Source of the DNA: Phormidium tanganyikae FI6-MK23
GTDB taxonomy: Bacteria > Cyanobacteriota > Cyanobacteriia > Leptolyngbyales > Leptolyngbyaceae
Reading direction: 5' to 3'
Length of the DNA: 64,000 nt
Assembly (NCBI GenBank): GCA_019359175.1
Contig: JAHHHU010000005.1
Location: 175,794-239,793, forward strand
Part shown: positions 1 through 64,000 of the stretch, in pieces
Layout of the letters: each line of letters opens with the position of its first letter
How positions within the stretch are numbered: position 1 is the first letter of the stretch
The notes under the pieces: model-generated
The model's input: the letters and a program-made list of their open reading frames with translations, nothing else
What the model was told of the DNA's origin: nothing
Database searches by the model: none
Position numbers and translations under genes: made by a program

Positions 1-25
1 CTGCTTTGCTATCTTCTCGCTCAAC

Positions 26-388
26 TCAACGCCCTGCTGTCTCTTTCGATTTACGAGTGGGAAGTTTGCGATCGGATTTGCGCTTGAGTCCAATGGCAAC
101 AGCTTCTTTGCCATCGGAGCCAAATTGTCCTTTGACGGCTTCTTTCATTGCGAGAACTGCGTTATGAAAGTCTTGCTCTGCTTTACGGGCGGCTTCTGCG
201 GCTTCGCGGGCGATCACTTGCTGTTCGGTTTCGAGTTGTTGTTTTGCCAGCATTGTCCGATAGGCAAGCTGTAAGCCTTCGGGGGTGGCTTCTGTTCGAT
301 TGGTGTGGTAGCCAACAATGGCGTTTAGTCCATTCATGGAGTCTACATCTTGCTGAATGATTTCGCGGGAGAGGCGTTTTGTCGGCAT
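26..388 (-). CDS. Conserved cyanobacterial hypothetical protein
   Basis: Unnamed 120-residue soluble protein with no signal peptide or membrane segment. It begins with the basic stretch MPTKRLSREIIQQDVDSM, has a central Ala/Glu-rich helix (about residues 45-85) that looks like a coiled coil, and ends in a Lys/Arg-rich tail (KRKSDRKLPTRKSKETAGR). I recall similar short proteins as common in filamentous cyanobacteria, without a known role. The charged tail could bind nucleic acid, but that is inference. It reads away from the NACHT gene and shares no operon with it. Confidence 0.6.
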   Translation of the reverse strand: MPTKRLSREIIQQDVDSMNGLNAIVGYHTNRTEATPEGLQLAYRTMLAKQQLETEQQVIAREAAEAARKAEQDFHNAVLAMKEAVKGQFGSDGKEAVAIGLKRKSDRKLPTRKSKETAGR

Positions 389-605
389 GGAAGGGTGTCC
401 GTTTCGTAAAGATCGTTTTTAGTGTTCCCAGGGATTGGTATTGGTTGAGGTTTTTGCTGCGTTTTGGTTCTTTTTGCCCCCTAAATCCCCCATTCTGGGG
501 AACTTTGAATGGGAGCGACTGTATTGAGTGGGAATGAATATTTTGGGTGACGAAGAGATCGAAGTTTTTCAGTAGATTCCGCAGGCGAATCGAATGTGAC
601 AGGAA

Positions 606-750
606 GCGAATTCGATGAGCGTAAAGGAATTATGTATATTCCGCAGGGGAAATCGAATGCGACTGAGGGAAAATCAAATGCGACGGAGAGCGAATTCGAT
701 GGACGCAAAGGAATTATGTATATTCCGCAGGGGAAATCGAATATGACTGA
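606..750. repeat. Two tandem copies of a 61-bp unit, period 84 bp
   Basis: The unit starting GCGAATTCGATG at 606 recurs at 690 with few differences. Both copies hold GGAATTATGTATATTCCGCA and end in GACTGA. A shorter third piece (ATTCCGCAGGCGAATCGAATG) lies just upstream near 577. The tract sits in the 485-bp gap between the hypothetical protein and the NACHT gene. Short ORFs across it look like products of the repeat, not genes. Its role is unknown. Confidence 0.7.
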
Positions 751-873
751 AGAGATATTCGATTCGCACATCTTTCTTTTGGTTTCGAGCAAAAGAAATG
801 CTCAAGAATTCCGATGTTTCAAGGTTTGGATGTGTAGGATAAGGGACAAGTCCTTTCTCCCGTTGCTCGATCG

Positions 874-2844
874 ATGTCTTCTCAATTTCAACCCTACCTT
901 GAGTCGATTCGCGCCGCTTATGCAAAGTGGTGGGAGCGTTATACCTTTACGGATGCCACAGGAAAGCAACGGCAGGCGAAGGAAGAATCGCCGTTTTTTG
1001 ACTTTGGCTTGATGGTGCAGACGGTCAAACGGGAGGAGCGAGAGCGAGAAGAGAAAATCGAGCGATTCTCGGTGCTGGAAGGGCTTCGTAAGTATGCAGA
1101 TCAGCAGGTTTTGTTAGTGGGGCGACCGGGTTCGGGAAAGTCTACGGCGTTGGCGCGATTGATGCTAGAAGAGGCGACGAATCCGCAGGCAAGAATTCCG
1201 GTGCTGGTGGAATTGCGCTATTGGCAAGGGTCGATCGATAAATTAATCCACGATTCGTTCACTCGGCATGATCTACCTGTTGAACAAGTTGCAGAGGCGT
1301 TGAAGCGATCTCTGATTCTCTTCGATGGAGTGAATGAGTTGCCATCGGAGGAAGCTCGATCGCAGCTTTCAGCTTTTCGCCGCAATCATCCGAAACTGCC
1401 GATGATCTTCACGACGCGAGATTTGAGTCTTGGTGGAGATTTGGGAATTGAGAAGAGATTGGAAATGCAGCCGCTGACGGAAGCGCAGATGCGGGAGTTT
1501 GTTCGATCGTATTTGTCGGCAGAGCAAGCAGAGAAAATGCTGCGGCAGTTGAACGATCGATTGCGGGAGTTTGGGCAAACGCCGTTGCTGCTATGGATGC
1601 TGTGTGGATTATTTGAGCAGACGGAGACGATTCCTGAGAATTTGGGGTTGGTGTTTCGGGAGTTTACGCAGGGGTATGAGCGGTATCTGAAAGAAGATGT
1701 GCGGATTGAGAGCGATCGAGCTTGGTGGAAGCCTGTGCTTCAGCAGTTGGCTTGGGTGATGATGCAGGGGGAAAAGCCGACGGAGTTTCGGGTGGCAATT
1801 CGGGAAGAAGAGGCGGTTAGAGCGATCGCGCAATTTCTAGATGGCAAAGTACCGTATGCAGAAGATTTTGCGCGGAAGTGTTTGCGGGATTTGCAGAAGC
1901 ATCATTTGATTCAGGTGAGGACGAACAGCGAGGAGCTAGAGTTTCGACATCAACTGATCCAGGAATATTATGTGGCAGAGTGTCTGCTAGGGCAGTTGCC
2001 AACGTTGAGCGATGACGAGATTAAGCAAAACTATCTCAACTATCTGAACAAGACGGAGCCTTTGGCGTTGATGTTGGCGCTGGTGGAAGACAAGGCGTTG
2101 GCGATTCGGGTAGTGAGATTGGCGTTAGAGGTCGATTGGGTTTTGGGTGCGAGACTGGCAGGAGAGGTAAAGCTAGCGTTTCAGAAGGAGACAGTTGGGT
2201 TTATAGATGCTTTGGAAGTACCGAATTGGCTAAGGGTTCAGCTTTTGGGGGAAACGCGATCGGAGAATGCGATTGCTAGATTGCTCAAACTGCTGGAAGA
2301 TTCTGACTCTGATGTGCGTTGGAGAGCAGCAGAGGCGTTAGGCAAGATAGGGAGTGAAGCAGCGATTCCTGGATTGCTCAAACTGCTGGAAGATTCTGAC
2401 TCTGATGTGCGTGGGAGCGCAGCAGAGGCGTTAGGCGAGATAGGGAGTGAAGCAGCGATTCCTGGATTGCTCAAACTGCCGGAGGATTCTGACTCTTTTC
2501 TGCGTAGGAGATTTGTGCGTAGGATAGCACCAGAGGCGTTAGGCAACATTGCGAAGAAACACACAGAGACGATCGCTCAATACCTTCCCCACCTCCAAAC
2601 CTTAATCTCACCCTATTCGGGTGAAAAAGCCTTCGATGTCATCCTCGCCATCCAAGAGAACTGCAAATACTACAACTACGAAATCTTTCAAGCCCATCTA
2701 GAAGCACAGAAACTCGATCGACAAACCCACCCAAACAGCGATCGCTCCCCCACAATCAACAACTTCCCCAACGCCACCGAAGTCAAAATCTTCGAGAACA
2801 TCGATCGATATTACGAAACCCCAACTAAAGATCCGCCATCATAA
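874..2844 (+). CDS. NACHT-type STAND NTPase with C-terminal HEAT repeats
   Basis: Predicted signal-transducing P-loop ATPase of 656 residues. Walker A GRPGSGKST is at 83-91 and Walker B LILFDGVNEL at 147-156, followed by a helical NACHT-associated region. From residue 470 come near-identical 31-residue HEAT/PBS-lyase repeats (LLEDSDSDVR...AAEALG). The tail has an NFPNATEVKIFE motif near 628-640 that recurs in the protein at 3492. Bacterial NACHT proteins are often antiphage sensors whose repeats bind the trigger. No N-terminal effector domain is obvious; the first 60 residues may serve that role or recruit a partner. The toxin-antitoxin pair and partner gene downstream fit a defence island. 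Function is inferred from architecture. Confidence 0.85.
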   Translation: MSSQFQPYLESIRAAYAKWWERYTFTDATGKQRQAKEESPFFDFGLMVQTVKREEREREEKIERFSVLEGLRKYADQQVLLVGRPGSGKSTALARLMLEEATNPQARIPVLVELRYWQGSIDKLIHDSFTRHDLPVEQVAEALKRSLILFDGVNELPSEEARSQLSAFRRNHPKLPMIFTTRDLSLGGDLGIEKRLEMQPLTEAQMREFVRSYLSAEQAEKMLRQLNDRLREFGQTPLLLWMLCGLFEQTETIPENLGLVFREFTQGYERYLKEDVRIESDRAWWKPVLQQLAWVMMQGEKPTEFRVAIREEEAVRAIAQFLDGKVPYAEDFARKCLRDLQKHHLIQVRTNSEELEFRHQLIQEYYVAECLLGQLPTLSDDEIKQNYLNYLNKTEPLALMLALVEDKALAIRVVRLALEVDWVLGARLAGEVKLAFQKETVGFIDALEVPNWLRVQLLGETRSENAIARLLKLLEDSDSDVRWRAAEALGKIGSEAAIPGLLKLLEDSDSDVRGSAAEALGEIGSEAAIPGLLKLPEDSDSFLRRRFVRRIAPEALGNIAKKHTETIAQYLPHLQTLISPYSGEKAFDVILAIQENCKYYNYEIFQAHLEAQKLDRQTHPNSDRSPTINNFPNATEVKIFENIDRYYETPTKDPPS

Positions 2845-2885
2845 AAGCACATCCTCTAACTCAGAAACCTCAAAGAGACTGAACC

Positions 2886-3128
2886 ATGAAAGCGATCGAA
2901 ACAACCGCAACGCTCACAGAAGATGGACAACTGACTCTAGACGAACCTTTGACCCTTGCTCATAACAGTCGAGTTCGCGTCATCGTCCTCATCTCCGAAC
3001 CCGAAGAAGACCTCGAAGACACACCGCTTGAAGAAATTCGAGCAGGACTTTATCAAGGCTGGCAAGATGTCCTAGCCGGACGAACTAAACCTGTCTCTCA
3101 GCTTTGGGAGAACATGGATGTCGATTGA
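2886..3128 (+). CDS. Type II antitoxin of a RelE/ParE-type pair
   Basis: Acidic 80-residue protein. The N-terminus (TATLTEDGQLTLDEPLTL) looks like the short beta-strand DNA-binding part of cyanobacterial antitoxins. The C-terminus ends WQDVLAGRTKPVSQLWENM, a tail typical of these antitoxins that also ends the broken UPF0175 antitoxin at 3900-4202. It overlaps the toxin gene (toxin ATG at 3118, antitoxin stop at 3128), the usual coupled arrangement. Expected to neutralise the toxin and autoregulate the operon. No nuclease or membrane features. Family by resemblance only. Confidence 0.7.
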   Translation: MKAIETTATLTEDGQLTLDEPLTLAHNSRVRVIVLISEPEEDLEDTPLEEIRAGLYQGWQDVLAGRTKPVSQLWENMDVD

Positions 3129-3495
3129 TCCACCCATTCAGGTTAGGACTAGCGATCGCTTTGAAAGAGAAATTCGGCAACTCGCAAAACGCTATCGCCG
3201 CATCCGAATCGATATTCAACCCATCATCGATCAATTAGAATCCGGTGAACTGCTAGGAGATCAAATTCCCGGCATGAACTACACCCTCTTTAAAGTCAGA
3301 GTCAAAAATAGCGATGTCCAAAAAGGCAAAAGCGGCGGTTATCGCATCATCTACTACCTCAAAACAGAAGCACAAATTCTGCTCGTGACTCTCTATTCCA
3401 AATCAGACAAACCCGACATTACTGCCGACGAAGTCCGAGAAATTATCACCCGCGCTGAGACTCAATTCAACATCTCACAAGAAATTTCAGAATGA
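3118..3495 (+). CDS. RelE/ParE-superfamily toxin
   Basis: A 125-residue protein with the RelE/ParE layout: basic helix FEREIRQLAKRYRRI near 13-28, then strands holding KVRVKNSDVQKGKSGGYRIIYY near 57-80, and LLVTLYSKSDKPDI near 90-103. Relatives cleave mRNA at the ribosome or poison gyrase; sequence alone does not decide which. It overlaps the antitoxin by 11 bp and the next gene by 4 bp, so antitoxin, toxin and the 3492 gene probably form one transcript. Confidence 0.75.
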   Translation: MSIDPPIQVRTSDRFEREIRQLAKRYRRIRIDIQPIIDQLESGELLGDQIPGMNYTLFKVRVKNSDVQKGKSGGYRIIYYLKTEAQILLVTLYSKSDKPDITADEVREIITRAETQFNISQEISE

Positions 3496-3896
3496 GCAAT
3501 CTATCTAAATACAACTTCCCCAACGCTCAAAAAGTTCAAATCTTCGAGCAAGTGGATACCTACATCGAAAACAACCACTCTACAGACCCCGAAATCAAAA
3601 CCGCGATCGCTGATCTTCAACTTCTGCTCACGCAACTTCAAACGCAGCATCCTCAAGTCACCACAGAATCCCAAGCCCTCACCGTCCTCAACGCCGAATT
3701 TACCGAAATCCAACGCTCCACCACTCATCCCCTTGTCACCCTCCGCAAACAGCTACTAAATCCAGAGCGTCATTTTCAAGCCATCAAAGCCACGTTCGCA
3801 GAAATTGTCAAACATTACCTCGAAGAAAGTGTCTGGTCAAAAGCAGCCATCACCTATCTCGATAAAATGAGTGAAGCCCCCGACGAAGGAGCCTAA
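3492..3896 (+). CDS. NACHT-tail-like partner protein
   Basis: A 134-residue soluble protein, all-helical by composition. Its N-terminus YNFPNAQKVQIFEQVDTY closely matches the NACHT C-terminus (NFPNATEVKIFENIDRY), followed by acidic and Gln-rich helices and LNPERHFQAIKATFAE. I recall this motif from cyanobacterial proteins linked to NACHT and pentapeptide-repeat genes, without a known function. The 4-bp ATGA overlap with the toxin gene implies translational coupling. The shared motif suggests both proteins bind the same partner or each other; that is inference. Confidence 0.65.
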   Translation: MSNLSKYNFPNAQKVQIFEQVDTYIENNHSTDPEIKTAIADLQLLLTQLQTQHPQVTTESQALTVLNAEFTEIQRSTTHPLVTLRKQLLNPERHFQAIKATFAEIVKHYLEESVWSKAAITYLDKMSEAPDEGA

Positions 3897-3899
3897 ATC

Positions 3900-4202
3900 A
3901 TGCAAATCACGATCGACCTTCCCGATAATCTATCCCTGACAGAAGCAGATCTACGCCAAGAAGTCGCGATCGCGCTTTTCCAACAAAAAATCTTACTCAT
4001 TGAGCAAGCTGCCTAAGTCATCGCGATGGATGTCGATGATTTTTATCAACTGCTTGTCGATCGAGGAATCCTAACGCTTCTAAACGATCCAGACGATGAC
4101 CCAAACGAACTGATCCTTGCCCATTTGCGAATCTCTTTGCAGGACATCAAAGAAGGCAGAGTAAAGCCCACTTCTGAACTGTGGGATGGAATTGATGCCT
4201 GA
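3900..4202 (+). pseudogene. UPF0175-type antitoxin interrupted by an in-frame stop
   Basis: The first part (ATG 3900) reads MQITIDLPDNLSLTEADLRQ and ends IEQAA at a TAA codon at 4014-4016. In the same frame the family sequence continues: VIAMDVDDFYQLLVDRGI, then a tail KEGRVKPTSELWDGIDA that matches the antitoxin at 2886. UPF0175 proteins are normally about 80-100 residues with no break here, so one nonsense codon splits an otherwise whole antitoxin. Re-initiation at the ATG at 4026 is possible. No toxin gene follows. Confidence 0.65.
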
Positions 4203-4282
4203 GTCACTCGAACAGTAATCGCTCTCCCAATCTCATCTACTTCCCCGAAATCAAAATCTTTGGACAAGAGACACCTACTTCA
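4202..4282 (+). pseudogene. Relic of a second NACHT C-terminal tail
   Basis: Reads SNRSPNLIYFPEIKIFGQ followed by ETPTS. The intact NACHT protein ends SDRSP, NNFPNATEVKIFENIDRYY, then ETPTK, so the order of landmarks (RSP, FP, KIF, ETPT) is the same with a short internal loss. There is no start codon or domain. It looks like the remains of a duplicated NACHT 3' end left just upstream of glyS. Confidence 0.5.
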
Positions 4283-4337
4283 ATCTTCCGGTCTCGCGGT
4301 AAACTGATAAGACTGATTTTCGCGATCGCCTTTCGTT

Positions 4338-6479
4338 ATGCCATCATTTTTACTCGAAGTTGGAACCGAAGAACTGCCCGCAAGCTTTGTCGATGAGGCA
4401 TTGTCGCAATGGCGATCGCGAATTCCCAAACAGCTTATTGAGCTAAATTTGGCATCAGATTCAATTCAGTTTTATGGCACACCGAGACGATTAGCGATCG
4501 TCATTCAAGGCTTGCCCGCACAGCAACCAGATCAAAATGAAGAGGTGAAAGGCCCGCCCGCGCAAGCCGCTTTCAAAGATGGCAAACCCACCAAAGCAGC
4601 AGAGGGATTTGCTCAGAAACAAGGAGTCTCGATCGACTCGTTTGAAATTCGTCCAACTGAGAAAGGCGAATTTGTTTTCGTGAAAAAAACGATCAAAGGT
4701 CGAGCCATTTCAGAAATTCTCACCGAACTGATTCCACAATGGATCACGCAATTGGAAGGAAAACGCTTTATGCGTTGGGGCGATGGTGATCTGCGGTTTT
4801 CTCGTCCGATTCGCTGGTTTGTAACACTGCTCGATGATGTGATTTTACCGATCGAGATGACCAGCAATTCGATCAATTACAAGAGCGATCGGATTTCCTG
4901 GGGTCATCGCGTTCTACATCCCGATTCGATTTCGATTTCCAATCCAGAATCTTATGTATCAGCGTTAAAGTCTGCATTTGTCGAAGTGAATCCAGACGAT
5001 CGCCAAACGATGATCAAGCAGCAGGCTGAAGATGCTGCAAAACAGATTAATGGTGTTGCAATCATTGATCCAAGTCTATTGCGTGAAGTCACCAATTTAG
5101 TTGAGTATCCTTCTGCGGTTGTTGGTAAATTCGATGCAGACTTCTTAGAGCTTCCCGCAGAAGTCATCACAACTGAAATGGAAAGCCATCAGCGCTATTT
5201 CCCAGTTCGTAACTCAAACAGTTCTGAACTTTTGCCCTACTTCATCACTACATCAAACGGCGATCCAAAAAAAGCAGAAATTATTGCTTCAGGAAACGAG
5301 CGAGTGATCCGAGCGCGATTGTCAGATGGAAAGTTCTTCTTCGATGCCGATCGTAAAATTCCCTTAGAAGCCTACTTACCCAAACTCGAAACAGTTACAT
5401 TCCAAGCAGACCTTGGATCAGTACGATCGAAAGTCGATCGAATCATTGAGATCGCGGCTCAACTCTGCACCCAGTTGAATATCAACGATCGTGCCTCAGT
5501 TGAACAAGCTGCACTCTTGTGCAAGGCTGATCTCGTGACTCAAATGGTCGGTGAATTTCCAGAGCTTCAGGGCGTGATGGGACAGAAATATGCGATCGCT
5601 TGTGGTGAATCTGAAACCGTTGCCACTGCAATTTATGAACATTACTTGCCGCGTGGTGCAGGCGATGATTTGCCGCAAACTGTAGCAGGTCAAATTGTTG
5701 GAATTAGCGATCGCTTAGATACGCTAGTGAGTATTTTCGGATTGGGACTGATTCCAACTGGATCATCTGATCCGTTTGCATTGCGACGAGCGGCAACCGC
5801 GATCGTAAACATTACTTGGGCAGCAAGTCTAAATATTGATCTCAATCAGCTTCTAGAACAGGTTGTTTCTAGCTTTAGTACAAACTATGCTCAAGTTCAA
5901 AAGCTCTCAGCACCCGATCTGCTCAAACAACTAAAAGACTTCTTCTTACAGCGCGTTGAAACATTGTTGAAAGATGAGAAATCGATCGATTACGATCTCG
6001 TGAATGCAGTCTTAGGCGAGAACGACCCAGACTATACAGCGCGCGCTTTGCAAAATTTATTAGATGTTCGCGATCGAGCCGAATTTCTACAAACAATTCG
6101 CACTGATCAACGCCTCGCTGCTGTCTATGAAACTGTCAATCGTGCATCTCGTCTAGCCGTTCAAGGAACATTAGACAAACAGCAGCTTGATCCCGTTCCA
6201 GTGATTCGCCCCGAATTGTTTGAAAAGAACTCAGAGAAAGCTTTCTTCGCGGCACTTCAGCAGTTAAATCAAACGATGCAAGGTCAAGCGAACTATACAA
6301 AACTCGTCGAAGCTTTAAGCCAGATTGTGCCGACAGTGAGTGCGTTCTTTGACGGTGAGGACAGTGTGTTAGTGATGGATTCCAATCTCGACATTAAGCA
6401 AAATCGACTCAACCTGTTAGGTGTGCTGCGAAATCATGCAAGAGTCTTAGCGGACTTTGGAGCGATCGTCAAGAGTTAG
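4338..6479 (+). CDS. glyS: Glycyl-tRNA synthetase beta subunit
   Basis: Beta chain of the alpha2beta2 glycyl-tRNA synthetase, which charges tRNA-Gly in the cytoplasm. Its 713 residues match family length. Family signatures: N-terminal [15 protein letters not shown] (4-18), [11 protein letters not shown] in the middle, and C-terminal [11 protein letters not shown] followed by NRLNLL, part of the tRNA-binding region. The ATG at 4338 starts the conserved N-terminus directly. The alpha subunit gene glyQ is not in the window. The 3' end overlaps a convergent small gene by 33 bp. Confidence 0.97.
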
Positions 6480-6635
6480 AGGCTCAGACTGATTGCTTTG
6501 TTGTTGAGCCAATTTAGGATGTCGCTTCTGAAGTTCAATGTAGTAGTTCACTAACGCTTGAGGATCATGTCCATGCTCTTCAGAAATAGTGTGTCGAATC
6601 CTGCGGATTTCGCTGATGGCTTCATCGTTCTTCAT
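6447..6635 (-). CDS. Small conserved hypothetical protein (antitoxin-like)
   Basis: About 62 residues with the conserved core [20 protein letters not shown], then [21 protein letters not shown] chose the ATG at 6635, which has GGAG eight bases upstream; a TTG at 6647 would add four residues. Short proteins with this RRIRH...HGHDP core are frequent in cyanobacteria and often sit beside toxin-like genes; none intact is adjacent. It overlaps the end of glyS on the other strand. Function unknown. Confidence 0.6.
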
Positions 6636-6780
6636 TCTGCGCTCCAATCAACTCTAAAGGTGTCGCCAGTACGCACGTACAGCCCAAGCATAACGTTCAC
6701 TCGCCGAACTCTTGCCGAGAGAAGAGTCCTTTGCTGTACCAAAAATTAAAAGCGGCTCAATCCCAGAAGCAGAACGCAGA

Positions 6781-6840
6781 ATGACAGAAATTCGATTTCA
6801 AGCCGATGCTGGTCTCAGACAAGCGATCGTAACTGCTATC
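6781..6840 (+). pseudogene. N-terminal fragment of a DUF5615/PIN-like toxin family protein
   Basis: Twenty codons starting at ATG 6781 read MTEIRFQADAGLRQAIVTAI, resembling the start of small PIN-like (DUF5615) proteins of cyanobacteria. The frame then runs into the antisense of the RND gene, so only a stub remains. Its position next to the small gene at 6447-6635 suggests a former toxin-antitoxin locus lost by deletion. This rests on a short match. Confidence 0.35.
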
Positions 6841-9193
6841 TTCGCATCGCTGGATCAATGGTTCGTTCTGGTTGTTCCTCGTCTTCGGCTTGACGCTCGA
6901 CTGCTCGACGAAAGACAGTTCGAGAAAGCCGATCCTGGAAGCTATCAATATAGGTAAAAATCACAGGTACAACAACGAGAGTAAGCAAGGTTGAAGTTGC
7001 GAGTCCGCCGATAACCGCGATCGCCATTGGGCTACGAAGCTCAGATCCCGCACCCACTCCTAAAGCGATCGGGGTCATTCCGGCAATCATTGCGATCGTG
7101 GTCATCAAGATCGGACGCAAACGAGCCACACCCGAATCTAGTACTGCTCGGTAGGTCGATTTGCCCTCTTTCTGATTCAACAGCGCATAGTCAACTAATA
7201 GGATTGAGTTTTTCGACACTAGACCTATGAGCAACACGATCCCAATCAAAGCATACAAGCCCAGTTCTTTGTGAGTGACGAGCAATGCGAAAAATGCGCC
7301 ACCCAATGAGAAAGGCAATGCCACCATGATCGTTAACGGATGTAGAAAATCACCGAATAGCAGAACGAGAACCACATAGATAAACACGACTGCGGCTCCC
7401 AATGCGGCTCCCACATTTCCAAAAAGTTGGCCCATGATTTTGGCGCTTCCGATTCGTTCTTGAGTTACGCCTGCGGGTAAATTTTTCAAAGCAGGTAAAG
7501 CATGCACTTGCTGCAATGCCTCACCAAGTGCAATTCCGCGTAGGTTGGCATCGACGGAAATTTGCCGAGAGCGATTGTACCGTCGAATTTGAGAAGGGCC
7601 ATTGCCCAACTGAATATCGGCAACGGTTTGCAGTGCAACTAAGCTTCCATTCTGATTAGCAACCTGTAAGTTCCGAATCGTATCAATATCAGTGCGGAAC
7701 TGTGGTGCGAGTTGAACGCGGATGGGAATTTGTCGATCGGGTAAATCAAATTTAGCCAAATTCGCATCGCTATCGCCCAATGTCGCAACATAAGCCGTTC
7801 GAGCAATGTTCTGAACTGAAACATTCTGATCGCCTGCCCGCGCGGGATCAGGACGAATCAGCACTTCTGGCTTTAGTAGACTTGCATTCGACGAAACCTC
7901 TACTAAACCTGGAACCTGGTGCATTTGTTGTTCTAAAGCGTTGGCGACTTGAGTTAAAGCTTGTGCATCTTCGCTTTTTAGAGCAACTGACAATTCTTTT
8001 GCCCCCCCAAAGCCTCGACCCGAAAAGCTAAGTCGCACTCCTGGAACTTGAGCGAACAAAGGACGCACTTGATTCTCAAACTCAAGCTGTGAGATCTTTC
8101 GTTCTCCTTTTGGTTTGAGCAGAACATAGAGCGTTGCAGTATTCACCGCTTGATCTGTCTGAACTGCGCTGACATTTGGGTTCTGTAGAAGTTGTGTCGT
8201 CAGTTGTTGGGCTGCTCGATCGGTATCATCCAAAGTCGCTCCCGGTGGCAATTCCAGCGCAACGACTGAAAGCCCTTGATCGGCTGTGCCAAACAATCCA
8301 ATCGGCAAACTCGGAACCAGGGCAAAGCTTCCCACTAAGAACAACAGCGAAGCTCCTAACGTTAACATCCGGTTGCGTAATGCCCACTTCAGTAAAGGCT
8401 CATAAGCTTCCGCTAAACGATCGCGTCTTTGTCTTTCAGGTTGAGTCGTTGTTCCACCTCTTGCTTCATGGGTTGGCGTAAATGGAGCTGCAATGGACGG
8501 AAGCGAGTCGGATTGCCTCTTCCCATTGCGTTTAGCTTTTCTCTCTCCATGTCCTTTTAATAGATAAGCTGCCATCAATGGCGTGACCATTCGTGCAACT
8601 AATAGTGAGAACAAAACTGATGCAGCAACGGAAAGACCAAACGGGCGAAAATACTGTCCGGTTACACCTGTCATGAACGCCACAGGGCCGAAGACAGCCA
8701 CGATCGACATTGTAGTTGCAACAACTGCTAATCCAATCTCTGCCGAAGCATCCAGCGAAGCTCGAAACGGAGATTTCCCCATTTGCATATGTCGCTCAAT
8801 GTTCTCAATTTCTACGATCGCATCATCCACCAGAATCCCAACCACCAACGCTAATGCTAACAACGTCATATTGTTGAGCGTGTAGCCCAATGCTTTGAGA
8901 ATGGCGAAAGTTGGAATTAAAGAGAGCGGCAGGGCAACAGCGGTAATGAAGGTTGCGCGTCTGTCTCGTAAGAATAGCCAAATTGTTGCAACTGCAAGGA
9001 CTGCGCCTAAAACAACAGACTCGATCGAAGCTGAATAAGATTCCCGAATATAGTTCGCGCGAACATTGTTGATCAACTGTAAGCGAATGTCAGGCGGTAG
9101 TGTTTTTTGTAAATCATCTACTGCTTTGCGAACTCCTTCTTCAACCGCAACTAAAACGCTTCCATTACTGCGTAAAACTGAGAATGCAACCAC
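6836..9193 (-). pseudogene. RND efflux permease, C-terminal three quarters (split by amber codon)
   Basis: This is residues 282-1066 of an AcrB/HAE1-type inner-membrane proton antiporter. It continues in the same frame as the piece at 9197-10036 after a TAG and one CCT codon. The transmembrane proton-relay pair is present: GILVDDAIVEIENIERHM (about residue 404 of the full protein), and late helices such as LIGIVLLIGLVSKNSILLVD. Together the halves give about 1066 residues, the normal family length. A GTG at 9193 could start a separate product, but a lone C-terminal part would lack the first helix and part of the porter domain. The adaptor gene lies upstream in the same operon. Either pseudogenised, read through, or a sequencing error. 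Confidence 0.9.
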
Positions 9194-9196
9194 AGG

Positions 9197-10036
9197 CTAA
9201 TTGTTCAATCGTGCCAGTCGTCTAGGTTCTGCGGTTCCATCAGTCACAGATCCCAAGCTCGACAAAGGCACAAATCCGCCTTTTGGTAAAGTGATTTCAT
9301 AGTTCTGCAAGGCTTGAACACTCGGCGCACTTCCGACCGTCCGAATCGTTTGCTCACTGCCGCCTAGATTGCTCCGCCCACCAGGAAGATTAATGTTAAA
9401 AGCGCGAATCTGATCATTGACTTGGTTAACGGTTAATCCATCTGCTTGTAGTCGAGTTGGATCGAGATCAACGCGAATTTCTTGATCAACTCCGCCAATC
9501 CGATTGACTTGTGAAACGCCTTGAACCACTAACAATGCCCGACTAATTGTTTGATCGACTAAGTTGCTCAGTTCAGCCGTCGATCGATTTTGCGATGCCA
9601 CCGCATAAGTGACAACCGGGCCGCCCGTCGCCACATCTAAGCGCTGAACAATCGGTTCATTGATATCTTGCGGTAAATCCTGACGAATCTGAGAAATGGC
9701 GTTTCGCACATCGTTGGTTGCTCGATCGCTATTCGTTCCTAACACAAAGTTAATCTGAGTCAGCGAGGAACCATCGGTAATAGTCGAAGTAATCTCATCA
9801 ATGTTACCCAGTCCCGCAACCGCATCCTCAACTCGCTTTGTCACCTGCGATTCGAGTTCACTTGGATCGGCTCCAGGTTGTATGACCGTAACATTGACTG
9901 AAGGAATATCAATATTCGGATTTTCATCAATGCCCAGAAAGGGAAACGCGACCAGTCCTGCTAAGGTCAGAACCAGAAATAGAACAATTGTCGGAATCGG
10001 GGAACGAATTGACCAAGCAGAAATATTAAATGACAT
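9197..10036 (-). pseudogene. RND efflux permease, N-terminal quarter ending at an internal TAG
   Basis: Starts MSFNISAWSIRSPIPTIVLF, the usual first transmembrane helix of AcrB/MexB-type pumps, and runs through the first porter subdomains (VNVTVIQPGADPSELESQV). It ends LARLNN followed by TAG at 9197-9199. In-frame sequence after the stop continues PVVAFSVLRSNGSV, the standard family continuation, so TAG probably replaced a sense codon such as CAG. Ten bases separate its start from the adaptor gene. On its own this piece could not form a pump. Confidence 0.9.
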
Positions 10037-10047
10037 ACCACTAACAA

Positions 10048-11277
10048 TTATTGTTGAGCAATGGTGACGCGATCTCCATCTTTGACATAACCCGATCCCG
10101 CAACTACCACACGATCGCCCGCATTCAATCCCTGAGCGATCTCAACCGTTGTGTTGTTCGGATCATTGCCCTGAGTCACGCCTGTTTGAACCGTTTGCGA
10201 TCGCACTGTGCCATCCGGTTGCAAAACAAACACCGTCGAGCTTCCATTCGACTGAGGCAACACCGCTTTCGATGGAATCGTTAGCGCTTGCGTGGTCTGA
10301 GTTGTGATTGCGGCTCTGAGAAACAATCCCGATCGAATCGCTGGATTTTGCGGCAGATTGATTTTTATAGTAGCTTGGCGAGTCTGTGGATCAACTAAGG
10401 GCGCAATCTCTCTGACTGTTCCTTGTACGTTAATTTGCCGATCGACATCTGAAGTAATCCGAACAGGGGAACCAACCTTAACTTGCGGTAACTGTGTGGC
10501 AGGAAGCTTAATCTGTAGTTCTAAATCACCGTTGCGAATCAATCGGAACAATGGATTAGAGGTCGAAGCAACATCCCCTACTTTAGCAAGACTCTCAGCA
10601 ACCACACCATTGGCAGGAGAACGCACGATCGTTTGACCAAGCTGGGCTTGTAGCCGCTGGATATCCGCTTGACTCGCTTGAATGTCCGCTTGGGCTTGTC
10701 CAATTCCTGCCTGTGCGGTCGCAACTGCGGCTCGCGCGGTCGCAACTGCGGTCGCTCGCTGTTCTAAGTCTGCCTGACTAATCGCCCCCGATTGCGCTAA
10801 TTGTCGATAACGTCTTAAATTGCTCTGAGCTTCAGCTAAAGTGGCTTGTTGCTGCTGGAGAGTGGCTTGTCTTTGTCCTAAAACGGCTTGCGCTGAAGTG
10901 GATTGTGCTTGAGATTGATTTAATTGTGATCGCAGTACATCACTGCTCAAAATCGCTAGTTCTTGCCCTGACCGTACTGTCTGTCCTTCGTTTGCTAATA
11001 CTTGTTGAACTTGCAAGCCTGATGCTTCTGGTGCGATCGGTAACAAATCTCGTGCCGCGACTGTTCCTGTGGCATCAATCGTGCGCGAAATCGATGCAGT
11101 TTGTACTGGGGCAACTGTGACACTTTGGGTTGATGTTGCAACGGTTTGAGGCGTAGAAACTGGACGACGGGTAATGAAAAATGCGCCTGCCCCGCCGATG
11201 AGCAGCGTCGCTAATCCGAGTCCAATCAGTCTATTTCTTTTGCCTGAGTTCGGATAGCGCAGTCTAGGAGCATCCAT
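10048..11277 (-). CDS. RND efflux periplasmic adaptor (membrane fusion protein)
   Basis: HlyD/MexA-type adaptor that would link the inner-membrane RND pump to an outer-membrane channel. I start it at ATG 11277 (MDAPRLRYPNSGKRNRLIG) because GGAGG lies about eight bases upstream; the longer frame to 11325 has no such site. A membrane anchor (LIGLGLATLLIGGAGAFFI) follows. Next come the biotinyl-lipoyl half PEASGLQVQQVLANEGQTVR, a long Ala/Gln-rich coiled-coil hairpin, the second lipoyl half (VRSPANGVVAESLAKVGDV), and beta-barrel and membrane-proximal domains. It is the first gene of the operon; its pump gene is split by a stop, so the system may be inactive. Confidence 0.92.
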   Translation of the reverse strand: MDAPRLRYPNSGKRNRLIGLGLATLLIGGAGAFFITRRPVSTPQTVATSTQSVTVAPVQTASISRTIDATGTVAARDLLPIAPEASGLQVQQVLANEGQTVRSGQELAILSSDVLRSQLNQSQAQSTSAQAVLGQRQATLQQQQATLAEAQSNLRRYRQLAQSGAISQADLEQRATAVATARAAVATAQAGIGQAQADIQASQADIQRLQAQLGQTIVRSPANGVVAESLAKVGDVASTSNPLFRLIRNGDLELQIKLPATQLPQVKVGSPVRITSDVDRQINVQGTVREIAPLVDPQTRQATIKINLPQNPAIRSGLFLRAAITTQTTQALTIPSKAVLPQSNGSSTVFVLQPDGTVRSQTVQTGVTQGNDPNNTTVEIAQGLNAGDRVVVAGSGYVKDGDRVTIAQQ

Positions 11278-11524
11278 GAAAAACCTCCAGTCAAGCCAAA
11301 TCATCGAATCGCGCCGTATCCTCAAGCTAAGACACAGAGCAATTCGCCATCTGTGCCATCAGGTAGAAGTTAGAACTGTAGAAAGACTGAGATTCTTTAC
11401 ACTCGTACAAAGTTAAAAATTAGCGATGTTCTGTTCTCACTATTGATAGACGATGCGATCGTAAAAAAAGCTCAGGATCGAAAGGCTCAAAGCACCTCTT
11501 ATTCAAGCTGAGTCTAAAGCGATC

Positions 11525-12589
11525 ATGTTCAGCATGCTGTCGTTGCCGTTTCTGTTGTTGATCTTTATTGTTGCTGCGATCGCGATTTGGATTGCTGGGG
11601 TTCAGCTATCGAACACGGCTGATGTTTTATCGTCACGGCTGGGATTGGGTGAAGCATTGGGCGGACTGATTTTATTAGCGATCGCGACAAATCTTCCTGA
11701 GATGGCAATTACGGTCAGTGCTGCACTTCAACACAATCTTGGCATTGCGACCGGGAATATTCTCGGCGGAATTGCAATTCAAACGGTTGTGTTAGTACTG
11801 CTCGATGTGTTCGGGATTCGCGGTCGAAAGCCTTTGATGTATCGGGCTGCTTCTCTGACCTTAGTTCTCGAAGGCTTACTGGTTATTGCGGTTCTCATTG
11901 TGGCAATTATGGCAACGCAGTTACCGAAGACTCTGATCTTTGCTCGGATTTCGCCGGGAGCATTGTTGATTGCGATTTTATGGATGATGGGATTGTGGCT
12001 GATTGGTCAGGCGCGAAAAGGATTACCGTGGCATGAGCAAGGCGATGCCCCGGACGCTCAACCCTCCAATCGAGGATTTTCTCAACAATCGAACGCGGAT
12101 CAGTCAAAAGGTAAGAGCTTAACACGCACTTGGATTGTGTTTTTAGCCGCGTCGATTGTGACATTGATCGCGGGGGTAGGCTTAGAGGAATCGGGAGACG
12201 CGATCGCAAATCATTTGGGGATGAGCGGCGTTTTATTCGGTGCAACAGTGTTGGCGGCTGCGACTGCGCTCCCCGAAGTTTCGACAGGTCTTGCCTCAGT
12301 GAAGCTCGAAGACTATCAATTAGCAGTAAGCGATATTTTTGGCGGTAATGCTTTTTTACCCGTATTGTTTTTGTTAGCAACGTTAATTTCTGGTGAAACT
12401 GTTCTACCGGGAGCGGAAAAAACAGATATTTATATTGCTGGATTAGGAATTCTGCTTACTGTTGTTTATCTGTATGGCTTAATTTTTCGACCGCAAAAGC
12501 GAATATTTCGGATGGGAATTGATTCATTGATCGTTCTCTTGCTCTATGTGCTTGGAATGGTTGGTTTAGTTGCTGTTACTCGCAGTTAG
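11525..12589 (+). CDS. Sodium/calcium exchanger family (CaCA) membrane antiporter
   Basis: A 354-residue polytopic protein with the two inverted alpha-repeats of cation/Ca2+ antiporters: GLILLAIATNLPEMA near 47-61 and GATVLAAATALPEVSTGL near 239-256, the latter followed by DIFGGNAF. A polar loop of about 35 residues (Gln/Asp/Ser-rich, near 170-205) separates the halves. Expected to exchange Ca2+ or another cation for Na+ or H+ at the cytoplasmic membrane; the ion is not decidable from sequence. Two bases separate it from the TMEM175-like gene, so they are probably co-transcribed. It is divergent from the RND adaptor gene across about 250 bp. Confidence 0.88.
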   Translation: MFSMLSLPFLLLIFIVAAIAIWIAGVQLSNTADVLSSRLGLGEALGGLILLAIATNLPEMAITVSAALQHNLGIATGNILGGIAIQTVVLVLLDVFGIRGRKPLMYRAASLTLVLEGLLVIAVLIVAIMATQLPKTLIFARISPGALLIAILWMMGLWLIGQARKGLPWHEQGDAPDAQPSNRGFSQQSNADQSKGKSLTRTWIVFLAASIVTLIAGVGLEESGDAIANHLGMSGVLFGATVLAAATALPEVSTGLASVKLEDYQLAVSDIFGGNAFLPVLFLLATLISGETVLPGAEKTDIYIAGLGILLTVVYLYGLIFRPQKRIFRMGIDSLIVLLLYVLGMVGLVAVTRS

Positions 12590-12591
12590 CC

Positions 12592-13257
12592 ATGAACATA
12601 AAACAGCAATCTACAGACCCATCTACGCATCAAACATTAGGCACTCAGAGAATCGAAACATTAGTCGATGGCGTATTTGCGATCGTTCTCACCTTATTAG
12701 TTCTCGACATTCAAGCGCCCGAAGCCACTTCAGAAATGGACTGGTTGAGAAAGCTTTGGGAACTGAGAGAGAATATCTTCTCTTATCTCGTTAGTTTTAT
12801 TGTTCTGGGAACGTTTTGGTATGGTCATACGATCGAGTTTCACTATGTCCAACGCTCCGATCGCATTCACATCTGGCTGAATCTAGTTTTTCTCCTGTGT
12901 ATTGCATTTATTCCTTTTTCAGCTTCTCTCATCGGGCAGGATGGACAACTTCACACTGCCAGCGTTGTTTACGGATTGAATCTACTTTTAACTGGAATTG
13001 TGCGCTATTGGCACTGGTACTACATCACATCCGGGCATCGCTTAGTAGATGTCGAGATGGAACTTCGCTTGATTCGGACGATTCGACGACGCTTTTTAAT
13101 GGTTCCATTCGCTTATCTACTGGCAATCTTTGTTTCATTGCTCAACACCAGAATCGGCTTGCTCCTTTATGCTCTAATCCCCGTTCTCTACATTCATCGT
13201 GTGCGAGGATCAAGCATTGCGACATCCGTTAAGCGTCAAACGCCTGACATAGAGTAA
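12592..13257 (+). CDS. TMEM175 family (DUF1211) potassium-channel-like membrane protein
   Basis: A 221-residue protein with about six hydrophobic segments. The family hallmark lies in the first helix: QRIETLVDGVFAIVLTLLVL (near 22-41). Bacterial TMEM175 homologues assemble as K+-selective channels without the usual TVGYG filter. Pairing with the upstream cation antiporter suggests a cation-homeostasis operon; that is inference. Length is normal and there are no internal defects. Confidence 0.88.
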   Translation: MNIKQQSTDPSTHQTLGTQRIETLVDGVFAIVLTLLVLDIQAPEATSEMDWLRKLWELRENIFSYLVSFIVLGTFWYGHTIEFHYVQRSDRIHIWLNLVFLLCIAFIPFSASLIGQDGQLHTASVVYGLNLLLTGIVRYWHWYYITSGHRLVDVEMELRLIRTIRRRFLMVPFAYLLAIFVSLLNTRIGLLLYALIPVLYIHRVRGSSIATSVKRQTPDIE

Positions 13258-13286
13258 TTTTTCATAGAGTAATCTTTCAAAGCTCG

Positions 13287-14186
13287 TTAGCTCCGCATTG
13301 TTTTCTTAACCAATTCCAAGAAAGCAAAAGCAGCAGGCGGTAATAGTGCATCTGAGACAACCGCAACATTGATCACTCGGAACAATGGAACGGGTAAGCT
13401 GTACACTTTGACTCCTGTTGGAATCGGCTCCGCTGCTAATCGAGGGCTGACTGCCGCTCCCAAACCTTTTGCAACCATACTGACGATCGTGGCATCCGAT
13501 CGAACCTGATAAGTCGCATGAAGCGTAATTCCATAGCTTGCACAATGGGCGTACACCATCGCATCACAGCCATCATTCTCAGGAGCCATAATCAGCGGAT
13601 GCAAGGTTAATTCTTTCCAGTCTAACGTTGGCTTCGATCGCTGAAATCCTGGCGGAAATAGTACCACAAACTCATCGCGCATAATCTCCCAAGCCTTGAG
13701 ATCCGAGCCAACGGGTGCGTAGGTAATTCCGATCTCTGCCCGTCCTTTGTACAAATCTTCTTCCACATTCGGTCGATCATCATGTTCAGTCAGGGTAATC
13801 GCGATCGCAGGATACCGACGGCAAAACTCAGCGAGTACATCCGGCAAAATATGAGTTGCAGCACTCCGAAACGAAGAAATTCGCAGATGTCCCCCCTCCA
13901 AACCTTTCGCAAGATTGGCTTGTTTTGCCATATCATCCACGATGTTCAGAATTTGATGAGCGCGATCGACAATCTGTTCACCGACAGGAGTAGGATGCGC
14001 CCCATATCGACCTCGCGACAGCAATACAACGCCTAACTCAGCCTCTAAAACTCCGATCGCATAGCTCACCGCAGATTGCGACAATTGAAGTCGAAGAGCA
14101 GCTCCGCTAAAACTGCCACACTCAACCACCGCAGCGAAAATTCGTAGGTGTGAAAGTTTAAGTTGACTTAAGCGATCGAGACTCAT
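13287..14186 (-). CDS. LysR-family transcriptional regulator
   Basis: Winged helix-turn-helix at the N-terminus (LSHLRIFAAVVECGSFSGAA, then LQLSQSAVSYAIGVLEAELG) and a C-terminal periplasmic-binding-like effector domain; about 299 residues, standard for the family. I prefer ATG 14186 (MSLDRLSQLKLS) over GTG 14195. It is divergent from the EamA transporter gene with about 180 bp between the starts, the usual layout for a LysR regulator and its target. The effector is unknown. Confidence 0.92.
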   Translation of the reverse strand: MSLDRLSQLKLSHLRIFAAVVECGSFSGAALRLQLSQSAVSYAIGVLEAELGVVLLSRGRYGAHPTPVGEQIVDRAHQILNIVDDMAKQANLAKGLEGGHLRISSFRSAATHILPDVLAEFCRRYPAIAITLTEHDDRPNVEEDLYKGRAEIGITYAPVGSDLKAWEIMRDEFVVLFPPGFQRSKPTLDWKELTLHPLIMAPENDGCDAMVYAHCASYGITLHATYQVRSDATIVSMVAKGLGAAVSPRLAAEPIPTGVKVYSLPVPLFRVINVAVVSDALLPPAAFAFLELVKKTMRS

Positions 14187-14367
14187 ACCAATCACCGAGT
14201 TTCACATCTCTGCATTGTCGCAAAAAAGGAAAATAAATCACCTGAGTATCCATCGAATGCACTGATACATGAGATTCACCCTATCGTTTGCGGTTTCCAA
14301 CGCGGATTCGTCACGATGAATAAGAGCAATTCTAATCAAGTTTTGCGAACTGCTATCAAGTGAGTCT

Positions 14368-15237
14368 ATGACTGCGATTTCTAAACCGCAACACGGTCAG
14401 GGTGTGTTCTTGTTGATTTTGACTACCGCAATTTGGGGAACTTCTTTCCCATTGCTCAAAGGGGTGCTGAACGATTTGCCGACACCCGTTATTCTGGCAA
14501 GCCGATTTACAATCGCCGCAATCGCATTCTCTCCTTACCTCCGTCATCTCAATGCTAAGTTGCTGCAAGATGGCGCAATTCTTGGCGGACTTTACTTTGC
14601 TGAATGTTTGTTAGCGCTGATTGGCTTAGAGTCTATTTCTGCAAACCGCTCTGCTTTTCTGATTAGTTTGAATGTGATCCTAGTCCCGTTATTCGGCGCG
14701 ATTTTGGGACGAAACTTACCCAAGCGGATCTTAGGCGCAGTCGGAATTGCGATCGCAGGAATTAGCATTCTGTCCTGGGAAGGGGGCGGGTTTGGATCTG
14801 GGGATGTTCTAACTTTAGCGTGTGCGATCGGGGTCGCCTTGTACATTCTGGCAATGGAAGCCATCACACCAAAACATCCTACAATGCCGCTCGTTGCAGT
14901 TCAGCTTGCAGTTGCAGCAGTGTTAGGTATCAGTTGGTCACTCCTACAGGGAAATGCACCTTTTGCTGGAGTTGCAGCGCATTTTAATATCTTGCTGTAT
15001 GTTGGCGTGATCATTACAGCAGTTCCGATCTGGACTCAAACCCAAGCACAGCGATGGGTGAGCGCGTCTGAAGCTGCATTGCTTTACACTTTAGAGCCTG
15101 TGTTTGCAAGCATCTTTTCGTTCTTCTGGCTGGGCGAATCTTTAGGCATTCGAGGCTTTTTAGGTGCAGCATTGATCCTGTCTGCGACATTGATTAGTCA
15201 GGTTCCTCTCAAAGTCCGATCTGTGAAACACTCTTAA
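14368..15237 (+). CDS. EamA/DMT-superfamily transporter
   Basis: A 289-residue integral membrane protein with ten hydrophobic helices and two EamA repeats. The first opens LILTTAIWGTSFPLLKGVL and the second ends LLYTLEPVFASIFSFFWLGE, the conserved family signature before the last helix pair. Members export or import metabolites; the substrate cannot be read from sequence. Probably controlled by the divergent LysR gene. A terminator follows at 15279-15306. Confidence 0.9.
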   Translation: MTAISKPQHGQGVFLLILTTAIWGTSFPLLKGVLNDLPTPVILASRFTIAAIAFSPYLRHLNAKLLQDGAILGGLYFAECLLALIGLESISANRSAFLISLNVILVPLFGAILGRNLPKRILGAVGIAIAGISILSWEGGGFGSGDVLTLACAIGVALYILAMEAITPKHPTMPLVAVQLAVAAVLGISWSLLQGNAPFAGVAAHFNILLYVGVIITAVPIWTQTQAQRWVSASEAALLYTLEPVFASIFSFFWLGESLGIRGFLGAALILSATLISQVPLKVRSVKHS

Positions 15238-15278
15238 TCGTCTCGCTCCTCAATCTGGGCACTCTAACAGCGTCCATG

Positions 15279-15312
15279 ATGATCCTTGAAGCACTTCGAG
15301 GATCATTGTTTT
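15279..15312 (+). terminator. Rho-independent-like terminator after the EamA gene
   Basis: Stem ATGATCCT (15279-15286) pairs with AGGATCAT (15299-15306), then TGTTTT. It lies between the EamA stop and the ribosome binding site of the next gene. Confidence 0.6.
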
Positions 15313-15324
15313 GAGGAGAATTGA

Positions 15325-16566
15325 ATGATCCGAGTGAGAAAATCCAAACTAAGATCGCTAAAATTCACGATCTTAGTTCTATTGAGTAGTGCAATCCTGG
15401 TTTTTAGTCATCGCGCGATCGCTCAACCCGCCCCCACTTTTGAAGCCTCCGTTCTTAGCGAAATCAACCAAGTCCGCGCCAACCCAAAAGCCTACGCGGA
15501 ATGGTTAAACACCCAAAAACGCAACTATCAAAATAACATTCTGCGCCTTCCCGGAAATGAGCGCGTTTTAACCCACGAAGGACTCTCCGCGATGAATGAT
15601 GCGATCGCATTTCTTCGCACTGCCCCAACCCTTCCACCGCTTTCCTCATCGCCAGAACTCTCAAACAGCGCCCGCAACTTCGGCAAAATTGATAAAAAAT
15701 ACGATCGCATTTCGGGTTCAGTTGCAGAACTCAGAAGCCGCACCCAAAAAACATCAAAGGCAACTGTTTTATTGATGGTTCTCAATGATGGCGATCGCAA
15801 TCGCAGCGTTCGGACATCTTTGTTTCAACCGAACTATCAAAGCGCTGGAATTGCTTGTAGAATCCCCTTGAATCTCAGCCAGTTTTGCATTCTGGCTCTG
15901 TCTAGTCCTCCTCAGCAAGAAAGTCGCCCTACACAGTCCGCGCGACAGCCAGAAAGACCCGTACAAAGAGCCGCCGAAAAACCAGAAAGCATCGCTGAGA
16001 TTGAGCAAGCGATCGTGGATGAAACCAATCGACTCCGCGCCAATCCTCAAGCCTACGCTGCCGAACTTGCTGAACTAAAGCAGTACTTCCAAGGCAATCT
16101 CTTAAAGCTTCCAGGACATCCAGCGCTAGAAACACAAGAAGGCGTAGCGGTCGTCAATGAAGCCATCCGAGATCTCAAGGCAACGGCTCCAATTTCCGCA
16201 CTTACCGTATCGCAAGGCTTATCGCTTGGCGCACGCGATCACGTACTCGACATCGGGCCCAAAGGAAAAGCGGGGCACTATGGAACTGATGGCAGCGATC
16301 CGTTTGTTCGAATCAATCGATATGGAACTTGGCAAGGCAGTGCAGGCGAAAATATCAGCTTTAGTCCGATCGCGACTGCGAAATGGCACGTTAGACAGTG
16401 GATGATTGATGATGGTGTGAAAAGCCGAGAACACCGCAAAGCACTGTTGAATCCTGGCTATCGGCTAACCGGGACAGCGTGCGGTGCTCATGCAGTTTAT
16501 GGTCAAATGTGCGTCATGACCTACAGCAAGCAATACATCGAAGGCAACATTCAAGGCAGACGATAG
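15325..16566 (+). CDS. Secreted CAP-domain (SCP/PR1-like) protein with two tandem halves
   Basis: A 413-residue exported protein: basic N-terminus, hydrophobic core (FTILVLLSSAILVFS) and likely cleavage after AIA near residue 33. Two homologous halves follow, each opening with LSEINQVRANPKAYAEWL (near 41-58) or VDETNRLRANPQAYAAEL. The second half is a full CAP domain (ARDHVLDIGPKGKAGHYG, ENISFSP, EHRKALLNPGYRLTGTACG). The first half stops after the equivalent of the first helix and lost the H...E...H cavity residues. A Gln/Arg/Pro linker joins them. CAP proteins act in envelopes; their activity in cyanobacteria is not established. GAGGAG precedes the ATG. Confidence 0.85.
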   Translation: MIRVRKSKLRSLKFTILVLLSSAILVFSHRAIAQPAPTFEASVLSEINQVRANPKAYAEWLNTQKRNYQNNILRLPGNERVLTHEGLSAMNDAIAFLRTAPTLPPLSSSPELSNSARNFGKIDKKYDRISGSVAELRSRTQKTSKATVLLMVLNDGDRNRSVRTSLFQPNYQSAGIACRIPLNLSQFCILALSSPPQQESRPTQSARQPERPVQRAAEKPESIAEIEQAIVDETNRLRANPQAYAAELAELKQYFQGNLLKLPGHPALETQEGVAVVNEAIRDLKATAPISALTVSQGLSLGARDHVLDIGPKGKAGHYGTDGSDPFVRINRYGTWQGSAGENISFSPIATAKWHVRQWMIDDGVKSREHRKALLNPGYRLTGTACGAHAVYGQMCVMTYSKQYIEGNIQGRR

Positions 16567-16572
16567 CGACAA

Positions 16573-16600
16573 AAAAAAGAGGGACATCGATCGATGTCCC
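16573..16600 (-). terminator. Terminator of the sigma factor gene
   Basis: Perfect 20-bp palindrome GGGACATCGATCGATGTCCC (16581-16600). Read on the minus strand it is followed by TCTTTTTTTT, so it terminates the sigma factor transcript; on the + strand it also lies just after the CAP gene. Confidence 0.75.
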
Positions 16601-16625
16601 CCTATAGCTGATGTGAGAAACGAAA

Positions 16626-17612
16626 CTAGCTAGCAATATACTCGCGCACACTCGCTTTGCGACGACGCAAGTGATCCAATGCTTGACGCTCAAGCTGACG
16701 AACGCGCTCACGGCTGAGATTTAAGCGATCGCCAACCTTCGCAAGCGACAACTCATACCCATCCCGCAAGCCATACCGCAAGCTTAGAACTTCTCGCTGC
16801 TGCGGAGTCAGATCCGTCATCAACGTCTCAAGATCCTGGCGCAGAAGCTCTTGAGTCAGATACATATCCGGTGAAGGGCCATCATCTTCGAGCAATTCCT
16901 GAAGCTCTGTATCTTGGTTATCTCCGACGCGCAGATCGAGCGAAACAGGCTGGCGAGACAGCATCAGAAACTCGCGAATCTGCTCCGGCTCAAGCTCTAA
17001 TTCTGCTGCAATCTCAGCGGCGGTCGCACTCCGTCCAAGCGTCTGTGCTAACTCACGCTGAACGCGCTTGATCTTATTGAGCTTCTCGGTGATGTGAATC
17101 GGTAGGCGAATCGTGCGGGCTTGTTGAGCGATCGCTCTTGTGATCGCCTGACGAATCCACCAGTACGCATAGGTCGAGAATTTATAGCCGCGAGTCGGGT
17201 CGAACTTCTCAACCCCGCGCTCTAAGCCAAGCGAACCTTCTTGAATCAAATCTAAGAATTCGAGATTGCGCTTCTGGTACTTCTTGGCGATCGAGACGAC
17301 TAATCGCAAGTTCGCTTCGATCATCTTCTGCTTCGCCCGACGACCGCGCTGAAGGATGCCGCTTAACTCAGAATCGCTGAGATGAACGTGCTCAGAAAAC
17401 TCTTGCAGCGTCGGCTCGTGACCTAGCTTTTTCGCAAGCTTCTCTTTCTTCTCTTGCAGCGTCATCATCTGCTGAACTTGCTTTCCGTAGAGAATCTCCT
17501 GCTCATGTGTCAGCATTGGCACACGACCAATTTCATGCAGGTAGGTACGCACCATATCGGCGCTGTAGGTGGACTTGGGAGCGGATTTAGATTTGGTGTT
17601 GGCAGTAGCCAT
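16626..17612 (-). CDS. Group 2 RNA polymerase sigma factor (sigma-70 family)
   Basis: A 328-residue primary-like sigma factor without the long N-terminal region 1.1 of the housekeeping factor. Region 1.2 is ADMVRTYLHEIGRVPMLTHE. Regions 2.1-2.4 are ANLRLVVSIAKKYQKRNLEF, then LDLIQEGSLGLERGVEKFD and STYAYWWIRQAITRAIAQQ. Region 3 is LPIHITEKLNKIKRVQREL, and region 4 ends SLAKVGDRLNLSRERVRQLE. Closest by memory to cyanobacterial SigB/SigD-type alternative sigma factors used in stress or dark/light shifts; the exact paralogue is not resolved. Monocistronic, with its own terminator and a long upstream region. Confidence 0.93.
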   Translation of the reverse strand: MATANTKSKSAPKSTYSADMVRTYLHEIGRVPMLTHEQEILYGKQVQQMMTLQEKKEKLAKKLGHEPTLQEFSEHVHLSDSELSGILQRGRRAKQKMIEANLRLVVSIAKKYQKRNLEFLDLIQEGSLGLERGVEKFDPTRGYKFSTYAYWWIRQAITRAIAQQARTIRLPIHITEKLNKIKRVQRELAQTLGRSATAAEIAAELELEPEQIREFLMLSRQPVSLDLRVGDNQDTELQELLEDDGPSPDMYLTQELLRQDLETLMTDLTPQQREVLSLRYGLRDGYELSLAKVGDRLNLSRERVRQLERQALDHLRRRKASVREYIAS

Positions 17613-18381
17613 GTGCAGTCAACTCCGTGAAATGAAAACGATGGGGGGCGGCGAAAATCTAATAGTTTAGAGGAAAAACTGATGCGCTCAGGGTGGGGCA
17701 TTCCTGCCCACTCTGAAAAGGTCAACCTGAACTGAAGGGGATAAGGTGAAGGTCTACGCTGTAAACCTGACGGTCAGCGGGAAAGTGAAGTTCCTATGTC
17801 GAAGTCACATCGACTTTAATCTAATAATAGGACGAACTCTAACAAAAGTAAAGAGCCTCGCAGGAATTTCTGGCTAAATTTCAGGAAATATTCAGCTTGG
17901 GAGAACAGAACGCGAGGCATGATGGAAATGTCCAAAATTAGGCTAGAAATCTCTTTGATCACTTCTCTATCATGCCGGCTCTGTAAGGTGATGAATAGAT
18001 GCTCCGGTGGGGGATAACCGTACCGTTTTTAACACGGAGAGTAGTGATCTCTGACTCGGCAGTTTTACGAAAGTTCCGAAGCTCCAAAACTAGCTTTACC
18101 CAAGGCTTTCATGAGTTTGAGGAAAAAGAAATTGCGATAGTTCTGAGCAAAATTTGTGCGAGTCAGATTGATAGAAATCTACTTTAATTTTTAGATGTGA
18201 AAATACAATGACATTCGGATGACGATCGAGTAGAAAAACGCGATCGCGAATCATTGCAGGTATATCTACATCGACTGATGAATCGTCACCAATTTGATAG
18301 AAATAGCACTTATACTCAACGAATTTTTTTGCCCGTTGGTTAGGCTGGCAGGTAAATCGATTCCTACAAGGAAGAAAGTTT
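17613..18381. other. Intergenic region between the sigma factor and Bax-inhibitor genes
   Basis: About 770 bp with no convincing coding potential. Short frames here lack start signals and family features. It presumably holds the promoters of the divergent sigma factor and Bax-inhibitor-1 genes. I see no tRNA or strong structured RNA. Confidence 0.4.
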
Positions 18382-19071
18382 ATGCTGACCGTCGCCGAAT
18401 CTCGACCCACAGAACGCGCTCAATTTATCCGAAAGACCTATTTGCACTTAGCGGGAGCCGTTGGCGCATTCATTGTTCTCGAAGTTCTCCTCTTTCAAAC
18501 TGGAATCGCAGCCGCAATCACTCAATTTTTTGCTTCAAGTCGGTTTACCTGGCTAGCAATTTTGGGAGCGTTTGCACTGTTAGGTTGGTTGTCTCGATCG
18601 CTTGCTGCAAAAGCTGATTCGATCCAGACTCAATACGTGGGTCTAGGACTATACATAGTTGCAGAAGCGCTGATTTTTGCTCCGATTCTCTACATCGCAG
18701 CAACCTTCTCTGATCCAAGTGTGATTCCAACTGCTGGAATTTTGACACTGCTACTGTTTGCTGGACTTACAACGATCGCATTTACCACGAAGAAAGATTT
18801 CTCGTTTTTGGGTGGCATCTTAACGATCTGCGGATTTGTCGCACTCGGCTTGATTATCTGTAGCGCGATCTTCGGCTTTACGCTTGGCTTGATCTTCTCG
18901 GTGGCAATGGTAATTTTTGCTTCAGTTGCCATCTTGTATGACACCTCGAAAGTCATGCACCACTACGCCACACATCAATATGTCGCAGCTTCCCTGGAGC
19001 TATTTGCTTCGGTTGCGTTGCTCTTTTGGTATGTGCTGCGGATTGTAATGTCGATGTCTTCACGCCGCTAG
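18382..19071 (+). CDS. Bax inhibitor-1/YccA family membrane protein
   Basis: A 229-residue protein with seven hydrophobic segments and the family's C-terminal pattern VAILYDTSKVMHHYATHQYV, then LELFASVALLFWYVLRI. Family members are inner-membrane proteins with Ca2+-leak or protease-modulating roles; the bacterial role is not settled. The ATG follows AAGGAAG. A strong terminator follows, so it is monocistronic. Confidence 0.92.
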   Translation: MLTVAESRPTERAQFIRKTYLHLAGAVGAFIVLEVLLFQTGIAAAITQFFASSRFTWLAILGAFALLGWLSRSLAAKADSIQTQYVGLGLYIVAEALIFAPILYIAATFSDPSVIPTAGILTLLLFAGLTTIAFTTKKDFSFLGGILTICGFVALGLIICSAIFGFTLGLIFSVAMVIFASVAILYDTSKVMHHYATHQYVAASLELFASVALLFWYVLRIVMSMSSRR

Positions 19072-19087
19072 TTTTCAACCGTCGCTG

Positions 19088-19124
19088 AATTCCCAAGCGT
19101 AGATCGACACTTGGGAATTTTTTT
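19088..19124 (+). terminator. Strong rho-independent terminator
   Basis: Stem AATTCCCAAG (19088-19097) pairs with CTTGGGAATT (19110-19119), followed by a T tract. It ends the Bax-inhibitor transcript and touches the stop of the convergent rbcR gene; the stem may serve both directions. Confidence 0.85.
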
Positions 19125-20145
19125 ATTCCAACTCTGAAATTGCGCGATTGCTTGCTGCTTGAAGCATTGCCTTCAGGCTTTGCGGTTCTGGATAAGCAGG
19201 AGTCGGACGCTCGAACTTCAGCGTTTGGCTCGTGAACTTGGGCAAAATCTCGCGACAGAACGCATCAGCCGCCTTCGATCGATAGCGAGTCGGATTGATA
19301 ATCACCGATAAATTGCGCTTCACCACCACATCATCGATTCGGGCGCGATGCAGCATTCCCATTTGTAGCTCTTTCTCGATCGCTGAAACCGACACAAACG
19401 AAGCTCCTAAACCCGATTGAACTGCGTTCTTAATCGCTTCGATCGAGTTGAGTTCCATCTCAATTTTTAAGCGGCGCGTCTCAATGCCACAACGTCCTAG
19501 AACTTGGTCAATCACCTTGCGAATCGTGGATTGAGAATCGAGCGCAATGAACTGTAAACGATACAAATCATCTTTCTGAATCGTTTCTAATCGAGCTAGC
19601 GCGTGAGTGGGAGGCAAAATCAGCGCGAGTTCATCCTCGGCATAGGGAATAATTTCGAGAGAATCCTGAAGCTCTGGAGAGATCTCCCCGCCAATAATTG
19701 CCAAATCGATCTGACCATTCGCCACACTCCAAGATGTTCTGCGTGTGGAATGCACATGCAACTGAACCGCCACATCTGGATATTGCTGCCGAAACAATCC
19801 AATCATACGCGGCAACAAATATGTTCCCGTTGTTTGACTTGCACCGATAATCAGAGTGCCACCCTGGAGATTTTGCAAATCTTCGACCGCGCGGCAAGTT
19901 TCCTGACAAAGCGTTAAAATTTTCTCACCATAGCTTAAAAGCAGATGTCCCGCCTCAGTTAATTGCGCCCGTCGCCCACCTCGATCAAACAACGGCACAT
20001 CGAGTTGTCGTTCTAGATTTTGGACTTGCAGACTGACCGCTGGCTGAGACACATATAAACTATCAGCAGCCCGTTTGAAGCTACCCTCAGACGCGATCGC
20101 TTTCAAAATACGTAACTGATCTAGAGTGAAAGGAAGGTCAGACAT
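19123..20145 (-). CDS. rbcR: RuBisCO operon transcriptional regulator RbcR (LysR family)
   Basis: LysR-type regulator of carbon-fixation genes. The N-terminus [20 protein letters not shown] with the [23 protein letters not shown] is the highly conserved RbcR/Ycf30 signature of cyanobacteria and red plastids. The effector domain contains [20 protein letters not shown] and [20 protein letters not shown]. At 340 residues it has a C-terminal extension typical of RbcR. It is divergent from the PAP-like operon with about 195 bp between starts. Expected to sense carbon or redox status. Confidence 0.93.
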
Positions 20146-20341
20146 ACGGCTAAACCTGAAGTGTGAGGAGCTTAAAGTACACCGGGAGAGCGAATGCGTT
20201 CACTCTAAACTGTCAAGTCAGCTAGATACTGTGAACAATTGTGAAGAAAATCGAGAAAACCGTTGTGCGATCGCACTCAGTCGAATCTCCTTGAATAATA
20301 GACGTGGCAAGTATTGTACAGAACGATGAGCAAATCAGCCT

Positions 20342-21046
20342 ATGAACCAGGAAGTTATTCGGGACTTTCTGAATGTACCAGGAATCGTGGGGATCGCCCT
20401 ACTCAGTGGACACTCTCAGCCAGTTTTTTATAGCCGCGATCCTGCATTTACTCAAGGACAGGCAGAATTGCTGTCTCAAGGCATTCTACAAGTTGTGGAA
20501 ACGATTCCGCCTGAATACGAGGTGCTAGAGTTTCGATTTGCTCAAAATCAAATCGTGCTGCATCGATTTGCCCAGAATTTCGTTGCGCTTGTGATCAAAG
20601 ATGATTCTCGTGTCAATGAACAGTTTGCGGGTGCATTTCAGAAATTACGAGCGTGGATCGAAGCGAATCCTACGATCGCCCTTGAGCAATTTCAAGCTTT
20701 GCCTTCTGCTCCTTCACCAAAACTCAAAGATTTAATTGATGCTTTTAATCAGTTAAACCAGTTCACTACGAAATATCTGGGCGTTGCGGTGATTACTAAT
20801 TATCTCAAACGTAGTCGTCCCGCTATGGCATGGATGGAGCAATTTCAAATTACTCGATCGGGACAAATTAGCTTTGTGGGGGAACTCTCAGGGTTAGAAC
20901 AAGCGGTGAGCGCTCAAGAACACGAATGGTTTCGCAGTTGGGTCGCGCAATTTATCCACCGCTGTTCCCAAGCGGTGCGTGATTATGCCGTTCTCGTCGA
21001 GCAAAACGCCCTCACCGACCCCCAAAAAGCCCTCCTATTGCCCTAA
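20342..21046 (+). CDS. PAP-type operon protein of unknown function (first gene)
   Basis: A 234-residue soluble protein without a signal peptide. The N-terminal half (RDFLNVPGIVGIALLSGHSQ) resembles a roadblock/profilin-like fold; the C-terminal half is helical with EHEWFRSWVAQFIHRCSQAV. It is the first of eight closely spaced genes matching, from memory, the content of the Synechocystis slr0144-slr0152 photosystem II assembly proficiency operon, probably the slr0149-type member. Five bases separate it from the ferredoxin gene. Precise function unknown. Confidence 0.6.
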   Translation: MNQEVIRDFLNVPGIVGIALLSGHSQPVFYSRDPAFTQGQAELLSQGILQVVETIPPEYEVLEFRFAQNQIVLHRFAQNFVALVIKDDSRVNEQFAGAFQKLRAWIEANPTIALEQFQALPSAPSPKLKDLIDAFNQLNQFTTKYLGVAVITNYLKRSRPAMAWMEQFQITRSGQISFVGELSGLEQAVSAQEHEWFRSWVAQFIHRCSQAVRDYAVLVEQNALTDPQKALLLP

Positions 21047-21051
21047 CGATC

Positions 21052-21537
21052 ATGGTGAAAACGGTACGACTTGAACCGATTGCACAAGACAGCGCGATCG
21101 AAACAATGGGGAATCTCCTCTCGGTTCTGATTAACAAGGATTTGGATGTCCTCAAGGAATGTGGCGGTCGTGGAATGTGTGCGACCTGTCACGTTTACGT
21201 GAGAGACGGGATGGAATCCCTGACCCCGATTAATCGTCGAGAGCAACGCGCTTTAGAAGTGATTACGTCCTGCAAAACAAACTCGCGATTGGCATGTCAG
21301 GCAAGAGTGATGGGCAGCGGGGTGATTGTGGAACTGCCGCCGGGGATGTACATCAATTCGATCAAGGATATCGAAGCGCTGATCGGGCGGAGAGCCGAAC
21401 AAGATTTATTGCACCCGCTAACTGGGCAAATCCTAGTTGAATCAGAGAAACTAATTACTCGATCAATGCTGAAGAAAATCGAGGACACCACCAGTTTTAA
21501 TATGTCAAATTATTTCTCCAATTCTTCTGGCGTTTAG
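21052..21537 (+). CDS. 2Fe-2S ferredoxin-like protein of the PAP operon
   Basis: Electron-transfer protein with a plant-type 2Fe-2S centre: ECGGRGMCATCHVYVRDGME supplies three cysteines (C-x5-C-x2-C) and RLACQARVMGSG the fourth. The 161-residue length gives a C-terminal extension beyond classical ferredoxins (after ELPPGMYI). It matches the slr0148-type member of the PAP operon by memory. Expected soluble or thylakoid-associated, serving PSII assembly rather than bulk NADP reduction; the redox partner is unknown. Confidence 0.85.
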   Translation: MVKTVRLEPIAQDSAIETMGNLLSVLINKDLDVLKECGGRGMCATCHVYVRDGMESLTPINRREQRALEVITSCKTNSRLACQARVMGSGVIVELPPGMYINSIKDIEALIGRRAEQDLLHPLTGQILVESEKLITRSMLKKIEDTTSFNMSNYFSNSSGV

Positions 21538-21586
21538 ATTGACCAGAAACAGGGAACGATTCAAACAAATCCAATTCAGAACCATT

Positions 21587-22060
21587 ATGTTGAGCCAGAT
21601 CCAGCGGTTAACTCAAGAAACCGAGGGACGCTACGCCACCGATGAAGAACTCCGTTTTTTAGCGGAATATGCTCGATCGTTTGAGTTGCGCGTCCAAACT
21701 TACCAGAAATTGCAAGCCTGTGAAGCCGCGATCGTGCAGCAGGTACAAGCCAAAATGAGAGCGATCAATCCGATGTTGTTTCGTCAAGGCAACGAGGATT
21801 TAACCAATAAATGGAAGCGTGATACCTTGCGAGTTTTGCGCTACTCTTCGGCGGCGATGCTGATCGACGATCCAGAGTCAATGCGAGAGCGCTTTCTGTT
21901 TTGGTTTCAAACAATCATGCGGGCATTTAACGCTCAGAAAAGTTGTGGTGTGACTTACACCGTAATGCAAGACGTGATCAAACAAGTTTTAACGCCGAAT
22001 GAAGCGAGTTTGATTTTACCAATTTTGGAAGTGAATCGCCGGATGCTCGGAACCGTCTAA
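21587..22060 (+). CDS. Phycobilisome-protein-like globin-fold protein (PAP operon)
   Basis: A 157-residue helical protein resembling allophycocyanin subunits: RYATDEELRFLAEYARSFEL, then RVQTYQKLQACEAAIVQQVQ and LRVLRYSSAAMLIDD, matching phycobiliprotein helices. I prefer ATG 21587 over TTG 21539 because homologues begin near MLSQIQRLTQ. A second paralogue lies at 23174 in the same operon. The usual chromophore cysteine motif is not obvious, so bilin binding is uncertain. The two V4R genes nearby suggest tetrapyrrole handling. Confidence 0.7.
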   Translation: MLSQIQRLTQETEGRYATDEELRFLAEYARSFELRVQTYQKLQACEAAIVQQVQAKMRAINPMLFRQGNEDLTNKWKRDTLRVLRYSSAAMLIDDPESMRERFLFWFQTIMRAFNAQKSCGVTYTVMQDVIKQVLTPNEASLILPILEVNRRMLGTV

Positions 22061-22168
22061 ATCCAAATTTCTGATTTGGGCATACTGAAACCAATCAGCG
22101 CAACCGTTGTCGCTTCACTTTACATTTTTTCGGTTTTTGTGTTATTCGATTGAACCCCTGTAAAACTT

Positions 22169-22852
22169 ATGACAGTCGCACTTTCCCATCAAACCTCTGC
22201 GAAGCTCAAGAATCCTAAGAAACACAATCACTACGGATTCAAAGACTTCTACCAATTCGATCCCGACAAAGGCACGATCGTAGATTGGAACAATAGCCAA
22301 AACATCCTGACCTCTGAGGATTTCATTGTTGGATTAGTGGAGGGACTCGAAGAAGAAGTTGGAGATGCTTCCGCTGCCACAATGTACACGATCGGGTGTG
22401 AGTGGGGGCAAAAAGATGCTTTCTTTTTCGAGAAGTGGTTTGAGAAAGAATACGATCGCCCGATGCGCCAAACGAACCTAATGTTTCTGTTGGAAACCTG
22501 GTGGTGGTCGCTTACGGCGCAAGGTTGGGGGCGTTGGGAAGTGGATTTAGGCGATCGTAAACAGGGATTCATGTTTATCAACGTCTTTGATTCCGCAGTT
22601 GCTCGGACTCTAGGCGATGTGGGTAAACCTGTTTGCTTCTTGTATGCCGGACTGTATGCGGGATTCTTTACCGAACTGGTGAAAAAACAGCTTAGCTGCA
22701 TTGAGATTCAGTGCTATTCGATGGGCGAAACGTACTGTAAGTTTCTTCTGGGCGGACAAGAGCGAATCGATGCGGCATCGTTTTGGCTGAATGAAGGCGC
22801 AACTGCAAGAGACATCGAAAAACGACTGAGAGCGGGAGAACTCATCAAATGA
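22169..22852 (+). CDS. V4R-domain protein (PAP operon)
   Basis: A 227-residue protein with a 4-vinyl-reductase (V4R) small-molecule-binding domain, recognised by the C-terminal pattern SCIEIQCYSMGETYCKFLLG with conserved Cys/Gly/Cys. V4R domains occur in bacteriochlorophyll vinyl reductase accessory proteins and in PAP operon members (slr0144/slr0147 type). Preceded by about 108 bp of non-coding sequence that may hold an internal promoter; it overlaps the next gene by 4 bp. Likely involved in tetrapyrrole or cofactor handling during PSII assembly. Confidence 0.8.
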   Translation: MTVALSHQTSAKLKNPKKHNHYGFKDFYQFDPDKGTIVDWNNSQNILTSEDFIVGLVEGLEEEVGDASAATMYTIGCEWGQKDAFFFEKWFEKEYDRPMRQTNLMFLLETWWWSLTAQGWGRWEVDLGDRKQGFMFINVFDSAVARTLGDVGKPVCFLYAGLYAGFFTELVKKQLSCIEIQCYSMGETYCKFLLGGQERIDAASFWLNEGATARDIEKRLRAGELIK

Positions 22853-23157
22853 TTTCAACGCTCGGCTCCCAAGATACTCAGAAATGGCTTCATTCCTCGG
22901 TTCAATCCTTTTTCACCACTTGCAACTGGGAAAACGAAACCGTTGCAGCACGATCGACTCCACAAGATGTTCAACGGCTCGAAGAAGCGGCAGCGATCGA
23001 GTCCTTCACAGAGCTCTCTTTTGATTTGCGAGTCCGTCAATTTTTCGCCGCTGTGAACTGGGAAGGAACCACGATCTCTCAATCTCCTGCGTTTGAAGAA
23101 CCTGCACCAGAACCGACCAACGGTTTTACCTTGACTGATTTTTCTGATTTGTTCTGA
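22849..23157 (+). CDS. Small PAP operon protein with duplicated FF-NWE motif
   Basis: A 102-residue soluble acidic protein carrying the same short motif twice: VQSFFTTCNWENETV near 18-32 and VRQFFAAVNWEGTTI near 63-77. Each ends a helix and could be a repeated docking motif. The start overlaps the V4R gene by 4 bp (ATGA). No enzymatic domain is recognisable; operon context is the only functional clue. Confidence 0.65.
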   Translation: MISTLGSQDTQKWLHSSVQSFFTTCNWENETVAARSTPQDVQRLEEAAAIESFTELSFDLRVRQFFAAVNWEGTTISQSPAFEEPAPEPTNGFTLTDFSDLF

Positions 23158-23173
23158 TTCCCTCATAACGCTT

Positions 23174-23671
23174 ATGCACTCTCCTATCGATGGCATCTTT
23201 GACGAAGCCGAAAACCGCTACCTCAAACCCGAAGAACTGCAAACCGTCGGGCACTATGTCGCCTCGATCGCAGAACGCATAAGCGCATATCGGGCACTAC
23301 GCGATCAAGAACTTGAACTGATTCAGCAAGCCGCTGACCAACTCCAGCTAGAGATGCCCAGTATCGAAACCGCTGCACTAGAGCGAGCGATCAAAAACGG
23401 AATGCTCACTTTGCGGCACTGTGGAATGGCGATGCTGCTAGATGATCAGAACTTCGTGCAGCAGCGGCTCTTAAATTGGCTGAAAGACTCGATCGAGCTT
23501 CATCAAACTCAGAGCGGGGAAGCTGCTTTTTTTCAATTGATGAAGCAGCAACTCCGACTTTCGCTCAACGCGCAACAAGTCGCGCTTTTAGAACCCTTTT
23601 TCAGCTTGGTTGAAACTGTAATTCCAGCCCAAGAATCAGAAGAAATGCTCACCATCGCAGGAATTTTTTAA
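23174..23671 (+). CDS. Phycobilisome-protein-like globin-fold protein, second copy (PAP operon)
   Basis: A 165-residue helical protein homologous in layout to the 21587 product: NRYLKPEELQTVGHYVASIA, ISAYRALRDQELELIQQAAD and MLTLRHCGMAMLLDDQNFV match the same helices. A cysteine in RHCGMAMLL lies near the region where phycobiliproteins bind bilin, but no classical site is clear. Sixteen bases follow the small FF-NWE gene. Probably a structural or sensor relative of phycobiliproteins. Confidence 0.7.
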   Translation: MHSPIDGIFDEAENRYLKPEELQTVGHYVASIAERISAYRALRDQELELIQQAADQLQLEMPSIETAALERAIKNGMLTLRHCGMAMLLDDQNFVQQRLLNWLKDSIELHQTQSGEAAFFQLMKQQLRLSLNAQQVALLEPFFSLVETVIPAQESEEMLTIAGIF

Positions 23672-23675
23672 GACT

Positions 23676-24338
23676 ATGATTTCTGTTAGCGATTTACTAA
23701 TCAACGATCGTCTTCCCGCAAACTATTACGCCAGTGATGTGTATGTGCGGGGCGACTTGGAAATGGGCTTGCTCGAAAGTCGTCGCGGCGATCGATTGCT
23801 CTCACTGCCTGAAACCTTGATTCAAGCGATCTACGCTGGACTCGATAAAGAAACAGGTCAGGCTTCTCGGTTGGTTTTGTTTAACTGCGGACGCTGGTGG
23901 GGCAAAAATTTTATCAATCGCTTCCGAGATGAAGTGAGTGATTATTATGGAACGCCGATGGTTGAGATGCAGATGGCGGAATTTTTGCAAGCCTTGAAGC
24001 AGTGCTGGATTACTTACGGTTTGGGTAAGTTGAGTCTCGATCAGACCTATCACGATCGAGGCTTTTTGATCGTTGAAACGCAGTATTCGCCGTTTGCTCG
24101 ATTGGCGACAGATGCTCAATTGCCGTCTTGTTTTCTTGAATCGGGAATGTTGTCCTCGATCTTTAGTCAGCTTGCAGGTCGGGACTTACATTGTGTGCAA
24201 ACGCGCTGTGAATCGATGGGAGCAGATCGCAATCTATTTGTGATTGGTTTGCAGAAACGGCTTGAACCTGCTGAAGTTCTGGTCGAAAAACAGCTTGATC
24301 ATGAATCGATTTTGCCTCGTTTGTTTAGCACGAGGTAA
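23676..24338 (+). CDS. V4R-domain protein, second copy (PAP operon)
   Basis: A 220-residue paralogue of the 22169 protein. The C-terminal V4R pattern is HCVQTRCESMGADRNLFVIG, in which the last conserved cysteine of the first copy is replaced. N-terminal features: NCGRWWGKNFINRF and FARLATDAQLPSCFLESGML. Each V4R gene follows a phycobilisome-like gene in this operon, suggesting two paired modules. Confidence 0.78.
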   Translation: MISVSDLLINDRLPANYYASDVYVRGDLEMGLLESRRGDRLLSLPETLIQAIYAGLDKETGQASRLVLFNCGRWWGKNFINRFRDEVSDYYGTPMVEMQMAEFLQALKQCWITYGLGKLSLDQTYHDRGFLIVETQYSPFARLATDAQLPSCFLESGMLSSIFSQLAGRDLHCVQTRCESMGADRNLFVIGLQKRLEPAEVLVEKQLDHESILPRLFSTR

Positions 24339-26153
24339 GTGGCGGATGTGTCTACTCTGTTGAGTTCTGAAGTTAAACAATCGGAATATCGCATCTTAGG
24401 GTTGGTGGGTCGAGGACAATTTGGGCGCGTGTACTGTGCTCTACATCGTCAAACGGGCGAATTTGTTGCCCTCAAAGCACTCGATCTTGCGACGTTGCCA
24501 ACGCATCAATTTTTGCGAGAATTGCGGTTTCTCGTGACGCTTCAGCATCCGAATATTGTAATGTGTCAAGCGATCGAGCATTTGCGCAGGAAACGATTTC
24601 TCGTGATGGATTATTGCGAGGGTGGCACACTGCGGCAGTTGATGGAAAATCATGAGCGGCTGCATCCTGCGCTGAGTGTGAAGCTGGTGTGTGATGTGCT
24701 GGCGGGATTGGAACACGCACACAGCCAGAAGGTCGTTCACTGTGATATCAAGCCGGAAAACATTCTGCTGAGTTTGAGTGCAGAAGGATGGGTGGCGCGG
24801 ATTTCGGATTTTGGAATTTCGCGGTTGGGTCAAGAGATTGCGCCTGAAGCCACAAATTTGACTGGATCGCCTGCGTATATGGCTCCAGAGCGGTTTTATG
24901 GTCAGTATTCGCACTCAACAGATTTGTACGCGGTTGGCATTTTGCTATTTGAATTGCTGGTGGGGTATCGTCCATTCTCAGGACTGCCAGCGGAACTGAT
25001 GGCGGCTCACCTCAATCAGCCTGTGAAGATTCCTGCAAATATTCCAACGCGGGTACAAGGTGTAATTTTTACAGCGCTTGAGAAGTTGAAGGCGCGAAGA
25101 TTTCGGTCTGCGGCTCAGATGCGCGAGGCGTTGGAGTTGGCGGTGCAAGATCGAGCTGAGTTTCAGTTAGAAGGTCAAAATTTCGCGATCGTTCCCAAAG
25201 TTTACTCACCTGTGATTTTGCGGGAAGAACGATCGCTCTATCCGATTGAGCAAATCGGAATTACAGAAGTGACCCCTTTACCGGAGTACGATCGCTATCT
25301 TCGTCGATCGATATCGATTTTTCTCAGTCAGTCTCAGACGTTGCAATCGCGATCGTATCTGATGGGATTTTTCGATCAACGAGGCGGAAAAGCATCACCG
25401 ATCGCGACCGTTGCAGAACCGATTCGAGAATTGATTGTTCGCGCTCAAGAGTGTTTTGCGGTAACGGAACGATCGATTTACAAACTTTCCGAGCAGGTTC
25501 CGCAGTTGTTGACTCGACTCTATCAACCTTCTCGAATTGCGATCGCGCCGCATGGAAACTGGATGGCAGTAGCAACTCTAGGCAGCGACGAGACAGCAAA
25601 ACTCTTAAGCTTTTGGACACTTCCACACCCAAAATTGATGCAGCGTCCTACGATTTGTGAGTCAACTTTGGGCGAGTTGATCACACTGATTGCAGTGCAT
25701 TCTCGTCATGTGGCGCTGATTTCGAGAGACGATCGCGCAACTCGATTTGATTTTTTTAATCGACGGGGGCAGGCATTTGGGACGCTCAATTTACCTGTGC
25801 AACTCAAGCAAGTTTTTGAAACGCCTAAATTCTACTGTCTAGTTGCAACTGAAATTGGACATGAGCGATCTCTGTTATTGATTCACCTCAAACCTTATCG
25901 CTTGATTCGGATCGCGATCTCAATCCGTCCTAAATTTGTCGCTGCTTTTTCTTGGGGTGTGGTGGTTTGTGATGAGAACCAATTGAGCGCGATCGATTAC
26001 GAGGGGCAGCAGATTGGGCGATCGAAAATTCCGCCGCATCCTTGCGCGATCTCGGCATATGGAGAAGATGGATTGGCGATCGCGACGTGGCATCAGGGAC
26101 AGAGCAAGCTTTACACACTAAATCTTGAAGCGATTCGTTCTGCTAACTTGTAA
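24339..26153 (+). CDS. Serine/threonine protein kinase, SpkG-like
   Basis: A 604-residue Hanks-type kinase with an N-terminal catalytic domain: glycine loop GRGQFG (24-29), catalytic Lys46 in FVALKAL, HCDIKPEN (134-141), DFG (157-159) and SPAYMAPERF. The H-R-D arginine is Cys, so activation-loop control may differ from RD kinases. After residue 270 comes a 330-residue region of beta-strand-rich repeats that could form a propeller. No membrane helix. Likely GTG start at 24339, directly abutting the previous stop. By memory it corresponds to slr0152 (SpkG), which closes the PAP operon in Synechocystis. Confidence 0.85.
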   Translation: MADVSTLLSSEVKQSEYRILGLVGRGQFGRVYCALHRQTGEFVALKALDLATLPTHQFLRELRFLVTLQHPNIVMCQAIEHLRRKRFLVMDYCEGGTLRQLMENHERLHPALSVKLVCDVLAGLEHAHSQKVVHCDIKPENILLSLSAEGWVARISDFGISRLGQEIAPEATNLTGSPAYMAPERFYGQYSHSTDLYAVGILLFELLVGYRPFSGLPAELMAAHLNQPVKIPANIPTRVQGVIFTALEKLKARRFRSAAQMREALELAVQDRAEFQLEGQNFAIVPKVYSPVILREERSLYPIEQIGITEVTPLPEYDRYLRRSISIFLSQSQTLQSRSYLMGFFDQRGGKASPIATVAEPIRELIVRAQECFAVTERSIYKLSEQVPQLLTRLYQPSRIAIAPHGNWMAVATLGSDETAKLLSFWTLPHPKLMQRPTICESTLGELITLIAVHSRHVALISRDDRATRFDFFNRRGQAFGTLNLPVQLKQVFETPKFYCLVATEIGHERSLLLIHLKPYRLIRIAISIRPKFVAAFSWGVVVCDENQLSAIDYEGQQIGRSKIPPHPCAISAYGEDGLAIATWHQGQSKLYTLNLEAIRSANL

Positions 26154-26183
26154 GCTAGATCTATTCTTCAGAGTTAGTTGGGT

Positions 26184-26897
26184 ATGTCTTTTGACTGGTT
26201 GACCTCTAGCCATTTCACTATGTTTGGGTGGCTTGCTGGGTTTGCGATCGCGCATAGTGGGCTGGCATCATTGCGGATGGCGGCAGAAAAACGCATCGGC
26301 GCGAGACTGTATCGAGTGATCTTTGCGCTGGTGAGTCTGGGAATTGCAGTTCCGATGCTGATTTATTTTTTCAATCATCGCTATGACGGATTACAGCTTT
26401 GGACGGTTCAAGGTGTTCCTGGTGTCGAGTCTGCGGTGTGGATACTGTCGGCCATTTCATTCGTCTTTCTCTATCCCGCGACGTTTAATTTACTAGAGAT
26501 CGCAGCGGTGCAAAAACCGCAAGTGCATTTGTACGAAACTGGGATCATTCGGATTACGAGACATCCGCAAATGGTCGGACAAATCATTTGGTGTGTGGCG
26601 CATACAGTATGGATCGGAACCAGTTTTATGGTTGTGACCTCGATCGGGCTAATTCTGCATCACTTATTTGGGGTGTGGAACGGCGATCGACGGTTGGCGC
26701 TGCGGTTTGGTGAGGCGTTTGAAGCCGTAAAAGCAAGGACTTCAATCATTCCGTTTGGGGCGATCGTTCAGGGCAAACAGTCGCTCGAACTCAAAGAGTT
26801 TTTACGTCCTGCGTACCTCGGTGTGGCAGCGTTTACGCTGTTGTTTTGGTGGCTTCATCCGATCGTAATTCGTGCATCTGGGAACGTACCCTGGTAG
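26184..26897 (+). CDS. NnrU family membrane protein (Z-ISO-like)
   Basis: A 237-residue protein with about six hydrophobic segments and the family core GIIRITRHPQMVGQIIWCVA, then LILHHLFGVWNGDRRLALRF. The plant member of this family, Z-ISO, is the heme-dependent 15-cis-zeta-carotene isomerase, so a carotenoid role is possible; bacterial NnrU was first linked to denitrification. I use ATG 26184 rather than TTG 26178. It follows the kinase by about 30 bp and may be on the same transcript. Confidence 0.85.
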   Translation: MSFDWLTSSHFTMFGWLAGFAIAHSGLASLRMAAEKRIGARLYRVIFALVSLGIAVPMLIYFFNHRYDGLQLWTVQGVPGVESAVWILSAISFVFLYPATFNLLEIAAVQKPQVHLYETGIIRITRHPQMVGQIIWCVAHTVWIGTSFMVVTSIGLILHHLFGVWNGDRRLALRFGEAFEAVKARTSIIPFGAIVQGKQSLELKEFLRPAYLGVAAFTLLFWWLHPIVIRASGNVPW

Positions 26898-26945
26898 CAT
26901 GATCCCAAGCCTTAGCAAAAAACAAATAATATTTTTTGGAGAACT

Positions 26946-27299
26946 ATGCAAGCAGGAATTAGTGAAGGGGCGTTTAGACAAGAAGTTCTTAAATCTGACA
27001 CCCTTGTTCTTGTGCATTTTTGGGCCCCTTGGTGTGGTATCTGTCGGCTGATCGAACCCTCGCTGAATCTACTCTTAAATGAGTATGGCGATCGATTAAA
27101 GCTGGTTGGTGTTAACGCAGATGAGAATCTGAAGCTGGCAAATCAGTATCGAATTACAACGCTGCCGACGGTGTTGCTGTTTGAAGGGGGTCAAGTGCTG
27201 CATCGGTTAGATACGTATCAACGGCGCGAGGAGCTACGATCGATTCTTCAAGAGATTTTGGTTGCGCCTGTGAGTGCAGCGATGGTGAAGCGTCTATAG
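26946..27299 (+). CDS. Thioredoxin-family protein with WCGIC active site
   Basis: A 117-residue thioredoxin fold: LVHFWAPWCGICRLIEPSL puts the redox cysteines at 30 and 33, and RITTLPTVLLFEGG holds the cis-Pro. The Pro of the canonical WCGPC is Ile, which shifts redox potential in studied variants. GGAG precedes the ATG. Cytosolic, no signal peptide. Its own terminator follows. Confidence 0.9.
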   Translation: MQAGISEGAFRQEVLKSDTLVLVHFWAPWCGICRLIEPSLNLLLNEYGDRLKLVGVNADENLKLANQYRITTLPTVLLFEGGQVLHRLDTYQRREELRSILQEILVAPVSAAMVKRL

Positions 27300-27325
27300 T
27301 TACGATTAAAAAAATAAGTTTGAGG

Positions 27326-27355
27326 CGATCGAATTTCGTTCGATCGTCTTTTTTA
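27326..27355 (+). terminator. Rho-independent terminator after the thioredoxin gene
   Basis: Stem CGATCGAA (27326-27333) pairs with TTCGATCG (27339-27346), loop TTTCG, followed by TCTTTTTT. Confidence 0.75.
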
Positions 27356-27494
27356 TTAAACAACTCCAGCATTTTTTAATTCTGCCCATCACCGATTTGA
27401 AGTGGCCGGATTAGCAACCAAACCAGGCGTAGAAACATTCTGGGTAAACAATGTGACGGTTGACACATTAGTCCGAAATTCATAGTGTGTTCTA

Positions 27495-27898
27495 ATGCGT
27501 ATATTTCTTCTACTCGCTTGGCTGAATGGGCTTCTATCTTTGCTTGTGCCTCAAGTTACTGTTGTTCAAGTTGTGCCCGATAGCACTTCAGATCTAAAGT
27601 TACAGCCTGATCGGATAGTACAAAAAAATTAATTGCAGGTGGAACCGCAGAAAGTCGTAATCTTTTTCATAGTTTCGATCGCTTTTCGCTCAACTCAGGA
27701 CAAACCGCCGTTTTTGCGCCAGATTCGTCGATCGCGAATATCATTACGCGCGTCACAGGAAATGAGATCGCGAAAATCGACGGCACGATCGCGGTTAATG
27801 GGAACGCCAATTTATTTCTAGTGAATCCGAACGGAATCACCTTTGGACAAAGTGCTTCACTTGCAATTAACGGGTCATTGAATTTGCTAAGTTGCTGA
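27495..27898 (+). pseudogene. Filamentous-haemagglutinin N-terminal (TPS) domain remnant
   Basis: Starts with a signal-like peptide (MRIFLLLAWLNGLLSLLVPQ) and stops at TAA near 27630. In another frame the two-partner-secretion domain continues: AGGTAESRNLFHSFDRFSLN, then TRVTGNEIAKIDGTIAVNG and LFLVNPNGITFGQSASLAI. Intact proteins are 800 residues or more; this ends at 27898, where the sequence switches into a TPR/CHAT-type gene. One frameshift plus a large 3' deletion. The lost cluster (haemagglutinin, CHAT-TPR, DUF928) is common in filamentous cyanobacteria. Confidence 0.75.
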
Positions 27899-28395
27899 GA
27901 CAAACTCAGCTTCAGAAATCGGCTCAACTGTTAGCTAGATCGTTTGAAGAAGCTCAACAACTTCACCACGATCGATCAGCATCTTTCGCGATCGGAGAAC
28001 TCGGACATCTCTACGAGCAAACTCAACAATGGCAAAACGCGCAACAACTCACTCAGAAAGCACTGAACATTGCGAAAAGCATTCAAGTTCCAGAACTCAC
28101 TTATCAATGGGAATGGCAGTTAGGGCGAATTCCCATTGATAAAAAGGAACTGCAAGCCGCATCAGTTCCCTACACACAAGCAGTTGCGACTCTGCAATCA
28201 CTCCGACAGGATTTGATCGCGATTGATCAAGAGGTGCAGTTTTCATTTCGGGAGCAAGTTGAACCTGTTTATCGAGAACTTGTCAATCTGTTGCTGCAAG
28301 GGAATGTTTCTCAGAACAATCTCACACAGGCGCGACAAACGCTCTCAGTCACTCCGAAAAGCTCAACTTTCATTACTCAAACAGCAAAAATATGA
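27892..28395 (+). pseudogene. TPR/CHAT-type protein remnant
   Basis: An open stretch of 167 codons with TPR-like helices (FAIGELGHLYEQTQQWQNAQ) and AIDQEVQFSFREQVEPVYRE, a phrase typical of the region between TPRs and the CHAT protease domain. Both the N-terminal TPRs and the whole C-terminal caspase-like CHAT domain are missing. It joins the haemagglutinin remnant at about 27887, so one deletion probably fused them. Confidence 0.65.
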
Positions 28396-28529
28396 GCATT
28401 CGTTCTATTGCTCGTCTTTCGTCTTAGTTGGCAACTGGCAATAGGCTGAAGTTTCATCAAAGCTTTATCGTATTTCCATTAGGAACAATTTACACTAAGT
28501 ACGCTCAAGCCTATCTCTCTACAAATCTC

Positions 28530-29276
28530 ATGAAAGCTCTGAAAGCACTCGATCGCACGGCATGGTTTATTGTTTCACTTTGTGTTCCATTTGCTACCGT
28601 AAATTCTACTAAAGCTGCATGGGCACAAATGATCGAACCGCCCCCAGGACAACCTGCACCACAATCAACCACAAGCGGCGGAACTTGTCCGATCGCATCT
28701 ACTTGTCTACAACAGCCTAAACAATCCACTCCCTTTACTGAGATCGCTTCATCTGAATCAGTTGAACTAACGATGCACAATCGTCTTACCGTTTGTGTGT
28801 ATGTTCCACCAACTTATGCCAAAACACTTGAATTTAGTTTGTTTGATCAAAATCGCAAAGGAATCTATCAGACTTCGATCGAGATCGACGAGCGCACCGG
28901 ATTTATTCCGATTTCTTTACCGTCTTCGGCTCCTGCATCGAGTCAGAATCAGCCCTACTACTGGATAGTTGCCTTAGTTTGCGATGCTGGAGAACGCACA
29001 AACGATTGGATTACAGGGGGATGGATTCAGCAAAAATCGATTAATCCGGTTCTTCAGCAACGATTGAGTCAGGCAAAGCTAATTGAGCAAATTCAATTGG
29101 CGGCAAAATCAGGGTATTGGTATGAAGCAGTAGATGCTTATCTGCGATCGCAACAAGCAAAGCCAAGTAATCCTCAAATCAGTAAAGTATGGGAAGATTT
29201 ACTGGAGTCCGAGAACCTAAAAGGACGTGCATTTGATAAATCTTTCCGTCTCATTGCAATTCTGCCTCAGAAGTAA
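28530..29276 (+). CDS. DUF928 exported protein
   Basis: A 248-residue protein with a signal peptide (hydrophobic core WFIVSLCVPFATV, cleavage probably after AWA). The DUF928 pattern is visible: LTMHNRLTVCVYVPPTYAKT, LEFSLFDQNRKGIYQ, and a C-terminal helical part LIEQIQLAAKSGYWYEAVDA. I start it at ATG 28530 because the upstream frame is non-homologous. DUF928 genes usually follow CHAT-TPR genes in cyanobacteria; here only the remnant remains, so this may be an orphaned survivor. Function unknown. Confidence 0.8.
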   Translation: MKALKALDRTAWFIVSLCVPFATVNSTKAAWAQMIEPPPGQPAPQSTTSGGTCPIASTCLQQPKQSTPFTEIASSESVELTMHNRLTVCVYVPPTYAKTLEFSLFDQNRKGIYQTSIEIDERTGFIPISLPSSAPASSQNQPYYWIVALVCDAGERTNDWITGGWIQQKSINPVLQQRLSQAKLIEQIQLAAKSGYWYEAVDAYLRSQQAKPSNPQISKVWEDLLESENLKGRAFDKSFRLIAILPQK

Positions 29277-29369
29277 TCATCGGTCTTTTTTTACGCGTAA
29301 AAGAACGGCTTCTCTACTCGCACAGTAAGCAGAGTAAAGTGCTTGAGCTACGATCTCTTTACTCAGACC

Positions 29370-30567
29370 TTATTGCATTCGATCGATAGTACGATATTGA
29401 ACTGCCTCCGCCACATGATGCGCCTGCAAATCGTCGTCACCTGCTAAATCTGCGATCGTTCTTGCGACTTTGAGAATGCGATCGCTTGCTCGAACCGATA
29501 AACCCAAGCGGCGAATCGCATTTTCTAACAGCGATCGCGTCGCGTCATCGAGCTTGCACCATTGCCGTAAATGAGCGCTCTGCATTTCAGCATTGCAGCG
29601 TAAAGCGGTATCTTTGAACCGGATTGCAGCTCGATCGCGGGCTTGTTGAACTCTTGCTCTCACCGTTTCCGAATCTTCTCCAGTCGGTTGCTGCGTAATC
29701 TCTTCAGGCTTGAGCCGATTCACTCCAACTTGCAGATCGATTCGATCCATCAACGGGCCCGACAATCTCGCCCAATATTGCTCTCGCGCTCTCGGTGAAC
29801 AAGTGCAAGGCTGCACCGTATCCGCATAAAACCCACAGGGACAAGGATTTGTACTTGCAACTAAAGTAAACTGTGCTGGAAACGAAACTGATTGTCGAGT
29901 GCGAGAAATGGTCACCGTTCCATCTTCCAACGGCTGTCGAAGAAACTCCAAAACATCCCGCCGAAATTCTGTTAATTCATCCAGAAACAGCACACCCCGA
30001 TGAGCCAGCGAGATTTCGCCAGGACGGGGAAAGCTACCCCCTCCGACTAATGCCGCACCCGAAGCCGAATGATGCGGACTGCGAAACGGACGAACACCGA
30101 TCAGCGATCCCTTATTCTTGAGCAATCCAGCGATCGAATGAACTTGAGTCACTTCCAGCGCTTCCTCAAACTCCAGCGGCGGCATAATTCCCGGCAGCCG
30201 ACGTGCTAGCATCGTTTTTCCACTGCCCGGAGGCCCGACAAAAATTAGATTATGCCCTCCAGCAGCAGCGATTTCTAAAGCGCGACGGGCGTGAGCTTGC
30301 CCTTTGACATCCCGCAAGTCGGGCGCGGAACACTGCGTTTCACTGAGTTCAAGTTCTCCATCGATTCGAGCCGGAGTCGTGCCACTCGGATCATTGAGAA
30401 AAGCGCCCACTTCAGATAAATGCTTGAAGCCGTAAACGTTCAAACCTTTCACCACGGCGGCTTCCCGAACATTATCAGCAGGCACAACTAAGTTAGAAAT
30501 GCCGAGCGTTTTTGCAGCAGCAGCGATCGCTAAAACTCCCGCTACAGGTCGTAGACTGCCATCCAGC
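29370..30567 (-). pseudogene. comM: comM/yifB Mg-chelatase-like AAA ATPase, 3' part, cut by the element
   Basis: C-terminal 400 or so codons of ComM/YifB, a ring ATPase that aids branch migration in natural transformation. Walker A GPPGSGKT, Walker B GVLFLDELTEF, and the zinc-like CPCGFYADTVQPCTC loop are intact. Homology continues past the first ATG (30485) up to 30560, reading LLDGSLRPVAGVLAIAAAA once joined, then stops at the 7-bp core ATCCAGC. The upstream codons are found in the same strand and frame at 56820-57035, beyond the 26-kb insertion. An N-terminally truncated product lacking the Lon-like domain could still be made. Confidence 0.93.
30561..30567. other. Left attachment site (attL core)
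   Basis: ATCCAGC, shared with 56820-56826. To its left the sequence is comM (minus strand); to its right it is element DNA encoding the replication protein. The short core with little flanking identity is typical of large serine recombinases. Confidence 0.85.
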
Positions 30568-33500
30568 GATAGACAAACGTTACAAGGAACAAGCAGAAGC
30601 GATTGTCTGTGGTGATAACAATCGCGGTTGTACTGTCCAAAAGCAATCGAAAAAGGGTAAGGGAGAATCGGGATCTGAAGTTGTCACGTCACCCCCTGTC
30701 TTATATAGATATAGAGAAAAGTGTCACGTCACCCCCCCTAACCTTGATTCGGTAAGCAAGAATACTCAATCCCACTTTATTAAACAGATTGAGAAAGAAT
30801 TTATCGAAGGTTCTGCGATTCATCCTGACTTATTCGCTGAGAACTGCGTTTTTCACTCCGATCTCGAATATGACGTTTCAGGAAACGTTACAAGCCCGAT
30901 CCATGATGCGCTGAACTGGCATCTTGTCCGCTTCGGTCATCAGGCTAACCAAAATTTTGAAGCGGTTCTGATTCAGAATGAGGACGGTTCGACATTTCAG
31001 GCGAAACTTAGCAAACCTCGCACATCGAAAAATGGCAAAGTCTGCAAATACGAATCACCTAAAGGTAACGGAGCGAGAGCATTTTTACCGACCGTTCCCG
31101 CAAGCATTCGCCAACTGATCAGCGAACACTATTTGATCGAAGTTCCTTTAGAGGGTTCTTTCTGGGATTGGGTCAAACAGCGTCCAGAGATTCCAGTAAT
31201 CATCACTGAAGGAGCCAAGAAGGCACTATCTCTGCTCAGTTTGGGATATGTCGCAATCAGTTCTTATGGCGTTGCTAGTGGCATTGTACGTAAGGATGAA
31301 AAAGGATTAAAGCTTCAATACGCAGACTGGCATTTAATCGCGGATTTACAGCAGTTCAACTTATGTGATCGCGCTGTAGTTTTTGCATTTGATCAGGATG
31401 TTAAAAGCTCTACAAACCGCTCTGTAAATCGTGAGTTAGGTTACTTTGCAGATATCCTTAAGCGTTCTGGCGCATCCGTCAAAGTCGCGACATGGCATCA
31501 TTCCCAAGCTAAGGGCGTAGACGATTTAATCGCTGAATTTGGCGAACATGGCTGGTGGGTTACTTACGAAAATGCTCAAGATTTGGAGCAATGGCGGATC
31601 GATTACTACGTAAAGAATGCGCTGCGTAGAAAGCCTGATATCACCGTGAATACTCCGAATCTGACTCAAGCAGGACTAGAGCTTTACGGTAAAGATTTTG
31701 CTTTAGTGAGTCCAAAAGCGACATTTAAGACGGTGTTCATGTCGCAACAATTACGCGATATCCGCCGCATGGACGGGATTTTAGGTGAAGATACTCCGAT
31801 TCTACTTTTGGTGCATCGGATTAGCTTAGGCTCTGACTTATGCCCCCGATTAGGTTTGCAGTGGCGTAACGACTGCGAGGATCGCAACTACGGTAATAAG
31901 CTTGGAACTTGCATCGAAGGATTGTCACAGATTGACATCAAAGATTTCCGTGATTGTATTTTGACGATCGACGAAGCAAAGCAAGTCGCACAGCATCTAC
32001 TTTGCAGCAAGACTACTGAAGCTTATCGCCCCTATTACATCAGCAAAGTGAAGCAATTGATCCGCAATTGTAAACAGTTGATGATTGCCGATGCCGATCT
32101 AGATGATGCAACGATTCGACTTTTTGAAGAGATTCGAGGTAAGCGGATCACCGTTGTTAAGAATGAATATGTGGGTGAAGGATACAATGCGACGATCAGC
32201 AAATGCAAAAACAGCACCGCTCAAACTCGTAGATTGATCAAGCGGATTGAATCGAAACCTTTAGGTAAGACTATCTATATTGCAACTGACAATCGCGCTT
32301 TCTCAAAAACGCTTGCGAAGCTGTTACAGAAAAAGTTTCCAGAATTGCGAATTCTCCTAATCAATCAAGAGACGGTAGGAGATGAGGATCAACGCGAGTT
32401 TATGAAGCGTTCGACAGCAATAATCGACGCTGAACATTACGACGTTGTAATCGCTACTCCTACGCTTGGTACAGGCACATCGATCGAGTCTCACAAGATT
32501 GACAGCGTTTGGGGATTCTTCACAGGGCAATCGATTGATGCCGAAGCAATGATGCAAGCTTTGATCCGTGTGCGTCACTTGTGCGATCGCTTTATTTGGG
32601 TTGCTGAGAAGGGTAGAACGTGGAAATATGGCGCTACCACATCAAAAAAGCGTGTGAAAGAAATCTTAAGCGATCGCGCAATGACAGATTTATCGCTTGC
32701 GTCTGTTGGACAGCAATTGATGGAAGATTTCACCCAAGCTGAATTTACTTGGAAAAATTCACCATTCGTAGATTTGTATTGCCACTTCACAGCAAATAAA
32801 AACCGCTCTGCTTTGAATCTTGCCAGTGAACTCGAAGCGAGGTTGATGAATGAAGGACACAACTTTTTGTATGTACATCCCAACTCAGATAAGACGGATA
32901 AAGAAATCAAAAAAGAACAAGCTGAAATTAAGCAAGAAATCAAAATCGAATCGCGTGATCTGATCGAGAATGCGGCAGATATTGAGAAATCCCAAGTAGA
33001 CGAATTTCGACGCAATCCGAAAGGCATGACTCAAGAAAATCATGCGGCAGTCGCAAAGTATTACGTTAAAGAATTCTATGCGGTCGATGAAGTAGACGAA
33101 ACGCTTCTAGAGTTCGATAACGAGGGGCGCAACCGCTCAATCATTCGTGAACGGGAGAATCTTTTTAATGAGGAATTAGCCACAGAACGCGCTAACAAAT
33201 CGATTTTTAAGGCGACTCACATCCGAGATGCAAAGGTAGCTGATACAGAGTATTCCGATAGCGGTTCCAATGATGGCGAACTTGCTGAGGATTTCACCGT
33301 TTGGGACTTTGACAGCACGATCGCACGTCGTAAGCTTCGACTAATGCTGAACTTAGGTGATTTTCTCAAAGTTGAGAATCGCGAGAAAGTGTACAAATCT
33401 GAAGATTACGCTCCATACGCTGAACTTGCGAGAAAGTACGCTGAACCGATTAAGAAACTTCTGGGAGTCACGATCACCGCAAAAGTTAAAGACGTGCGGA

Positions 33501-33943
33501 TCGTGAATGACTTACTTGCTCAGATTGGCGTAAAGATGACATCGAAGCAGGTTAAAAAGCAAGGTAAAAGCGAATGGGTCTATCTGCTTGATCAGAGTTC
33601 AGAAGAATACACCGAAGCGGTTCTAAAACGCAGATCCGAGAAGTGGGTATCGAAGGAAGAATCGGGATCTGAAGCGGTAACGTCACCCCCCTATTTATAT
33701 AAGAAAAACGGTAACGTGACCCCCCCTAACGCTCAATTGGTAAGCAATTCTACTCACCCTGAACCCGTCCAATTCACCGAAGCGGATATCGAGGACTACC
33801 GAAGCGCGATCGAGGATTGTGGCAACGATGATTTACTCCTTCAAATCTTGGAAGATACCACACCCGATTTATACCAAGTTGCGTTCTCTCGATTGCTTAG
33901 AACCTTACCCGAATCGATTGATCTCGCACTACTGCCTGTCTAA
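30563..33943 (+). CDS. CyRepA-type plasmid replication protein, main part (start codon at the other end of the element)
   Basis: Primase-helicase-like replication initiator of cyanobacterial plasmids (DUF3854/Toprim plus superfamily helicase). Toprim motifs IPVIITEGAKKALSLLSLG and AVVFAFDQDV are clear; the helicase part has a degenerate P-loop SPKATFKT at 31709-31732 (relatives: SPKGTGKT), ILTIDEAKQV and IATPTLGTGTSIES. A C-terminal segment repeats an N-terminal one (ESGSE.VTSPP...VTPPN). The open frame has no ATG before 31739, past the Toprim domain; a TTG at 30512 lies inside comM antisense. Joined through the att core, it gains 52 codons and an ATG from 56666, giving 1178 residues. The integrated copy is therefore headless. 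Confidence 0.88.
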   Translation, partial: PAIDKRYKEQAEAIVCGDNNRGCTVQKQSKKGKGESGSEVVTSPPVLYRYREKCHVTPPNLDSVSKNTQSHFIKQIEKEFIEGSAIHPDLFAENCVFHSDLEYDVSGNVTSPIHDALNWHLVRFGHQANQNFEAVLIQNEDGSTFQAKLSKPRTSKNGKVCKYESPKGNGARAFLPTVPASIRQLISEHYLIEVPLEGSFWDWVKQRPEIPVIITEGAKKALSLLSLGYVAISSYGVASGIVRKDEKGLKLQYADWHLIADLQQFNLCDRAVVFAFDQDVKSSTNRSVNRELGYFADILKRSGASVKVATWHHSQAKGVDDLIAEFGEHGWWVTYENAQDLEQWRIDYYVKNALRRKPDITVNTPNLTQAGLELYGKDFALVSPKATFKTVFMSQQLRDIRRMDGILGEDTPILLLVHRISLGSDLCPRLGLQWRNDCEDRNYGNKLGTCIEGLSQIDIKDFRDCILTIDEAKQVAQHLLCSKTTEAYRPYYISKVKQLIRNCKQLMIADADLDDATIRLFEEIRGKRITVVKNEYVGEGYNATISKCKNSTAQTRRLIKRIESKPLGKTIYIATDNRAFSKTLAKLLQKKFPELRILLINQETVGDEDQREFMKRSTAIIDAEHYDVVIATPTLGTGTSIESHKIDSVWGFFTGQSIDAEAMMQALIRVRHLCDRFIWVAEKGRTWKYGATTSKKRVKEILSDRAMTDLSLASVGQQLMEDFTQAEFTWKNSPFVDLYCHFTANKNRSALNLASELEARLMNEGHNFLYVHPNSDKTDKEIKKEQAEIKQEIKIESRDLIENAADIEKSQVDEFRRNPKGMTQENHAAVAKYYVKEFYAVDEVDETLLEFDNEGRNRSIIRERENLFNEELATERANKSIFKATHIRDAKVADTEYSDSGSNDGELAEDFTVWDFDSTIARRKLRLMLNLGDFLKVENREKVYKSEDYAPYAELARKYAEPIKKLLGVTITAKVKDVRIVNDLLAQIGVKMTSKQVKKQGKSEWVYLLDQSSEEYTEAVLKRRSEKWVSKEESGSEAVTSPPYLYKKNGNVTPPNAQLVSNSTHPEPVQFTEADIEDYRSAIEDCGNDDLLLQILEDTTPDLYQVAFSRLLRTLPESIDLALLPV
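30665..30768 (+). repeat. Repeat R1 (about 100 bp) inside the rep gene
   Basis: Begins GAATCGGGATCTGAAG and ends GGTAAGCAAGAATACTCA. It holds two direct copies of GTCACGTCACCCCC (30683 and 30723) around a TATATA core. Homologous to R2 (33659-33756) in the same gene and frame, and to R3 (46181-46277) in inverse orientation. Confidence 0.75.
33659..33756 (+). repeat. Repeat R2 inside the rep gene 3' end
   Basis: Begins GAATCGGGATCTGAAG; contains GGTAACGTCACCCCC (33676) and GGTAACGTGACCCCCC (about 33710), then GGTAAGCAATTCTACTCA. In frame it encodes ESGSEAVTSPP and NVTPPN, echoing R1. Confidence 0.75.
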
Positions 33944-34020
33944 CACTTGATCACGGGGGAGCCAGTCAAACTTCCCCTAGACGGACTATCGAAAAACATC
34001 TCTCAACTCACAAAAACAAC

Positions 34021-34248
34021 ATGATTAAACAAATCTTCCAATCTCTCGAAATCGTCCGTTTACAAGCCGATGTGAAGCGTCTGCGAACCGAACGCGATGA
34101 ACTGAAGCAGGAACTCTCGAACATTCAATCGGAGTACGAACGCTACCGAGCAGGCGAACTCATCAGGAAAGACGACTTTCTCCAGGATGCGCTCAAATAC
34201 CTAATCAACAGCGGCGCGATCACAGATAACAGATCCGCGATCCGATAA
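34021..34248 (+). CDS. Small coiled-coil protein
   Basis: A 75-residue protein whose first half is a charged leucine-heptad helix (LQADVKRLRTERDELKQELS), a likely dimerising coiled coil, followed by LRKDDFLQ-like and LINSGAITDNRSAI segments. It lies 77 bp after the rep gene on the same strand and may be co-expressed. No family recognised. Confidence 0.6.
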   Translation: MIKQIFQSLEIVRLQADVKRLRTERDELKQELSNIQSEYERYRAGELIRKDDFLQDALKYLINSGAITDNRSAIR

Positions 34249-34289
34249 CCACAACTGCCTACCATCGCCAATCTAAGGAGGACTCACCC

Positions 34290-34862
34290 ATGAACGAACA
34301 AATGCCTTACTACCAAGCCGTAGGAGTCCTACAAGGCATCCTCAGCCAAACAGAAGACGGGCTATCGATGACCATCGGAGAAACTAAAGTTCGTGCCACT
34401 GCCAGAGCTTCGCTTAAGTTTTGGCTTGGGACTGACGGTAAGCAATATCTCGATTCTGTGCAGAATTGGAGGTGCTACCCTCGCACAACGAAAGACGGGC
34501 AAATTTCAAAAGTGCAACTCGTAGGACTCGCATCCGATGAACCCTCCATCGTTCAAATCTCAGGCAGAGCGATCGAATCCGATGGAATCATCAAGGTATG
34601 GATTCATCGCAATGATCCGAAAAACCTAGAGCGCTCAAAGTCCTTTTATTTGACGTTAAACGGAGCGTTAGGCATCCAAACAGGTGCATTCGTGCGAATC
34701 ACCGCAATCGTTAACAACGGCTTCCTACTGGTAATCTCAGGGGAGACATTAGCGAATGCTCCTAAACCAGTACGCAAGGGCAAAAAACCGATTATCAAGA
34801 GTAATACAAAAGTGACATCTGAGCGTGAGCAGAAGCGTAAACTGTCGTATGCTGTTGGTTGA
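34290..34862 (+). CDS. Hypothetical element protein, possibly OB-fold
   Basis: A 190-residue soluble protein preceded by AAGGAGG. Composition is strand-rich in the middle (LVGLASDEPSIVQISGRAIE and GAFVRITAIVNNGFLLVIS), suggesting an OB-like nucleic-acid-binding fold, with a basic tail (VRKGKKPIIKSNTKV). It follows rep and the coiled-coil gene, so a single-strand-binding or replication-accessory role is possible; that is inference. Confidence 0.6.
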   Translation: MNEQMPYYQAVGVLQGILSQTEDGLSMTIGETKVRATARASLKFWLGTDGKQYLDSVQNWRCYPRTTKDGQISKVQLVGLASDEPSIVQISGRAIESDGIIKVWIHRNDPKNLERSKSFYLTLNGALGIQTGAFVRITAIVNNGFLLVISGETLANAPKPVRKGKKPIIKSNTKVTSEREQKRKLSYAVG

Positions 34863-34931
34863 TTTCTCTCATGAAAGATTTGCATTACGACTGCGCTACA
34901 ATGAAGATGTACTAAAAGTTTGCTTGTAGCG

Positions 34932-35096
34932 ATGAAAGAAACGATTCAGATACGCTTATCATCTGATACAAAAAAGCAGTTTAAAGCAATTGTGAATTTT
35001 GAAGGTTCGACTGTTACCGAATCGATTCGAGATTTCATCAATAGCAAGATTGTCGCTCATTCTCAAGTGTCCTCAAAAGTGAAAACCCCAGTCTGA
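34932..35096 (+). CDS. Ribbon-helix-helix-like small DNA-binding protein
   Basis: A 54-residue frame: MKETIQIRLSSDTKKQFKAI, then EGSTVTESIRDFINSKIV. The beta-strand followed by two helices with T-x-S-I-R-D-F is the layout of RHH regulators and plasmid copy-control or antitoxin proteins. It lies just downstream of the replication block. A regulator of rep or partition is a reasonable guess. Confidence 0.6.
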   Translation: MKETIQIRLSSDTKKQFKAIVNFEGSTVTESIRDFINSKIVAHSQVSSKVKTPV

Positions 35097-35151
35097 TTAT
35101 TTGAATCAAGCTGAGGTTATTTTCTGTTGTTAAATCTGTTGTACTCACATT

Positions 35152-35550
35152 ATGTCAAAGTTTATCAATTTCATTCCGACAACGATGGAGCAATTGGCTG
35201 CAAACCTCCAAGGCTACGCACATCAAGCAAACATCTCGATCCCGAATCTCGAATATTTAGGCTTAACGATTCAGGGTGATCGCCTTATTGCGTTTACAGA
35301 TTTTGAAGGATCAGGTACAACGGTAGCGACTGGAGATTTTCAGAAGTTAGCACAATTGCATGATCAACTGATGACTCCTAACGCTTTCCCTCACTCTGCT
35401 TCTATTGAGAATTCTCTAGATCGTCTTAAGCCTTCTAACGCCGCTCCTAAGCGATCCTTAAGTCCTCAGCAGCAGGCGAAACGAGAGAGAAGCTTAAGAC
35501 GCGCCCAACGTCATCACGCTAAGAAACAATCGAGAAACGCTGCTCTGTAG
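35152..35550 (+). CDS. Hypothetical element protein with basic tail
   Basis: A 132-residue soluble protein with a strand-rich N-terminal domain (LEYLGLTIQGDRLIAFTDFE) and a Lys/Arg/Gln-rich C-terminus (SPQQQAKRERSLRRAQRHHA) that could bind nucleic acid. A clear terminator follows at 35576. No family recognised. Confidence 0.55.
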   Translation: MSKFINFIPTTMEQLAANLQGYAHQANISIPNLEYLGLTIQGDRLIAFTDFEGSGTTVATGDFQKLAQLHDQLMTPNAFPHSASIENSLDRLKPSNAAPKRSLSPQQQAKRERSLRRAQRHHAKKQSRNAAL

Positions 35551-35575
35551 ATTATCCACAAGTTCAAACAGACGT

Positions 35576-35609
35576 AAAACCTCTAGAAGCAATCCTAGAG
35601 GTTTTCTTA
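35576..35609 (+). terminator. Rho-independent terminator ending the rep-side operon
   Basis: AAAACCTCTAG (35576-35586) pairs with CTAGAGGTTTT (35595-35605), followed by CTTAT. Confidence 0.75.
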
Positions 35610-35735
35610 TGATTTTGCTATCTGTTCAAGTTCATCAGCCTATCGATTATCTAGTCATGTTCCTGAACATCGTGTAAGAGAAGCTTTTCTGGTACGCTGT
35701 AAACACGATTGATTCATTGAGGAAATAAAATTCAT

Positions 35736-36161
35736 ATGAAAACAGCTTCCGTCAGAACATGGAGTACGGTCTTCTCCACGCTTGCTATTTGCTGCTTCAG
35801 TATTCCTGCAATGGCTTTACCCCTTCAGGAAGGCAGGTATCGAATTGGGTCTAAATACATTCAAATTGCGGCTAGAGGTAATCGTCTCTGCTATCAAGGA
35901 CTATCGGCAAGAGGTAACACTACTTCTTCGATCACGCCCCATACATCACCTGACTTTTACGTGGTGAATTTCAAAACTGCTGACAGCAAGGAAACGCTTG
36001 TTTTGCACCAACCTACTATCGGAAATTTACTCTATGGTACGTTACATAATCTTGCTTCCTGGGCGGCTGACTATGAAAGCTCTCGGTCGCAGAATGATGC
36101 AATGGAGCGGTGTCTTGGAAGCCAATCTCCCTTTCTAGAGGAGAGTACTTCATCACGATAA
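35736..36161 (+). CDS. Secreted hypothetical protein
   Basis: A 141-residue protein with a signal peptide (STVFSTLAICCFSIPAMA, cleavage likely after AMA near residue 28). The mature part is small with two cysteines (RLCYQG and ERCLGS) that could form a disulfide. Similar small secreted proteins occur at 41239, 46473 and 49488 in this element. Function unknown. Confidence 0.55.
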   Translation: MKTASVRTWSTVFSTLAICCFSIPAMALPLQEGRYRIGSKYIQIAARGNRLCYQGLSARGNTTSSITPHTSPDFYVVNFKTADSKETLVLHQPTIGNLLYGTLHNLASWAADYESSRSQNDAMERCLGSQSPFLEESTSSR

Positions 36162-36163
36162 AC

Positions 36164-36364
36164 TTAAATCGAGCAGCAACTTCTTTCATTGAGTTGAAGA
36201 TCTGATGCTACAGAATGTCTTAAAACACTATTCATAAAGCTTCCTCGCAAATGCAGACAATTATATTGACTCAAGAGAATTTCTACAGTCGCTTTCGTGC
36301 GGTCTAGAGATTGCTTTTGAAGCTTTTTTTTGATTGCTTGGGCTACTGAATTTATTTTGCTCAT
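36164..36364 (-). CDS. Small protein coupled to the terminase small subunit
   Basis: A 66-residue basic frame beginning MSKINSVAQAIKKKLQKQSL, with its ATG overlapping the terminase stop (ATGA), so it is translationally coupled. The N-terminal helix is amphipathic; the C-terminus has Cys-Cys (ERSCCSI). No family recognised. Confidence 0.45.
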   Translation of the reverse strand: MSKINSVAQAIKKKLQKQSLDRTKATVEILLSQYNCLHLRGSFMNSVLRHSVASDLQLNERSCCSI

Positions 36365-36909
36365 TCTTCTATCATCCACTTACCATCTTTATTCTGTCGC
36401 AGCTTACAGCCGTAACTTTCCATGATCCGAAGTCCTAAGTTAATATCCGAGAGATAACCGCTTACTCTCAAAAGGGTCTCGATCGCTTGAATCTTCGGGT
36501 GCATCTTAAGCTTGCGCTTGCGTCTGATCCCTTGATCTGTCTCCACTTCATCAATAGACAAATCACTAATGGCAGCAAGAGCGGACGGATTTTTCAATAG
36601 CTCCTCTTTTGGCAGCATTTGACCTGTCGAAAGATCAATCAATTGATCCACTCGCGATAGACCTATTGCCTGTAGCTCAAGGATCAATTTCACTTCATCA
36701 ATGACTACACTTTTCTCTTTTTCGGATTTCAAATAATTTAAGTAAGCTGAAACGCTAGGGTTTTTAAGGAGTTTGCTTGCTTCGACTGATGCGACCGTGC
36801 GAGTTTTGACGCTGTAACCAGCAAGAGTGTAGCTCTGAGTTGCAGATGTCCCCTTGAAGACCTCCTCAGCAAATGCCCTTTGTTTTTGCGTTAGTTTACC
36901 CTCGAACAC
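36361..36909 (-). CDS. Phage terminase small subunit-like protein
   Basis: A 182-residue protein with the terminase small subunit DNA-binding domain: LTQKQRAFAEEVFKGTSATQ, AGYSVKTRTVASVEASKLL and NPSVSAYLNYLKSEKEKSV, then a helical linker and an acidic C-terminus. Terminase small subunits recognise pac/cos DNA and recruit the large subunit. No large terminase, portal or capsid gene is in the element. It lies 26 bp from the recombinase gene on the same strand. A lone terS beside an integrase recalls phage satellites that redirect packaging; here that is inference. Confidence 0.75.
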   Translation of the reverse strand: MFEGKLTQKQRAFAEEVFKGTSATQSYTLAGYSVKTRTVASVEASKLLKNPSVSAYLNYLKSEKEKSVVIDEVKLILELQAIGLSRVDQLIDLSTGQMLPKEELLKNPSALAAISDLSIDEVETDQGIRRKRKLKMHPKIQAIETLLRVSGYLSDINLGLRIMESYGCKLRQNKDGKWMIEE

Positions 36910-36935
36910 GCTTAGACCTATATTTGAACTTATCT

Positions 36936-38858
36936 TTAGTCTAGCTTTTGGGTTCCTTGCTGCAATCCTCGCATAAAATCGGCAAATTCTCTCAAAGGGC
37001 GGATTTCTAGAGGTTCTACGTCTGGATGAGTCACTAGAAACAATTCAACAGCTTCGCTTAAGACTTTCGAGGGTAGCTTATCCCAAGTAGGACGTTCGCC
37101 ACCCCAAACAGCATCAGGAGACATAATAACTTGATCTTTATCTTTAATGTCACGTTCCCCGTTCAGAACCACATTGATATCCCAATTAACTGATCTCTTG
37201 CGTTTTTTCAATTGGTTCTCTGTTAGTGCCATCGGTTGATCATCACTCGGCTTTACCTCAACTCTAGCAACGAGATCCCGATAGATGAAGAACTTTTGAT
37301 CCTCGCTTAACTCTTGCCAGAAGCGATCATCATTCAAAGCTGACAAAATTTTACCTTTCTGTTCTGGAGATATCCTCTCTAGTTTCTTTTCACCTCTCAA
37401 CATTTCGATTTCAGATTGCAATCGTTCGATGACTTCTGGTATGCCTGAAATGTTTTTTGATTTCTGTAAATCTTGAATTTGGTGCTGTTTTTCAAGAATC
37501 TCTGGATTCTCTTTTTCTTCGGTAGGCTTATGTGCTTTCTCTTGAAATCTCATTGCTTCATTTTTGACAGCATTAAGGATTTTCTCTTCTACGACTTCGA
37601 CTCTTAAATAATTTGTGACACCCATAATTTGGAAACTCTCGCACGTCCTTAAATTAGATTTTGGGCAATAATAGTAATAATAATCGCGCTCGGTTCTTGT
37701 CTTTTCCTTGCCAGCTTTATTGTAGGAATAATTAGAACCACACACAGCACATTTAATCAAACCAGAGAGCGGGTGCAACTGTTTACTGGATTGGAATCCG
37801 TGACTTTCTCGATTCTGTTTAATGATTGTTTCAATCTGCCTAAATTCCTCCTCAGTGATCAAACGTTGCTCCAGATGAGTGCCGTAGATAATCTTATGTT
37901 TGCGCTCGTCTCTTTCTTCTAGTTTTTTACCCTTGTTTCTCTTCCTATACTCTTCCTCGCTTTCAAGAAAGTACCTTAGATGACCTCTCAAAACAGGGTT
38001 AGTAATCCAGATTGCAAAGCCTGAAGGTGAACGCTGAAAGATGCCTTCATTCTCAAATCCAGCGTGTGTTACTCTTGCATTTGAGTATTTCAAAAGACCA
38101 TATTTTAGATTGAACGTTCTAATCGTCTTTCTAATGCTTTTGGTAATCAAATAAATATCGACTAAATCCCTAGCAGCATCAGCGCGGCTTAAGGTATTTT
38201 CCTTAGTCCATTTCTCTAGTGTTTCTTTTGTCCAGTCTGAAGTACTTAGTACTTTAGTTTTAGTTTCTCCCTCCTCTATCACTTCGCTTGTTGGCAGCAT
38301 ACAGAGTAAGCCTTTATCATGATCTAACTCATGGTCTAACTCATGCCGTCTAGTCGAAACAGTCTTACCGTCTGCTAATTCAATTTGATCTAGGATGTCG
38401 CTTTTCTTGTAGCCAAAAGGCGGATTCATCGCCTCTTGTCTTTTTCTCAAATATTCCCAACCATGTTTAGAGCGTTCACTGATTAGCTCACCTTCAAAAA
38501 TAGCGACATCGGCTAACACACCTGCTAACAAACGACCTGCTGTAGAATTCAAATCAATCTTTTGATCTAGTACTAAAAGATCAACTTTTGCGTTAATAAA
38601 TGTTTGGTAAACAGTTGAAAGTTCTCTAGTTCTACCTAAGCGATCTATTCGTGTGACCACAACGCGATCTACTTCTTTTGCTTGAACAAGTCTTAAAACG
38701 TCTGCAAAGATAGGACGTGCGCCTTTTGTTGCAGACGCTTCCTCTCTAAAAACTTCAGTACATCCGTGAGTTTTCAAGCGGTCTACCTGTTGAGCTAATG
38801 CGTTAGGGTTTTTCTCTTCATCCTGTTTTGATACCCGCGCATAACCGACGATTCGCAT
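36936..38858 (-). CDS. Large serine recombinase (element integrase)
   Basis: A 640-residue recombinase. The N-terminal resolvase domain MRIVGYARVSKQDEE has the catalytic Ser10; DRVVVTRIDRLGR and LLAGVLADVAIFEGELISE follow. Then come the recombinase domain, a zinc ribbon (IKCAVCGSNYSYNKAG with a second cysteine pair in YYYCPKSNLRTC), and a coiled coil (NPEILEKQHQIQDLQKSKN). It resembles XisF-type cyanobacterial recombinases. It would cut at the 7-bp core in comM and in the element's rep gene. Unusually for its class, it lies about 6 kb from the nearest attachment site. A recombination directionality factor is not identified. Confidence 0.93.
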   Translation of the reverse strand: MRIVGYARVSKQDEEKNPNALAQQVDRLKTHGCTEVFREEASATKGARPIFADVLRLVQAKEVDRVVVTRIDRLGRTRELSTVYQTFINAKVDLLVLDQKIDLNSTAGRLLAGVLADVAIFEGELISERSKHGWEYLRKRQEAMNPPFGYKKSDILDQIELADGKTVSTRRHELDHELDHDKGLLCMLPTSEVIEEGETKTKVLSTSDWTKETLEKWTKENTLSRADAARDLVDIYLITKSIRKTIRTFNLKYGLLKYSNARVTHAGFENEGIFQRSPSGFAIWITNPVLRGHLRYFLESEEEYRKRNKGKKLEERDERKHKIIYGTHLEQRLITEEEFRQIETIIKQNRESHGFQSSKQLHPLSGLIKCAVCGSNYSYNKAGKEKTRTERDYYYYYCPKSNLRTCESFQIMGVTNYLRVEVVEEKILNAVKNEAMRFQEKAHKPTEEKENPEILEKQHQIQDLQKSKNISGIPEVIERLQSEIEMLRGEKKLERISPEQKGKILSALNDDRFWQELSEDQKFFIYRDLVARVEVKPSDDQPMALTENQLKKRKRSVNWDINVVLNGERDIKDKDQVIMSPDAVWGGERPTWDKLPSKVLSEAVELFLVTHPDVEPLEIRPLREFADFMRGLQQGTQKLD

Positions 38859-38956
38859 AAGACCATCTCAAGAACTGCGATCGCTATTCTGGCATCGTTC
38901 GATTATCTTGTGTCTAAAGTTTTGGAACTCTAAAGCCTTTCTCTCAAGGTTTCCTA

Positions 38957-39051
38957 ATGGAAGAAGCGCCAGTCGATCTGATGCTTAACTTTGAACCCGT
39001 GATCGCACCATGACGATTGAAGCTTGGGTGATCCTGTTGCTGATAAGTTGA
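38957..39051 (+). pseudogene. PMTIEAW-family small ORF, copy C (one-base frameshift)
   Basis: ATG 38957 reads MEEAPVDLMLNFEPVIAP and stops; the family sequence resumes at an overlapping ATG at 39010 as MTIEAWVILLLIS. Relative to the intact copy at 57352 one A is missing at CCA(A)TGACG. The second part encodes the start of a membrane helix. It lies divergently upstream of the recombinase. Confidence 0.55.
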
Positions 39052-39296
39052 CAGTACCCTTTGAGTTGTATTTGAAGCTCAAGGCTACCCTTTTAAAACA
39101 TCCTCTAACACTGAAATTTCATGACATTTTACGGTCACTTCACGATCGCGCACAAGTAAGGGCGGCAAGATAGAGTGTCGCATCCTGTAAACAAGATGTG
39201 TTTCTCTGCCCATACTTATCTCAGTATGAAGTGATCTCCCTCAGCTTTTAGCTTCCGCTAAAAAGCCTTTAACCCTGCGTTACAGAAGGTCAGACA

Positions 39297-39866
39297 GTGA
39301 CTAATGCAATTGAGTCTAGAATCCAAGAGCTTGTAAATAAGTACAGTTACGATGCTGAAGTATTAAGTGATTTTGCGGGATTCGTTCAATCTCAACCGAA
39401 ACCGCGTAAGAAGAAAACTGACACATCAACTCGTAAACCAAAAGCCACATCATCTCCTAAGCCAAAAGCACTCAACCTAAAAGAGCTACAGGATGCTGTC
39501 GCTGCCGCCTTCGAGTGCAGTGATGTCAAAGCGCTGAAGAAACATGATGCCTTCAAATTGGCGATCGCGGGTCGAGATCTTAATCTTCGTACAAAAGATT
39601 CTTGGCTTGCTCTATACCGCGAGTGGGTCGGAGTCCCTGAGAACGAACAGCATGAAGAAGGTCCAAGCTGCATTAACGGGATTGATGTGCTCAAAAACTT
39701 TCGCCCGTGGCAGGTGTTTAACCTTGACCCTCAAAGTGCAACCTCAGAGGACATCAACGCAGCATTTCGTCGTCTAGCCAAGCAACATCACCCGGATGCT
39801 GGGGGGCAACGGGAAGTGTTTGAACGGCTACAAAAAATGCGCGATTCGCTCCTGGCGTTTCGTTAA
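39297..39866 (+). CDS. J-domain (DnaJ-like) protein
   Basis: A 189-residue protein starting at GTG 39297. N-terminal helix, a basic Lys/Pro/Ser linker (RKPKATSSPKPKALN), a central helical domain, and at the C-terminus a J-domain with the diagnostic HPD in INAAFRRLAKQHHPDAGGQR. The domain normally activates Hsp70 ATPase. The placement 33 bp upstream of an HNH-nuclease gene suggests the pair works together, perhaps chaperone-assisted folding or targeting of the nuclease. Confidence 0.78.
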   Translation: MTNAIESRIQELVNKYSYDAEVLSDFAGFVQSQPKPRKKKTDTSTRKPKATSSPKPKALNLKELQDAVAAAFECSDVKALKKHDAFKLAIAGRDLNLRTKDSWLALYREWVGVPENEQHEEGPSCINGIDVLKNFRPWQVFNLDPQSATSEDINAAFRRLAKQHHPDAGGQREVFERLQKMRDSLLAFR

Positions 39867-39898
39867 CGGCAATTAACCTGATACAGGAACAAACCGAC

Positions 39899-40942
39899 AT
39901 GAATTCCCGTAAATACGATTTACTGTCTGATGATGAGACTGCTCAAATTCTTGGCATTAAAAAAGCAAGACTGTATAACGTCTGCGCCGCTTTTGATCAC
40001 CGTAAGGATGACGAATGGGAATTAACTGAGGGCGAGCATTTTGAGTGGCTCAGCAAGAACATTGGCACTCGCCGCTTCTATGAAGAAGGGGCAATGGCAA
40101 TTGCCAAATACTTAGAAGAAACAGATACGTCAGGCTTCTTCGCCAGCTTCATTGATGCAGTAGTAGAACGATTTACTCAGCGTCGTAAACGGACTCGTCA
40201 AATGTTGGTTCGTCGGCGGGTGATTCAGGAGTTTCAGGATCTCAGTGGAGTGATTGTTAAGGGCGATCTAGTCTTTATCGATCGTCCTCGTGGCATCCGC
40301 ATTCTAGACACGAACGGAAAGGGATTAAACGCAGCAGCAAAGCGAGAACAGAATAATTACAGCTTGAAAGGACGAGAGCCGATGGAGCTAGGAGTCCACT
40401 TTGATCGAGTGAAGGATGTTGAGTATTGGAGCCAGCGAGGGTTAGCACGTATTGCACAGAATATGTCTGAGAACTTGGGGCAAAAATCTCGTAGAGCTTG
40501 GACCGAGGCTGTTAATGAAATTGTTGAGGATGCCGTTAACCAACAGAGAAAATACCTGGATTCGTTTGATGCTCGCGTGAGAAGAGCAATGGATCAAGTG
40601 AAAGCCGCCGCCAATCGTAAATGCCAGGTAAGCTTGATAAAGCAAACTCCAGCAAATCCTTTTGATTTGCACGCGCATCACCTATTTGACAAGGCGACAC
40701 GACCGGATTTAGCTGCATTTCACGACAATTTATTAGTGATGCACAAAGACTTGCACTGTGGTTTTCATAATTGGCATAGAAGTGACAGCTGTGAGCCAAA
40801 ACATTTTATTGAATACTTAACGAGTGTAGAATCTTGGCGTTTTGAAAATAAGAGAACGTCTGCTCACCTGCACACTTTAATCAATCGTCTTGAAAAGTTG
40901 CAGCGAGATTTTGAAAGCCGACCTCACTTAACACAGAACTAA
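39899..40942 (+). CDS. HNH-like nuclease with N-terminal DNA-binding region
   Basis: A 347-residue protein. The N-terminus LLSDDETAQILGIKKARLYN is a MerR/HTH-like segment. The middle is helical (RRRVIQEFQDLSGVIVKGDL). Near the C-terminus an HNH-like motif is visible: FDLHAHHLFDKATRPDLAAF, then NLLVMHKDLHCGFHNWH, with HH and H...H spacing fitting a beta-beta-alpha metal site; an upstream Cys (NRKCQVSLIKQ) fits too. Likely a DNA endonuclease, perhaps for defence or mobility. Paired with the J-domain gene upstream. Role unproven. Confidence 0.7.
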   Translation: MNSRKYDLLSDDETAQILGIKKARLYNVCAAFDHRKDDEWELTEGEHFEWLSKNIGTRRFYEEGAMAIAKYLEETDTSGFFASFIDAVVERFTQRRKRTRQMLVRRRVIQEFQDLSGVIVKGDLVFIDRPRGIRILDTNGKGLNAAAKREQNNYSLKGREPMELGVHFDRVKDVEYWSQRGLARIAQNMSENLGQKSRRAWTEAVNEIVEDAVNQQRKYLDSFDARVRRAMDQVKAAANRKCQVSLIKQTPANPFDLHAHHLFDKATRPDLAAFHDNLLVMHKDLHCGFHNWHRSDSCEPKHFIEYLTSVESWRFENKRTSAHLHTLINRLEKLQRDFESRPHLTQN

Positions 40943-40990
40943 GTCGAGCTAGATCTGCAAACTATTTGAGGGCATTGCTTAATTAAAACA

Positions 40991-41215
40991 ATGACCGACG
41001 AGCTATCCTCCTACATTGGAGAACTAATCTCCCAACCTCCAGACCGCTTCACCAAAGCCGAAAAACTCGAACTCCTGATGTGGCATCCTCTCTTTACCGG
41101 GAAATGTCCTCGCTGTGGTCAGAAGCTCTCTAAGACGATTGCTGAATGTGACTGCGGATGGAAGGGTGAAGAATCGAATTTTGCTCTGAAAATCAGAGAT
41201 CCCAGTTGTGACTAA
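40991..41215 (+). CDS. Small zinc-ribbon protein
   Basis: A 74-residue protein with two cysteine pairs: GKCPRCGQKLSK and ECDCGWKG, a zinc-ribbon. Preceding helix FTKAEKLELLMWHP. It could bind DNA or a protein partner. It follows the HNH gene by about 50 bp on the same strand. Confidence 0.6.
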   Translation: MTDELSSYIGELISQPPDRFTKAEKLELLMWHPLFTGKCPRCGQKLSKTIAECDCGWKGEESNFALKIRDPSCD

Positions 41216-41238
41216 AACTGTTGTACCTCCTTACGATC

Positions 41239-41748
41239 ATGACCATTTTCAAATCGCTCATCTTCTTGAGCATTCTGACTCTTTCCCTTCCTGCGATCGC
41301 TCAGACAAAACAGGTTCTTACTGATGGGTGTCGTCAAGGTAGTTGCTGGGAAATGTCCTTACTCAGCAAGAAATTAGTTCATCAAAATCAGCTTGGTGGA
41401 GAAGCAAATAAATTCTACCGGATTGAGACTGAAACTAAGATGACAGGCAGGACATCCAAAACTGAAAGAGCCTCTCGATGGGTATATTGCTCAACAAGCC
41501 AACCTTTTGTAGCATTCACATCCACCAGTGAAAATCTGATCTATATTCACTATCTAAATCCTGGTGGCAATGTGGGTGGATATAATTCAGGTTCCAATAG
41601 AATTTATTGGGCAATCTGCCACAATGTCTGGAACGCCAAGGTTTTGACTCCAGAAGAAGGACTTGCCCGAAAAGCGCAGCAGTTAGGATACTCGCTCTCG
41701 CTTCAAAGTGTTCAGAGAGAAATTCCCAAGCAATTATTTCAGCCCTAA
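41239..41748 (+). CDS. Secreted cysteine-containing hypothetical protein
   Basis: I use ATG 41239 (MTIFKSLIFLSILTLSLPAI), a clean signal peptide with cleavage after AIA; a TTG 18 bases upstream is less likely. The mature protein of about 148 residues has Cys in DGCRQGSCWEMS, WVYCSTSQP and WAICHNVW, giving possible disulfides. Similar in style to the product at 49488. No family recognised. Confidence 0.6.
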   Translation: MTIFKSLIFLSILTLSLPAIAQTKQVLTDGCRQGSCWEMSLLSKKLVHQNQLGGEANKFYRIETETKMTGRTSKTERASRWVYCSTSQPFVAFTSTSENLIYIHYLNPGGNVGGYNSGSNRIYWAICHNVWNAKVLTPEEGLARKAQQLGYSLSLQSVQREIPKQLFQP

Positions 41749-41752
41749 ACCT

Positions 41753-41866
41753 TCAAGACGGTCTGTTCAACCTCTTCATTACCGCCAGAATCAGCCATGC
41801 CTCGATCGTCATGGGTGGAATGGGTGGATCGGAACTCATAAGGAAATCAATCGCCTGTTCTTCCAT
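41753..41866 (-). CDS. PMTIEAW-family small protein, copy D
   Basis: A 37-residue frame: MEEQAIDFLMSSDPPIPPMT, then IEAWLILAVMKRLNRPS. The N-terminal 30 residues match copy A at 57352 (MEE, DFLM, P, PMTIEAW); the hydrophobic helix is shortened and ends in a basic tail. The preceding DNA (41891-41980) also matches the repeat upstream of copy A. Expression unproven. Confidence 0.5.
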   Translation of the reverse strand: MEEQAIDFLMSSDPPIPPMTIEAWLILAVMKRLNRPS

Positions 41867-41869
41867 TGC

Positions 41870-41985
41870 AGTTTGCACGGATGGGACAGGTCGATCGTGC
41901 CCAAACTTCACGATCAAATTGCAAGGGGTGGCGACACCCGCGATCGTGCCCTGTTTTCTGGCACGGTTAGGCGCTTGGGGATAAG
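41870..41985 (-). repeat. Partial copy of the dispersed repeat (GGGCACGATC block)
   Basis: On the minus strand: CCTAACCGTGCCAGAAA, GGGCACGATCGCGGGTGTC, CACCCCTTGCAATTTGATCG and GGGCACGATCGACC in order, matching 60770-60863 closely. It then runs into small ORF copy D, as the 57316 block runs into copy A. Confidence 0.6.
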
Positions 41986-42003
41986 CATTATCAATCGAGA
42001 CAC

Positions 42004-42600
42004 CTAGAACCTTTTCGAGACAAGATTTATGAGATTCTTTACTGTACACTCTGCGCCTGCTGTTATAGACGTTTCAGACACGCTTGATGACAAGCCTCGC
42101 CAGTTGAAACTATATTCAACCCCCAACTGTTCCCCAACGGTGTTATCTGGGATCTCAATTCCAAACTCCTCTTCTAGCGCGCCTATCAATTCAACCAAAT
42201 CAAGGTCGTCCATTCCTAAGTCATCAACCAAATGACTATCTAATTTGACTTTATTCAGTTCTACCCCCAACTGTTCCCCAACGATTGTTAGAACTCTAAC
42301 CGAGAAATCAGCGTTCCGTAACTTCTGCCGTTTTTTCTCCTCAGCAAATTGACGAGTCTCCATTTCAAGATAGTGCTTTATAGCTCCAGTTTTTGCCTCA
42401 ATAATCTCTCGGATGGTACTGAATTCAACCTTGTACCCACTCTGGGTATAAATCCTTATGGCTAATTTCCACACAACCTGATCACGATTGGACTCAAGAA
42501 ATTTCAGCCCTTCCTTGGTAACGGATACGATTTCCTCAAGGTATGTATTGATCACCATCGTGAGTACTTTTACCTCATAGTCTTTATCGGCTTCGCTCAT
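42004..42600 (-). CDS. Acyl-carrier-protein-like protein lacking the phosphopantetheine serine
   Basis: A 198-residue protein: helical N-terminus ([20 protein letters not shown]), then an ACP-like domain with [20 protein letters not shown] and [13 protein letters not shown]. Carrier proteins have D-S-L at the modification site; here it is D-D-L, so no pantetheine arm can attach. After it, TVGEQLGVE repeats a phrase found just before the domain; the DNA CCCCAACTGTTCCCCAACG occurs at both places (near 42121 and 42264). A regulatory or structural carrier-like role is possible. Next to the HNH/J cassette. Confidence 0.65.
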
Positions 42601-43234
42601 GATTTTTACTCTGAATATTTCCAGATATGCTTATTAAAGTCGCAAATCTAGCACTGCTAAAACTAGAGAATGTACTCTTATCAAAAGATTCAACACAGCT
42701 TTATTTTGTAGATCACTCCGCGAAACAAACGACACCTCCAACGTTCTCATCTAAGACTCTACTTAAGAGCTTTCATAAGTGAGACTGATGATGCTGCGAT
42801 TGCGGCTCGATCATATAATAATTATTCTCTGTTCTCACGATAAATGGTGAGTTAGTCCAAACAGTCCTTTTTTAGTCCGACTGTTTTAATGCTGAACTTA
42901 TCAATCGCTGCAATGCTTACGTGCAAACCGTTTCAGATTTGAGAATATTACTGAACTTCTGCGGATGGAGCAGAAGTTCGAGGCATTCTTTCTTGTATTA
43001 ACGCCCGAAAGTATTGTTTTCATTGAGTTGTAGCGTTTTGAGGTCTGAACTAGATCCGAGCAGTCTTAGTCCAGTCTTGGGATGATCTCTCAATTGGTGC
43101 AACTTATCAAAAAGACTTCGGCAAGGTCATGGTTTGATCGCCTGTGATTGTAGCGCTACCATCAGGTCAAGGGCATACTGCCAGTTCTGCAATGCCGCTG
43201 TCACTTTTTAAGCCATGGGCGGAGACTTGTCAAA
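42601..43234. other. Intergenic region with a strong hairpin upstream of the NdpA-like gene
   Basis: About 630 bp without a convincing gene. A 10-bp perfect stem GAACTTCTGC (42953-42962) pairs with GCAGAAGTTC (42970-42979), loop GGATGGA, without a following T tract. It may be part of a small RNA or a protein-binding site; nothing else is recognised. Confidence 0.4.
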
Positions 43235-44401
43235 ATGCAGGAGAACGTGTACATTAGCGTTCTTCACACTCAAGCTTCGTGGTCAGCACGCATGGGAATT
43301 GATCTAGGCAGATTTCAAATTGAGAGATTGATCGTCCACGGAATTCCAGAGAAGAAGCTAGGAAGTTTGCCCTACTTATCCTTAAGTGAGGTCGAAAGCA
43401 CTCTTACGCAATCACACAAGAACTTCTTCAACGAAAGAATTGCAGGAAGCCTATCCCACTCAGCGTTTGACGTGGTATTGGATGCAACATCAGATTCGCC
43501 TATTCCAAACCAGATCTTTAAGAGTTTAGAAGATTCTCTTAATAACTTTGTAGATATGTCAATCAAGATGGCTCAACGCCTATATGATAGCCAAACGGGT
43601 GTTAATCCGTCAGGACTACTAACAGTAATTCAAGGAAAAATTGGCAGGGATCAAGTTGTTGCTGTTCTTAAGCTAGAGAAGGACGAAGGTGTTCGTGCCA
43701 CACCGCTCAAGCTTAAGGGGAAGAATACTTTTGATTTGGAACAAATCCACGATTTGATGATGACTGGCAAGACAAAAGTGTTCAAGGCTGGTCTATTCTG
43801 GCAAGAAGGCAACACTTTTGATTCTGTTCGAGGAATGATTTCGGACAAGCAGCGCGGCTCTGGAGGAAATGATGGTGTCGCTAACTTCTTCTTAAAATCT
43901 TTTCTCGGATGCTGTTTACAGGAAGCGCCAAAGCTCACAACCAGAAACTTTTTTGTTGCAAGTGAGGAGTTTATCAACAATGAAGTAGGCGATTCAGCAA
44001 AAAAAGCGAAATATGAAATTGCTCTCTTAGCGATGCTGAATAGTCAGGAGAATACGATAAAACCGAGGCAATTCGTTGACCAGCACTTTGAAGTGTGCGA
44101 TCGCCAGCACTTAATTAAATATCTTGGCAAGTCTGGAGTTCCTATAGTCAGTTTCCCCAAAGATATAGAGCTAATTCAGAATAAGCTGAAACAAGTTTGC
44201 ATTCAGTTTAACAGTGGGATGCGAGTGCTGGGTCCACCGGAGGTGATCGAAGAAAGAATCAGGCTTACAAAAGCAGAAGATGGCTCAACTCATGTTCAAT
44301 TTAATGATCAGCTTAATGAATTGAGAGGCGGGGGGGGGAAATCGAGTAACCGAATTCGCATAGCGCCTGCCTCAGAATCCCAAACGCTTCCTGAAATATA
44401 G
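43235..44401 (+). CDS. NdpA/NA37-like nucleoid-associated protein
   Basis: A 388-residue protein resembling 37-kDa nucleoid-associated proteins (YejK/NdpA): LLTVIQGKIGRDQVVAVLKL, FFLKSFLGCCLQEAPKLTTR, FVDQHFEVCDRQHLIKYLGK and GMRVLGPPEVIEERI follow the family order. The C-terminus beyond residue 360 is glycine- and serine-rich and contains a nine-G tract (44330-44338). YejK-type proteins bind DNA; relatives occur in mobile elements. It precedes the RelA/SpoT-fold gene by 42 bp on the same strand, so they form an operon. Start chosen at ATG 43235 with GGCGGAG upstream. Confidence 0.65.
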   Translation: MQENVYISVLHTQASWSARMGIDLGRFQIERLIVHGIPEKKLGSLPYLSLSEVESTLTQSHKNFFNERIAGSLSHSAFDVVLDATSDSPIPNQIFKSLEDSLNNFVDMSIKMAQRLYDSQTGVNPSGLLTVIQGKIGRDQVVAVLKLEKDEGVRATPLKLKGKNTFDLEQIHDLMMTGKTKVFKAGLFWQEGNTFDSVRGMISDKQRGSGGNDGVANFFLKSFLGCCLQEAPKLTTRNFFVASEEFINNEVGDSAKKAKYEIALLAMLNSQENTIKPRQFVDQHFEVCDRQHLIKYLGKSGVPIVSFPKDIELIQNKLKQVCIQFNSGMRVLGPPEVIEERIRLTKAEDGSTHVQFNDQLNELRGGGGKSSNRIRIAPASESQTLPEI

Positions 44402-44443
44402 TACAATAGTATTGCTAGTCTCCGACCACAGTGAGGCGCACTG

Positions 44444-45424
44444 ATGTCAGTAGCAAATGTTGATTCACTGAGACAGAGGTATGAAAGTGAACGACCAACT
44501 TATGAGAAGTTGGCAGATTTCGTGCAGAAGAAGTTAAAGCAGCAGCTTCTACAAGACTCTATAAGCTGCATGTTTGAGGCGCGTGCGAAAGAAGTTGAGA
44601 GTTTTCTACGAAAAGCATTGCTCAAATCCTACCCCTCGCCGTTTGATCAAATCAAAGACAAAGCAGGTGTGCGAATTATCGTTACATACCCAGATGACAT
44701 AGATCGAGTCAAAGAAGTCATTGCACAAAGTTTTCTTGTCCAGCATATTGAGGACAAAAGTATAAAGCTTGGCAACAATCAACTAGGCTATCTTGGCATT
44801 CATTATGAGGTTTGTCTTCCTAAATCTTTGAATGAAAATGTACAAGAAAGTTTTGAAGGTAAAGTGTGTGAGATCCAGCTTCATACCCGCGCTCAAAACC
44901 TTTGGGCAAGGATATCACATGAACTGCTCTATAAATCTTCTCATGATATTCCTGTCGAAATTCAACGTAATATTTACCGTTTATTAGCTCTAGTAGAATT
45001 ATTTGATAGAGAAATTAAAGATGCTCGATGTGCAATTCAGGAGGAGGCTAATCAGCCTGATGTGAAAATGTTGGAGCGATTAGAAAAGCACTTTTACAGT
45101 TTTACGACTGCAAGCTTTAACAGAGAACTATCGCTCGAAGTTCTTGAAACGCTATTATTACTGTTTGAGAATGATGGTGAGAAGATTGATGAAATTATAG
45201 ATGTATTTGTTGAAAAAAATAGAGAAAAACTCCAGGAGAAATTTAGCAATTACTGTAATGATGGTCATCGCAACCCGCTTCTTTTTCAGCCAGAAGTTTT
45301 CGTGATTTTTGAAAGGCTGGAAGAAGACCCATTTCGACTGAAAGAGCTATGGATAGAGAGCTTTCCTCTTTCAGTCTTGGAATCTCTAGCTAATATTTGG
45401 GGCACAACAGTTGAATTGGAGTAG
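44444..45424 (+). CDS. RelA/SpoT-fold nucleotide pyrophosphokinase-like protein
   Basis: A 326-residue protein with the (p)ppGpp-synthetase fold: IKDKAGVRIIVTYPDD (70-85), GYLGIHYEV (115-123), CEIQLHTRAQNLWARISHEL (142-161). No HD hydrolase, TGS or ACT domains, so it is a small-alarmone-synthetase type. The C-terminal 150 residues are a helical extension of unknown fold. Relatives include stringent-response enzymes and toxic SAS enzymes used in antiphage defence (CapRel, FaRel). With the NdpA-like gene upstream and the membrane protein downstream it could be a toxin in an abortive system; substrate and trigger are unknown. Confidence 0.82.
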   Translation: MSVANVDSLRQRYESERPTYEKLADFVQKKLKQQLLQDSISCMFEARAKEVESFLRKALLKSYPSPFDQIKDKAGVRIIVTYPDDIDRVKEVIAQSFLVQHIEDKSIKLGNNQLGYLGIHYEVCLPKSLNENVQESFEGKVCEIQLHTRAQNLWARISHELLYKSSHDIPVEIQRNIYRLLALVELFDREIKDARCAIQEEANQPDVKMLERLEKHFYSFTTASFNRELSLEVLETLLLLFENDGEKIDEIIDVFVEKNREKLQEKFSNYCNDGHRNPLLFQPEVFVIFERLEEDPFRLKELWIESFPLSVLESLANIWGTTVELE

Positions 45425-45430
45425 GAGAGC

Positions 45431-46003
45431 TTACTGCTTGCTTGCGAGAAAAACATATGTTTCTTTAAGACGCTTGTAGTCATTAATTGCAAGCTTTCTC
45501 CATGCAGAAAAAGTAGTGGCTGCACCGAAGCCAAACATAACAATGCAGAAGATGCTAATCACCCAACGGGTACTCTGAGGCAAGTTAGTCAATCTCGTCC
45601 ATACAAGAACTAAGCTATTGAGAACCAGCATCACAAAATTAATGCTCCATGCTCGGCTAATTCGGAGACGGCTTCTACCATATTCAGACAACGCAATAAT
45701 CTTATCTACTGCATGTGTGTAAACGTGGTTTCTAGCAATATGATATTCATCATTGCTAGAAAATCCATGTGTGTAGCGAAGTTTCTTGTCCCGTTTGCTG
45801 AACAAACTATCTGCAAGTCGATCAACTACAATTCCTAGTACATAAGTCACAGTTAGTAAGGGCAGCAGTATTGCAGGTGATGCAGTAACTTTCTCCCACG
45901 GAAGCCAATTATATCCAAATAGACTCAATGTGAATAGAAGTATCCAGAAGAATGCTCCTGCCCCAATGACGATCAATTCAACAAATAAATTAGTTGTGTT
46001 CAC
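45431..46003 (-). CDS. Membrane protein convergent to the RelA/SpoT-fold gene
   Basis: A 190-residue integral membrane protein: helices near 8-30 (LIVIGAGAFFWILLFTLSLF) and 42-62, a charged cytoplasmic loop (RDKKLRYTHGFSSNDEYHIA), and two more helices near 120-165. No pore or transporter family recognised. Convergent with the RelA/SpoT-fold gene (6 bp apart). It could be part of the same defence cassette or an unrelated cargo gene. Confidence 0.65.
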   Translation of the reverse strand: MNTTNLFVELIVIGAGAFFWILLFTLSLFGYNWLPWEKVTASPAILLPLLTVTYVLGIVVDRLADSLFSKRDKKLRYTHGFSSNDEYHIARNHVYTHAVDKIIALSEYGRSRLRISRAWSINFVMLVLNSLVLVWTRLTNLPQSTRWVISIFCIVMFGFGAATTFSAWRKLAINDYKRLKETYVFLASKQ

Positions 46004-46096
46004 CCATTAACCCTTGGCTCGACGATACTTGATACTTTCTGGAGAAAGTAGTCATTCATTTTACACGAGATCGCAAAACTCAAAGGTATCGCACCA

Positions 46097-46183
46097 ATGA
46101 TGATCGAAGCGTGGTCAATCCTAGCGCTGATTCTTGCGTTAGTCGCTTGGGGACTTTGGCGCAATAGTCAGGATTCAACCTGA
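46097..46183 (+). CDS. PMTIEAW-family small membrane peptide, copy B
   Basis: A 28-residue frame MMIEAWSILALILALVAWGL ending WRNSQDST. It matches the C-terminal helix of copy A at 57352 (MTIEAW, LVAWGLW); the codons before the ATG also read IAP as in the other copies. The N-terminal MEE segment is missing. One transmembrane helix. Its stop codon coincides with the start of repeat R3. Confidence 0.5.
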   Translation: MMIEAWSILALILALVAWGLWRNSQDST

Positions 46184-46277
46184 GTATTTTTGCTTACCGA
46201 AATTGTCTTAAGGGGGTCACGTTACCCGTTTTCTTATATAAAACAGGGGGTGACGTTACCGCTTCAGATCCCGATTC
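46181..46277 (-). repeat. Repeat R3 (inverse copy of R1/R2)
   Basis: On the minus strand begins GAATCGGGATCTGAAGCGG, has GGTAACGTCACCCCC and GGTAACGTGACCCCC (46246-46260 and 46212-46226 on +), and ends GGTAAGCAAAAATACTCA, matching R1 and R2 in the rep gene. Here it is not in a recognised gene. Confidence 0.7.
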
Positions 46278-46472
46278 AGCCTTTCGTAGATCACTTACTG
46301 TCCACTTATCGCAACATCTCCGATTACCCGTCTCGCAACCACGCAACAGGGAACCACACGATAAGCTCAATAGCTCCTCTAAGGATGCCCTCTAAGGTCG
46401 GTCTAAAGCTTTGTGCTTTAGGATTTAGTCGTTTGTTGAATATCTCCTGATTTGGGTTTAGGAGGTGATTCA

Positions 46473-46919
46473 TCAATTATCAACCAATGAGGGACAGTAA
46501 GAACGAATCCCACGGTTAACAAGTTGCATAGCAACATAACGGGCTGTTAGCGGATGTGTTTGAGGAAAACTATCTCTAATCTTTCGTGTAGTCTGAACAA
46601 TCAGCGTATAACTCGGTGTATAGTTTGCTCGTGCATCACATACAAGCGCAGCCGCATTTAACATTTTCTCACGATCATTTTCAATCGCTCCCCCAATAAT
46701 CTCTCTAGCCTCAAGCGATCTATCTCTTTCTGGTGATGATGACAACCCTGTCCGCATCTCTGCAATAGTTTCGATCGAAAATTCTTTTGCAAAACTTTCA
46801 TCCGCTTTTGGGTTTCGCCAATCGGCAGGAGCAGCATGAACGGGTAACGCGAACACAGACACGCAGACTGAAGGTATAAAAAATAATTTCTTCACGGTCT
46901 TCCAAGTAGAGACAAACAT
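46473..46919 (-). CDS. Secreted hypothetical protein
   Basis: A 148-residue protein with a signal peptide (LFFIPSVCVSVFALPVHA, cleavage after VHAA near residue 30). The mature part is helical with two cysteines (LVCDARANYT and RSYCPSL), a possible disulfide. No family recognised. It is the third of four small secreted proteins in the element. Confidence 0.6.
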   Translation of the reverse strand: MFVSTWKTVKKLFFIPSVCVSVFALPVHAAPADWRNPKADESFAKEFSIETIAEMRTGLSSSPERDRSLEAREIIGGAIENDREKMLNAAALVCDARANYTPSYTLIVQTTRKIRDSFPQTHPLTARYVAMQLVNRGIRSYCPSLVDN

Positions 46920-47272
46920 TTAGAAGTATGTATCAGATATAAAAAACTATTAATCAGCAATACTTAGACTTTATTTATATGCAAAATCTATTAAATTTCC
47001 ATCTACGAGGAAATTCTAAAACTACATCTTCAGATCCCTTTGAAAACGCTCTGTCAAGTGTTTTTAGGTCAAAAATAAGCCGATAAGTTACGAGTTGCCT
47101 GAAACGCTGAAAGTCAGTACTGGTAAAGCTTTAGGTGAGCCAGTAACTTCAAATGACTCTATACAACAAACTGCGGTTACTGGCTCCTCCCAATCGCTTT
47201 CAAATTGGCACAAAAGCAAAACCCCTAAACTCTGCCCAATGGAGAAATCTAGAGGTCTTTCCTATGACTCAA
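46920..47272. other. Intergenic region with an inverted repeat
   Basis: About 350 bp. GAGCCAGTAAC (47137-47147) and GTTACTGGCTC (47176-47186) form an 11-bp perfect inverted repeat with a 28-bp spacer. An open frame on the + strand at 47095 has poor start signals and its second half is antisense to the next gene, so I do not call it. Confidence 0.4.
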
Positions 47273-47803
47273 CTAAGCTGAAACTTCCCAAGCAGCGTAA
47301 TAGGCTTCCTCAAGTGCCCCTGCTGCTCGATCCAATCTTTTCGCTACATCACTTGTTTTATCGAACTTCTGCGACTGCTGAAAGGTGAATGTTGCCAGTA
47401 CATCGATCACCTCATACAAAGGTAAACCTGAGAACTGATTGTAATAATGCAGAGAGAGCAGAAGCGCGTCTTTAGCTGAAGCGATCGCAGGGTCTAAAGG
47501 CGCGTCAGGATCGCCCAATGTTCCCATTTCACACCCAACGAAATAGACGTTTTCCTCTAGAGCGGTAGTAGCGCTGTCTAGTTGTTCCGCCACTGCGCTT
47601 GCAGGGTCAAACTTTCGCCACTGATGGAAAGTGAAGATTGCTAGAGTATCGATCACCTCATGCAAGGGTAGCGAGAATTGAGCGTGAAACCGAAGCGACA
47701 ACAAAAGAGCATTCTTAGCGGTAACGATCTCAGGATCGAGCGGATTCACTTCACCGATTAAATACTGTTGATCTTCTTCAGATTGGTCAAATTGAAACAT
47801 CAT
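47273..47803 (-). CDS. Hypothetical protein with a tandem duplicated domain
   Basis: A 176-residue soluble acidic protein made of two similar halves of about 80 residues. Shared landmarks: LDPEIVTAKNALLLSL then LHEVIDTLAIFTFHQWRKFD in the first, and LDPAIASAKDALLLSL then LYEVIDVLATFTFQQSQKFD in the second. No cysteines suggesting metal binding, no membrane segment. Helical bundle by composition. No family recognised. Confidence 0.65.
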   Translation of the reverse strand: MMFQFDQSEEDQQYLIGEVNPLDPEIVTAKNALLLSLRFHAQFSLPLHEVIDTLAIFTFHQWRKFDPASAVAEQLDSATTALEENVYFVGCEMGTLGDPDAPLDPAIASAKDALLLSLHYYNQFSGLPLYEVIDVLATFTFQQSQKFDKTSDVAKRLDRAAGALEEAYYAAWEVSA

Positions 47804-47896
47804 GATCCGGCTCTTTTTGGTGTGTTGGGGTGATAAGTCGTTCGATTCGAGAGAGGCTATCGGTAAAACTTTCGTCTCTGCCGATAGCCAAAAGCT

Positions 47897-48064
47897 TTAG
47901 AAGGGCAGTAGATCGGCAAAGTGGCAAGCCTTTCTTGTCGGTTGAACGTGGGAAGCATCACCCCAATCCGCCCGCGCTCTCAGTTGGCAGATTCCATCGG
48001 CATACTCACGACATTGGCAACAGGTCTTTAATTCGGTTCTTTCGATCGTCGTTTGGTTTACCAT
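47897..48064 (-). CDS. Small cysteine-rich (zinc-binding?) protein
   Basis: A 55-residue frame starting at ATG 48064 (MVNQTTIERTELKTCCQCRE) with AAGGAC upstream. Cysteines in CCQCREYADGIC and a later KACHFADL could bind zinc. I prefer this strand to the + strand frame covering the same DNA, which lacks family features. Confidence 0.5.
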   Translation of the reverse strand: MVNQTTIERTELKTCCQCREYADGICQLRARADWGDASHVQPTRKACHFADLLPF

Positions 48065-48162
48065 TGGTTCAAGTCCTTTTGATTGGGCTGAAGGCATCCG
48101 CGTTTCGTTTACTAGGCGTTGCGGGTGCTTTCGTTTTGTATATACCCACTCTACTAACTAAC

Positions 48163-48189
48163 TGGTACTAAGTCAAGTAATTGGTACTA
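48163..48189. promoter_or_regulatory. Direct-repeat operator upstream of the Xre gene
   Basis: TGGTACTA occurs at 48163-48170 and 48182-48189, 19 bp apart, just upstream of the Xre-type gene. Two helical turns between copies fit a dimer operator for autoregulation. Confidence 0.45.
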
Positions 48190-48225
48190 GTTGAATGTGC
48201 TATCTTGTTAGTGTAAAGTACAGGA

Positions 48226-48438
48226 ATGAATATGAAGGATTTAAGACTTAGATCTAATAAACGTGCTGAAGAGATCGCGGTAGAGTTGGGCGTAGCGGTT
48301 TCTACGGTTCGCAATTGGGATCAGCTTGTGACCTCTCCCCGAATGACCGCTAAGGGTTTTCAGAAGTTGATGGAGGTTTACGGATGTACTTTTGATGAGC
48401 TAGTGCAAGCTGAATCAGAGGTGAAAAATAATGTCTAA
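48226..48438 (+). CDS. Xre-family helix-turn-helix regulator
   Basis: A 70-residue protein that is mostly one HTH: RAEEIAVELGVAVSTVRNWD, then MTAKGFQKLMEVYGCTFDEL. A second ATG at 48232 is possible. Preceded by direct repeats TGGTACTA. It overlaps the next gene by 8 bp. Probably controls itself and a nearby element operon. Confidence 0.75.
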   Translation: MNMKDLRLRSNKRAEEIAVELGVAVSTVRNWDQLVTSPRMTAKGFQKLMEVYGCTFDELVQAESEVKNNV

Positions 48439-48634
48439 AGGTGGAATCGGTAGACCTACCGACCGTCAACGATGGATTCAACTTCAGCTAAAACACGCTG
48501 CTAACGCTGATCTTGAAAAACTTTCAGCCATGATCGGACATGAACAAGCAATCAAAATTATCGATGATTATCAATCAAAGCTTGCTGATTCCGAGACTAA
48601 GCGTAAATGGTTTGAATGGAGAGCTACCAATTGA
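48431..48634 (+). CDS. Small protein coupled to the Xre regulator
   Basis: A 67-residue helical basic protein (MSKGGIGRPTDRQRWIQLQL) overlapping the Xre gene, so translation is coupled. GRPTDRQRW resembles an AT-hook-like start. Possibly an antirepressor or co-regulator. A terminator follows. Confidence 0.55.
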   Translation: MSKGGIGRPTDRQRWIQLQLKHAANADLEKLSAMIGHEQAIKIIDDYQSKLADSETKRKWFEWRATN

Positions 48635-48673
48635 ACCGCTCTTAAGCTTAAATCTGAAGCGCAGACAAAAGAA

Positions 48674-48706
48674 AACCTCCTCAGTACAACGCTAGGGAGG
48701 TTCTTT
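48674..48706 (+). terminator. Rho-independent terminator after the Xre operon
   Basis: AACCTCC (48674-48680) pairs with GGAGGTT (48696-48702), then CTTTCGTTTT. Confidence 0.65.
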
Positions 48707-48729
48707 CGTTTTGGGCTATGGGTGAGGCT

Positions 48730-49350
48730 TTAGGATTCGCTCTTAATTCGATCTTCAAAATCAAAGCGATCTATCAATACAGTCGTACCTCGAATAGTTG
48801 CTTTTATCTGCTCTAAGCGAGATTTTAATTCTTCGTTTTTAGCTCTTAAATGCTCAATAAAATCAGCTTGAATTTCCCGCATAATCTCTTTATCATCATT
48901 CAAAAAATATCGCAGTGTTTTTATTCGTTGACTGATCTCAGGTGAATCGATATCAAGATACTCGCTTACTGCCGTTTTTAGACGCTCAATCGACTTCACT
49001 CGCTTCCTACGGATCTGCGCTTCTGAATAACTCCCGTCTACATCTGGCAATCTATCGATCTGCTCTTGAGTTGGCACTGAGATAAACGATTTACTTTCAG
49101 GATCGATCCTCCATCCTCCGCTACCGCTTTCCATTTGTTCCTTTCCACCAGTTCTAGAGAATCTGTGATGATCAACTACTAATGAACTATGAAGAACAAG
49201 CGTGATTTTCGCTAATTTTTCTACAGCAGGTCTATTAAAAGGTTTCAGTGTTGGGTGATTACCATGAATACCAGGATCTTCAGTCAAAACAACGATATCG
49301 CCTTCTTTCAGATCCGAAAGCTTTTTAGGTTCAGCGCTAGAATCACTCAT
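48730..49350 (-). CDS. Hypothetical element protein with C-terminal coiled coil
   Basis: A 206-residue soluble protein. The N-terminal part is strand-rich (LSDLKEGDIVVLTEDPGIHG), the C-terminal half a long charged helix (LRAKNEELKSRLEQIKATIR) likely to form a coiled coil. No family recognised. It stands alone between the Xre operon terminator and a secreted protein gene. Confidence 0.55.
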   Translation of the reverse strand: MSDSSAEPKKLSDLKEGDIVVLTEDPGIHGNHPTLKPFNRPAVEKLAKITLVLHSSLVVDHHRFSRTGGKEQMESGSGGWRIDPESKSFISVPTQEQIDRLPDVDGSYSEAQIRRKRVKSIERLKTAVSEYLDIDSPEISQRIKTLRYFLNDDKEIMREIQADFIEHLRAKNEELKSRLEQIKATIRGTTVLIDRFDFEDRIKSES

Positions 49351-49487
49351 TAGCTACACCGCTCGATCAACAGCATTCACACCATAGCGCGATCAATTGT
49401 TCTAAGCGACAGTAGAGCTATGGTGTAGCTTTTGACCTCGTTAGCGAGTCTATAGAGAGCTTCAGGCTTTACCTTGGCTTTCTGTCA

Positions 49488-50180
49488 CTATTCATACTTA
49501 TCACCATTTACATAGGAGTTCGAGTCAATATTCTCTATTGACTCAGGTAAAAATTGAGTATCATTTCGTCTTCTAGGAAATGAAATAAATTCCCGATCAC
49601 CAATAATACTAATGTCTAGTTTTGGCAGTATCGAGATTGACTCACATTTCCAATCATCATAAAATTCAGGCTTGATTTTTTCATCCTTGGAAGATTGATC
49701 TCGGTAAACCACAGAGCAGTTTTTACCGATTAGATATCTTTCTGCTTTGTAGATGTGTATGTTATCAGTGTACCTGTGGTCTTCACTCCAATTAATCTGT
49801 TCTTTCCAGGGGAGATCACAACGATAGTTATTGAGTGCAACTTGTCTAGCGTTGCAGTGTGCCACTGATATTAGCACCCATTTCGCTGCTTCTGAACTCT
49901 GCAAGCAAGCTAAGGTCAGACGCTTAGACGACCCGTGAACATTGCCTGATGAATGGTACTGCTCTACAAGGTTTCCACCCTTGCACTGATACAAACTGTT
50001 GGCGGTTGATTGACGAACGTACACTTCCCCACTTGCATTTGCTTGGTGCTGAGTGGAAAAAAACGTTAACACGATTGTTGCTACTGAGAAACAGAAATTG
50101 TGATCAAGACTGATTTTTAGAATCTGATCAAGAATATTCTTTGTGATGGACATGATTACTGGCGAAAATACACGATTCAT
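49488..50180 (-). CDS. Secreted cysteine-rich hypothetical protein
   Basis: A 230-residue protein with an N-terminal hydrophobic segment (FCFSVATIVLTFF) and likely cleavage after ANA near residue 50; a second ATG at 50153 gives a shorter leader. The mature protein has several cysteines (YQCKGG, LACLQSS, HCNARQV, YRCDLPW, KNCSVVY, WKCES), typical of disulfide-bonded exported proteins. No family recognised. Confidence 0.6.
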   Translation of the reverse strand: MNRVFSPVIMSITKNILDQILKISLDHNFCFSVATIVLTFFSTQHQANASGEVYVRQSTANSLYQCKGGNLVEQYHSSGNVHGSSKRLTLACLQSSEAAKWVLISVAHCNARQVALNNYRCDLPWKEQINWSEDHRYTDNIHIYKAERYLIGKNCSVVYRDQSSKDEKIKPEFYDDWKCESISILPKLDISIIGDREFISFPRRRNDTQFLPESIENIDSNSYVNGDKYE

Positions 50181-50283
50181 CTTACTGGTACGATTTGTGA
50201 CAGCCCTGAGCTTTACTAAATCTTCTTGGCTTGTTCACCTTTCGTTTTCTCAATCAGTAAGTACCACAGTAGCGCCAAAGTAA

Positions 50284-50312
50284 AAACCCTAGCGATCACC
50301 GTTAGGGTTTGC
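50284..50312 (-). terminator. Terminator of the parM-parR operon
   Basis: AAACCCTA (50285 region) pairs with TAGGGTTT (about 50305-50312). On the minus strand the stem is followed by TTTTTACTTT, so it ends the partition operon. Confidence 0.6.
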
Positions 50313-50333
50313 TCTTGATTGTTCTAAAGCTGC

Positions 50334-50585
50334 TCAGTCTGACCATTCTGAATCTTCATCTTGAATCTCAGGCGGATCAATCTCGTTTTCAGGAGCATCA
50401 TTCACGGGTAAGGTGTGTATCGATTTCTGCCCAGTCAAAATTTCAGAAGCTTTCATCGTCAGAATAAAAACGATAGTTTCGATCGCATTCCCCTTGAGAT
50501 TCGGGTAAGCAGTCCAGATGATGTCTAAGTTGCGCTCGATCTGTCCTGTGAGTGTCATTGTGATCCGTCGTTTACTCGTAGGCAT
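50334..50585 (-). CDS. ParR-like adaptor of the partition system
   Basis: An 83-residue protein beginning KRRITMTLTGQIERNLDIIW, a ribbon-helix-helix-like strand and helix, with an acidic C-terminal tail (NEIDPPEIQDEDSEWSD) suited to contact the ParM filament. It lies 3 bp downstream of the actin-like gene, the standard parM-parR order. In known systems ParR binds parC and loads it on ParM filaments. Assignment rests on size, fold pattern and position. Confidence 0.65.
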   Translation of the reverse strand: MPTSKRRITMTLTGQIERNLDIIWTAYPNLKGNAIETIVFILTMKASEILTGQKSIHTLPVNDAPENEIDPPEIQDEDSEWSD

Positions 50586-50588
50586 TCT

Positions 50589-51572
50589 CTAACGACCTCC
50601 AACGATAGCAGGGGTCTTTACTGCCCACAGTTCACCCAAAGTTTGCACACTGGCAAAATCTGATGTTTCAGCGAAGATACACCCGCGCTCATTTGACCAA
50701 TCATTAGCGCGATCACCTAACGCTAACTTGAGAAGTTCGGAGCCGCCTCCAATTAACAGAGCATCACTCGATAAACCTTCCTCTCTGGCGATCCGTCTCA
50801 ACTTGGGTAAAAGCGCGATCACATTCTGATCGAACCATTCAGGAACTAATTCACCCAAGAAAGGCAACAGATCAACGCTACGAATAGAAGTGTCACCTTT
50901 CGCCAAAGTGAGCGCTAGTAATTCAACTTGAGGGCTTGATTTACCTTCTTGAGCGTTGATGCTGGAGACAAACTTAGGATGATTCAGAAGTTTCGTTAGC
51001 AATTCTTCCGAACCGTTCTCAAGGATCGCGCTGTACCCTTCCACACCTCGCACAGAACCCAACACCGTGCCATATCCAATATCTAGAACGATATCAGCAT
51101 CCGATTTCTTGAGAACGATAGAAGCTTCAGGGAATACATCAACGCTCTTAACCTTAAGCTTCAACGTTTGACCACTAACGCAAAACTTACGACCTTTCAG
51201 CGATGCTTCGTAAGTCGCTTTGAGTGTGGGATTACAAACAGGTGAAACCACACTAAGATTCTCAATCTCGATATTGTGACCGATGTTTGAACGGTTCATC
51301 AGTTCTTGCAGCACACCCGCGAGAACTACAGCGAAATGATCTACTTTCCCTTGTGCACCTGTCTCACTCGGTCGGATTGTCGCACCCAACGCAACCTTAC
51401 CAGCGGATGCACCATAGAGCCATTCAATACCATCCACCGAAACAGGATCAGACTTCCCGCGATTTTGCAGAAGCATCGAAGCAAACTTACCGAGATAGTT
51501 ACGACCATCTTCTAGGTGAGCCATCCATTTAACCGATCCGTTGCCTCTGTCGATCGCTAAACTCAATTTCAT
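50589..51572 (-). CDS. Actin-like plasmid segregation ATPase (ParM/StbA type)
   Basis: A 327-residue actin-fold protein: phosphate-1 motif LAIDRGNGSVKW (5-16), phosphate-2 IVLDIGYGTVLGSVRG (near 161-176) and adenosine motif ALLIGGGSELLKLAL (near 272-286). It forms filaments that push plasmid copies apart. The actin-like and ParR-like genes, plus the repeat array just upstream, indicate a type II partition locus, which implies the element spends time as a low-copy plasmid. Confidence 0.8.
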   Translation of the reverse strand: MKLSLAIDRGNGSVKWMAHLEDGRNYLGKFASMLLQNRGKSDPVSVDGIEWLYGASAGKVALGATIRPSETGAQGKVDHFAVVLAGVLQELMNRSNIGHNIEIENLSVVSPVCNPTLKATYEASLKGRKFCVSGQTLKLKVKSVDVFPEASIVLKKSDADIVLDIGYGTVLGSVRGVEGYSAILENGSEELLTKLLNHPKFVSSINAQEGKSSPQVELLALTLAKGDTSIRSVDLLPFLGELVPEWFDQNVIALLPKLRRIAREEGLSSDALLIGGGSELLKLALGDRANDWSNERGCIFAETSDFASVQTLGELWAVKTPAIVGGR

Positions 51573-51599
51573 TTTTCAATCCTCTAAATTTCTTGATTT

Positions 51600-51807
51600 T
51601 GACGGGCGACACAAGTGCTGTTAGGTGTCGCACTTGTCTGCACCCATTGTAACATGCCGTCTTTCTGTCACACCTGTAGATTTACCCTAAAATCCCTCGA
51701 AATAGCCTCAGCTAACCCAAGAGATGCTATAGGTTAGTATTACTAATCGAGAAAATATCGGGTTTTTTCTAACATTAATTAGGCGAGTTTGTAGAATGTC
51801 TAAAACT
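51600..51807. promoter_or_regulatory. Leader region of the parM operon with a hairpin
   Basis: ACAAGTGC (51611-51618) pairs with GCACTTGT (51630-51637) about 40 bp upstream of the parM start. It may be a leader hairpin or repressor site. Otherwise A+T-rich and without a gene. Confidence 0.35.
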
Positions 51808-51922
51808 ATTAGATGCGTTAGATAAAATCATTAGATACAGCGTTAGATGGCGCGTTAGATGCGTTGGATAGGACATCTAACGCACTTTTAGGACATTTAT
51901 CTAACGCATCTAACATCTAACG
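51808..51922. repeat. TTAGAT repeat array, candidate parC centromere
   Basis: Five direct TTAGAT cores (51809, 51818, 51831, 51843, 51855), many within GCGTTAGAT, followed by four inverted ATCTAA cores (51875, 51899, 51908, 51915). The array lies immediately upstream of the partition operon, where ParR-binding parC repeats are expected; an iteron origin is an alternative. Confidence 0.65.
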
Positions 51923-51930
51923 GAAGATTA

Positions 51931-52296
51931 CTAAATGTTAGTAGAAAGCTCTAACATACGCTTAAACATTTGCGTTTCATTAGAATAGCTCTCTACATAT
52001 TCGCAGACGACAAAAGGACTTTCTTTACGTGACTTAGTGCGATAGCGAGTCGGAAACTGGATAATTTCACCTTTCACACGCCAGATGTAACCCTCGTAAG
52101 GGAAGCACTCACCTTTAATCGGTCTGAAGTTAAAACCTAAGAGAAACTGCCCACGAACTTTAGAAACTTCGATCGCGCTCCGAGTCTCTGCCACTTCATC
52201 AGGTAGATAGAAATTGCACAGAACCCATGATCGAGGTTGACGGATTTTGATGTGATTCGTAATCTGTGTGGCATTGACTGCTTCTGAGAATTCCAT
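51931..52296 (-). CDS. Hypothetical element protein
   Basis: A 121-residue soluble protein, strand-rich (WVLCNFYLPDEVAETRSAIE and GFNFRPIKGECFPYEGYIWR). It follows the P-loop ATPase by about 40 bp on the same strand and ends next to the TTAGAT array. No family recognised; perhaps the last gene of the ATPase operon. Confidence 0.5.
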   Translation of the reverse strand: MEFSEAVNATQITNHIKIRQPRSWVLCNFYLPDEVAETRSAIEVSKVRGQFLLGFNFRPIKGECFPYEGYIWRVKGEIIQFPTRYRTKSRKESPFVVCEYVESYSNETQMFKRMLELSTNI

Positions 52297-52338
52297 AATT
52301 ATTTGTGATTGGCTGAGGTTCGATTGAGAGAGAGGGAA

Positions 52339-54270
52339 TTAGAAATCGTAATCGTCTTCTGCGGCAGAGTATCGCCCGTTGTCTTCAGTTAGAAAACCTT
52401 TCGATACCAGTTGAGGCAATAGCCCTTCCTTAAGGCGATCAGTCGTCAGTGAGCTATCGCCTTTAATCTTCAGAATGTCAGCTTTGAACCGAGAGGGTGC
52501 TAACGCTTCACCCGATTTCTTACGCAAGTAATTAACAATGAGTGATGCAACCTCTAATGATTTCGGTTTCCATTGCGGGAATGCTGATCGAATCTCAGGC
52601 AGTGACGACGATGTTTCGATCACGTCTTCTTCTACCTCATGCTCTGCCGATGGTAGCTCTAGCATTCGATTGAGTTGCTCACGAGTCGAAATGATCTCGG
52701 GTTGGGGTGAATCGCTGAAAGGGTTTGCTTTGGGTTTAGCAAACGGTTCAGCCTTAGCACCCTTGCGAGTGTCGAACTCAGGGAAGAACTCAAGAAGCGA
52801 TCTCACTGGACAGGGGGCGTTATTCCATTCGGGGTTAGTATCTGTTAATAGCCAATCTGGGATCGTGAACGTTTCACCAGAGGACTTGTAGAAACCTTCG
52901 ACTTCCTGAAGCAACTCGTACTGTCCCGATGGTTGGTAGGAGCCTGATTCAGTTTCATACCGCTCTGTCCAAAACATTTTCACTTCTGCCTTGAAAGTCT
53001 CAGCAGTTCCGCCTTTTAGTCCGTTAGCTGATGCGGTCTTGTGATGAACGATGAATCGAACTCTGCCGCCTTGCTTTGCGAACCCCGTCAACGCCATATC
53101 CCAAAATGCGAAACGAGTTTTTTCAGAAAGTTCTCCAGCGGTTGATGAGAACTCATCTAGAATCCAAGTCTCACCCGATAGCGAGTTCATTGAACCGTTG
53201 TTAATGCGATCACTCAATACTGTTAGAGCGTCTACAGCGTTTGCGGTTGAACCGTTAGCGTATCCATCGAAGGCGACAGGATAAAGGTCATTGTCGCGCG
53301 TTACATAATAGATTCGCTGTCCCATTGCTTTCTCAAGGATTGCCAACAGGATGATCAGCGTAGTCTTTCCTGAACGCTGCAACCCTCCAGCCGCTAAAGT
53401 CGATCGTCCTGCCAACTTACGCAAATCGCATCCACTCTCAGCTAATAGCTTCATCAGATATTGAGCGCGATCGCTCAATGGTAATGCGATCACCTGTTGT
53501 TTGGTTAAACGCTGAACCGAAGCAACCTCTACTGATTGCGAAGGAACCTCTACAGCATTCAATCGAGTTTCACTACCGATTGCTTTGGGTTGGTCGGTAG
53601 GCTGAGGCATTGGAACCCAACCACTGTCAATCGGCTTCTGCTGCTGATTCAAGAATGATTCTTTGATTGCTCTAACGAATGTTGCAACCTCTTCAGCCTT
53701 GCGACCTTGGCGACTCGCGAGCGCTTTATTTGCAGCGATGAATGGCTCTTTAGTCGAATCACTGCGGATCAAACGATCACCGCTAATCGAACCTCTAGAA
53801 GCTTTGAATAATAAATGTCTGAAAGTCTCATCACCATTTTGATCCGACTTGTGGCAATAATCCCAAAGCGCAGCCCAATTAATTGATTCAGTAGACCTCA
53901 GCGCGAGATAGTGACGTTCTAATTCTTCTTGTACAGGCGACAGCTTTATTTTACGGTTTACAGTATTTCCGATTCCAACAGCCGCGCTAGTTGCGCCCAT
54001 GAATCCTAGAACTGCTACAGGCAGAATCGGCAGTGAAACAAAAGCGCCAATCGACATCGCAGCGGCAAAACCTGAAACAATCCCTAACCAACCACCTTGC
54101 TCAGTCGAATTTTTAATATCATTTTCGACTTGATGAGTACCATCCGCAAGTCGATCTAGAAATTCAATTCGATCCGCTAGGGTATGAATATCGAAGGATT
54201 CCAACGCTTTATAGTAAATGACACGAAAAGGATCGTCTAACAATTTTTGATTGATGATTAATGCGCTCAT
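52339..54270 (-). CDS. Membrane-anchored P-loop ATPase
   Basis: A 643-residue protein. Two hydrophobic helices near 60-100 (GIVSGFAAAMSIGAFVSLPI and PVAVLGFMGATSAAVGIG), then an ATPase domain with Walker A GGLQRSGKTT near residue 294 and a Walker B-like GETWILDEFSS near 370. The C-terminus carries a winged-helix-like region. The layout recalls DNA-transfer coupling or packaging ATPases, but there is no clear VirD4/FtsK signature. Separated from the upstream membrane genes by a terminator. Confidence 0.7.
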   Translation of the reverse strand: MSALIINQKLLDDPFRVIYYKALESFDIHTLADRIEFLDRLADGTHQVENDIKNSTEQGGWLGIVSGFAAAMSIGAFVSLPILPVAVLGFMGATSAAVGIGNTVNRKIKLSPVQEELERHYLALRSTESINWAALWDYCHKSDQNGDETFRHLLFKASRGSISGDRLIRSDSTKEPFIAANKALASRQGRKAEEVATFVRAIKESFLNQQQKPIDSGWVPMPQPTDQPKAIGSETRLNAVEVPSQSVEVASVQRLTKQQVIALPLSDRAQYLMKLLAESGCDLRKLAGRSTLAAGGLQRSGKTTLIILLAILEKAMGQRIYYVTRDNDLYPVAFDGYANGSTANAVDALTVLSDRINNGSMNSLSGETWILDEFSSTAGELSEKTRFAFWDMALTGFAKQGGRVRFIVHHKTASANGLKGGTAETFKAEVKMFWTERYETESGSYQPSGQYELLQEVEGFYKSSGETFTIPDWLLTDTNPEWNNAPCPVRSLLEFFPEFDTRKGAKAEPFAKPKANPFSDSPQPEIISTREQLNRMLELPSAEHEVEEDVIETSSSLPEIRSAFPQWKPKSLEVASLIVNYLRKKSGEALAPSRFKADILKIKGDSSLTTDRLKEGLLPQLVSKGFLTEDNGRYSAAEDDYDF

Positions 54271-54294
54271 GGCAGAATTAAAGGGTTAGTGGAC

Positions 54295-54338
54295 AAAAAA
54301 ACAGCGCTAAGTTTACGAGGCTTTAGCGCTGTTTTTTT
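54295..54338. terminator. Bidirectional terminator between two membrane genes
   Basis: AAAAAAACAGCGCTAA (54295-54310) pairs with TTAGCGCTGTTTTTTT (54323-54338); T tracts on both strands. Confidence 0.8.
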
Positions 54339-54344
54339 CGGGAA

Positions 54345-55124
54345 TTAGAAGCCGAACTTTTTCATTTCATCTTCATCGTCTTGCAACTGTGAAACGCGAT
54401 CGCTTACAGCGCGAGTCACACCTGTAGTTGCCGCAACGCCTTTCAGCGTCCATTCGGGAGCAAGCAGAGAAGCAGCGGCTACGCAGATTGCCCAGAATTG
54501 GAACTGACCAACGATGGCGGTATAGGTCAGAACTAAACCTGTCTCAATGCAGTAGCTCATCAACCGCATACCCTTAAGAGTGCCGTGGTCATACGTGAGC
54601 CATTGCGTTAACTTCTCTTTCAAAGTTGGTTTCTCTAATTCCGCTTCTGGATCGATATGCAAATCAGAGTAAGCTTTAGCGATCAACGGTTGCAGCTTCC
54701 ACAGTTCAGGAGCCAACTGATACACATTGATACCAAATCCAAGCAGTAACCCAAACAATCCGCCGCCGATACCCCAACCTTCGCTTAAGCCGAACATCTG
54801 AAACAACCAAATGCCGATCCCATACCACTGATAACCCGCTATCACAACGAAGATTGTAAAGAAGGTAATTGCCACTACTGAAGGCATCGTAGGGTGTGCG
54901 AGTAGTTCCACAAGGTAACGGAACAAGTATACGAGCAGCGTCATAGCGTTTTTGATGATGCTAAAGACAATCTCAATACACGCTCTCAAGAATCCGAAAA
55001 CCTTGTTAATAATGTTCAAGAAACCTCGCTTACGATTCTTCGGAGGTTTACTCCCTGGAGGCTTCGTAGTTGTGGTCTGTGATTGCGTAGGGAAATCGTC
55101 AAAATCAAACAGGCTACGGCTCAT
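54345..55124 (-). CDS. Polytopic membrane protein of the element
   Basis: A 259-residue protein: basic N-terminus with Thr/Pro run, then hydrophobic segments near 65, 95 (VVAITFFTIFVVIAGYQW), 130 (GLFGLLLGFGINVYQLAP) and 205 (LVLTYTAIVGQFQFWAICVA), and a charged C-terminal tail. It is in an operon with the two small genes upstream (GTGA and close spacing). Function unknown; a mobility or envelope role alongside the ATPase is possible. Confidence 0.65.
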   Translation of the reverse strand: MSRSLFDFDDFPTQSQTTTTKPPGSKPPKNRKRGFLNIINKVFGFLRACIEIVFSIIKNAMTLLVYLFRYLVELLAHPTMPSVVAITFFTIFVVIAGYQWYGIGIWLFQMFGLSEGWGIGGGLFGLLLGFGINVYQLAPELWKLQPLIAKAYSDLHIDPEAELEKPTLKEKLTQWLTYDHGTLKGMRLMSYCIETGLVLTYTAIVGQFQFWAICVAAASLLAPEWTLKGVAATTGVTRAVSDRVSQLQDDEDEMKKFGF

Positions 55125-55126
55125 GA

Positions 55127-55528
55127 TTAAATCCTCGATAATTGATTAGTAACCTCGGTCTGAGTAAAAACAAAACGCATTCTCATCGCACCGTTGTAGG
55201 CTGCAAGGTAAGCGAACTGCGAGCCTTCTACACTCACAACGCAGGACGAAGGGATAAGCGCACCGTCCTTTGTGGTGGGAGCTACCCGATCAACCGTTAG
55301 AACTCCGTTTGCTTTCCAACAGTTATGAATTCGGGCTTCTTGTGCGACGACTAGTAAAGCTCTAGCGCGATCACTGTGGCGTTGTGCGCTCTCCTCCTGA
55401 AACGTTTTGTCTCTAGTGGTTCGCTGTAGGTTCTGTGAAACAATAGCGACACCTGATATGCAAGCCGCAAGGACACAAACTCCTGCGCAGAATTGAGAGG
55501 TTAGGTTTGAGGAAATCGTAAAATTCAC
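55127..55528 (-). CDS. Single-pass exported or membrane protein
   Basis: A 133-residue protein starting at GTG 55528 (overlapping the previous stop as GTGA), with one N-terminal hydrophobic segment (FCAGVCVLAACISGVAIV) and a soluble C-terminal domain with two cysteines (HNCWKANG and SSCVVSVEG). It resembles small periplasmic or pilin-like accessory proteins only in layout. Two bases from the next gene. Confidence 0.6.
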   Translation of the reverse strand: MNFTISSNLTSQFCAGVCVLAACISGVAIVSQNLQRTTRDKTFQEESAQRHSDRARALLVVAQEARIHNCWKANGVLTVDRVAPTTKDGALIPSSCVVSVEGSQFAYLAAYNGAMRMRFVFTQTEVTNQLSRI

Positions 55529-55680
55529 TTGTTTACCCTCCGTTCCACCCTCGGAACATCAACCGAAAATCTAACGCCCTGCTCTCGCACCCAATAGCCA
55601 GCGCTGAAGGCACTTGCGATGCAAACGATAGTGATGATTCCTCCGATTTGGCTACCGTCGTCTTTGTGATAATTGCTCAT
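55525..55680 (-). CDS. Small single-pass membrane protein
   Basis: A 51-residue frame: MSNYHKDDGSQIGGIITIVC, then IASAFSAGYWVREQGVRF and a basic end. One transmembrane helix. The stop TGA overlaps the GTG of the next gene, supporting real translation. Conserved spacing in the operon favours a functional peptide. Confidence 0.6.
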   Translation of the reverse strand: MSNYHKDDGSQIGGIITIVCIASAFSAGYWVREQGVRFSVDVPRVERRVNK

Positions 55681-55701
55681 TTTTCAGTCCTAATAATTGA
55701 A

Positions 55702-55908
55702 TCAATGACAAACCTCGAAATGATTCACGCGCCACAGTAGAGCGGCTAAGTTTTCGCCTTCAGAGTCGCGCAGTAAATACAGCGAACCGTCCCAACCCGA
55801 TAAAAGCGGAGACGGTACAAACTGCTCGAAACCCTTACGCCTGCAATAGTCGGAATACGCTGTAGAAGCGCGTGAGAACGCCTCTTGTGAACTCATGCGA
55901 GGATTCAT
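55702..55908 (-). CDS. Small hypothetical element protein
   Basis: A 68-residue soluble protein (MSSQEAFSRASTAYSDYCRR, then LLSGWDGSLYLLRDSEGE). The first gene of the minus-strand operon that continues with three membrane genes and the ATPase. An ATG at 55896 (MSSQ) is an alternative start. No family recognised. Confidence 0.5.
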   Translation of the reverse strand: MNPRMSSQEAFSRASTAYSDYCRRKGFEQFVPSPLLSGWDGSLYLLRDSEGENLAALLWRVNHFEVCH

Positions 55909-56145
55909 CGGTGAGCGTCCTATATGTAGAGGTGACTGAAGAATTCAGCATTCGATCACCTTCAGAACTGGCTTAGGTGATCGCGTGTGAAATCTTTTGA
56001 TTTGTGCTGCTCCCCCTATTCGTTAAAACTCAGGTTCCTAGCCAGCACTCAATTGTTAAAGGTTCTGTCGGTCGGAAAGTCTTGAGATTCAACGATTGCA
56101 ACCCTCCAGGTGTCTTAGGCTTTCGCTTTTTCTCTCCATGTCTCT

Positions 56146-56218
56146 ATTATAGCATCATATTTATGGAGTTATCATTTATATGGACGCATCATATTTGTAG
56201 GGATGTTTACGCTATAAT
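56146..56218. promoter_or_regulatory. Divergent promoters and operator between the ATPase operon and the Xre gene
   Basis: A minus-strand -10 TATAAT lies at 56146-56151 and a plus-strand TATAAT at 56213-56218. GCATCATATTT occurs at 56152-56162 and 56186-56196 between them. The layout suggests that the Xre-type protein made from 56256 represses both directions. Confidence 0.55.
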
Positions 56219-56255
56219 GAGAGATATAAGACGTGAAAGAATAAAGGTATGACGT

Positions 56256-56516
56256 ATGCAAACCTGTAGGATGCCTGTAGTAAATCGGTTAAAAGAATTT
56301 CTGACAGAGAAAGGGATCTCTGTTTATCGTTTTCGGTTAGATCTGGACATGAGCCAGACAACCGCTTACAAGCTTGTCAATAATCCGAAACAGATTCCAT
56401 CAGGTGAAGTGTTAGGAAAAATCTGCGATTACTACAGCGTACCTGTACAAAAAATTATTGAATGGATACCGCCGCTAGATAACGAAAAAGCCTCAGAACT
56501 CACTGAGGAGAACTGA
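56256..56516 (+). CDS. Cro/C1-type helix-turn-helix regulator
   Basis: An 86-residue protein: VNRLKEFLTEKGISVYRFRL then LDMSQTTAYKLVNNPKQIPS, a classical HTH_XRE, followed by ICDYYSVPVQKIIEW. It could repress the divergent ATPase operon and its own promoter and may influence rep expression, because its gene points to the right end where the rep start lies. A terminator follows. Confidence 0.78.
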   Translation: MQTCRMPVVNRLKEFLTEKGISVYRFRLDLDMSQTTAYKLVNNPKQIPSGEVLGKICDYYSVPVQKIIEWIPPLDNEKASELTEEN

Positions 56517-56525
56517 GGCTTTTCA
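56486..56525 (+). terminator. Rho-independent terminator between the Xre gene and the rep start
   Basis: AAAAGCCTCAG (56486-56496) pairs with CTGAGGCTTTT (56513-56523). It isolates the rep start region from Xre transcription. Confidence 0.75.
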
Positions 56526-56665
56526 TAATGCTTTCACAATTCAGGACGCGCTAGGCTAAAAGAAGTCGGATAGAGAATATTTCAAGAGTTGGTCTAAACT
56601 CTGCATTAAGCAAAAAAAATAGACCCCCTTGCGACAGGGAGCCAAACAAAAATCTTACTTTCACG

Positions 56666-56821
56666 ATGAACGATTCATACAATTCTGTCAAGTCCGAAAA
56701 CGAAATCTCCTTAGAACCGACGACTGCTTATGACACTATTCTAACAAATATTAAGACTCAAGACAATCCGAATGCGAACATTCAAGAGTCTAACAATTTG
56801 TTCCCTGTATCGATCGAGAAT
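56666..56821 (+). CDS. CyRepA-type replication gene, 5' end (52 codons) at the right end of the element
   Basis: ATG 56666 opens a frame MNDSYNSVKSENEISLEPTT, then AYDTILTNIKTQDNPNAN and NNLFPVSIENPA, that crosses the 7-bp core in the same phase as the headless rep gene at the left end (both have codon boundaries N/H-CCA-GC). In the integrated form it runs on into comM antisense and stops at 56872. Joining 56821 to 30563 gives NPAIDKRYKEQAEAIV without a stop. Low-complexity polar N-termini are plausible for this family. The upstream 140 bp likely hold the rep promoter. Confidence 0.75.
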
Positions 56822-56826
56822 CCAGC
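56820..56826. other. Right attachment site (attR core)
   Basis: ATCCAGC, identical to 30561-30567. To its left is the 5' end of the element's rep gene, to its right the minus-strand comM coding sequence (GEVLLD). Confidence 0.85.
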
Positions 56827-57035
56827 AGAACTTCACCTAGAAATAAAGTCTCTTCGACGAGTTCTAGCTTGACTTGCTCAGTTGCCGCTAAAATTCCAAC
56901 ACTAATCGGCAGATCAAAGCTGGGACCCTCTTTTCTTAAATCTGCGGGTGAGAGGTTAATCACAATTCGACGCAGTGGAAATGCAAACCCGGAATTTTTA
57001 ATCGCCGTTTTGACCCGTTCTTTCGATTCTTGCAC
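56820..57035 (-). pseudogene. comM: comM/yifB 5' part, truncated at both ends
   Basis: Codons reading ESKERVKTAIKNSGFAFPLR, RIVINLSPADLRKEGPSFDL, PISVGILAATEQVKLELVEE and TLFLGEVLLD are the Lon-like N-terminal domain of ComM. They continue in frame across the core into the piece at 30560. The first roughly 45 codons (before VQESK) are absent: upstream of 57035 the sequence changes abruptly to the iteron-like repeat and a stop. So comM is broken twice. Confidence 0.9.
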
Positions 57036-57326
57036 TTCTGTACCCTAACTGCGGACTCTTACTTCCTTCTTGTTTTTTATCCTTATTCTTGTCAATATAC
57101 AAAACTGGCTAACTGGCTAACCTTAGAAAGCCAAAACGCCCAATATATAAGAACTTTAGGCAGGTTAGCCAGTTTTTGAAGTGCCTAAACTGGCTAACCT
57201 AACAAAGGTTTTTAAGGGGCTGAAACGTCCGCCCTGTATGGCGGTTAACCAGTTTTTGAAGTGCCTAACCTTGCAGTAAAAAAAGCTAGGCACGATCGCA
57301 TCTAGCCCCGCTTCTGGGCACGATCA
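57034..57326 (+). repeat. Dispersed iteron-like repeat, copy 1
   Basis: Starts ACTTCTGTACC at the comM junction. Contains ACTGGCTAACTGGCTAAC, GTTAGCCAGTTTTTGAAGTG, CTAAACTGGCTAACCTAAC and GGCGGTTAACCAGTTTTTGA, and ends near GGGCACGATCA. About 300 bp are homologous to 60541-60863. The CTGGCTAAC motif occurs in both orientations and could be iterons of a plasmid origin. Confidence 0.75.
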
Positions 57327-57351
57327 ATCTGTCCGCTCTCCACAATCTGCA

Positions 57352-57489
57352 ATGGAAGAAACCGCGCTTGATTTCCTGATGAATTCCGAGCCAGCGATCG
57401 CCCCAATGACGATCGAGGCATGGGCTGTCCTGATATTCATGGCGGCGCTAGTTGCTTGGGGGCTGTGGTCAGAGCGGCAAAAACAGTGA
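57352..57489 (+). CDS. PMTIEAW-family small membrane protein, copy A (intact)
   Basis: A 45-residue frame: MEETALDFLMNSEPAIAPMT, IEAWAVLIFMAALVAWGLW and SERQKQ. N-terminal acidic segment then one transmembrane helix. It is the best-preserved of four related frames (also 38957, 41753 minus, 46097). The preceding DNA (GGGCACGATCA and CTGCAATGGAAGAA) is shared with copy D, suggesting spread with the repeat. Unnamed; function unknown. Confidence 0.55.
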   Translation: MEETALDFLMNSEPAIAPMTIEAWAVLIFMAALVAWGLWSERQKQ

Positions 57490-57525
57490 TAAGCTCAACG
57501 CCTCAAACAGTTTTAAGGCATACAG

Positions 57526-57762
57526 TTACAGCCCTAATTCTTCCCACGGGATACGGCTCTCGATCGCTCGGCGCTCCTTGATCATTTCGTTCATGCGCTT
57601 TCGAATAATCATTTCTGCCGTGTGCCACCCGTGCTTAAGGGAGTTCTGAGCGGCGATCGCTTTACCCTCCGGCGTGATTGCCCCCGTACTCGACTCCCAC
57701 GGCTTCCAATTCCTGATCACCTCCGATTGCTTCAATCGTGCTTCTTTCGTCCAACGTGGCAT
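57526..57762 (-). CDS. Small phage-like conserved protein
   Basis: A 78-residue basic protein beginning MPRWTKEARLKQSEVIRNWK, PWESSTGAITPEGKAIAAQN, LKHGWHT. The W-K-PWE-STG-TPEGK-HG pattern is frequent in short proteins of mobile DNA in cyanobacteria and phages. It overlaps the upstream gene by 101 bp. Function unknown. Confidence 0.6.
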   Translation of the reverse strand: MPRWTKEARLKQSEVIRNWKPWESSTGAITPEGKAIAAQNSLKHGWHTAEMIIRKRMNEMIKERRAIESRIPWEELGL

Positions 57763-58204
57763 TTTGACCTCCGGTGATTAGATTGTTTTGCTGGCGCTCG
57801 ATATTTTTCTTGATAAACGTGGTTTTTCTCGGATTGCGTAACTCATTCAGCGTCGCGATCGAGCGTCTTGTTTCGTTCTGCGCCCGCAATGCTAGGTGCA
57901 TCGCTCCTTCAGCCATTCGGGGGTTTAAGTCCATGACTGCGATCGCAATTTGGCTATATCGATTGAAGATTGCGTTCAATACTTGAATCTGACTTGCCAG
58001 AATTCGCGCCCCGTCTATGTCCGGACGGCTGGATAGATCCTTGTTGTTTTCAATGACGGGCGCGATCGCCTTTCTCCGGTTGGCGGCGGACTCTGGGCTT
58101 GTGCCATAAGTGATCAAGCCGCTCGTGTGCCCTGCCGGGATTTCAGGTAGTTCGATCCCTAATTGGTGAATCGTGTCCGGTTTTCGCACTTCTGGATTTT
58201 TCAA
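57662..58204 (-). CDS. Hypothetical phage-like protein
   Basis: A 180-residue soluble protein with LASQIQVLNAIFNRYSQIAI, LNPRMAEGAMHLALRAQNET and RRSIATLNELRNPRKTTFIK, a helical pattern I associate with small proteins next to phage terminase or replication genes. The C-terminus overlaps the next gene. No enzyme motif. Confidence 0.55.
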   Translation of the reverse strand: MKNPEVRKPDTIHQLGIELPEIPAGHTSGLITYGTSPESAANRRKAIAPVIENNKDLSSRPDIDGARILASQIQVLNAIFNRYSQIAIAVMDLNPRMAEGAMHLALRAQNETRRSIATLNELRNPRKTTFIKKNIERQQNNLITGGQNATLDERSTIEAIGGDQELEAVGVEYGGNHAGG

Positions 58205-58487
58205 AAATTTTCAACTTCTTTCTTTCAAAACAAACTATTCAAACAGTTTGATCTTAAATTAACTTAAATCAAACTATCAAAATCTGAATAAAAAGCTTGG
58301 GAACAAAGTCCTATAGCCTCAGTCGGAACTACTGAGTAGTCAATGAATGCGCGATCGCAGCCGAACAATGAAGTACGGACGAATCCACGATTGCATCCTT
58401 TGTTGAACTTATAAACGGTGAGCTAACAAGCATCACTGAAAAACCCTTTTGAGATCGCACTCTCTCAAGCTTTACGGAGTTTTCTCA

Positions 58488-59762
58488 ATGTCTAACGTTC
58501 GTCATCTGTCATCAAGTGCCCTACTGCTAGTCCTGGGTATGACCGCAAGTGCTGTCGTCCCGATCGTCACTTCGGCTCCCGCCACCGCCGCTAATTTCAC
58601 CGACACCCGCACCCATTGGGCAAGACCCTTCATCGAAGCACTAGCTGACAAACAGATCATCGCTGGCTTCCCCGACGGCACCTTCAAACCTGATGCCCCG
58701 GTCACCCGCGCGCAATTCGCCGCGATCGTCAAAAACGCCTTTACCAGCAACCAAGTCCGCGTCGCCCGTGGGTTTAATGATGTTGCCGCCAAATACTGGG
58801 CAGCCGCCGCCATCAACAAAGCCTACGAAACAGGCTTCATGAGCGGTTATCCCGACAATACCTTCAAACCCGAACAGCAAATTCCCAAAGTACAAGCTCT
58901 CGTATCGCTGTCTAGCGGCTTAAACTACACCCCCACTGGCGCAACCGCAACCACGCTGGCAAATTTCAGAGACAGTGGAGAAATTCCTGACTATGCGAAG
59001 ACGGGCGTTGCAGCTGCGGCAGAACGCAGTGTGGTGGTCAACTATCCTAACGTCAACTTCCTTAGTCCTAATGCAACCGCAACTCGTGCCGATGTTGCCG
59101 CGTATATCTATCAGGCATTAGTCAACCAAGGAAAGCTCGCCCCGATCGCCACAAGCGAAGGTGCTAACTCCTACATTGCCCGCATCACCGCCTCACCCAC
59201 GACGGGCACCACCCCAACGCCTTCTCCGGTCAGCACCGATCCCCGCTACAAAGTGTCCCAAGGAACGACGGTTAATATTCGGTATCTCGGTTCTAACAAA
59301 ATTGTGGTAACTCCTGGCGAAACTATCAACAACCTCACCCTGCGCGTTGTCGATGACATCAAAAGCGCTCAAGGAACGGTCGTCATTCCGAGAGACAGCG
59401 AAATTGTCGGTCAACTGGTTCCGGTGAGCAGCAACTCTCAAGTTCTGGGAACCCAGTATATTGCTCAACAGGTGACGATTGGCACTCGCTCCTATCCCCT
59501 CATTGCCCGATCGCAGGTGGTTAATGGACAAAAGATCGACCAAAACACCAATCCTGGAACGCTGCAAGATGCTGTTACCTCTGCGGCAGCTAGGGCAGCG
59601 CTATCCGTCCTGTTGGGGCAAAAAGTAGATTTGGGCAGCATCCTGACAGGTGCAACAGGTGGGCAGACCAATCCAACACAGACTCCTGATAACTTGATTG
59701 TGATTGATCCGTCCAACGACCTGCGGCTGACTCTAAGTTCCGATTTTTACACCGCTCCTTAA
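58488..59762 (+). CDS. SLH-domain outer-membrane or cell-wall protein
   Basis: A 424-residue exported protein: signal peptide (SALLLVLGMTASAVVPIVTS, cleavage after ATA), then two clear S-layer homology repeats (THWARPFIEALADKQIIAGF near residue 45, YWAAAAINKAYETGFMSGYP near 110) and a third weaker one (IPDYAKTGVAAAAERSVV near 175). A Pro/Thr linker (TGTTPTPSPVSTDP) leads to a beta-rich C-terminal domain (NIRYLGSNKIVVTPGETINN). Start set at ATG 58488 with ACGGAG upstream. SLH repeats bind peptidoglycan-linked polysaccharide; a structural envelope role is likely. Confidence 0.85.
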   Translation: MSNVRHLSSSALLLVLGMTASAVVPIVTSAPATAANFTDTRTHWARPFIEALADKQIIAGFPDGTFKPDAPVTRAQFAAIVKNAFTSNQVRVARGFNDVAAKYWAAAAINKAYETGFMSGYPDNTFKPEQQIPKVQALVSLSSGLNYTPTGATATTLANFRDSGEIPDYAKTGVAAAAERSVVVNYPNVNFLSPNATATRADVAAYIYQALVNQGKLAPIATSEGANSYIARITASPTTGTTPTPSPVSTDPRYKVSQGTTVNIRYLGSNKIVVTPGETINNLTLRVVDDIKSAQGTVVIPRDSEIVGQLVPVSSNSQVLGTQYIAQQVTIGTRSYPLIARSQVVNGQKIDQNTNPGTLQDAVTSAAARAALSVLLGQKVDLGSILTGATGGQTNPTQTPDNLIVIDPSNDLRLTLSSDFYTAP

Positions 59763-59847
59763 CTGGAGTAGACGGAATCTGCTATCCATGCCTGCTTCGT
59801 AAAGACGTGATGGCGTTACTGAATTACTGTATGATTTGCCTGATTGA

Positions 59848-59917
59848 AACGTGAGCGAGACGCTCACACTACCTAATTCATTCCAAATTTTTGTAGTGTG
59901 AGCATCTTGCTCACGTT
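59848..59917. repeat. Long imperfect palindrome (interspersed repeat)
   Basis: AACGTGAGCGAGACGCTCAC continuing to ACTAC (59848-59872) is complementary to GTAGTGTGAGCATCTTGCTC continuing to ACGTT (59893-59917), with few mismatches and a 20-bp spacer. Such GTGAGC-type palindromes are common interspersed repeats in cyanobacteria. Confidence 0.7.
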
Positions 59918-59935
59918 CCTGATTCATTTCTTCAT

Positions 59936-60175
59936 TCAGCAACGCCCGCCTGATACGTATAGCCAACGGGAACAGAACGCGGTGGGTAGCCAATGCCATC
60001 CTCCGTGATGCAGAGATGGGAGATAACTGGGTTGGACGCCGGCGGAACGAGAAGCGCGCCGACCGTAGGGGGCGGCGCGGAAAGCAGGCAACGTAGCTAG
60101 AAACCGTTCACGCTCACGCCGCGCATAATTGGCAACGAGTTTGTTTCTGAGCGATTGCTTGGAGTCTTCATTCAT
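59936..60175 (-). CDS. Doubtful short gene
   Basis: A frame of about 79 residues from ATG 60175 (MNEDSKQSLRNKLVANYARR, then ERERFLATLPAFRAAPYGRR). The first 35 residues look like a real helical protein; the rest is Arg/Ser/Gly-rich and probably reads through repeat DNA. Low confidence that it is expressed. Confidence 0.25.
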   Translation of the reverse strand: MNEDSKQSLRNKLVANYARRERERFLATLPAFRAAPYGRRASRSAGVQPSYLPSLHHGGWHWLPTAFCSRWLYVSGGRC

Positions 60176-60217
60176 GGGCTGCGCGAGCGAATGCAACTCT
60201 TATTTGGACTGAAAGTT

Positions 60218-60386
60218 TCCGCCTAAGATTCCAATTTGAGGGACTTAGGCAGAAAGATTCGGACTTAGCCCGAATCGAGCGACTTAGCCCGACACGCTTT
60301 CCGCATAATACCCCTCCACAGGGATCTTAGGCGGAAATCTTCTGTACTTCTTCCAACAGAGAATTTGTGCCTGTCCGCCTAAGATC
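60218..60386. repeat. Cluster of CTTAGGCGGA-type inverted repeats
   Basis: TCCGCCTAAGAT at 60218-60229; GATCTTAGGCGGA at 60323-60335 and its perfect complement TCCGCCTAAGATC at 60374-60386 (13 bp, 38-bp spacer); between them GACTTAGCCCGA occurs twice. It lies just upstream of a truncated integrase and could be its recombination or binding site. Confidence 0.55.
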
Positions 60387-60422
60387 TCAAACAACGGAAT
60401 TATCGAGTTGGGATTCGCCCTG

Positions 60423-60540
60423 ATGGAACCACGACCCAGAAAACTGCTTGAACAAGTCTCCGATCTGTTGCGGGTGAAGCACTATTCCTATCGCACTCAG
60501 CAAACCTACATACGACGCAACCCGTTTGCCCGGTTCTTCG
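60423..60540 (+). pseudogene. N-terminal fragment of an integron-type tyrosine recombinase
   Basis: Reads MEPRPRKLLEQVSDLLRVKH, YSYRTQQTYIRR, the core-binding N-terminus of IntI/XerC-like integrases. After about 33 residues it runs into the second iteron-like repeat at 60541 and the catalytic domain is gone. Confidence 0.65.
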
Positions 60541-60863
60541 ACTTCTGTACCTTATCTGCGGACTACTGCTTTCTTCTTATTCTTCCACTCTATTCTCATG
60601 AATATAGAAAACTGGCTAACTGGCTAACTCAAGAAAGCTAAAATTTCCACTGTATAAAAACCTCTGCTAGGTTAGCCAGTCTTTAAAGTGCCTAAACTGG
60701 CTAACCTAGCAGGGGTTTTTAGGAGGCTGAAACGCCTGCCCCGTATGGCGGTTAGCCAGTTTTTGAAGCGTCTAACCGAGCGGCTAAACTGTGCCAGAAA
60801 CCGGGGCACGATCTCGGGTGTCTCCACCGCTTGCAATCCGATCGTGAAATTTGGGCACGATCA
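60541..60863 (+). repeat. Dispersed iteron-like repeat, copy 2
   Basis: Homologous to 57034-57326: ACTTCTGTACC at the start, ACTGGCTAACTGGCTAAC, GTTAGCCAGTCTTTAAAGTG, CTAAACTGGCTAACCTAGC, GGCGGTTAGCCAGTTTTTGA, and GGGCACGATCA at the end. Its last 90 bp also match 41891-41985 (minus). It truncates an integrase on its left and supplies the stop codon of the GNAT gene on its right. Confidence 0.75.
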
Positions 60864-61718
60864 ACGGTACTGATGCTCCTCGAAAATGAATGAATAGTCG
60901 TGCCAGTCGCAGACGGGGTGGTATCCAATTTGTTTGTAAATATGGTTGGATGTTGGGTTCGCTAAATCTGTAAACAGAAAGCAGCGATCGCATCCCTGAT
61001 CTAATAATTTCTGACTCAATGCGGCGACACAAGCGGTTGCATATCCTTTACGGCGATATTCCAGTGGTGTATAAACAGGACCAATACGAGCCGCCGTCGG
61101 TAAAGATTGACTGCCACTTGCCCAGGAAACGGGAGTACCGTCGTCCCAAAGATGCACACTTTGGCGTTTCAACCCACTCTCTACCATCCTTTCAGGCGTT
61201 TCACTCACCACTTCACCGATCTCAGCAATAAAGGCTTTAAACCAGCCCAGTAGTAACGGGCGATCGTCCTCAGTGGCGAGCCTGAGATGCCCCTTTGCCG
61301 TTGCTACTGGTTGAACCTGAGTTAGTTGATGAATTCGCATTTCCATCACCCTTCGGTAGGGTTGCCCGGTGATAGCCTGCCATGATTGCAAAAACGTTGC
61401 CACCTCTGTCACTAACCCACCGACACCCGGAACGGACTTGCCATGCTCCTGGACATCCTGGGCAATTAACTGGAGCGCATCTAAGTCCATTGCTTTGGAC
61501 AGTACCAGCTTGTAGGGAGGAGTGCGAATTGCGACAGCCAAAATTCCATTATCGGCTTCCACGAGCGCCAGGTAAGCTGGTTCAGGATATCGCTCTGGGT
61601 AATGCCGTAGCGTATATAGAATACCGAGTAGTAGATTGTGCTCTGCCTCGTACTGAAGTAAATAATCCTGAGCGCGATCGCAGAACGCTTGAAGGCTATC
61701 AAATCGACGTAATTGCAT
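60861..61718 (-). CDS. GNAT-family acetyltransferase
   Basis: A 285-residue protein whose C-terminal half is a GNAT domain: IGPVYTPLEYRRKGYATACV is the acetyl-CoA-binding motif (RRKGYA), followed by LSQKLLDQGCDRCFLFTDLA and NPTSNHIYKQIGYHPVCD. The N-terminal half is a degenerate GNAT-like domain. The substrate is unknown. It follows kptA by 14 bp on the same strand. Its final codons lie in the repeat. Confidence 0.88.
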   Translation of the reverse strand: MQLRRFDSLQAFCDRAQDYLLQYEAEHNLLLGILYTLRHYPERYPEPAYLALVEADNGILAVAIRTPPYKLVLSKAMDLDALQLIAQDVQEHGKSVPGVGGLVTEVATFLQSWQAITGQPYRRVMEMRIHQLTQVQPVATAKGHLRLATEDDRPLLLGWFKAFIAEIGEVVSETPERMVESGLKRQSVHLWDDGTPVSWASGSQSLPTAARIGPVYTPLEYRRKGYATACVAALSQKLLDQGCDRCFLFTDLANPTSNHIYKQIGYHPVCDWHDYSFIFEEHQYR

Positions 61719-61732
61719 TGTTCATCTCCTTA

Positions 61733-62287
61733 TCACTCAGGACTCAGGATCTTTAAGTACTGGGGTGGAACCTGATCGACCAGCCAAACACCGTTGTCTG
61801 AACAGTAGAAAGTAAACCCGGCTTGCTGCACTGCAGTTGCAGCGATTGCCAGGATAACAGGACGACCATGCCGCATTCCGACTTTTCGAGCCGTTTCTAC
61901 ATCTTTAGACAAATGCACATGATGTCGTGACATCTTGAGCAGCCCTGATTGTAGAATGGCTGGCACCGATTGTTCACTTGTTCCGTGATACAACACATCC
62001 GGCGGAATTTGCGGTTGTAGTTCTAAATCAACGTCAACACTATGTCCTTGATTGGCGCGAATCCGAGTTTTAGTTTCATCGAATGAGAATCGCTGTTTAT
62101 CGCTGGTGGCAACGACTTCCTCTAACTCGGCACGAGTGATGGGAAACTGATGGGCAGCACAGGCAGATAACAGATCATCGACGTTCACCCAACCCCCGAT
62201 CGCCAGAGTCAGTCCAATCCGCTCTGGTGCATGGCGCAGATGTTTACTCAGGTATTTACTAATTCTGACTAATCTGAACTGCTCCAC
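61733..62287 (-). CDS. kptA: RNA 2'-phosphotransferase (Tpt1/KptA)
   Basis: A 184-residue member of the KptA family, which in yeast removes the splice-junction 2'-phosphate from tRNA by forming ADP-ribose 1''-2'' cyclic phosphate from NAD+. Motifs: RISKYLSKHLRHAPERIGL, KQRFSFDETKTRIRANQGHS, LYHGTSEQSVPAILQSGL and HHVHLSKDVETARKVGMRHG. Bacterial KptA has no known tRNA-splicing substrate; RNA repair or defence roles are proposed. Forms an operon with the GNAT gene. Confidence 0.92.
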   Translation of the reverse strand: MEQFRLVRISKYLSKHLRHAPERIGLTLAIGGWVNVDDLLSACAAHQFPITRAELEEVVATSDKQRFSFDETKTRIRANQGHSVDVDLELQPQIPPDVLYHGTSEQSVPAILQSGLLKMSRHHVHLSKDVETARKVGMRHGRPVILAIAATAVQQAGFTFYCSDNGVWLVDQVPPQYLKILSPE

Positions 62288-62423
62288 TTCCCATCACCTC
62301 ACTTATCTTTTACCTTCAAACTACTCAGCACTCAGCACTGTTAATCTCTTGCGTGCAAGTTTTGGGAGCATTGCGCTTTCTCAGTTACTTGGGGTGCTCC
62401 GCTGGTGGGGTTATTACGGTACT

Positions 62424-62541
62424 GTCAACTTAACCGCTCAAAGGCTTGCTTATTGAAAAATTGCCTAATTTTCAAAGGCTGAACAGCTCATTTCTTCGTG
62501 GCTCATTCTCAATAATTAGAGCGAAATCTAGTTAAGTTGAC
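62424..62541. repeat. Inverted repeat pair, possible MITE or IS end
   Basis: GTCAACTTAAC (62424-62434) and GTTAAGTTGAC (62531-62541) flank about 96 bp. The sequence 62418-62432 (GGTACTGTCAACTTA) recurs as its complement at 39044-39058 in the element, beside small-ORF copy C. Confidence 0.5.
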
Positions 62542-62553
62542 TGCGAAGATAAG

Positions 62554-62639
62554 AGAGTCTTTCTTCTGCTCATCTGACCCCTAAGTTGACCGGCTTTGTG
62601 CCTTGGTATTGATTTGTCGATGAGTAGAAGAAAGACTCT
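62554..62639 (+). ncRNA. Strong hairpin upstream of the IS110 transposase, candidate bridge RNA part
   Basis: AGAGTCTTTCTTCTGCTCATC-type arm (62554-62574, 21 nt) pairs with 62619-62639 with a single G-U. The 44-nt loop includes CCCCTAAGTTGACCGGC. IS110-family elements encode a structured bridge RNA in the non-coding end upstream of the transposase; position and structure fit. Exact boundaries unknown. Confidence 0.4.
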
Positions 62640-62760
62640 GTGGCTTGTTGGGCTTGGGAATCGTGACCTGATAGGAGCCTGTCTTGAAAAAGTCTCATCG
62701 CAGTCTTGTCCGCCCACCCAGTCCTGCGAGCAGTCATGCTCTTCAATCAGGCGGTGAATT

Positions 62761-63840
62761 ATGACGCAAATCACGGTTGATTCCACTCAGATGATCATTG
62801 GCGTGGATACGCATAAAGACACTCACGCTGCGGTTGCCATTAATGGCTTAGGCGCACGATTAGGGGATCGCATTGAGCCTGCTGGAGTGGCAGGCTATGA
62901 ACAATTGCTGGATTGGGCAAAGACGTTCGGAGAGATCGTTGCTTTTGGCGTGGAAGGCACTGGGTCGTATGGTAAGGGTCTGACTCAATTCCTACGTCGT
63001 CAAGGACTGAAAGTGATTGAAGTCAGCCGTCCTTGCCGTCGGGTTCAGCAACGGTTGCAAGGCAAGGATGATCTGCTGGATGCAGAAGATGCCGCTCGAC
63101 AAGTATTGGCAGGACTTGCCACGGCAACCCCGAAATCGGATGAAGGGGCAGTGGAAATGATCCGAATTCTCAAAGCGGCACGAGACACCGCCGTCAAAGC
63201 GCAGACTCAAGTGATGGTTGCACTCAAAGCCATGATTGTCACAGCCGATGCAGAGTTACGAGCAGAGTTGGAACCTTTGTCTACGCCTCGGTTGATCAAA
63301 GCTTGTCAACAACTTGAAGTCGGGACACTCGATACGCCGATGGCGACGATGCGTTATGCCCTGTCTGCAATGGCAAACCGGTGGTCACAGCTACATGCGG
63401 AAATTGAAGCGCATACCCAGCACCTGACAAAGCTCACTCAAGCAGCAGCTCCGGAATTGGTCGAAGCGTTTGGCATTGGAACGGATACGGCGGCCGAGAT
63501 GCTGATCACCTTTGGCGAGAATGCCGAGCGCATTCATTCCGAAGCTGCATTCGCCAAGATGTGCGGGGTCTGTCCGATTCCAGCATCCTCCGGCAAGACC
63601 CAGCGGCATCGCCTCAACCGAGGCGGCAACCGTCAAGCGAATGCCGCCCTGTTTCGCGTTGTCATTGTGCGACTGCGATGGCATCAGCCGACCCAGGACT
63701 ATGTCGCACGACGGACGGCACAGGGGCTGTCGAAACGGGAGATCATTCGGTGTCTCAAACGCTATGTAGCGCGGGAGATTTATCACCTGATTCGTAAACC
63801 GCATCCGACTCCTGAAGTGCCTGATTTGATTCGTTCTTAG
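62761..63840 (+). CDS. IS110-family transposase
   Basis: A 359-residue recombinase: N-terminal DEDD domain (IIGVDTHKDTHAAVAINGLG and VEGTGSYGKGLTQFL, then GKDDLLDAEDAARQVL), a coiled linker, and the C-terminal Transposase_20 domain with SEAAFAKMCGVCPIPASSGK followed by RLNRGGNRQANAALF, where the catalytic Ser lies. IS110 elements insert guided by a bridge RNA and leave no target duplication. Length is normal and the frame is whole, so it may be active. Confidence 0.93.
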   Translation: MTQITVDSTQMIIGVDTHKDTHAAVAINGLGARLGDRIEPAGVAGYEQLLDWAKTFGEIVAFGVEGTGSYGKGLTQFLRRQGLKVIEVSRPCRRVQQRLQGKDDLLDAEDAARQVLAGLATATPKSDEGAVEMIRILKAARDTAVKAQTQVMVALKAMIVTADAELRAELEPLSTPRLIKACQQLEVGTLDTPMATMRYALSAMANRWSQLHAEIEAHTQHLTKLTQAAAPELVEAFGIGTDTAAEMLITFGENAERIHSEAAFAKMCGVCPIPASSGKTQRHRLNRGGNRQANAALFRVVIVRLRWHQPTQDYVARRTAQGLSKREIIRCLKRYVAREIYHLIRKPHPTPEVPDLIRS

Positions 63841-63866
63841 AACACAAAAAAGACTTGACATCTATA

Positions 63867-64000
63867 GGAGCATCAGTACCGATCGAACGCCCAAGAAAAA
63901 CCAAAGAGCTTACTACAGTGGCAAAAAGCGAAAACACACGCTGAAAGCGCAAATGGTTGTCAACCAAGCGATCAGACAAATTATCCGCACCGCCTTTGGC
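63867..64000 (+). pseudogene. DDE transposase fragment (IS5-like), frameshifted and cut by the window end
   Basis: Reads GASVPIERP in one frame, then KKNQRAYYSGKKRKHTLKAQ and MVVNQAIRQIIRTAFG in the next. YYSGKKRKHTLKAQ is the catalytic-core signature of IS5-type DDE transposases. The switch falls in CCAAGAAAAACC, so a real frameshift or slippage at the A run. Its 5' part is absent, presumably cut by the IS110 insertion upstream. Confidence 0.65.

Follow-up and report, generated by a model that had tools for sequence, protein, structure and literature searches.

A plasmid-like element in cyanobacterial comM with its predicted attachment site inside the reading frame of its replication gene

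The comM gene of the cyanobacterium considered here is interrupted by a 26.3-kb element, which runs from 30561 to 56826 and is flanked by two copies of the core ATCCAGC (at 30561 and 56820). Coordinates refer to the window, the whole 64,000-nucleotide stretch of DNA that was analysed (G000:C1:175794-239793, from a genome of 77 contigs); contig C1 apparently ends where the window ends. The element, its cores, and the flanking parts of comM comprise the following features.

29370..30567, minus strand: host comM, C-terminal part, left of the element (Mg_chelatase match)
30561..30567, plus strand: left core ATCCAGC (attL), with crossover predicted at the dinucleotide AG (30565-30566)
30563..33943, plus strand: rep body, CyRepA1-type replication protein (DUF3854 and helicase), 1126 sense codons, stop at 33943
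30659..30768, plus strand: repeated segment in the rep start region, with copy 2 at 33653-33756 (3' part of rep) and a partial copy at ~46212-46283 (minus strand)
36361..36909, minus strand: small-terminase-like protein, directly downstream of the recombinase gene
36936..38858, minus strand: large serine recombinase, XisF relative, predicted integration and excision enzyme
50589..51572, minus strand: actin-like (ParM-type) partition protein, weak match (phrog_691, 3.9e-06)
51931..54270, minus strand: two backbone genes, of 121 aa (51931-52296) and 643 aa (52339-54270), with G005 counterparts
56256..56516, plus strand: Cro/C1-type HTH regulator (PF13443, PF01381), upstream of the rep start piece
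56612..56731, minus strand: predicted antisense RNA overlapping the rep start, from consensus matches (promoter-like site 56766-56738; terminator hairpin 56643-56622, then a T run)
56666..56821, plus strand: rep start piece, opened by ATG and continuing for 51 more codons as far as the right core, in phase with the rep body; similar start region in G005
56820..56826, plus strand: right core ATCCAGC (attR), with crossover predicted at the dinucleotide AG (56824-56825)
56820..57035, minus strand: host comM, middle part, right of the element; further comM break at ~57040

Both comM flanks carry the codons CTG GAT at the core, which is comM codon 111, and comM reads through the element site (N-side ..LFLGEVLLD, C-side LDGSLRPVAGV) to match the comM of six other genomes of the same genus, G005 aside, in which the gene is uninterrupted there (G001-G004, G006, and G007). 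The repeated core was rejected as evidence for an element by itself; the window has 16 copies of ATCCAGC where 8.65 would be expected, so that a 7-bp core alone is weak evidence. The element is considered real because of comM continuity across the core, the internal large serine recombinase, and a related element with the same split layout in G005, another genome of the genus. The window contains no tRNA gene that could serve as insertion target, and Rfam families give no matches within 30000-58000. In both the window strain and G005, comM has a second break at about codon 41; in G005 the first part of the gene lies at a distance of ~22 kb, and no such part was found in the window. The original prediction had comM rejoining on excision together with rep, but with this second break excision would not restore comM.

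The recombinase has three domains above the Pfam cut-offs: Resolvase (105.8 bits, cut-off 23.3), Recombinase (21.4 bits, cut-off 21.1), and zinc-ribbon (35.3 bits, cut-off 25.3). Against the XisF model NF041201 it scores 337.6 bits, below the cut-off of 375, which makes it a relative of XisF and not a member of the family. A third long recombinase (P0002, 48% identical) comes from a 9.7-kb contig. The element-side (attP) arms form inverted repeats, 15/18 in G005 (0/5000 shuffles as good) and 10/16 in the window (71/5000); the host-side arms are weaker dyads (8/17 in G005, 125/5000 shuffles; 7/17 in the window, 2416/5000). Crossover is predicted at AG because of the position of the attP dyad centre, in agreement with the sole mismatch between the two G005 cores, at core position 4, just left of AG.

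The small-terminase-like protein is kept in G005 (62% identical) and is a candidate excision (directionality) factor. It gave the sole head-and-packaging match when 30 of the 38 element ORFs of at least 80 aa, many of them overlapping, were compared with PHROGs; no capsid, portal, tail, or large terminase was found among these 30, and the gene complement is not that of a temperate phage or satellite. The element carries rep, a partition-like protein (G005 counterpart 25% identical), and the recombinase, genes that would suit an integrative plasmid; the recombinase, its small-terminase-like neighbour, and rep are all open over their full length. The backbone proteins are 63% identical to their G005 counterparts over 120 aa (121-aa protein) and 42% over the last 120 aa (643-aa protein). 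Matches to parts of the 643-aa protein occur in 36 plasmid records, cyanobacterial without exception, and the 121-aa protein has no match among plasmid records. The three repeated segments, two within rep and one at ~46212-46283, are possible origin repeats.

The rep gene is divided between the two ends of the element. Read from ATG 56666, 51 full codons and the codon meeting the core bring the start piece to 56820 in phase 1, and the rep body exits the left core also in phase 1; with the ends joined, the frame comprises 52 + 1126 codons without a stop and encodes a predicted protein of 1178 residues. The original prediction was built on this shared phase and uninterrupted joined frame, and frame arithmetic bears out both. 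Its further claim, that the integrated gene lacks a proper start, also holds and can be widened: the first in-frame ATG of the body is at 31739, and neither GTG nor TTG occurs in the rep frame between the core and TTG 31133, which in the homologue alignment is already inside the conserved region of rep. TTG 30512 shares the phase of the body but belongs to host DNA, on the strand antisense to comM. The interval 30300-31200 yielded no promoter-like site against 0.9 expected. Simulations of DNA with matching composition gave a frame as open as that of the window (124 codons, from ATG 56666 to the core plus the core to 30779) in 0.0007 of 20,000 trials, and one as open as that of G005 (115 codons) in 0.0027 of 20,000 trials.

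The rep body is a CyRepA1 member by NF042913 (300.2 bits, cut-off 200) and matches DUF3854 at 129 bits. Among 72,556 plasmid records, 464 match the body from 30779 onward, and in 69 of these the match covers 80% or more of it. The match is a single unbroken piece in each of the four plasmids inspected; it is annotated as CyRepA1 in three and lies at the record end without an annotated gene in the other (L028). A protein search returned 443 homologues, of which the best 120 minus the window's own protein were aligned; 118 of these 119 start downstream of the core, with a median start at body residue 48, as do 11 of 13 homologues of the G005 rep. Because most homologues start past the core, the start piece and the first ~45 residues of the body constitute an element-specific extension, which is therefore not required across the family. 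A conserved Rep N-terminus, which the original prediction took to be the part split off, was accordingly rejected as the part that is lost; homologues starting past the core are an outcome that the prediction had itself named as telling against it. As judged from the sequence, integration takes away the start codon and leader and no conserved or catalytic domain, and the window body offers no replacement.

The DNA around the start piece appears to form a control region. The right ends of the window and G005 elements have conserved blocks in common; on the minus strand of both, a promoter-like site lies inside the start piece and a hairpin followed by a T run lies just upstream of the start codon, the G005 hairpin being visible in the fold and absent from the terminator scan. 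An antisense RNA over the rep start is predicted in both elements from this arrangement. Promoter-like sites at the right ends are near chance in number (4 vs 2.5 expected in the window; 4 vs 2.0 expected in G005), and the predicted antisense RNAs, taken whole, show no clear folding advantage over shuffles (z -0.25 and -1.30). On the plus strand of the window no promoter-like site lies between the HTH gene and ATG 56666, both plus-strand matches being inside the HTH gene.

The original prediction called for a search for related elements in which rep spans the att site, and one was found. The G005 element, first detected in a set of 58 relatives, is 24.3 kb long, lies at the same point of comM, and shares the split layout. 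Its start piece runs from ATG L026:7019 for 58 codons into the right core, and its body comprises 1370 codons from the left core, both in phase 0. The two elements are probably independent acquisitions, because the recombinases share 45-49% identity where the C-terminal parts of comM in the window and G005 share 93%. The rep bodies are very different: blastp between the two ORFs gives no match at 1e-5, and the G005 rep has no match in Pfam. Its N-terminal half is different and its helicase half is distantly CyRepA1-like (NF042913, 182.1 bits, below the cut-off of 200), so that it is not filed as a member. The frame passes through the core in phase 1 in the window vs phase 0 in G005, through similar attP DNA; a site sequence held in common therefore cannot alone explain the open frames. 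The likeness between the start pieces themselves is modest, with a score reached by 58/5000 shuffles and nearly equalled by the neighbouring frame, and is insufficient as proof of coding selection. The annotated start of the G005 rep is an in-frame GTG 171 bp beyond the core, and integration there might therefore remove the promoter only.

Relatives of the recombinase lie in comM of five further genomes, at the same position in G096 and G220 and at a second position in G141, G259, and G272; in all five the recombinase gene is at the element end. With element ends set from comM matches and by eye, without mapped cores, the open frames running inward from att are at most 34 codons at both ends in G096 and at most 22 at the only end on its contig in G220; in G259 and G272 the recombinase accounts for a 496-codon frame at one end, the other end having at most 33 codons, and in G141 the two ends have 178 and 34 codons. 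The combination of a frame of more than 1000 codons at one end with a same-strand frame of more than 60 at the other is confined, among the seven comM elements, to those of the window and G005. A split rep is therefore no general property of comM elements (G220 being represented by one end), and it is probably a derived trait, because the five other elements with related recombinases show no such split.

Recombinase searches of whole genomes found matches at 1e-30 in 8 of 388 class genomes and 2 of 42 order genomes, both counts including the window's own, and at 1e-45 in 2 of the 36 genomes from the family to which G096 belongs and in 1 of 386 phylum genomes, the latter being the window's own; these genome sets overlap. 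Among the seven class relatives, G247 has an intact comM, with its two recombinase matches lying elsewhere. The search for further members gave one distant clostridial match among genome contigs and none among viral contigs. Beside the recombinase, G096 carries a large intact ORF without a family match that would mark it as rep, and G220 carries a P4-primase-type ORF.

The features described above are best read as those of an integrated plasmid-like element whose predicted att site lies in the N-terminal extension of rep, such that excision would likely rejoin rep and switch replication on, a reading that can be given a probability of roughly 0.6. The recombinase would act at both ATCCAGC cores, with crossover at AG. 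In the integrated state the rep body, having no start, would be silent; on excision the rep start region would rejoin the rep body, confining replication to the circle. There the 1178-residue CyRepA1-type initiator would be made by transcription from the right end, and the antisense RNA across the start codon would set its level; the small-terminase-like protein beside the recombinase may direct excision. Harm is to be expected from a plasmid origin that is active within a chromosome, and repressors are the usual explanation of how integrative elements escape it. The benefit of the arrangement would be that no active initiator is made while the element is chromosomal, where firing of a plasmid origin would harm the host. 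The recombination-controlled replication switch that was originally proposed is supported as regards the rep frame spanning the predicted attP, the integrated body without an ordinary start, and the same wiring in G005, and falls as regards comM and the part of Rep that is lost.

A fuller proposition is that of a recombination-gated initiator, in which attP is coded within the initiator and integration would remove the start codon, leader, and antisense-RNA copy control together, so that the plasmid would be switched digitally, off while chromosomal and on once circular, with the same att-and-control module coupled to two very different initiators; the odds on this proposition are about even. 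The best reading given above has a rival in which the placement of attP within rep is no more than a passive by-product: a tolerant extension happens to hold the site and the frame is open only because the free plasmid needs Rep, with no selected switch. That most homologous Reps begin past the core indicates that the extension tolerates change, and the split is found in only two of the seven comM elements examined, both of which suit a by-product; the same arrangement is kept, however, with two very different rep bodies and in two phases through attP, and the start and leader would still be lost on integration whatever the origin of the arrangement. A passive by-product is considered unlikely.

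The body might also still be expressed after integration, from TTG 30512 in the antisense comM DNA or from a rare start, in which case integration would be no shut-off. The frame from TTG 30512 is open and in phase with the body, and G005 has an in-frame TTG at 22837 and GTG at 23062 (working coordinates). These TTGs, however, lie inside antisense host coding sequence, the region around the left core of the window is devoid of promoter-like sites, and the window body has no usual start as far as 31133, itself inside the conserved region; such expression appears quite improbable. A fixed relic that has lost excision, its intact frames left over from recent integration, is scarcely more probable. 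With comM already broken elsewhere in both strains there would be no host pressure for excision, as a relic would have it, but the full-length recombinase, its neighbour, and rep, and cores and arms that look intact, argue against such decay.

If the preferred reading, excision rejoining rep and switching replication on, is correct, topology itself would be the switch on the reading frame of the initiator, with no regulator needed. Cyanobacterial genetics also gains a testable set of integrase, attP, and Rep, and comM is marked as a repeated landing site of XisF-related recombinases.

Several known systems resemble parts of this arrangement. XisF-type interruption elements have a related serine recombinase and reside in a host gene, but a rep parted by att is not described in the portions of the survey drawn on here (PMC4874684), and its main text contains no match to chelatase or competence. 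The Synechocystis plasmid pSYSA cannot do without CyRepA1 in its free form, and its copy number is under the control of the asRNA1/ssr7036 pair just upstream (PMC9978351); a CyRepA1 initiator with antisense RNA control near rep is the likeness, but in pSYSA the antisense RNA overlaps a small upstream gene, and the passages available mention no att site in rep.

Transcripts of Tn916 arise only once the ends are joined (PMC6540685, citing Celli and Trieu-Cuot 1998), but these concern transfer functions and, in the part of that source used, involve no parted reading frame. The SSV-type suicidal integrases of archaea have attP within a gene that is parted on integration (PMC8371274, as excerpted); there it is the integrase gene that is divided, whereas in the present element the divided gene encodes the initiator and the integrase gene is whole. 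In mycobacteriophage BPs, attP lies inside a regulatory frame and integration alters the product: by the relevant passages of PMC4557955, integration truncates the C-terminus to give an active repressor, whereas here the start of the initiator is lost, which would silence it. In the literature searched, which covers a minority of subscription papers, no bacterial initiator was found to have its frame parted by its own att site, and passages on actinomycete ICEs and Pf prophages contain no parted initiator frame.

The closest likeness is the archaeal pleolipovirus SNJ2, whose replication operon is reconstituted on excision, which its authors call a regulatory mechanism (PMC13107129, in the sections consulted). 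The original prediction knew of no described cyanobacterial element wired in the manner proposed; taken as a general statement this does not hold in view of SNJ2, but within the literature searched it does for a bacterial rep frame itself. In both systems the replication genes are parted at the ends of the integrated form; excision rejoins them in SNJ2 and would do so here, coupling replication to the circle, and in SNJ2, too, a new ORF forms across attP (PMC13107129). The element described here has its replication functions parted at both ends of the integrated form in a joinable order, as in an SNJ2-like module; the likeness is one of working, and homology to SNJ2 is not claimed. SNJ2 differs in being an archaeal virus with a tyrosine-type integrase, vs the serine recombinase here. 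Its rejoining is at the level of the operon, leaving the initiator ORF19 uncut in the passages available, and has been shown experimentally (PMC13107129); in the cyanobacterial element it is the predicted initiator's own frame that is parted.

Both split-rep elements, that of the window and the related one in the same-genus genome G005, carry part of their rep start region again near the rep 3' end; the repeats in the rep region of both elements are possibly origin repeats.

Window 30659-30768, 33653-33756 and 46212-46283: repeat copies, 74-84% identity
G005 stretch L025, 2944-3062 and 6697-6815: repeat copies, 83% identity over 119 nt

Directly downstream of the recombinase gene, a gene for a small-terminase-like protein is conserved in both split-rep elements; tblastn against the searched stretches from other comM elements found no relative of this protein.

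Window 36361-36909 (-): small-terminase-like protein
G005 L025 9373-9918: small-terminase-like protein

Elsewhere within the window element (43235-45424), an NA37 nucleoid-associated-like gene is followed by a RelA/SpoT-domain gene matching PDC-S33, a candidate defence family.

The window strain and G005 share a further break in comM near codon 41, with matching flanking sequences; in G005 the first part of the gene lies about 22 kb away, past chromosomal-type genes.

Window 57035-57045: second comM break
G005 contig C37 (stretches L026, L027): second comM break

To the right of the element, a KptA/Tpt1 RNA 2'-phosphotransferase gene adjoins a GNAT acetyltransferase gene (60861-62287), and an IS110-type transposase follows the pair (62761-63840).

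Serine recombinases related to XisF, the fdxN element excision recombinase, have targeted comM repeatedly, at two distinct positions within the gene (genomes G096, G220, G141, G259 and G272; stretches L043-L055 and L078-L081).
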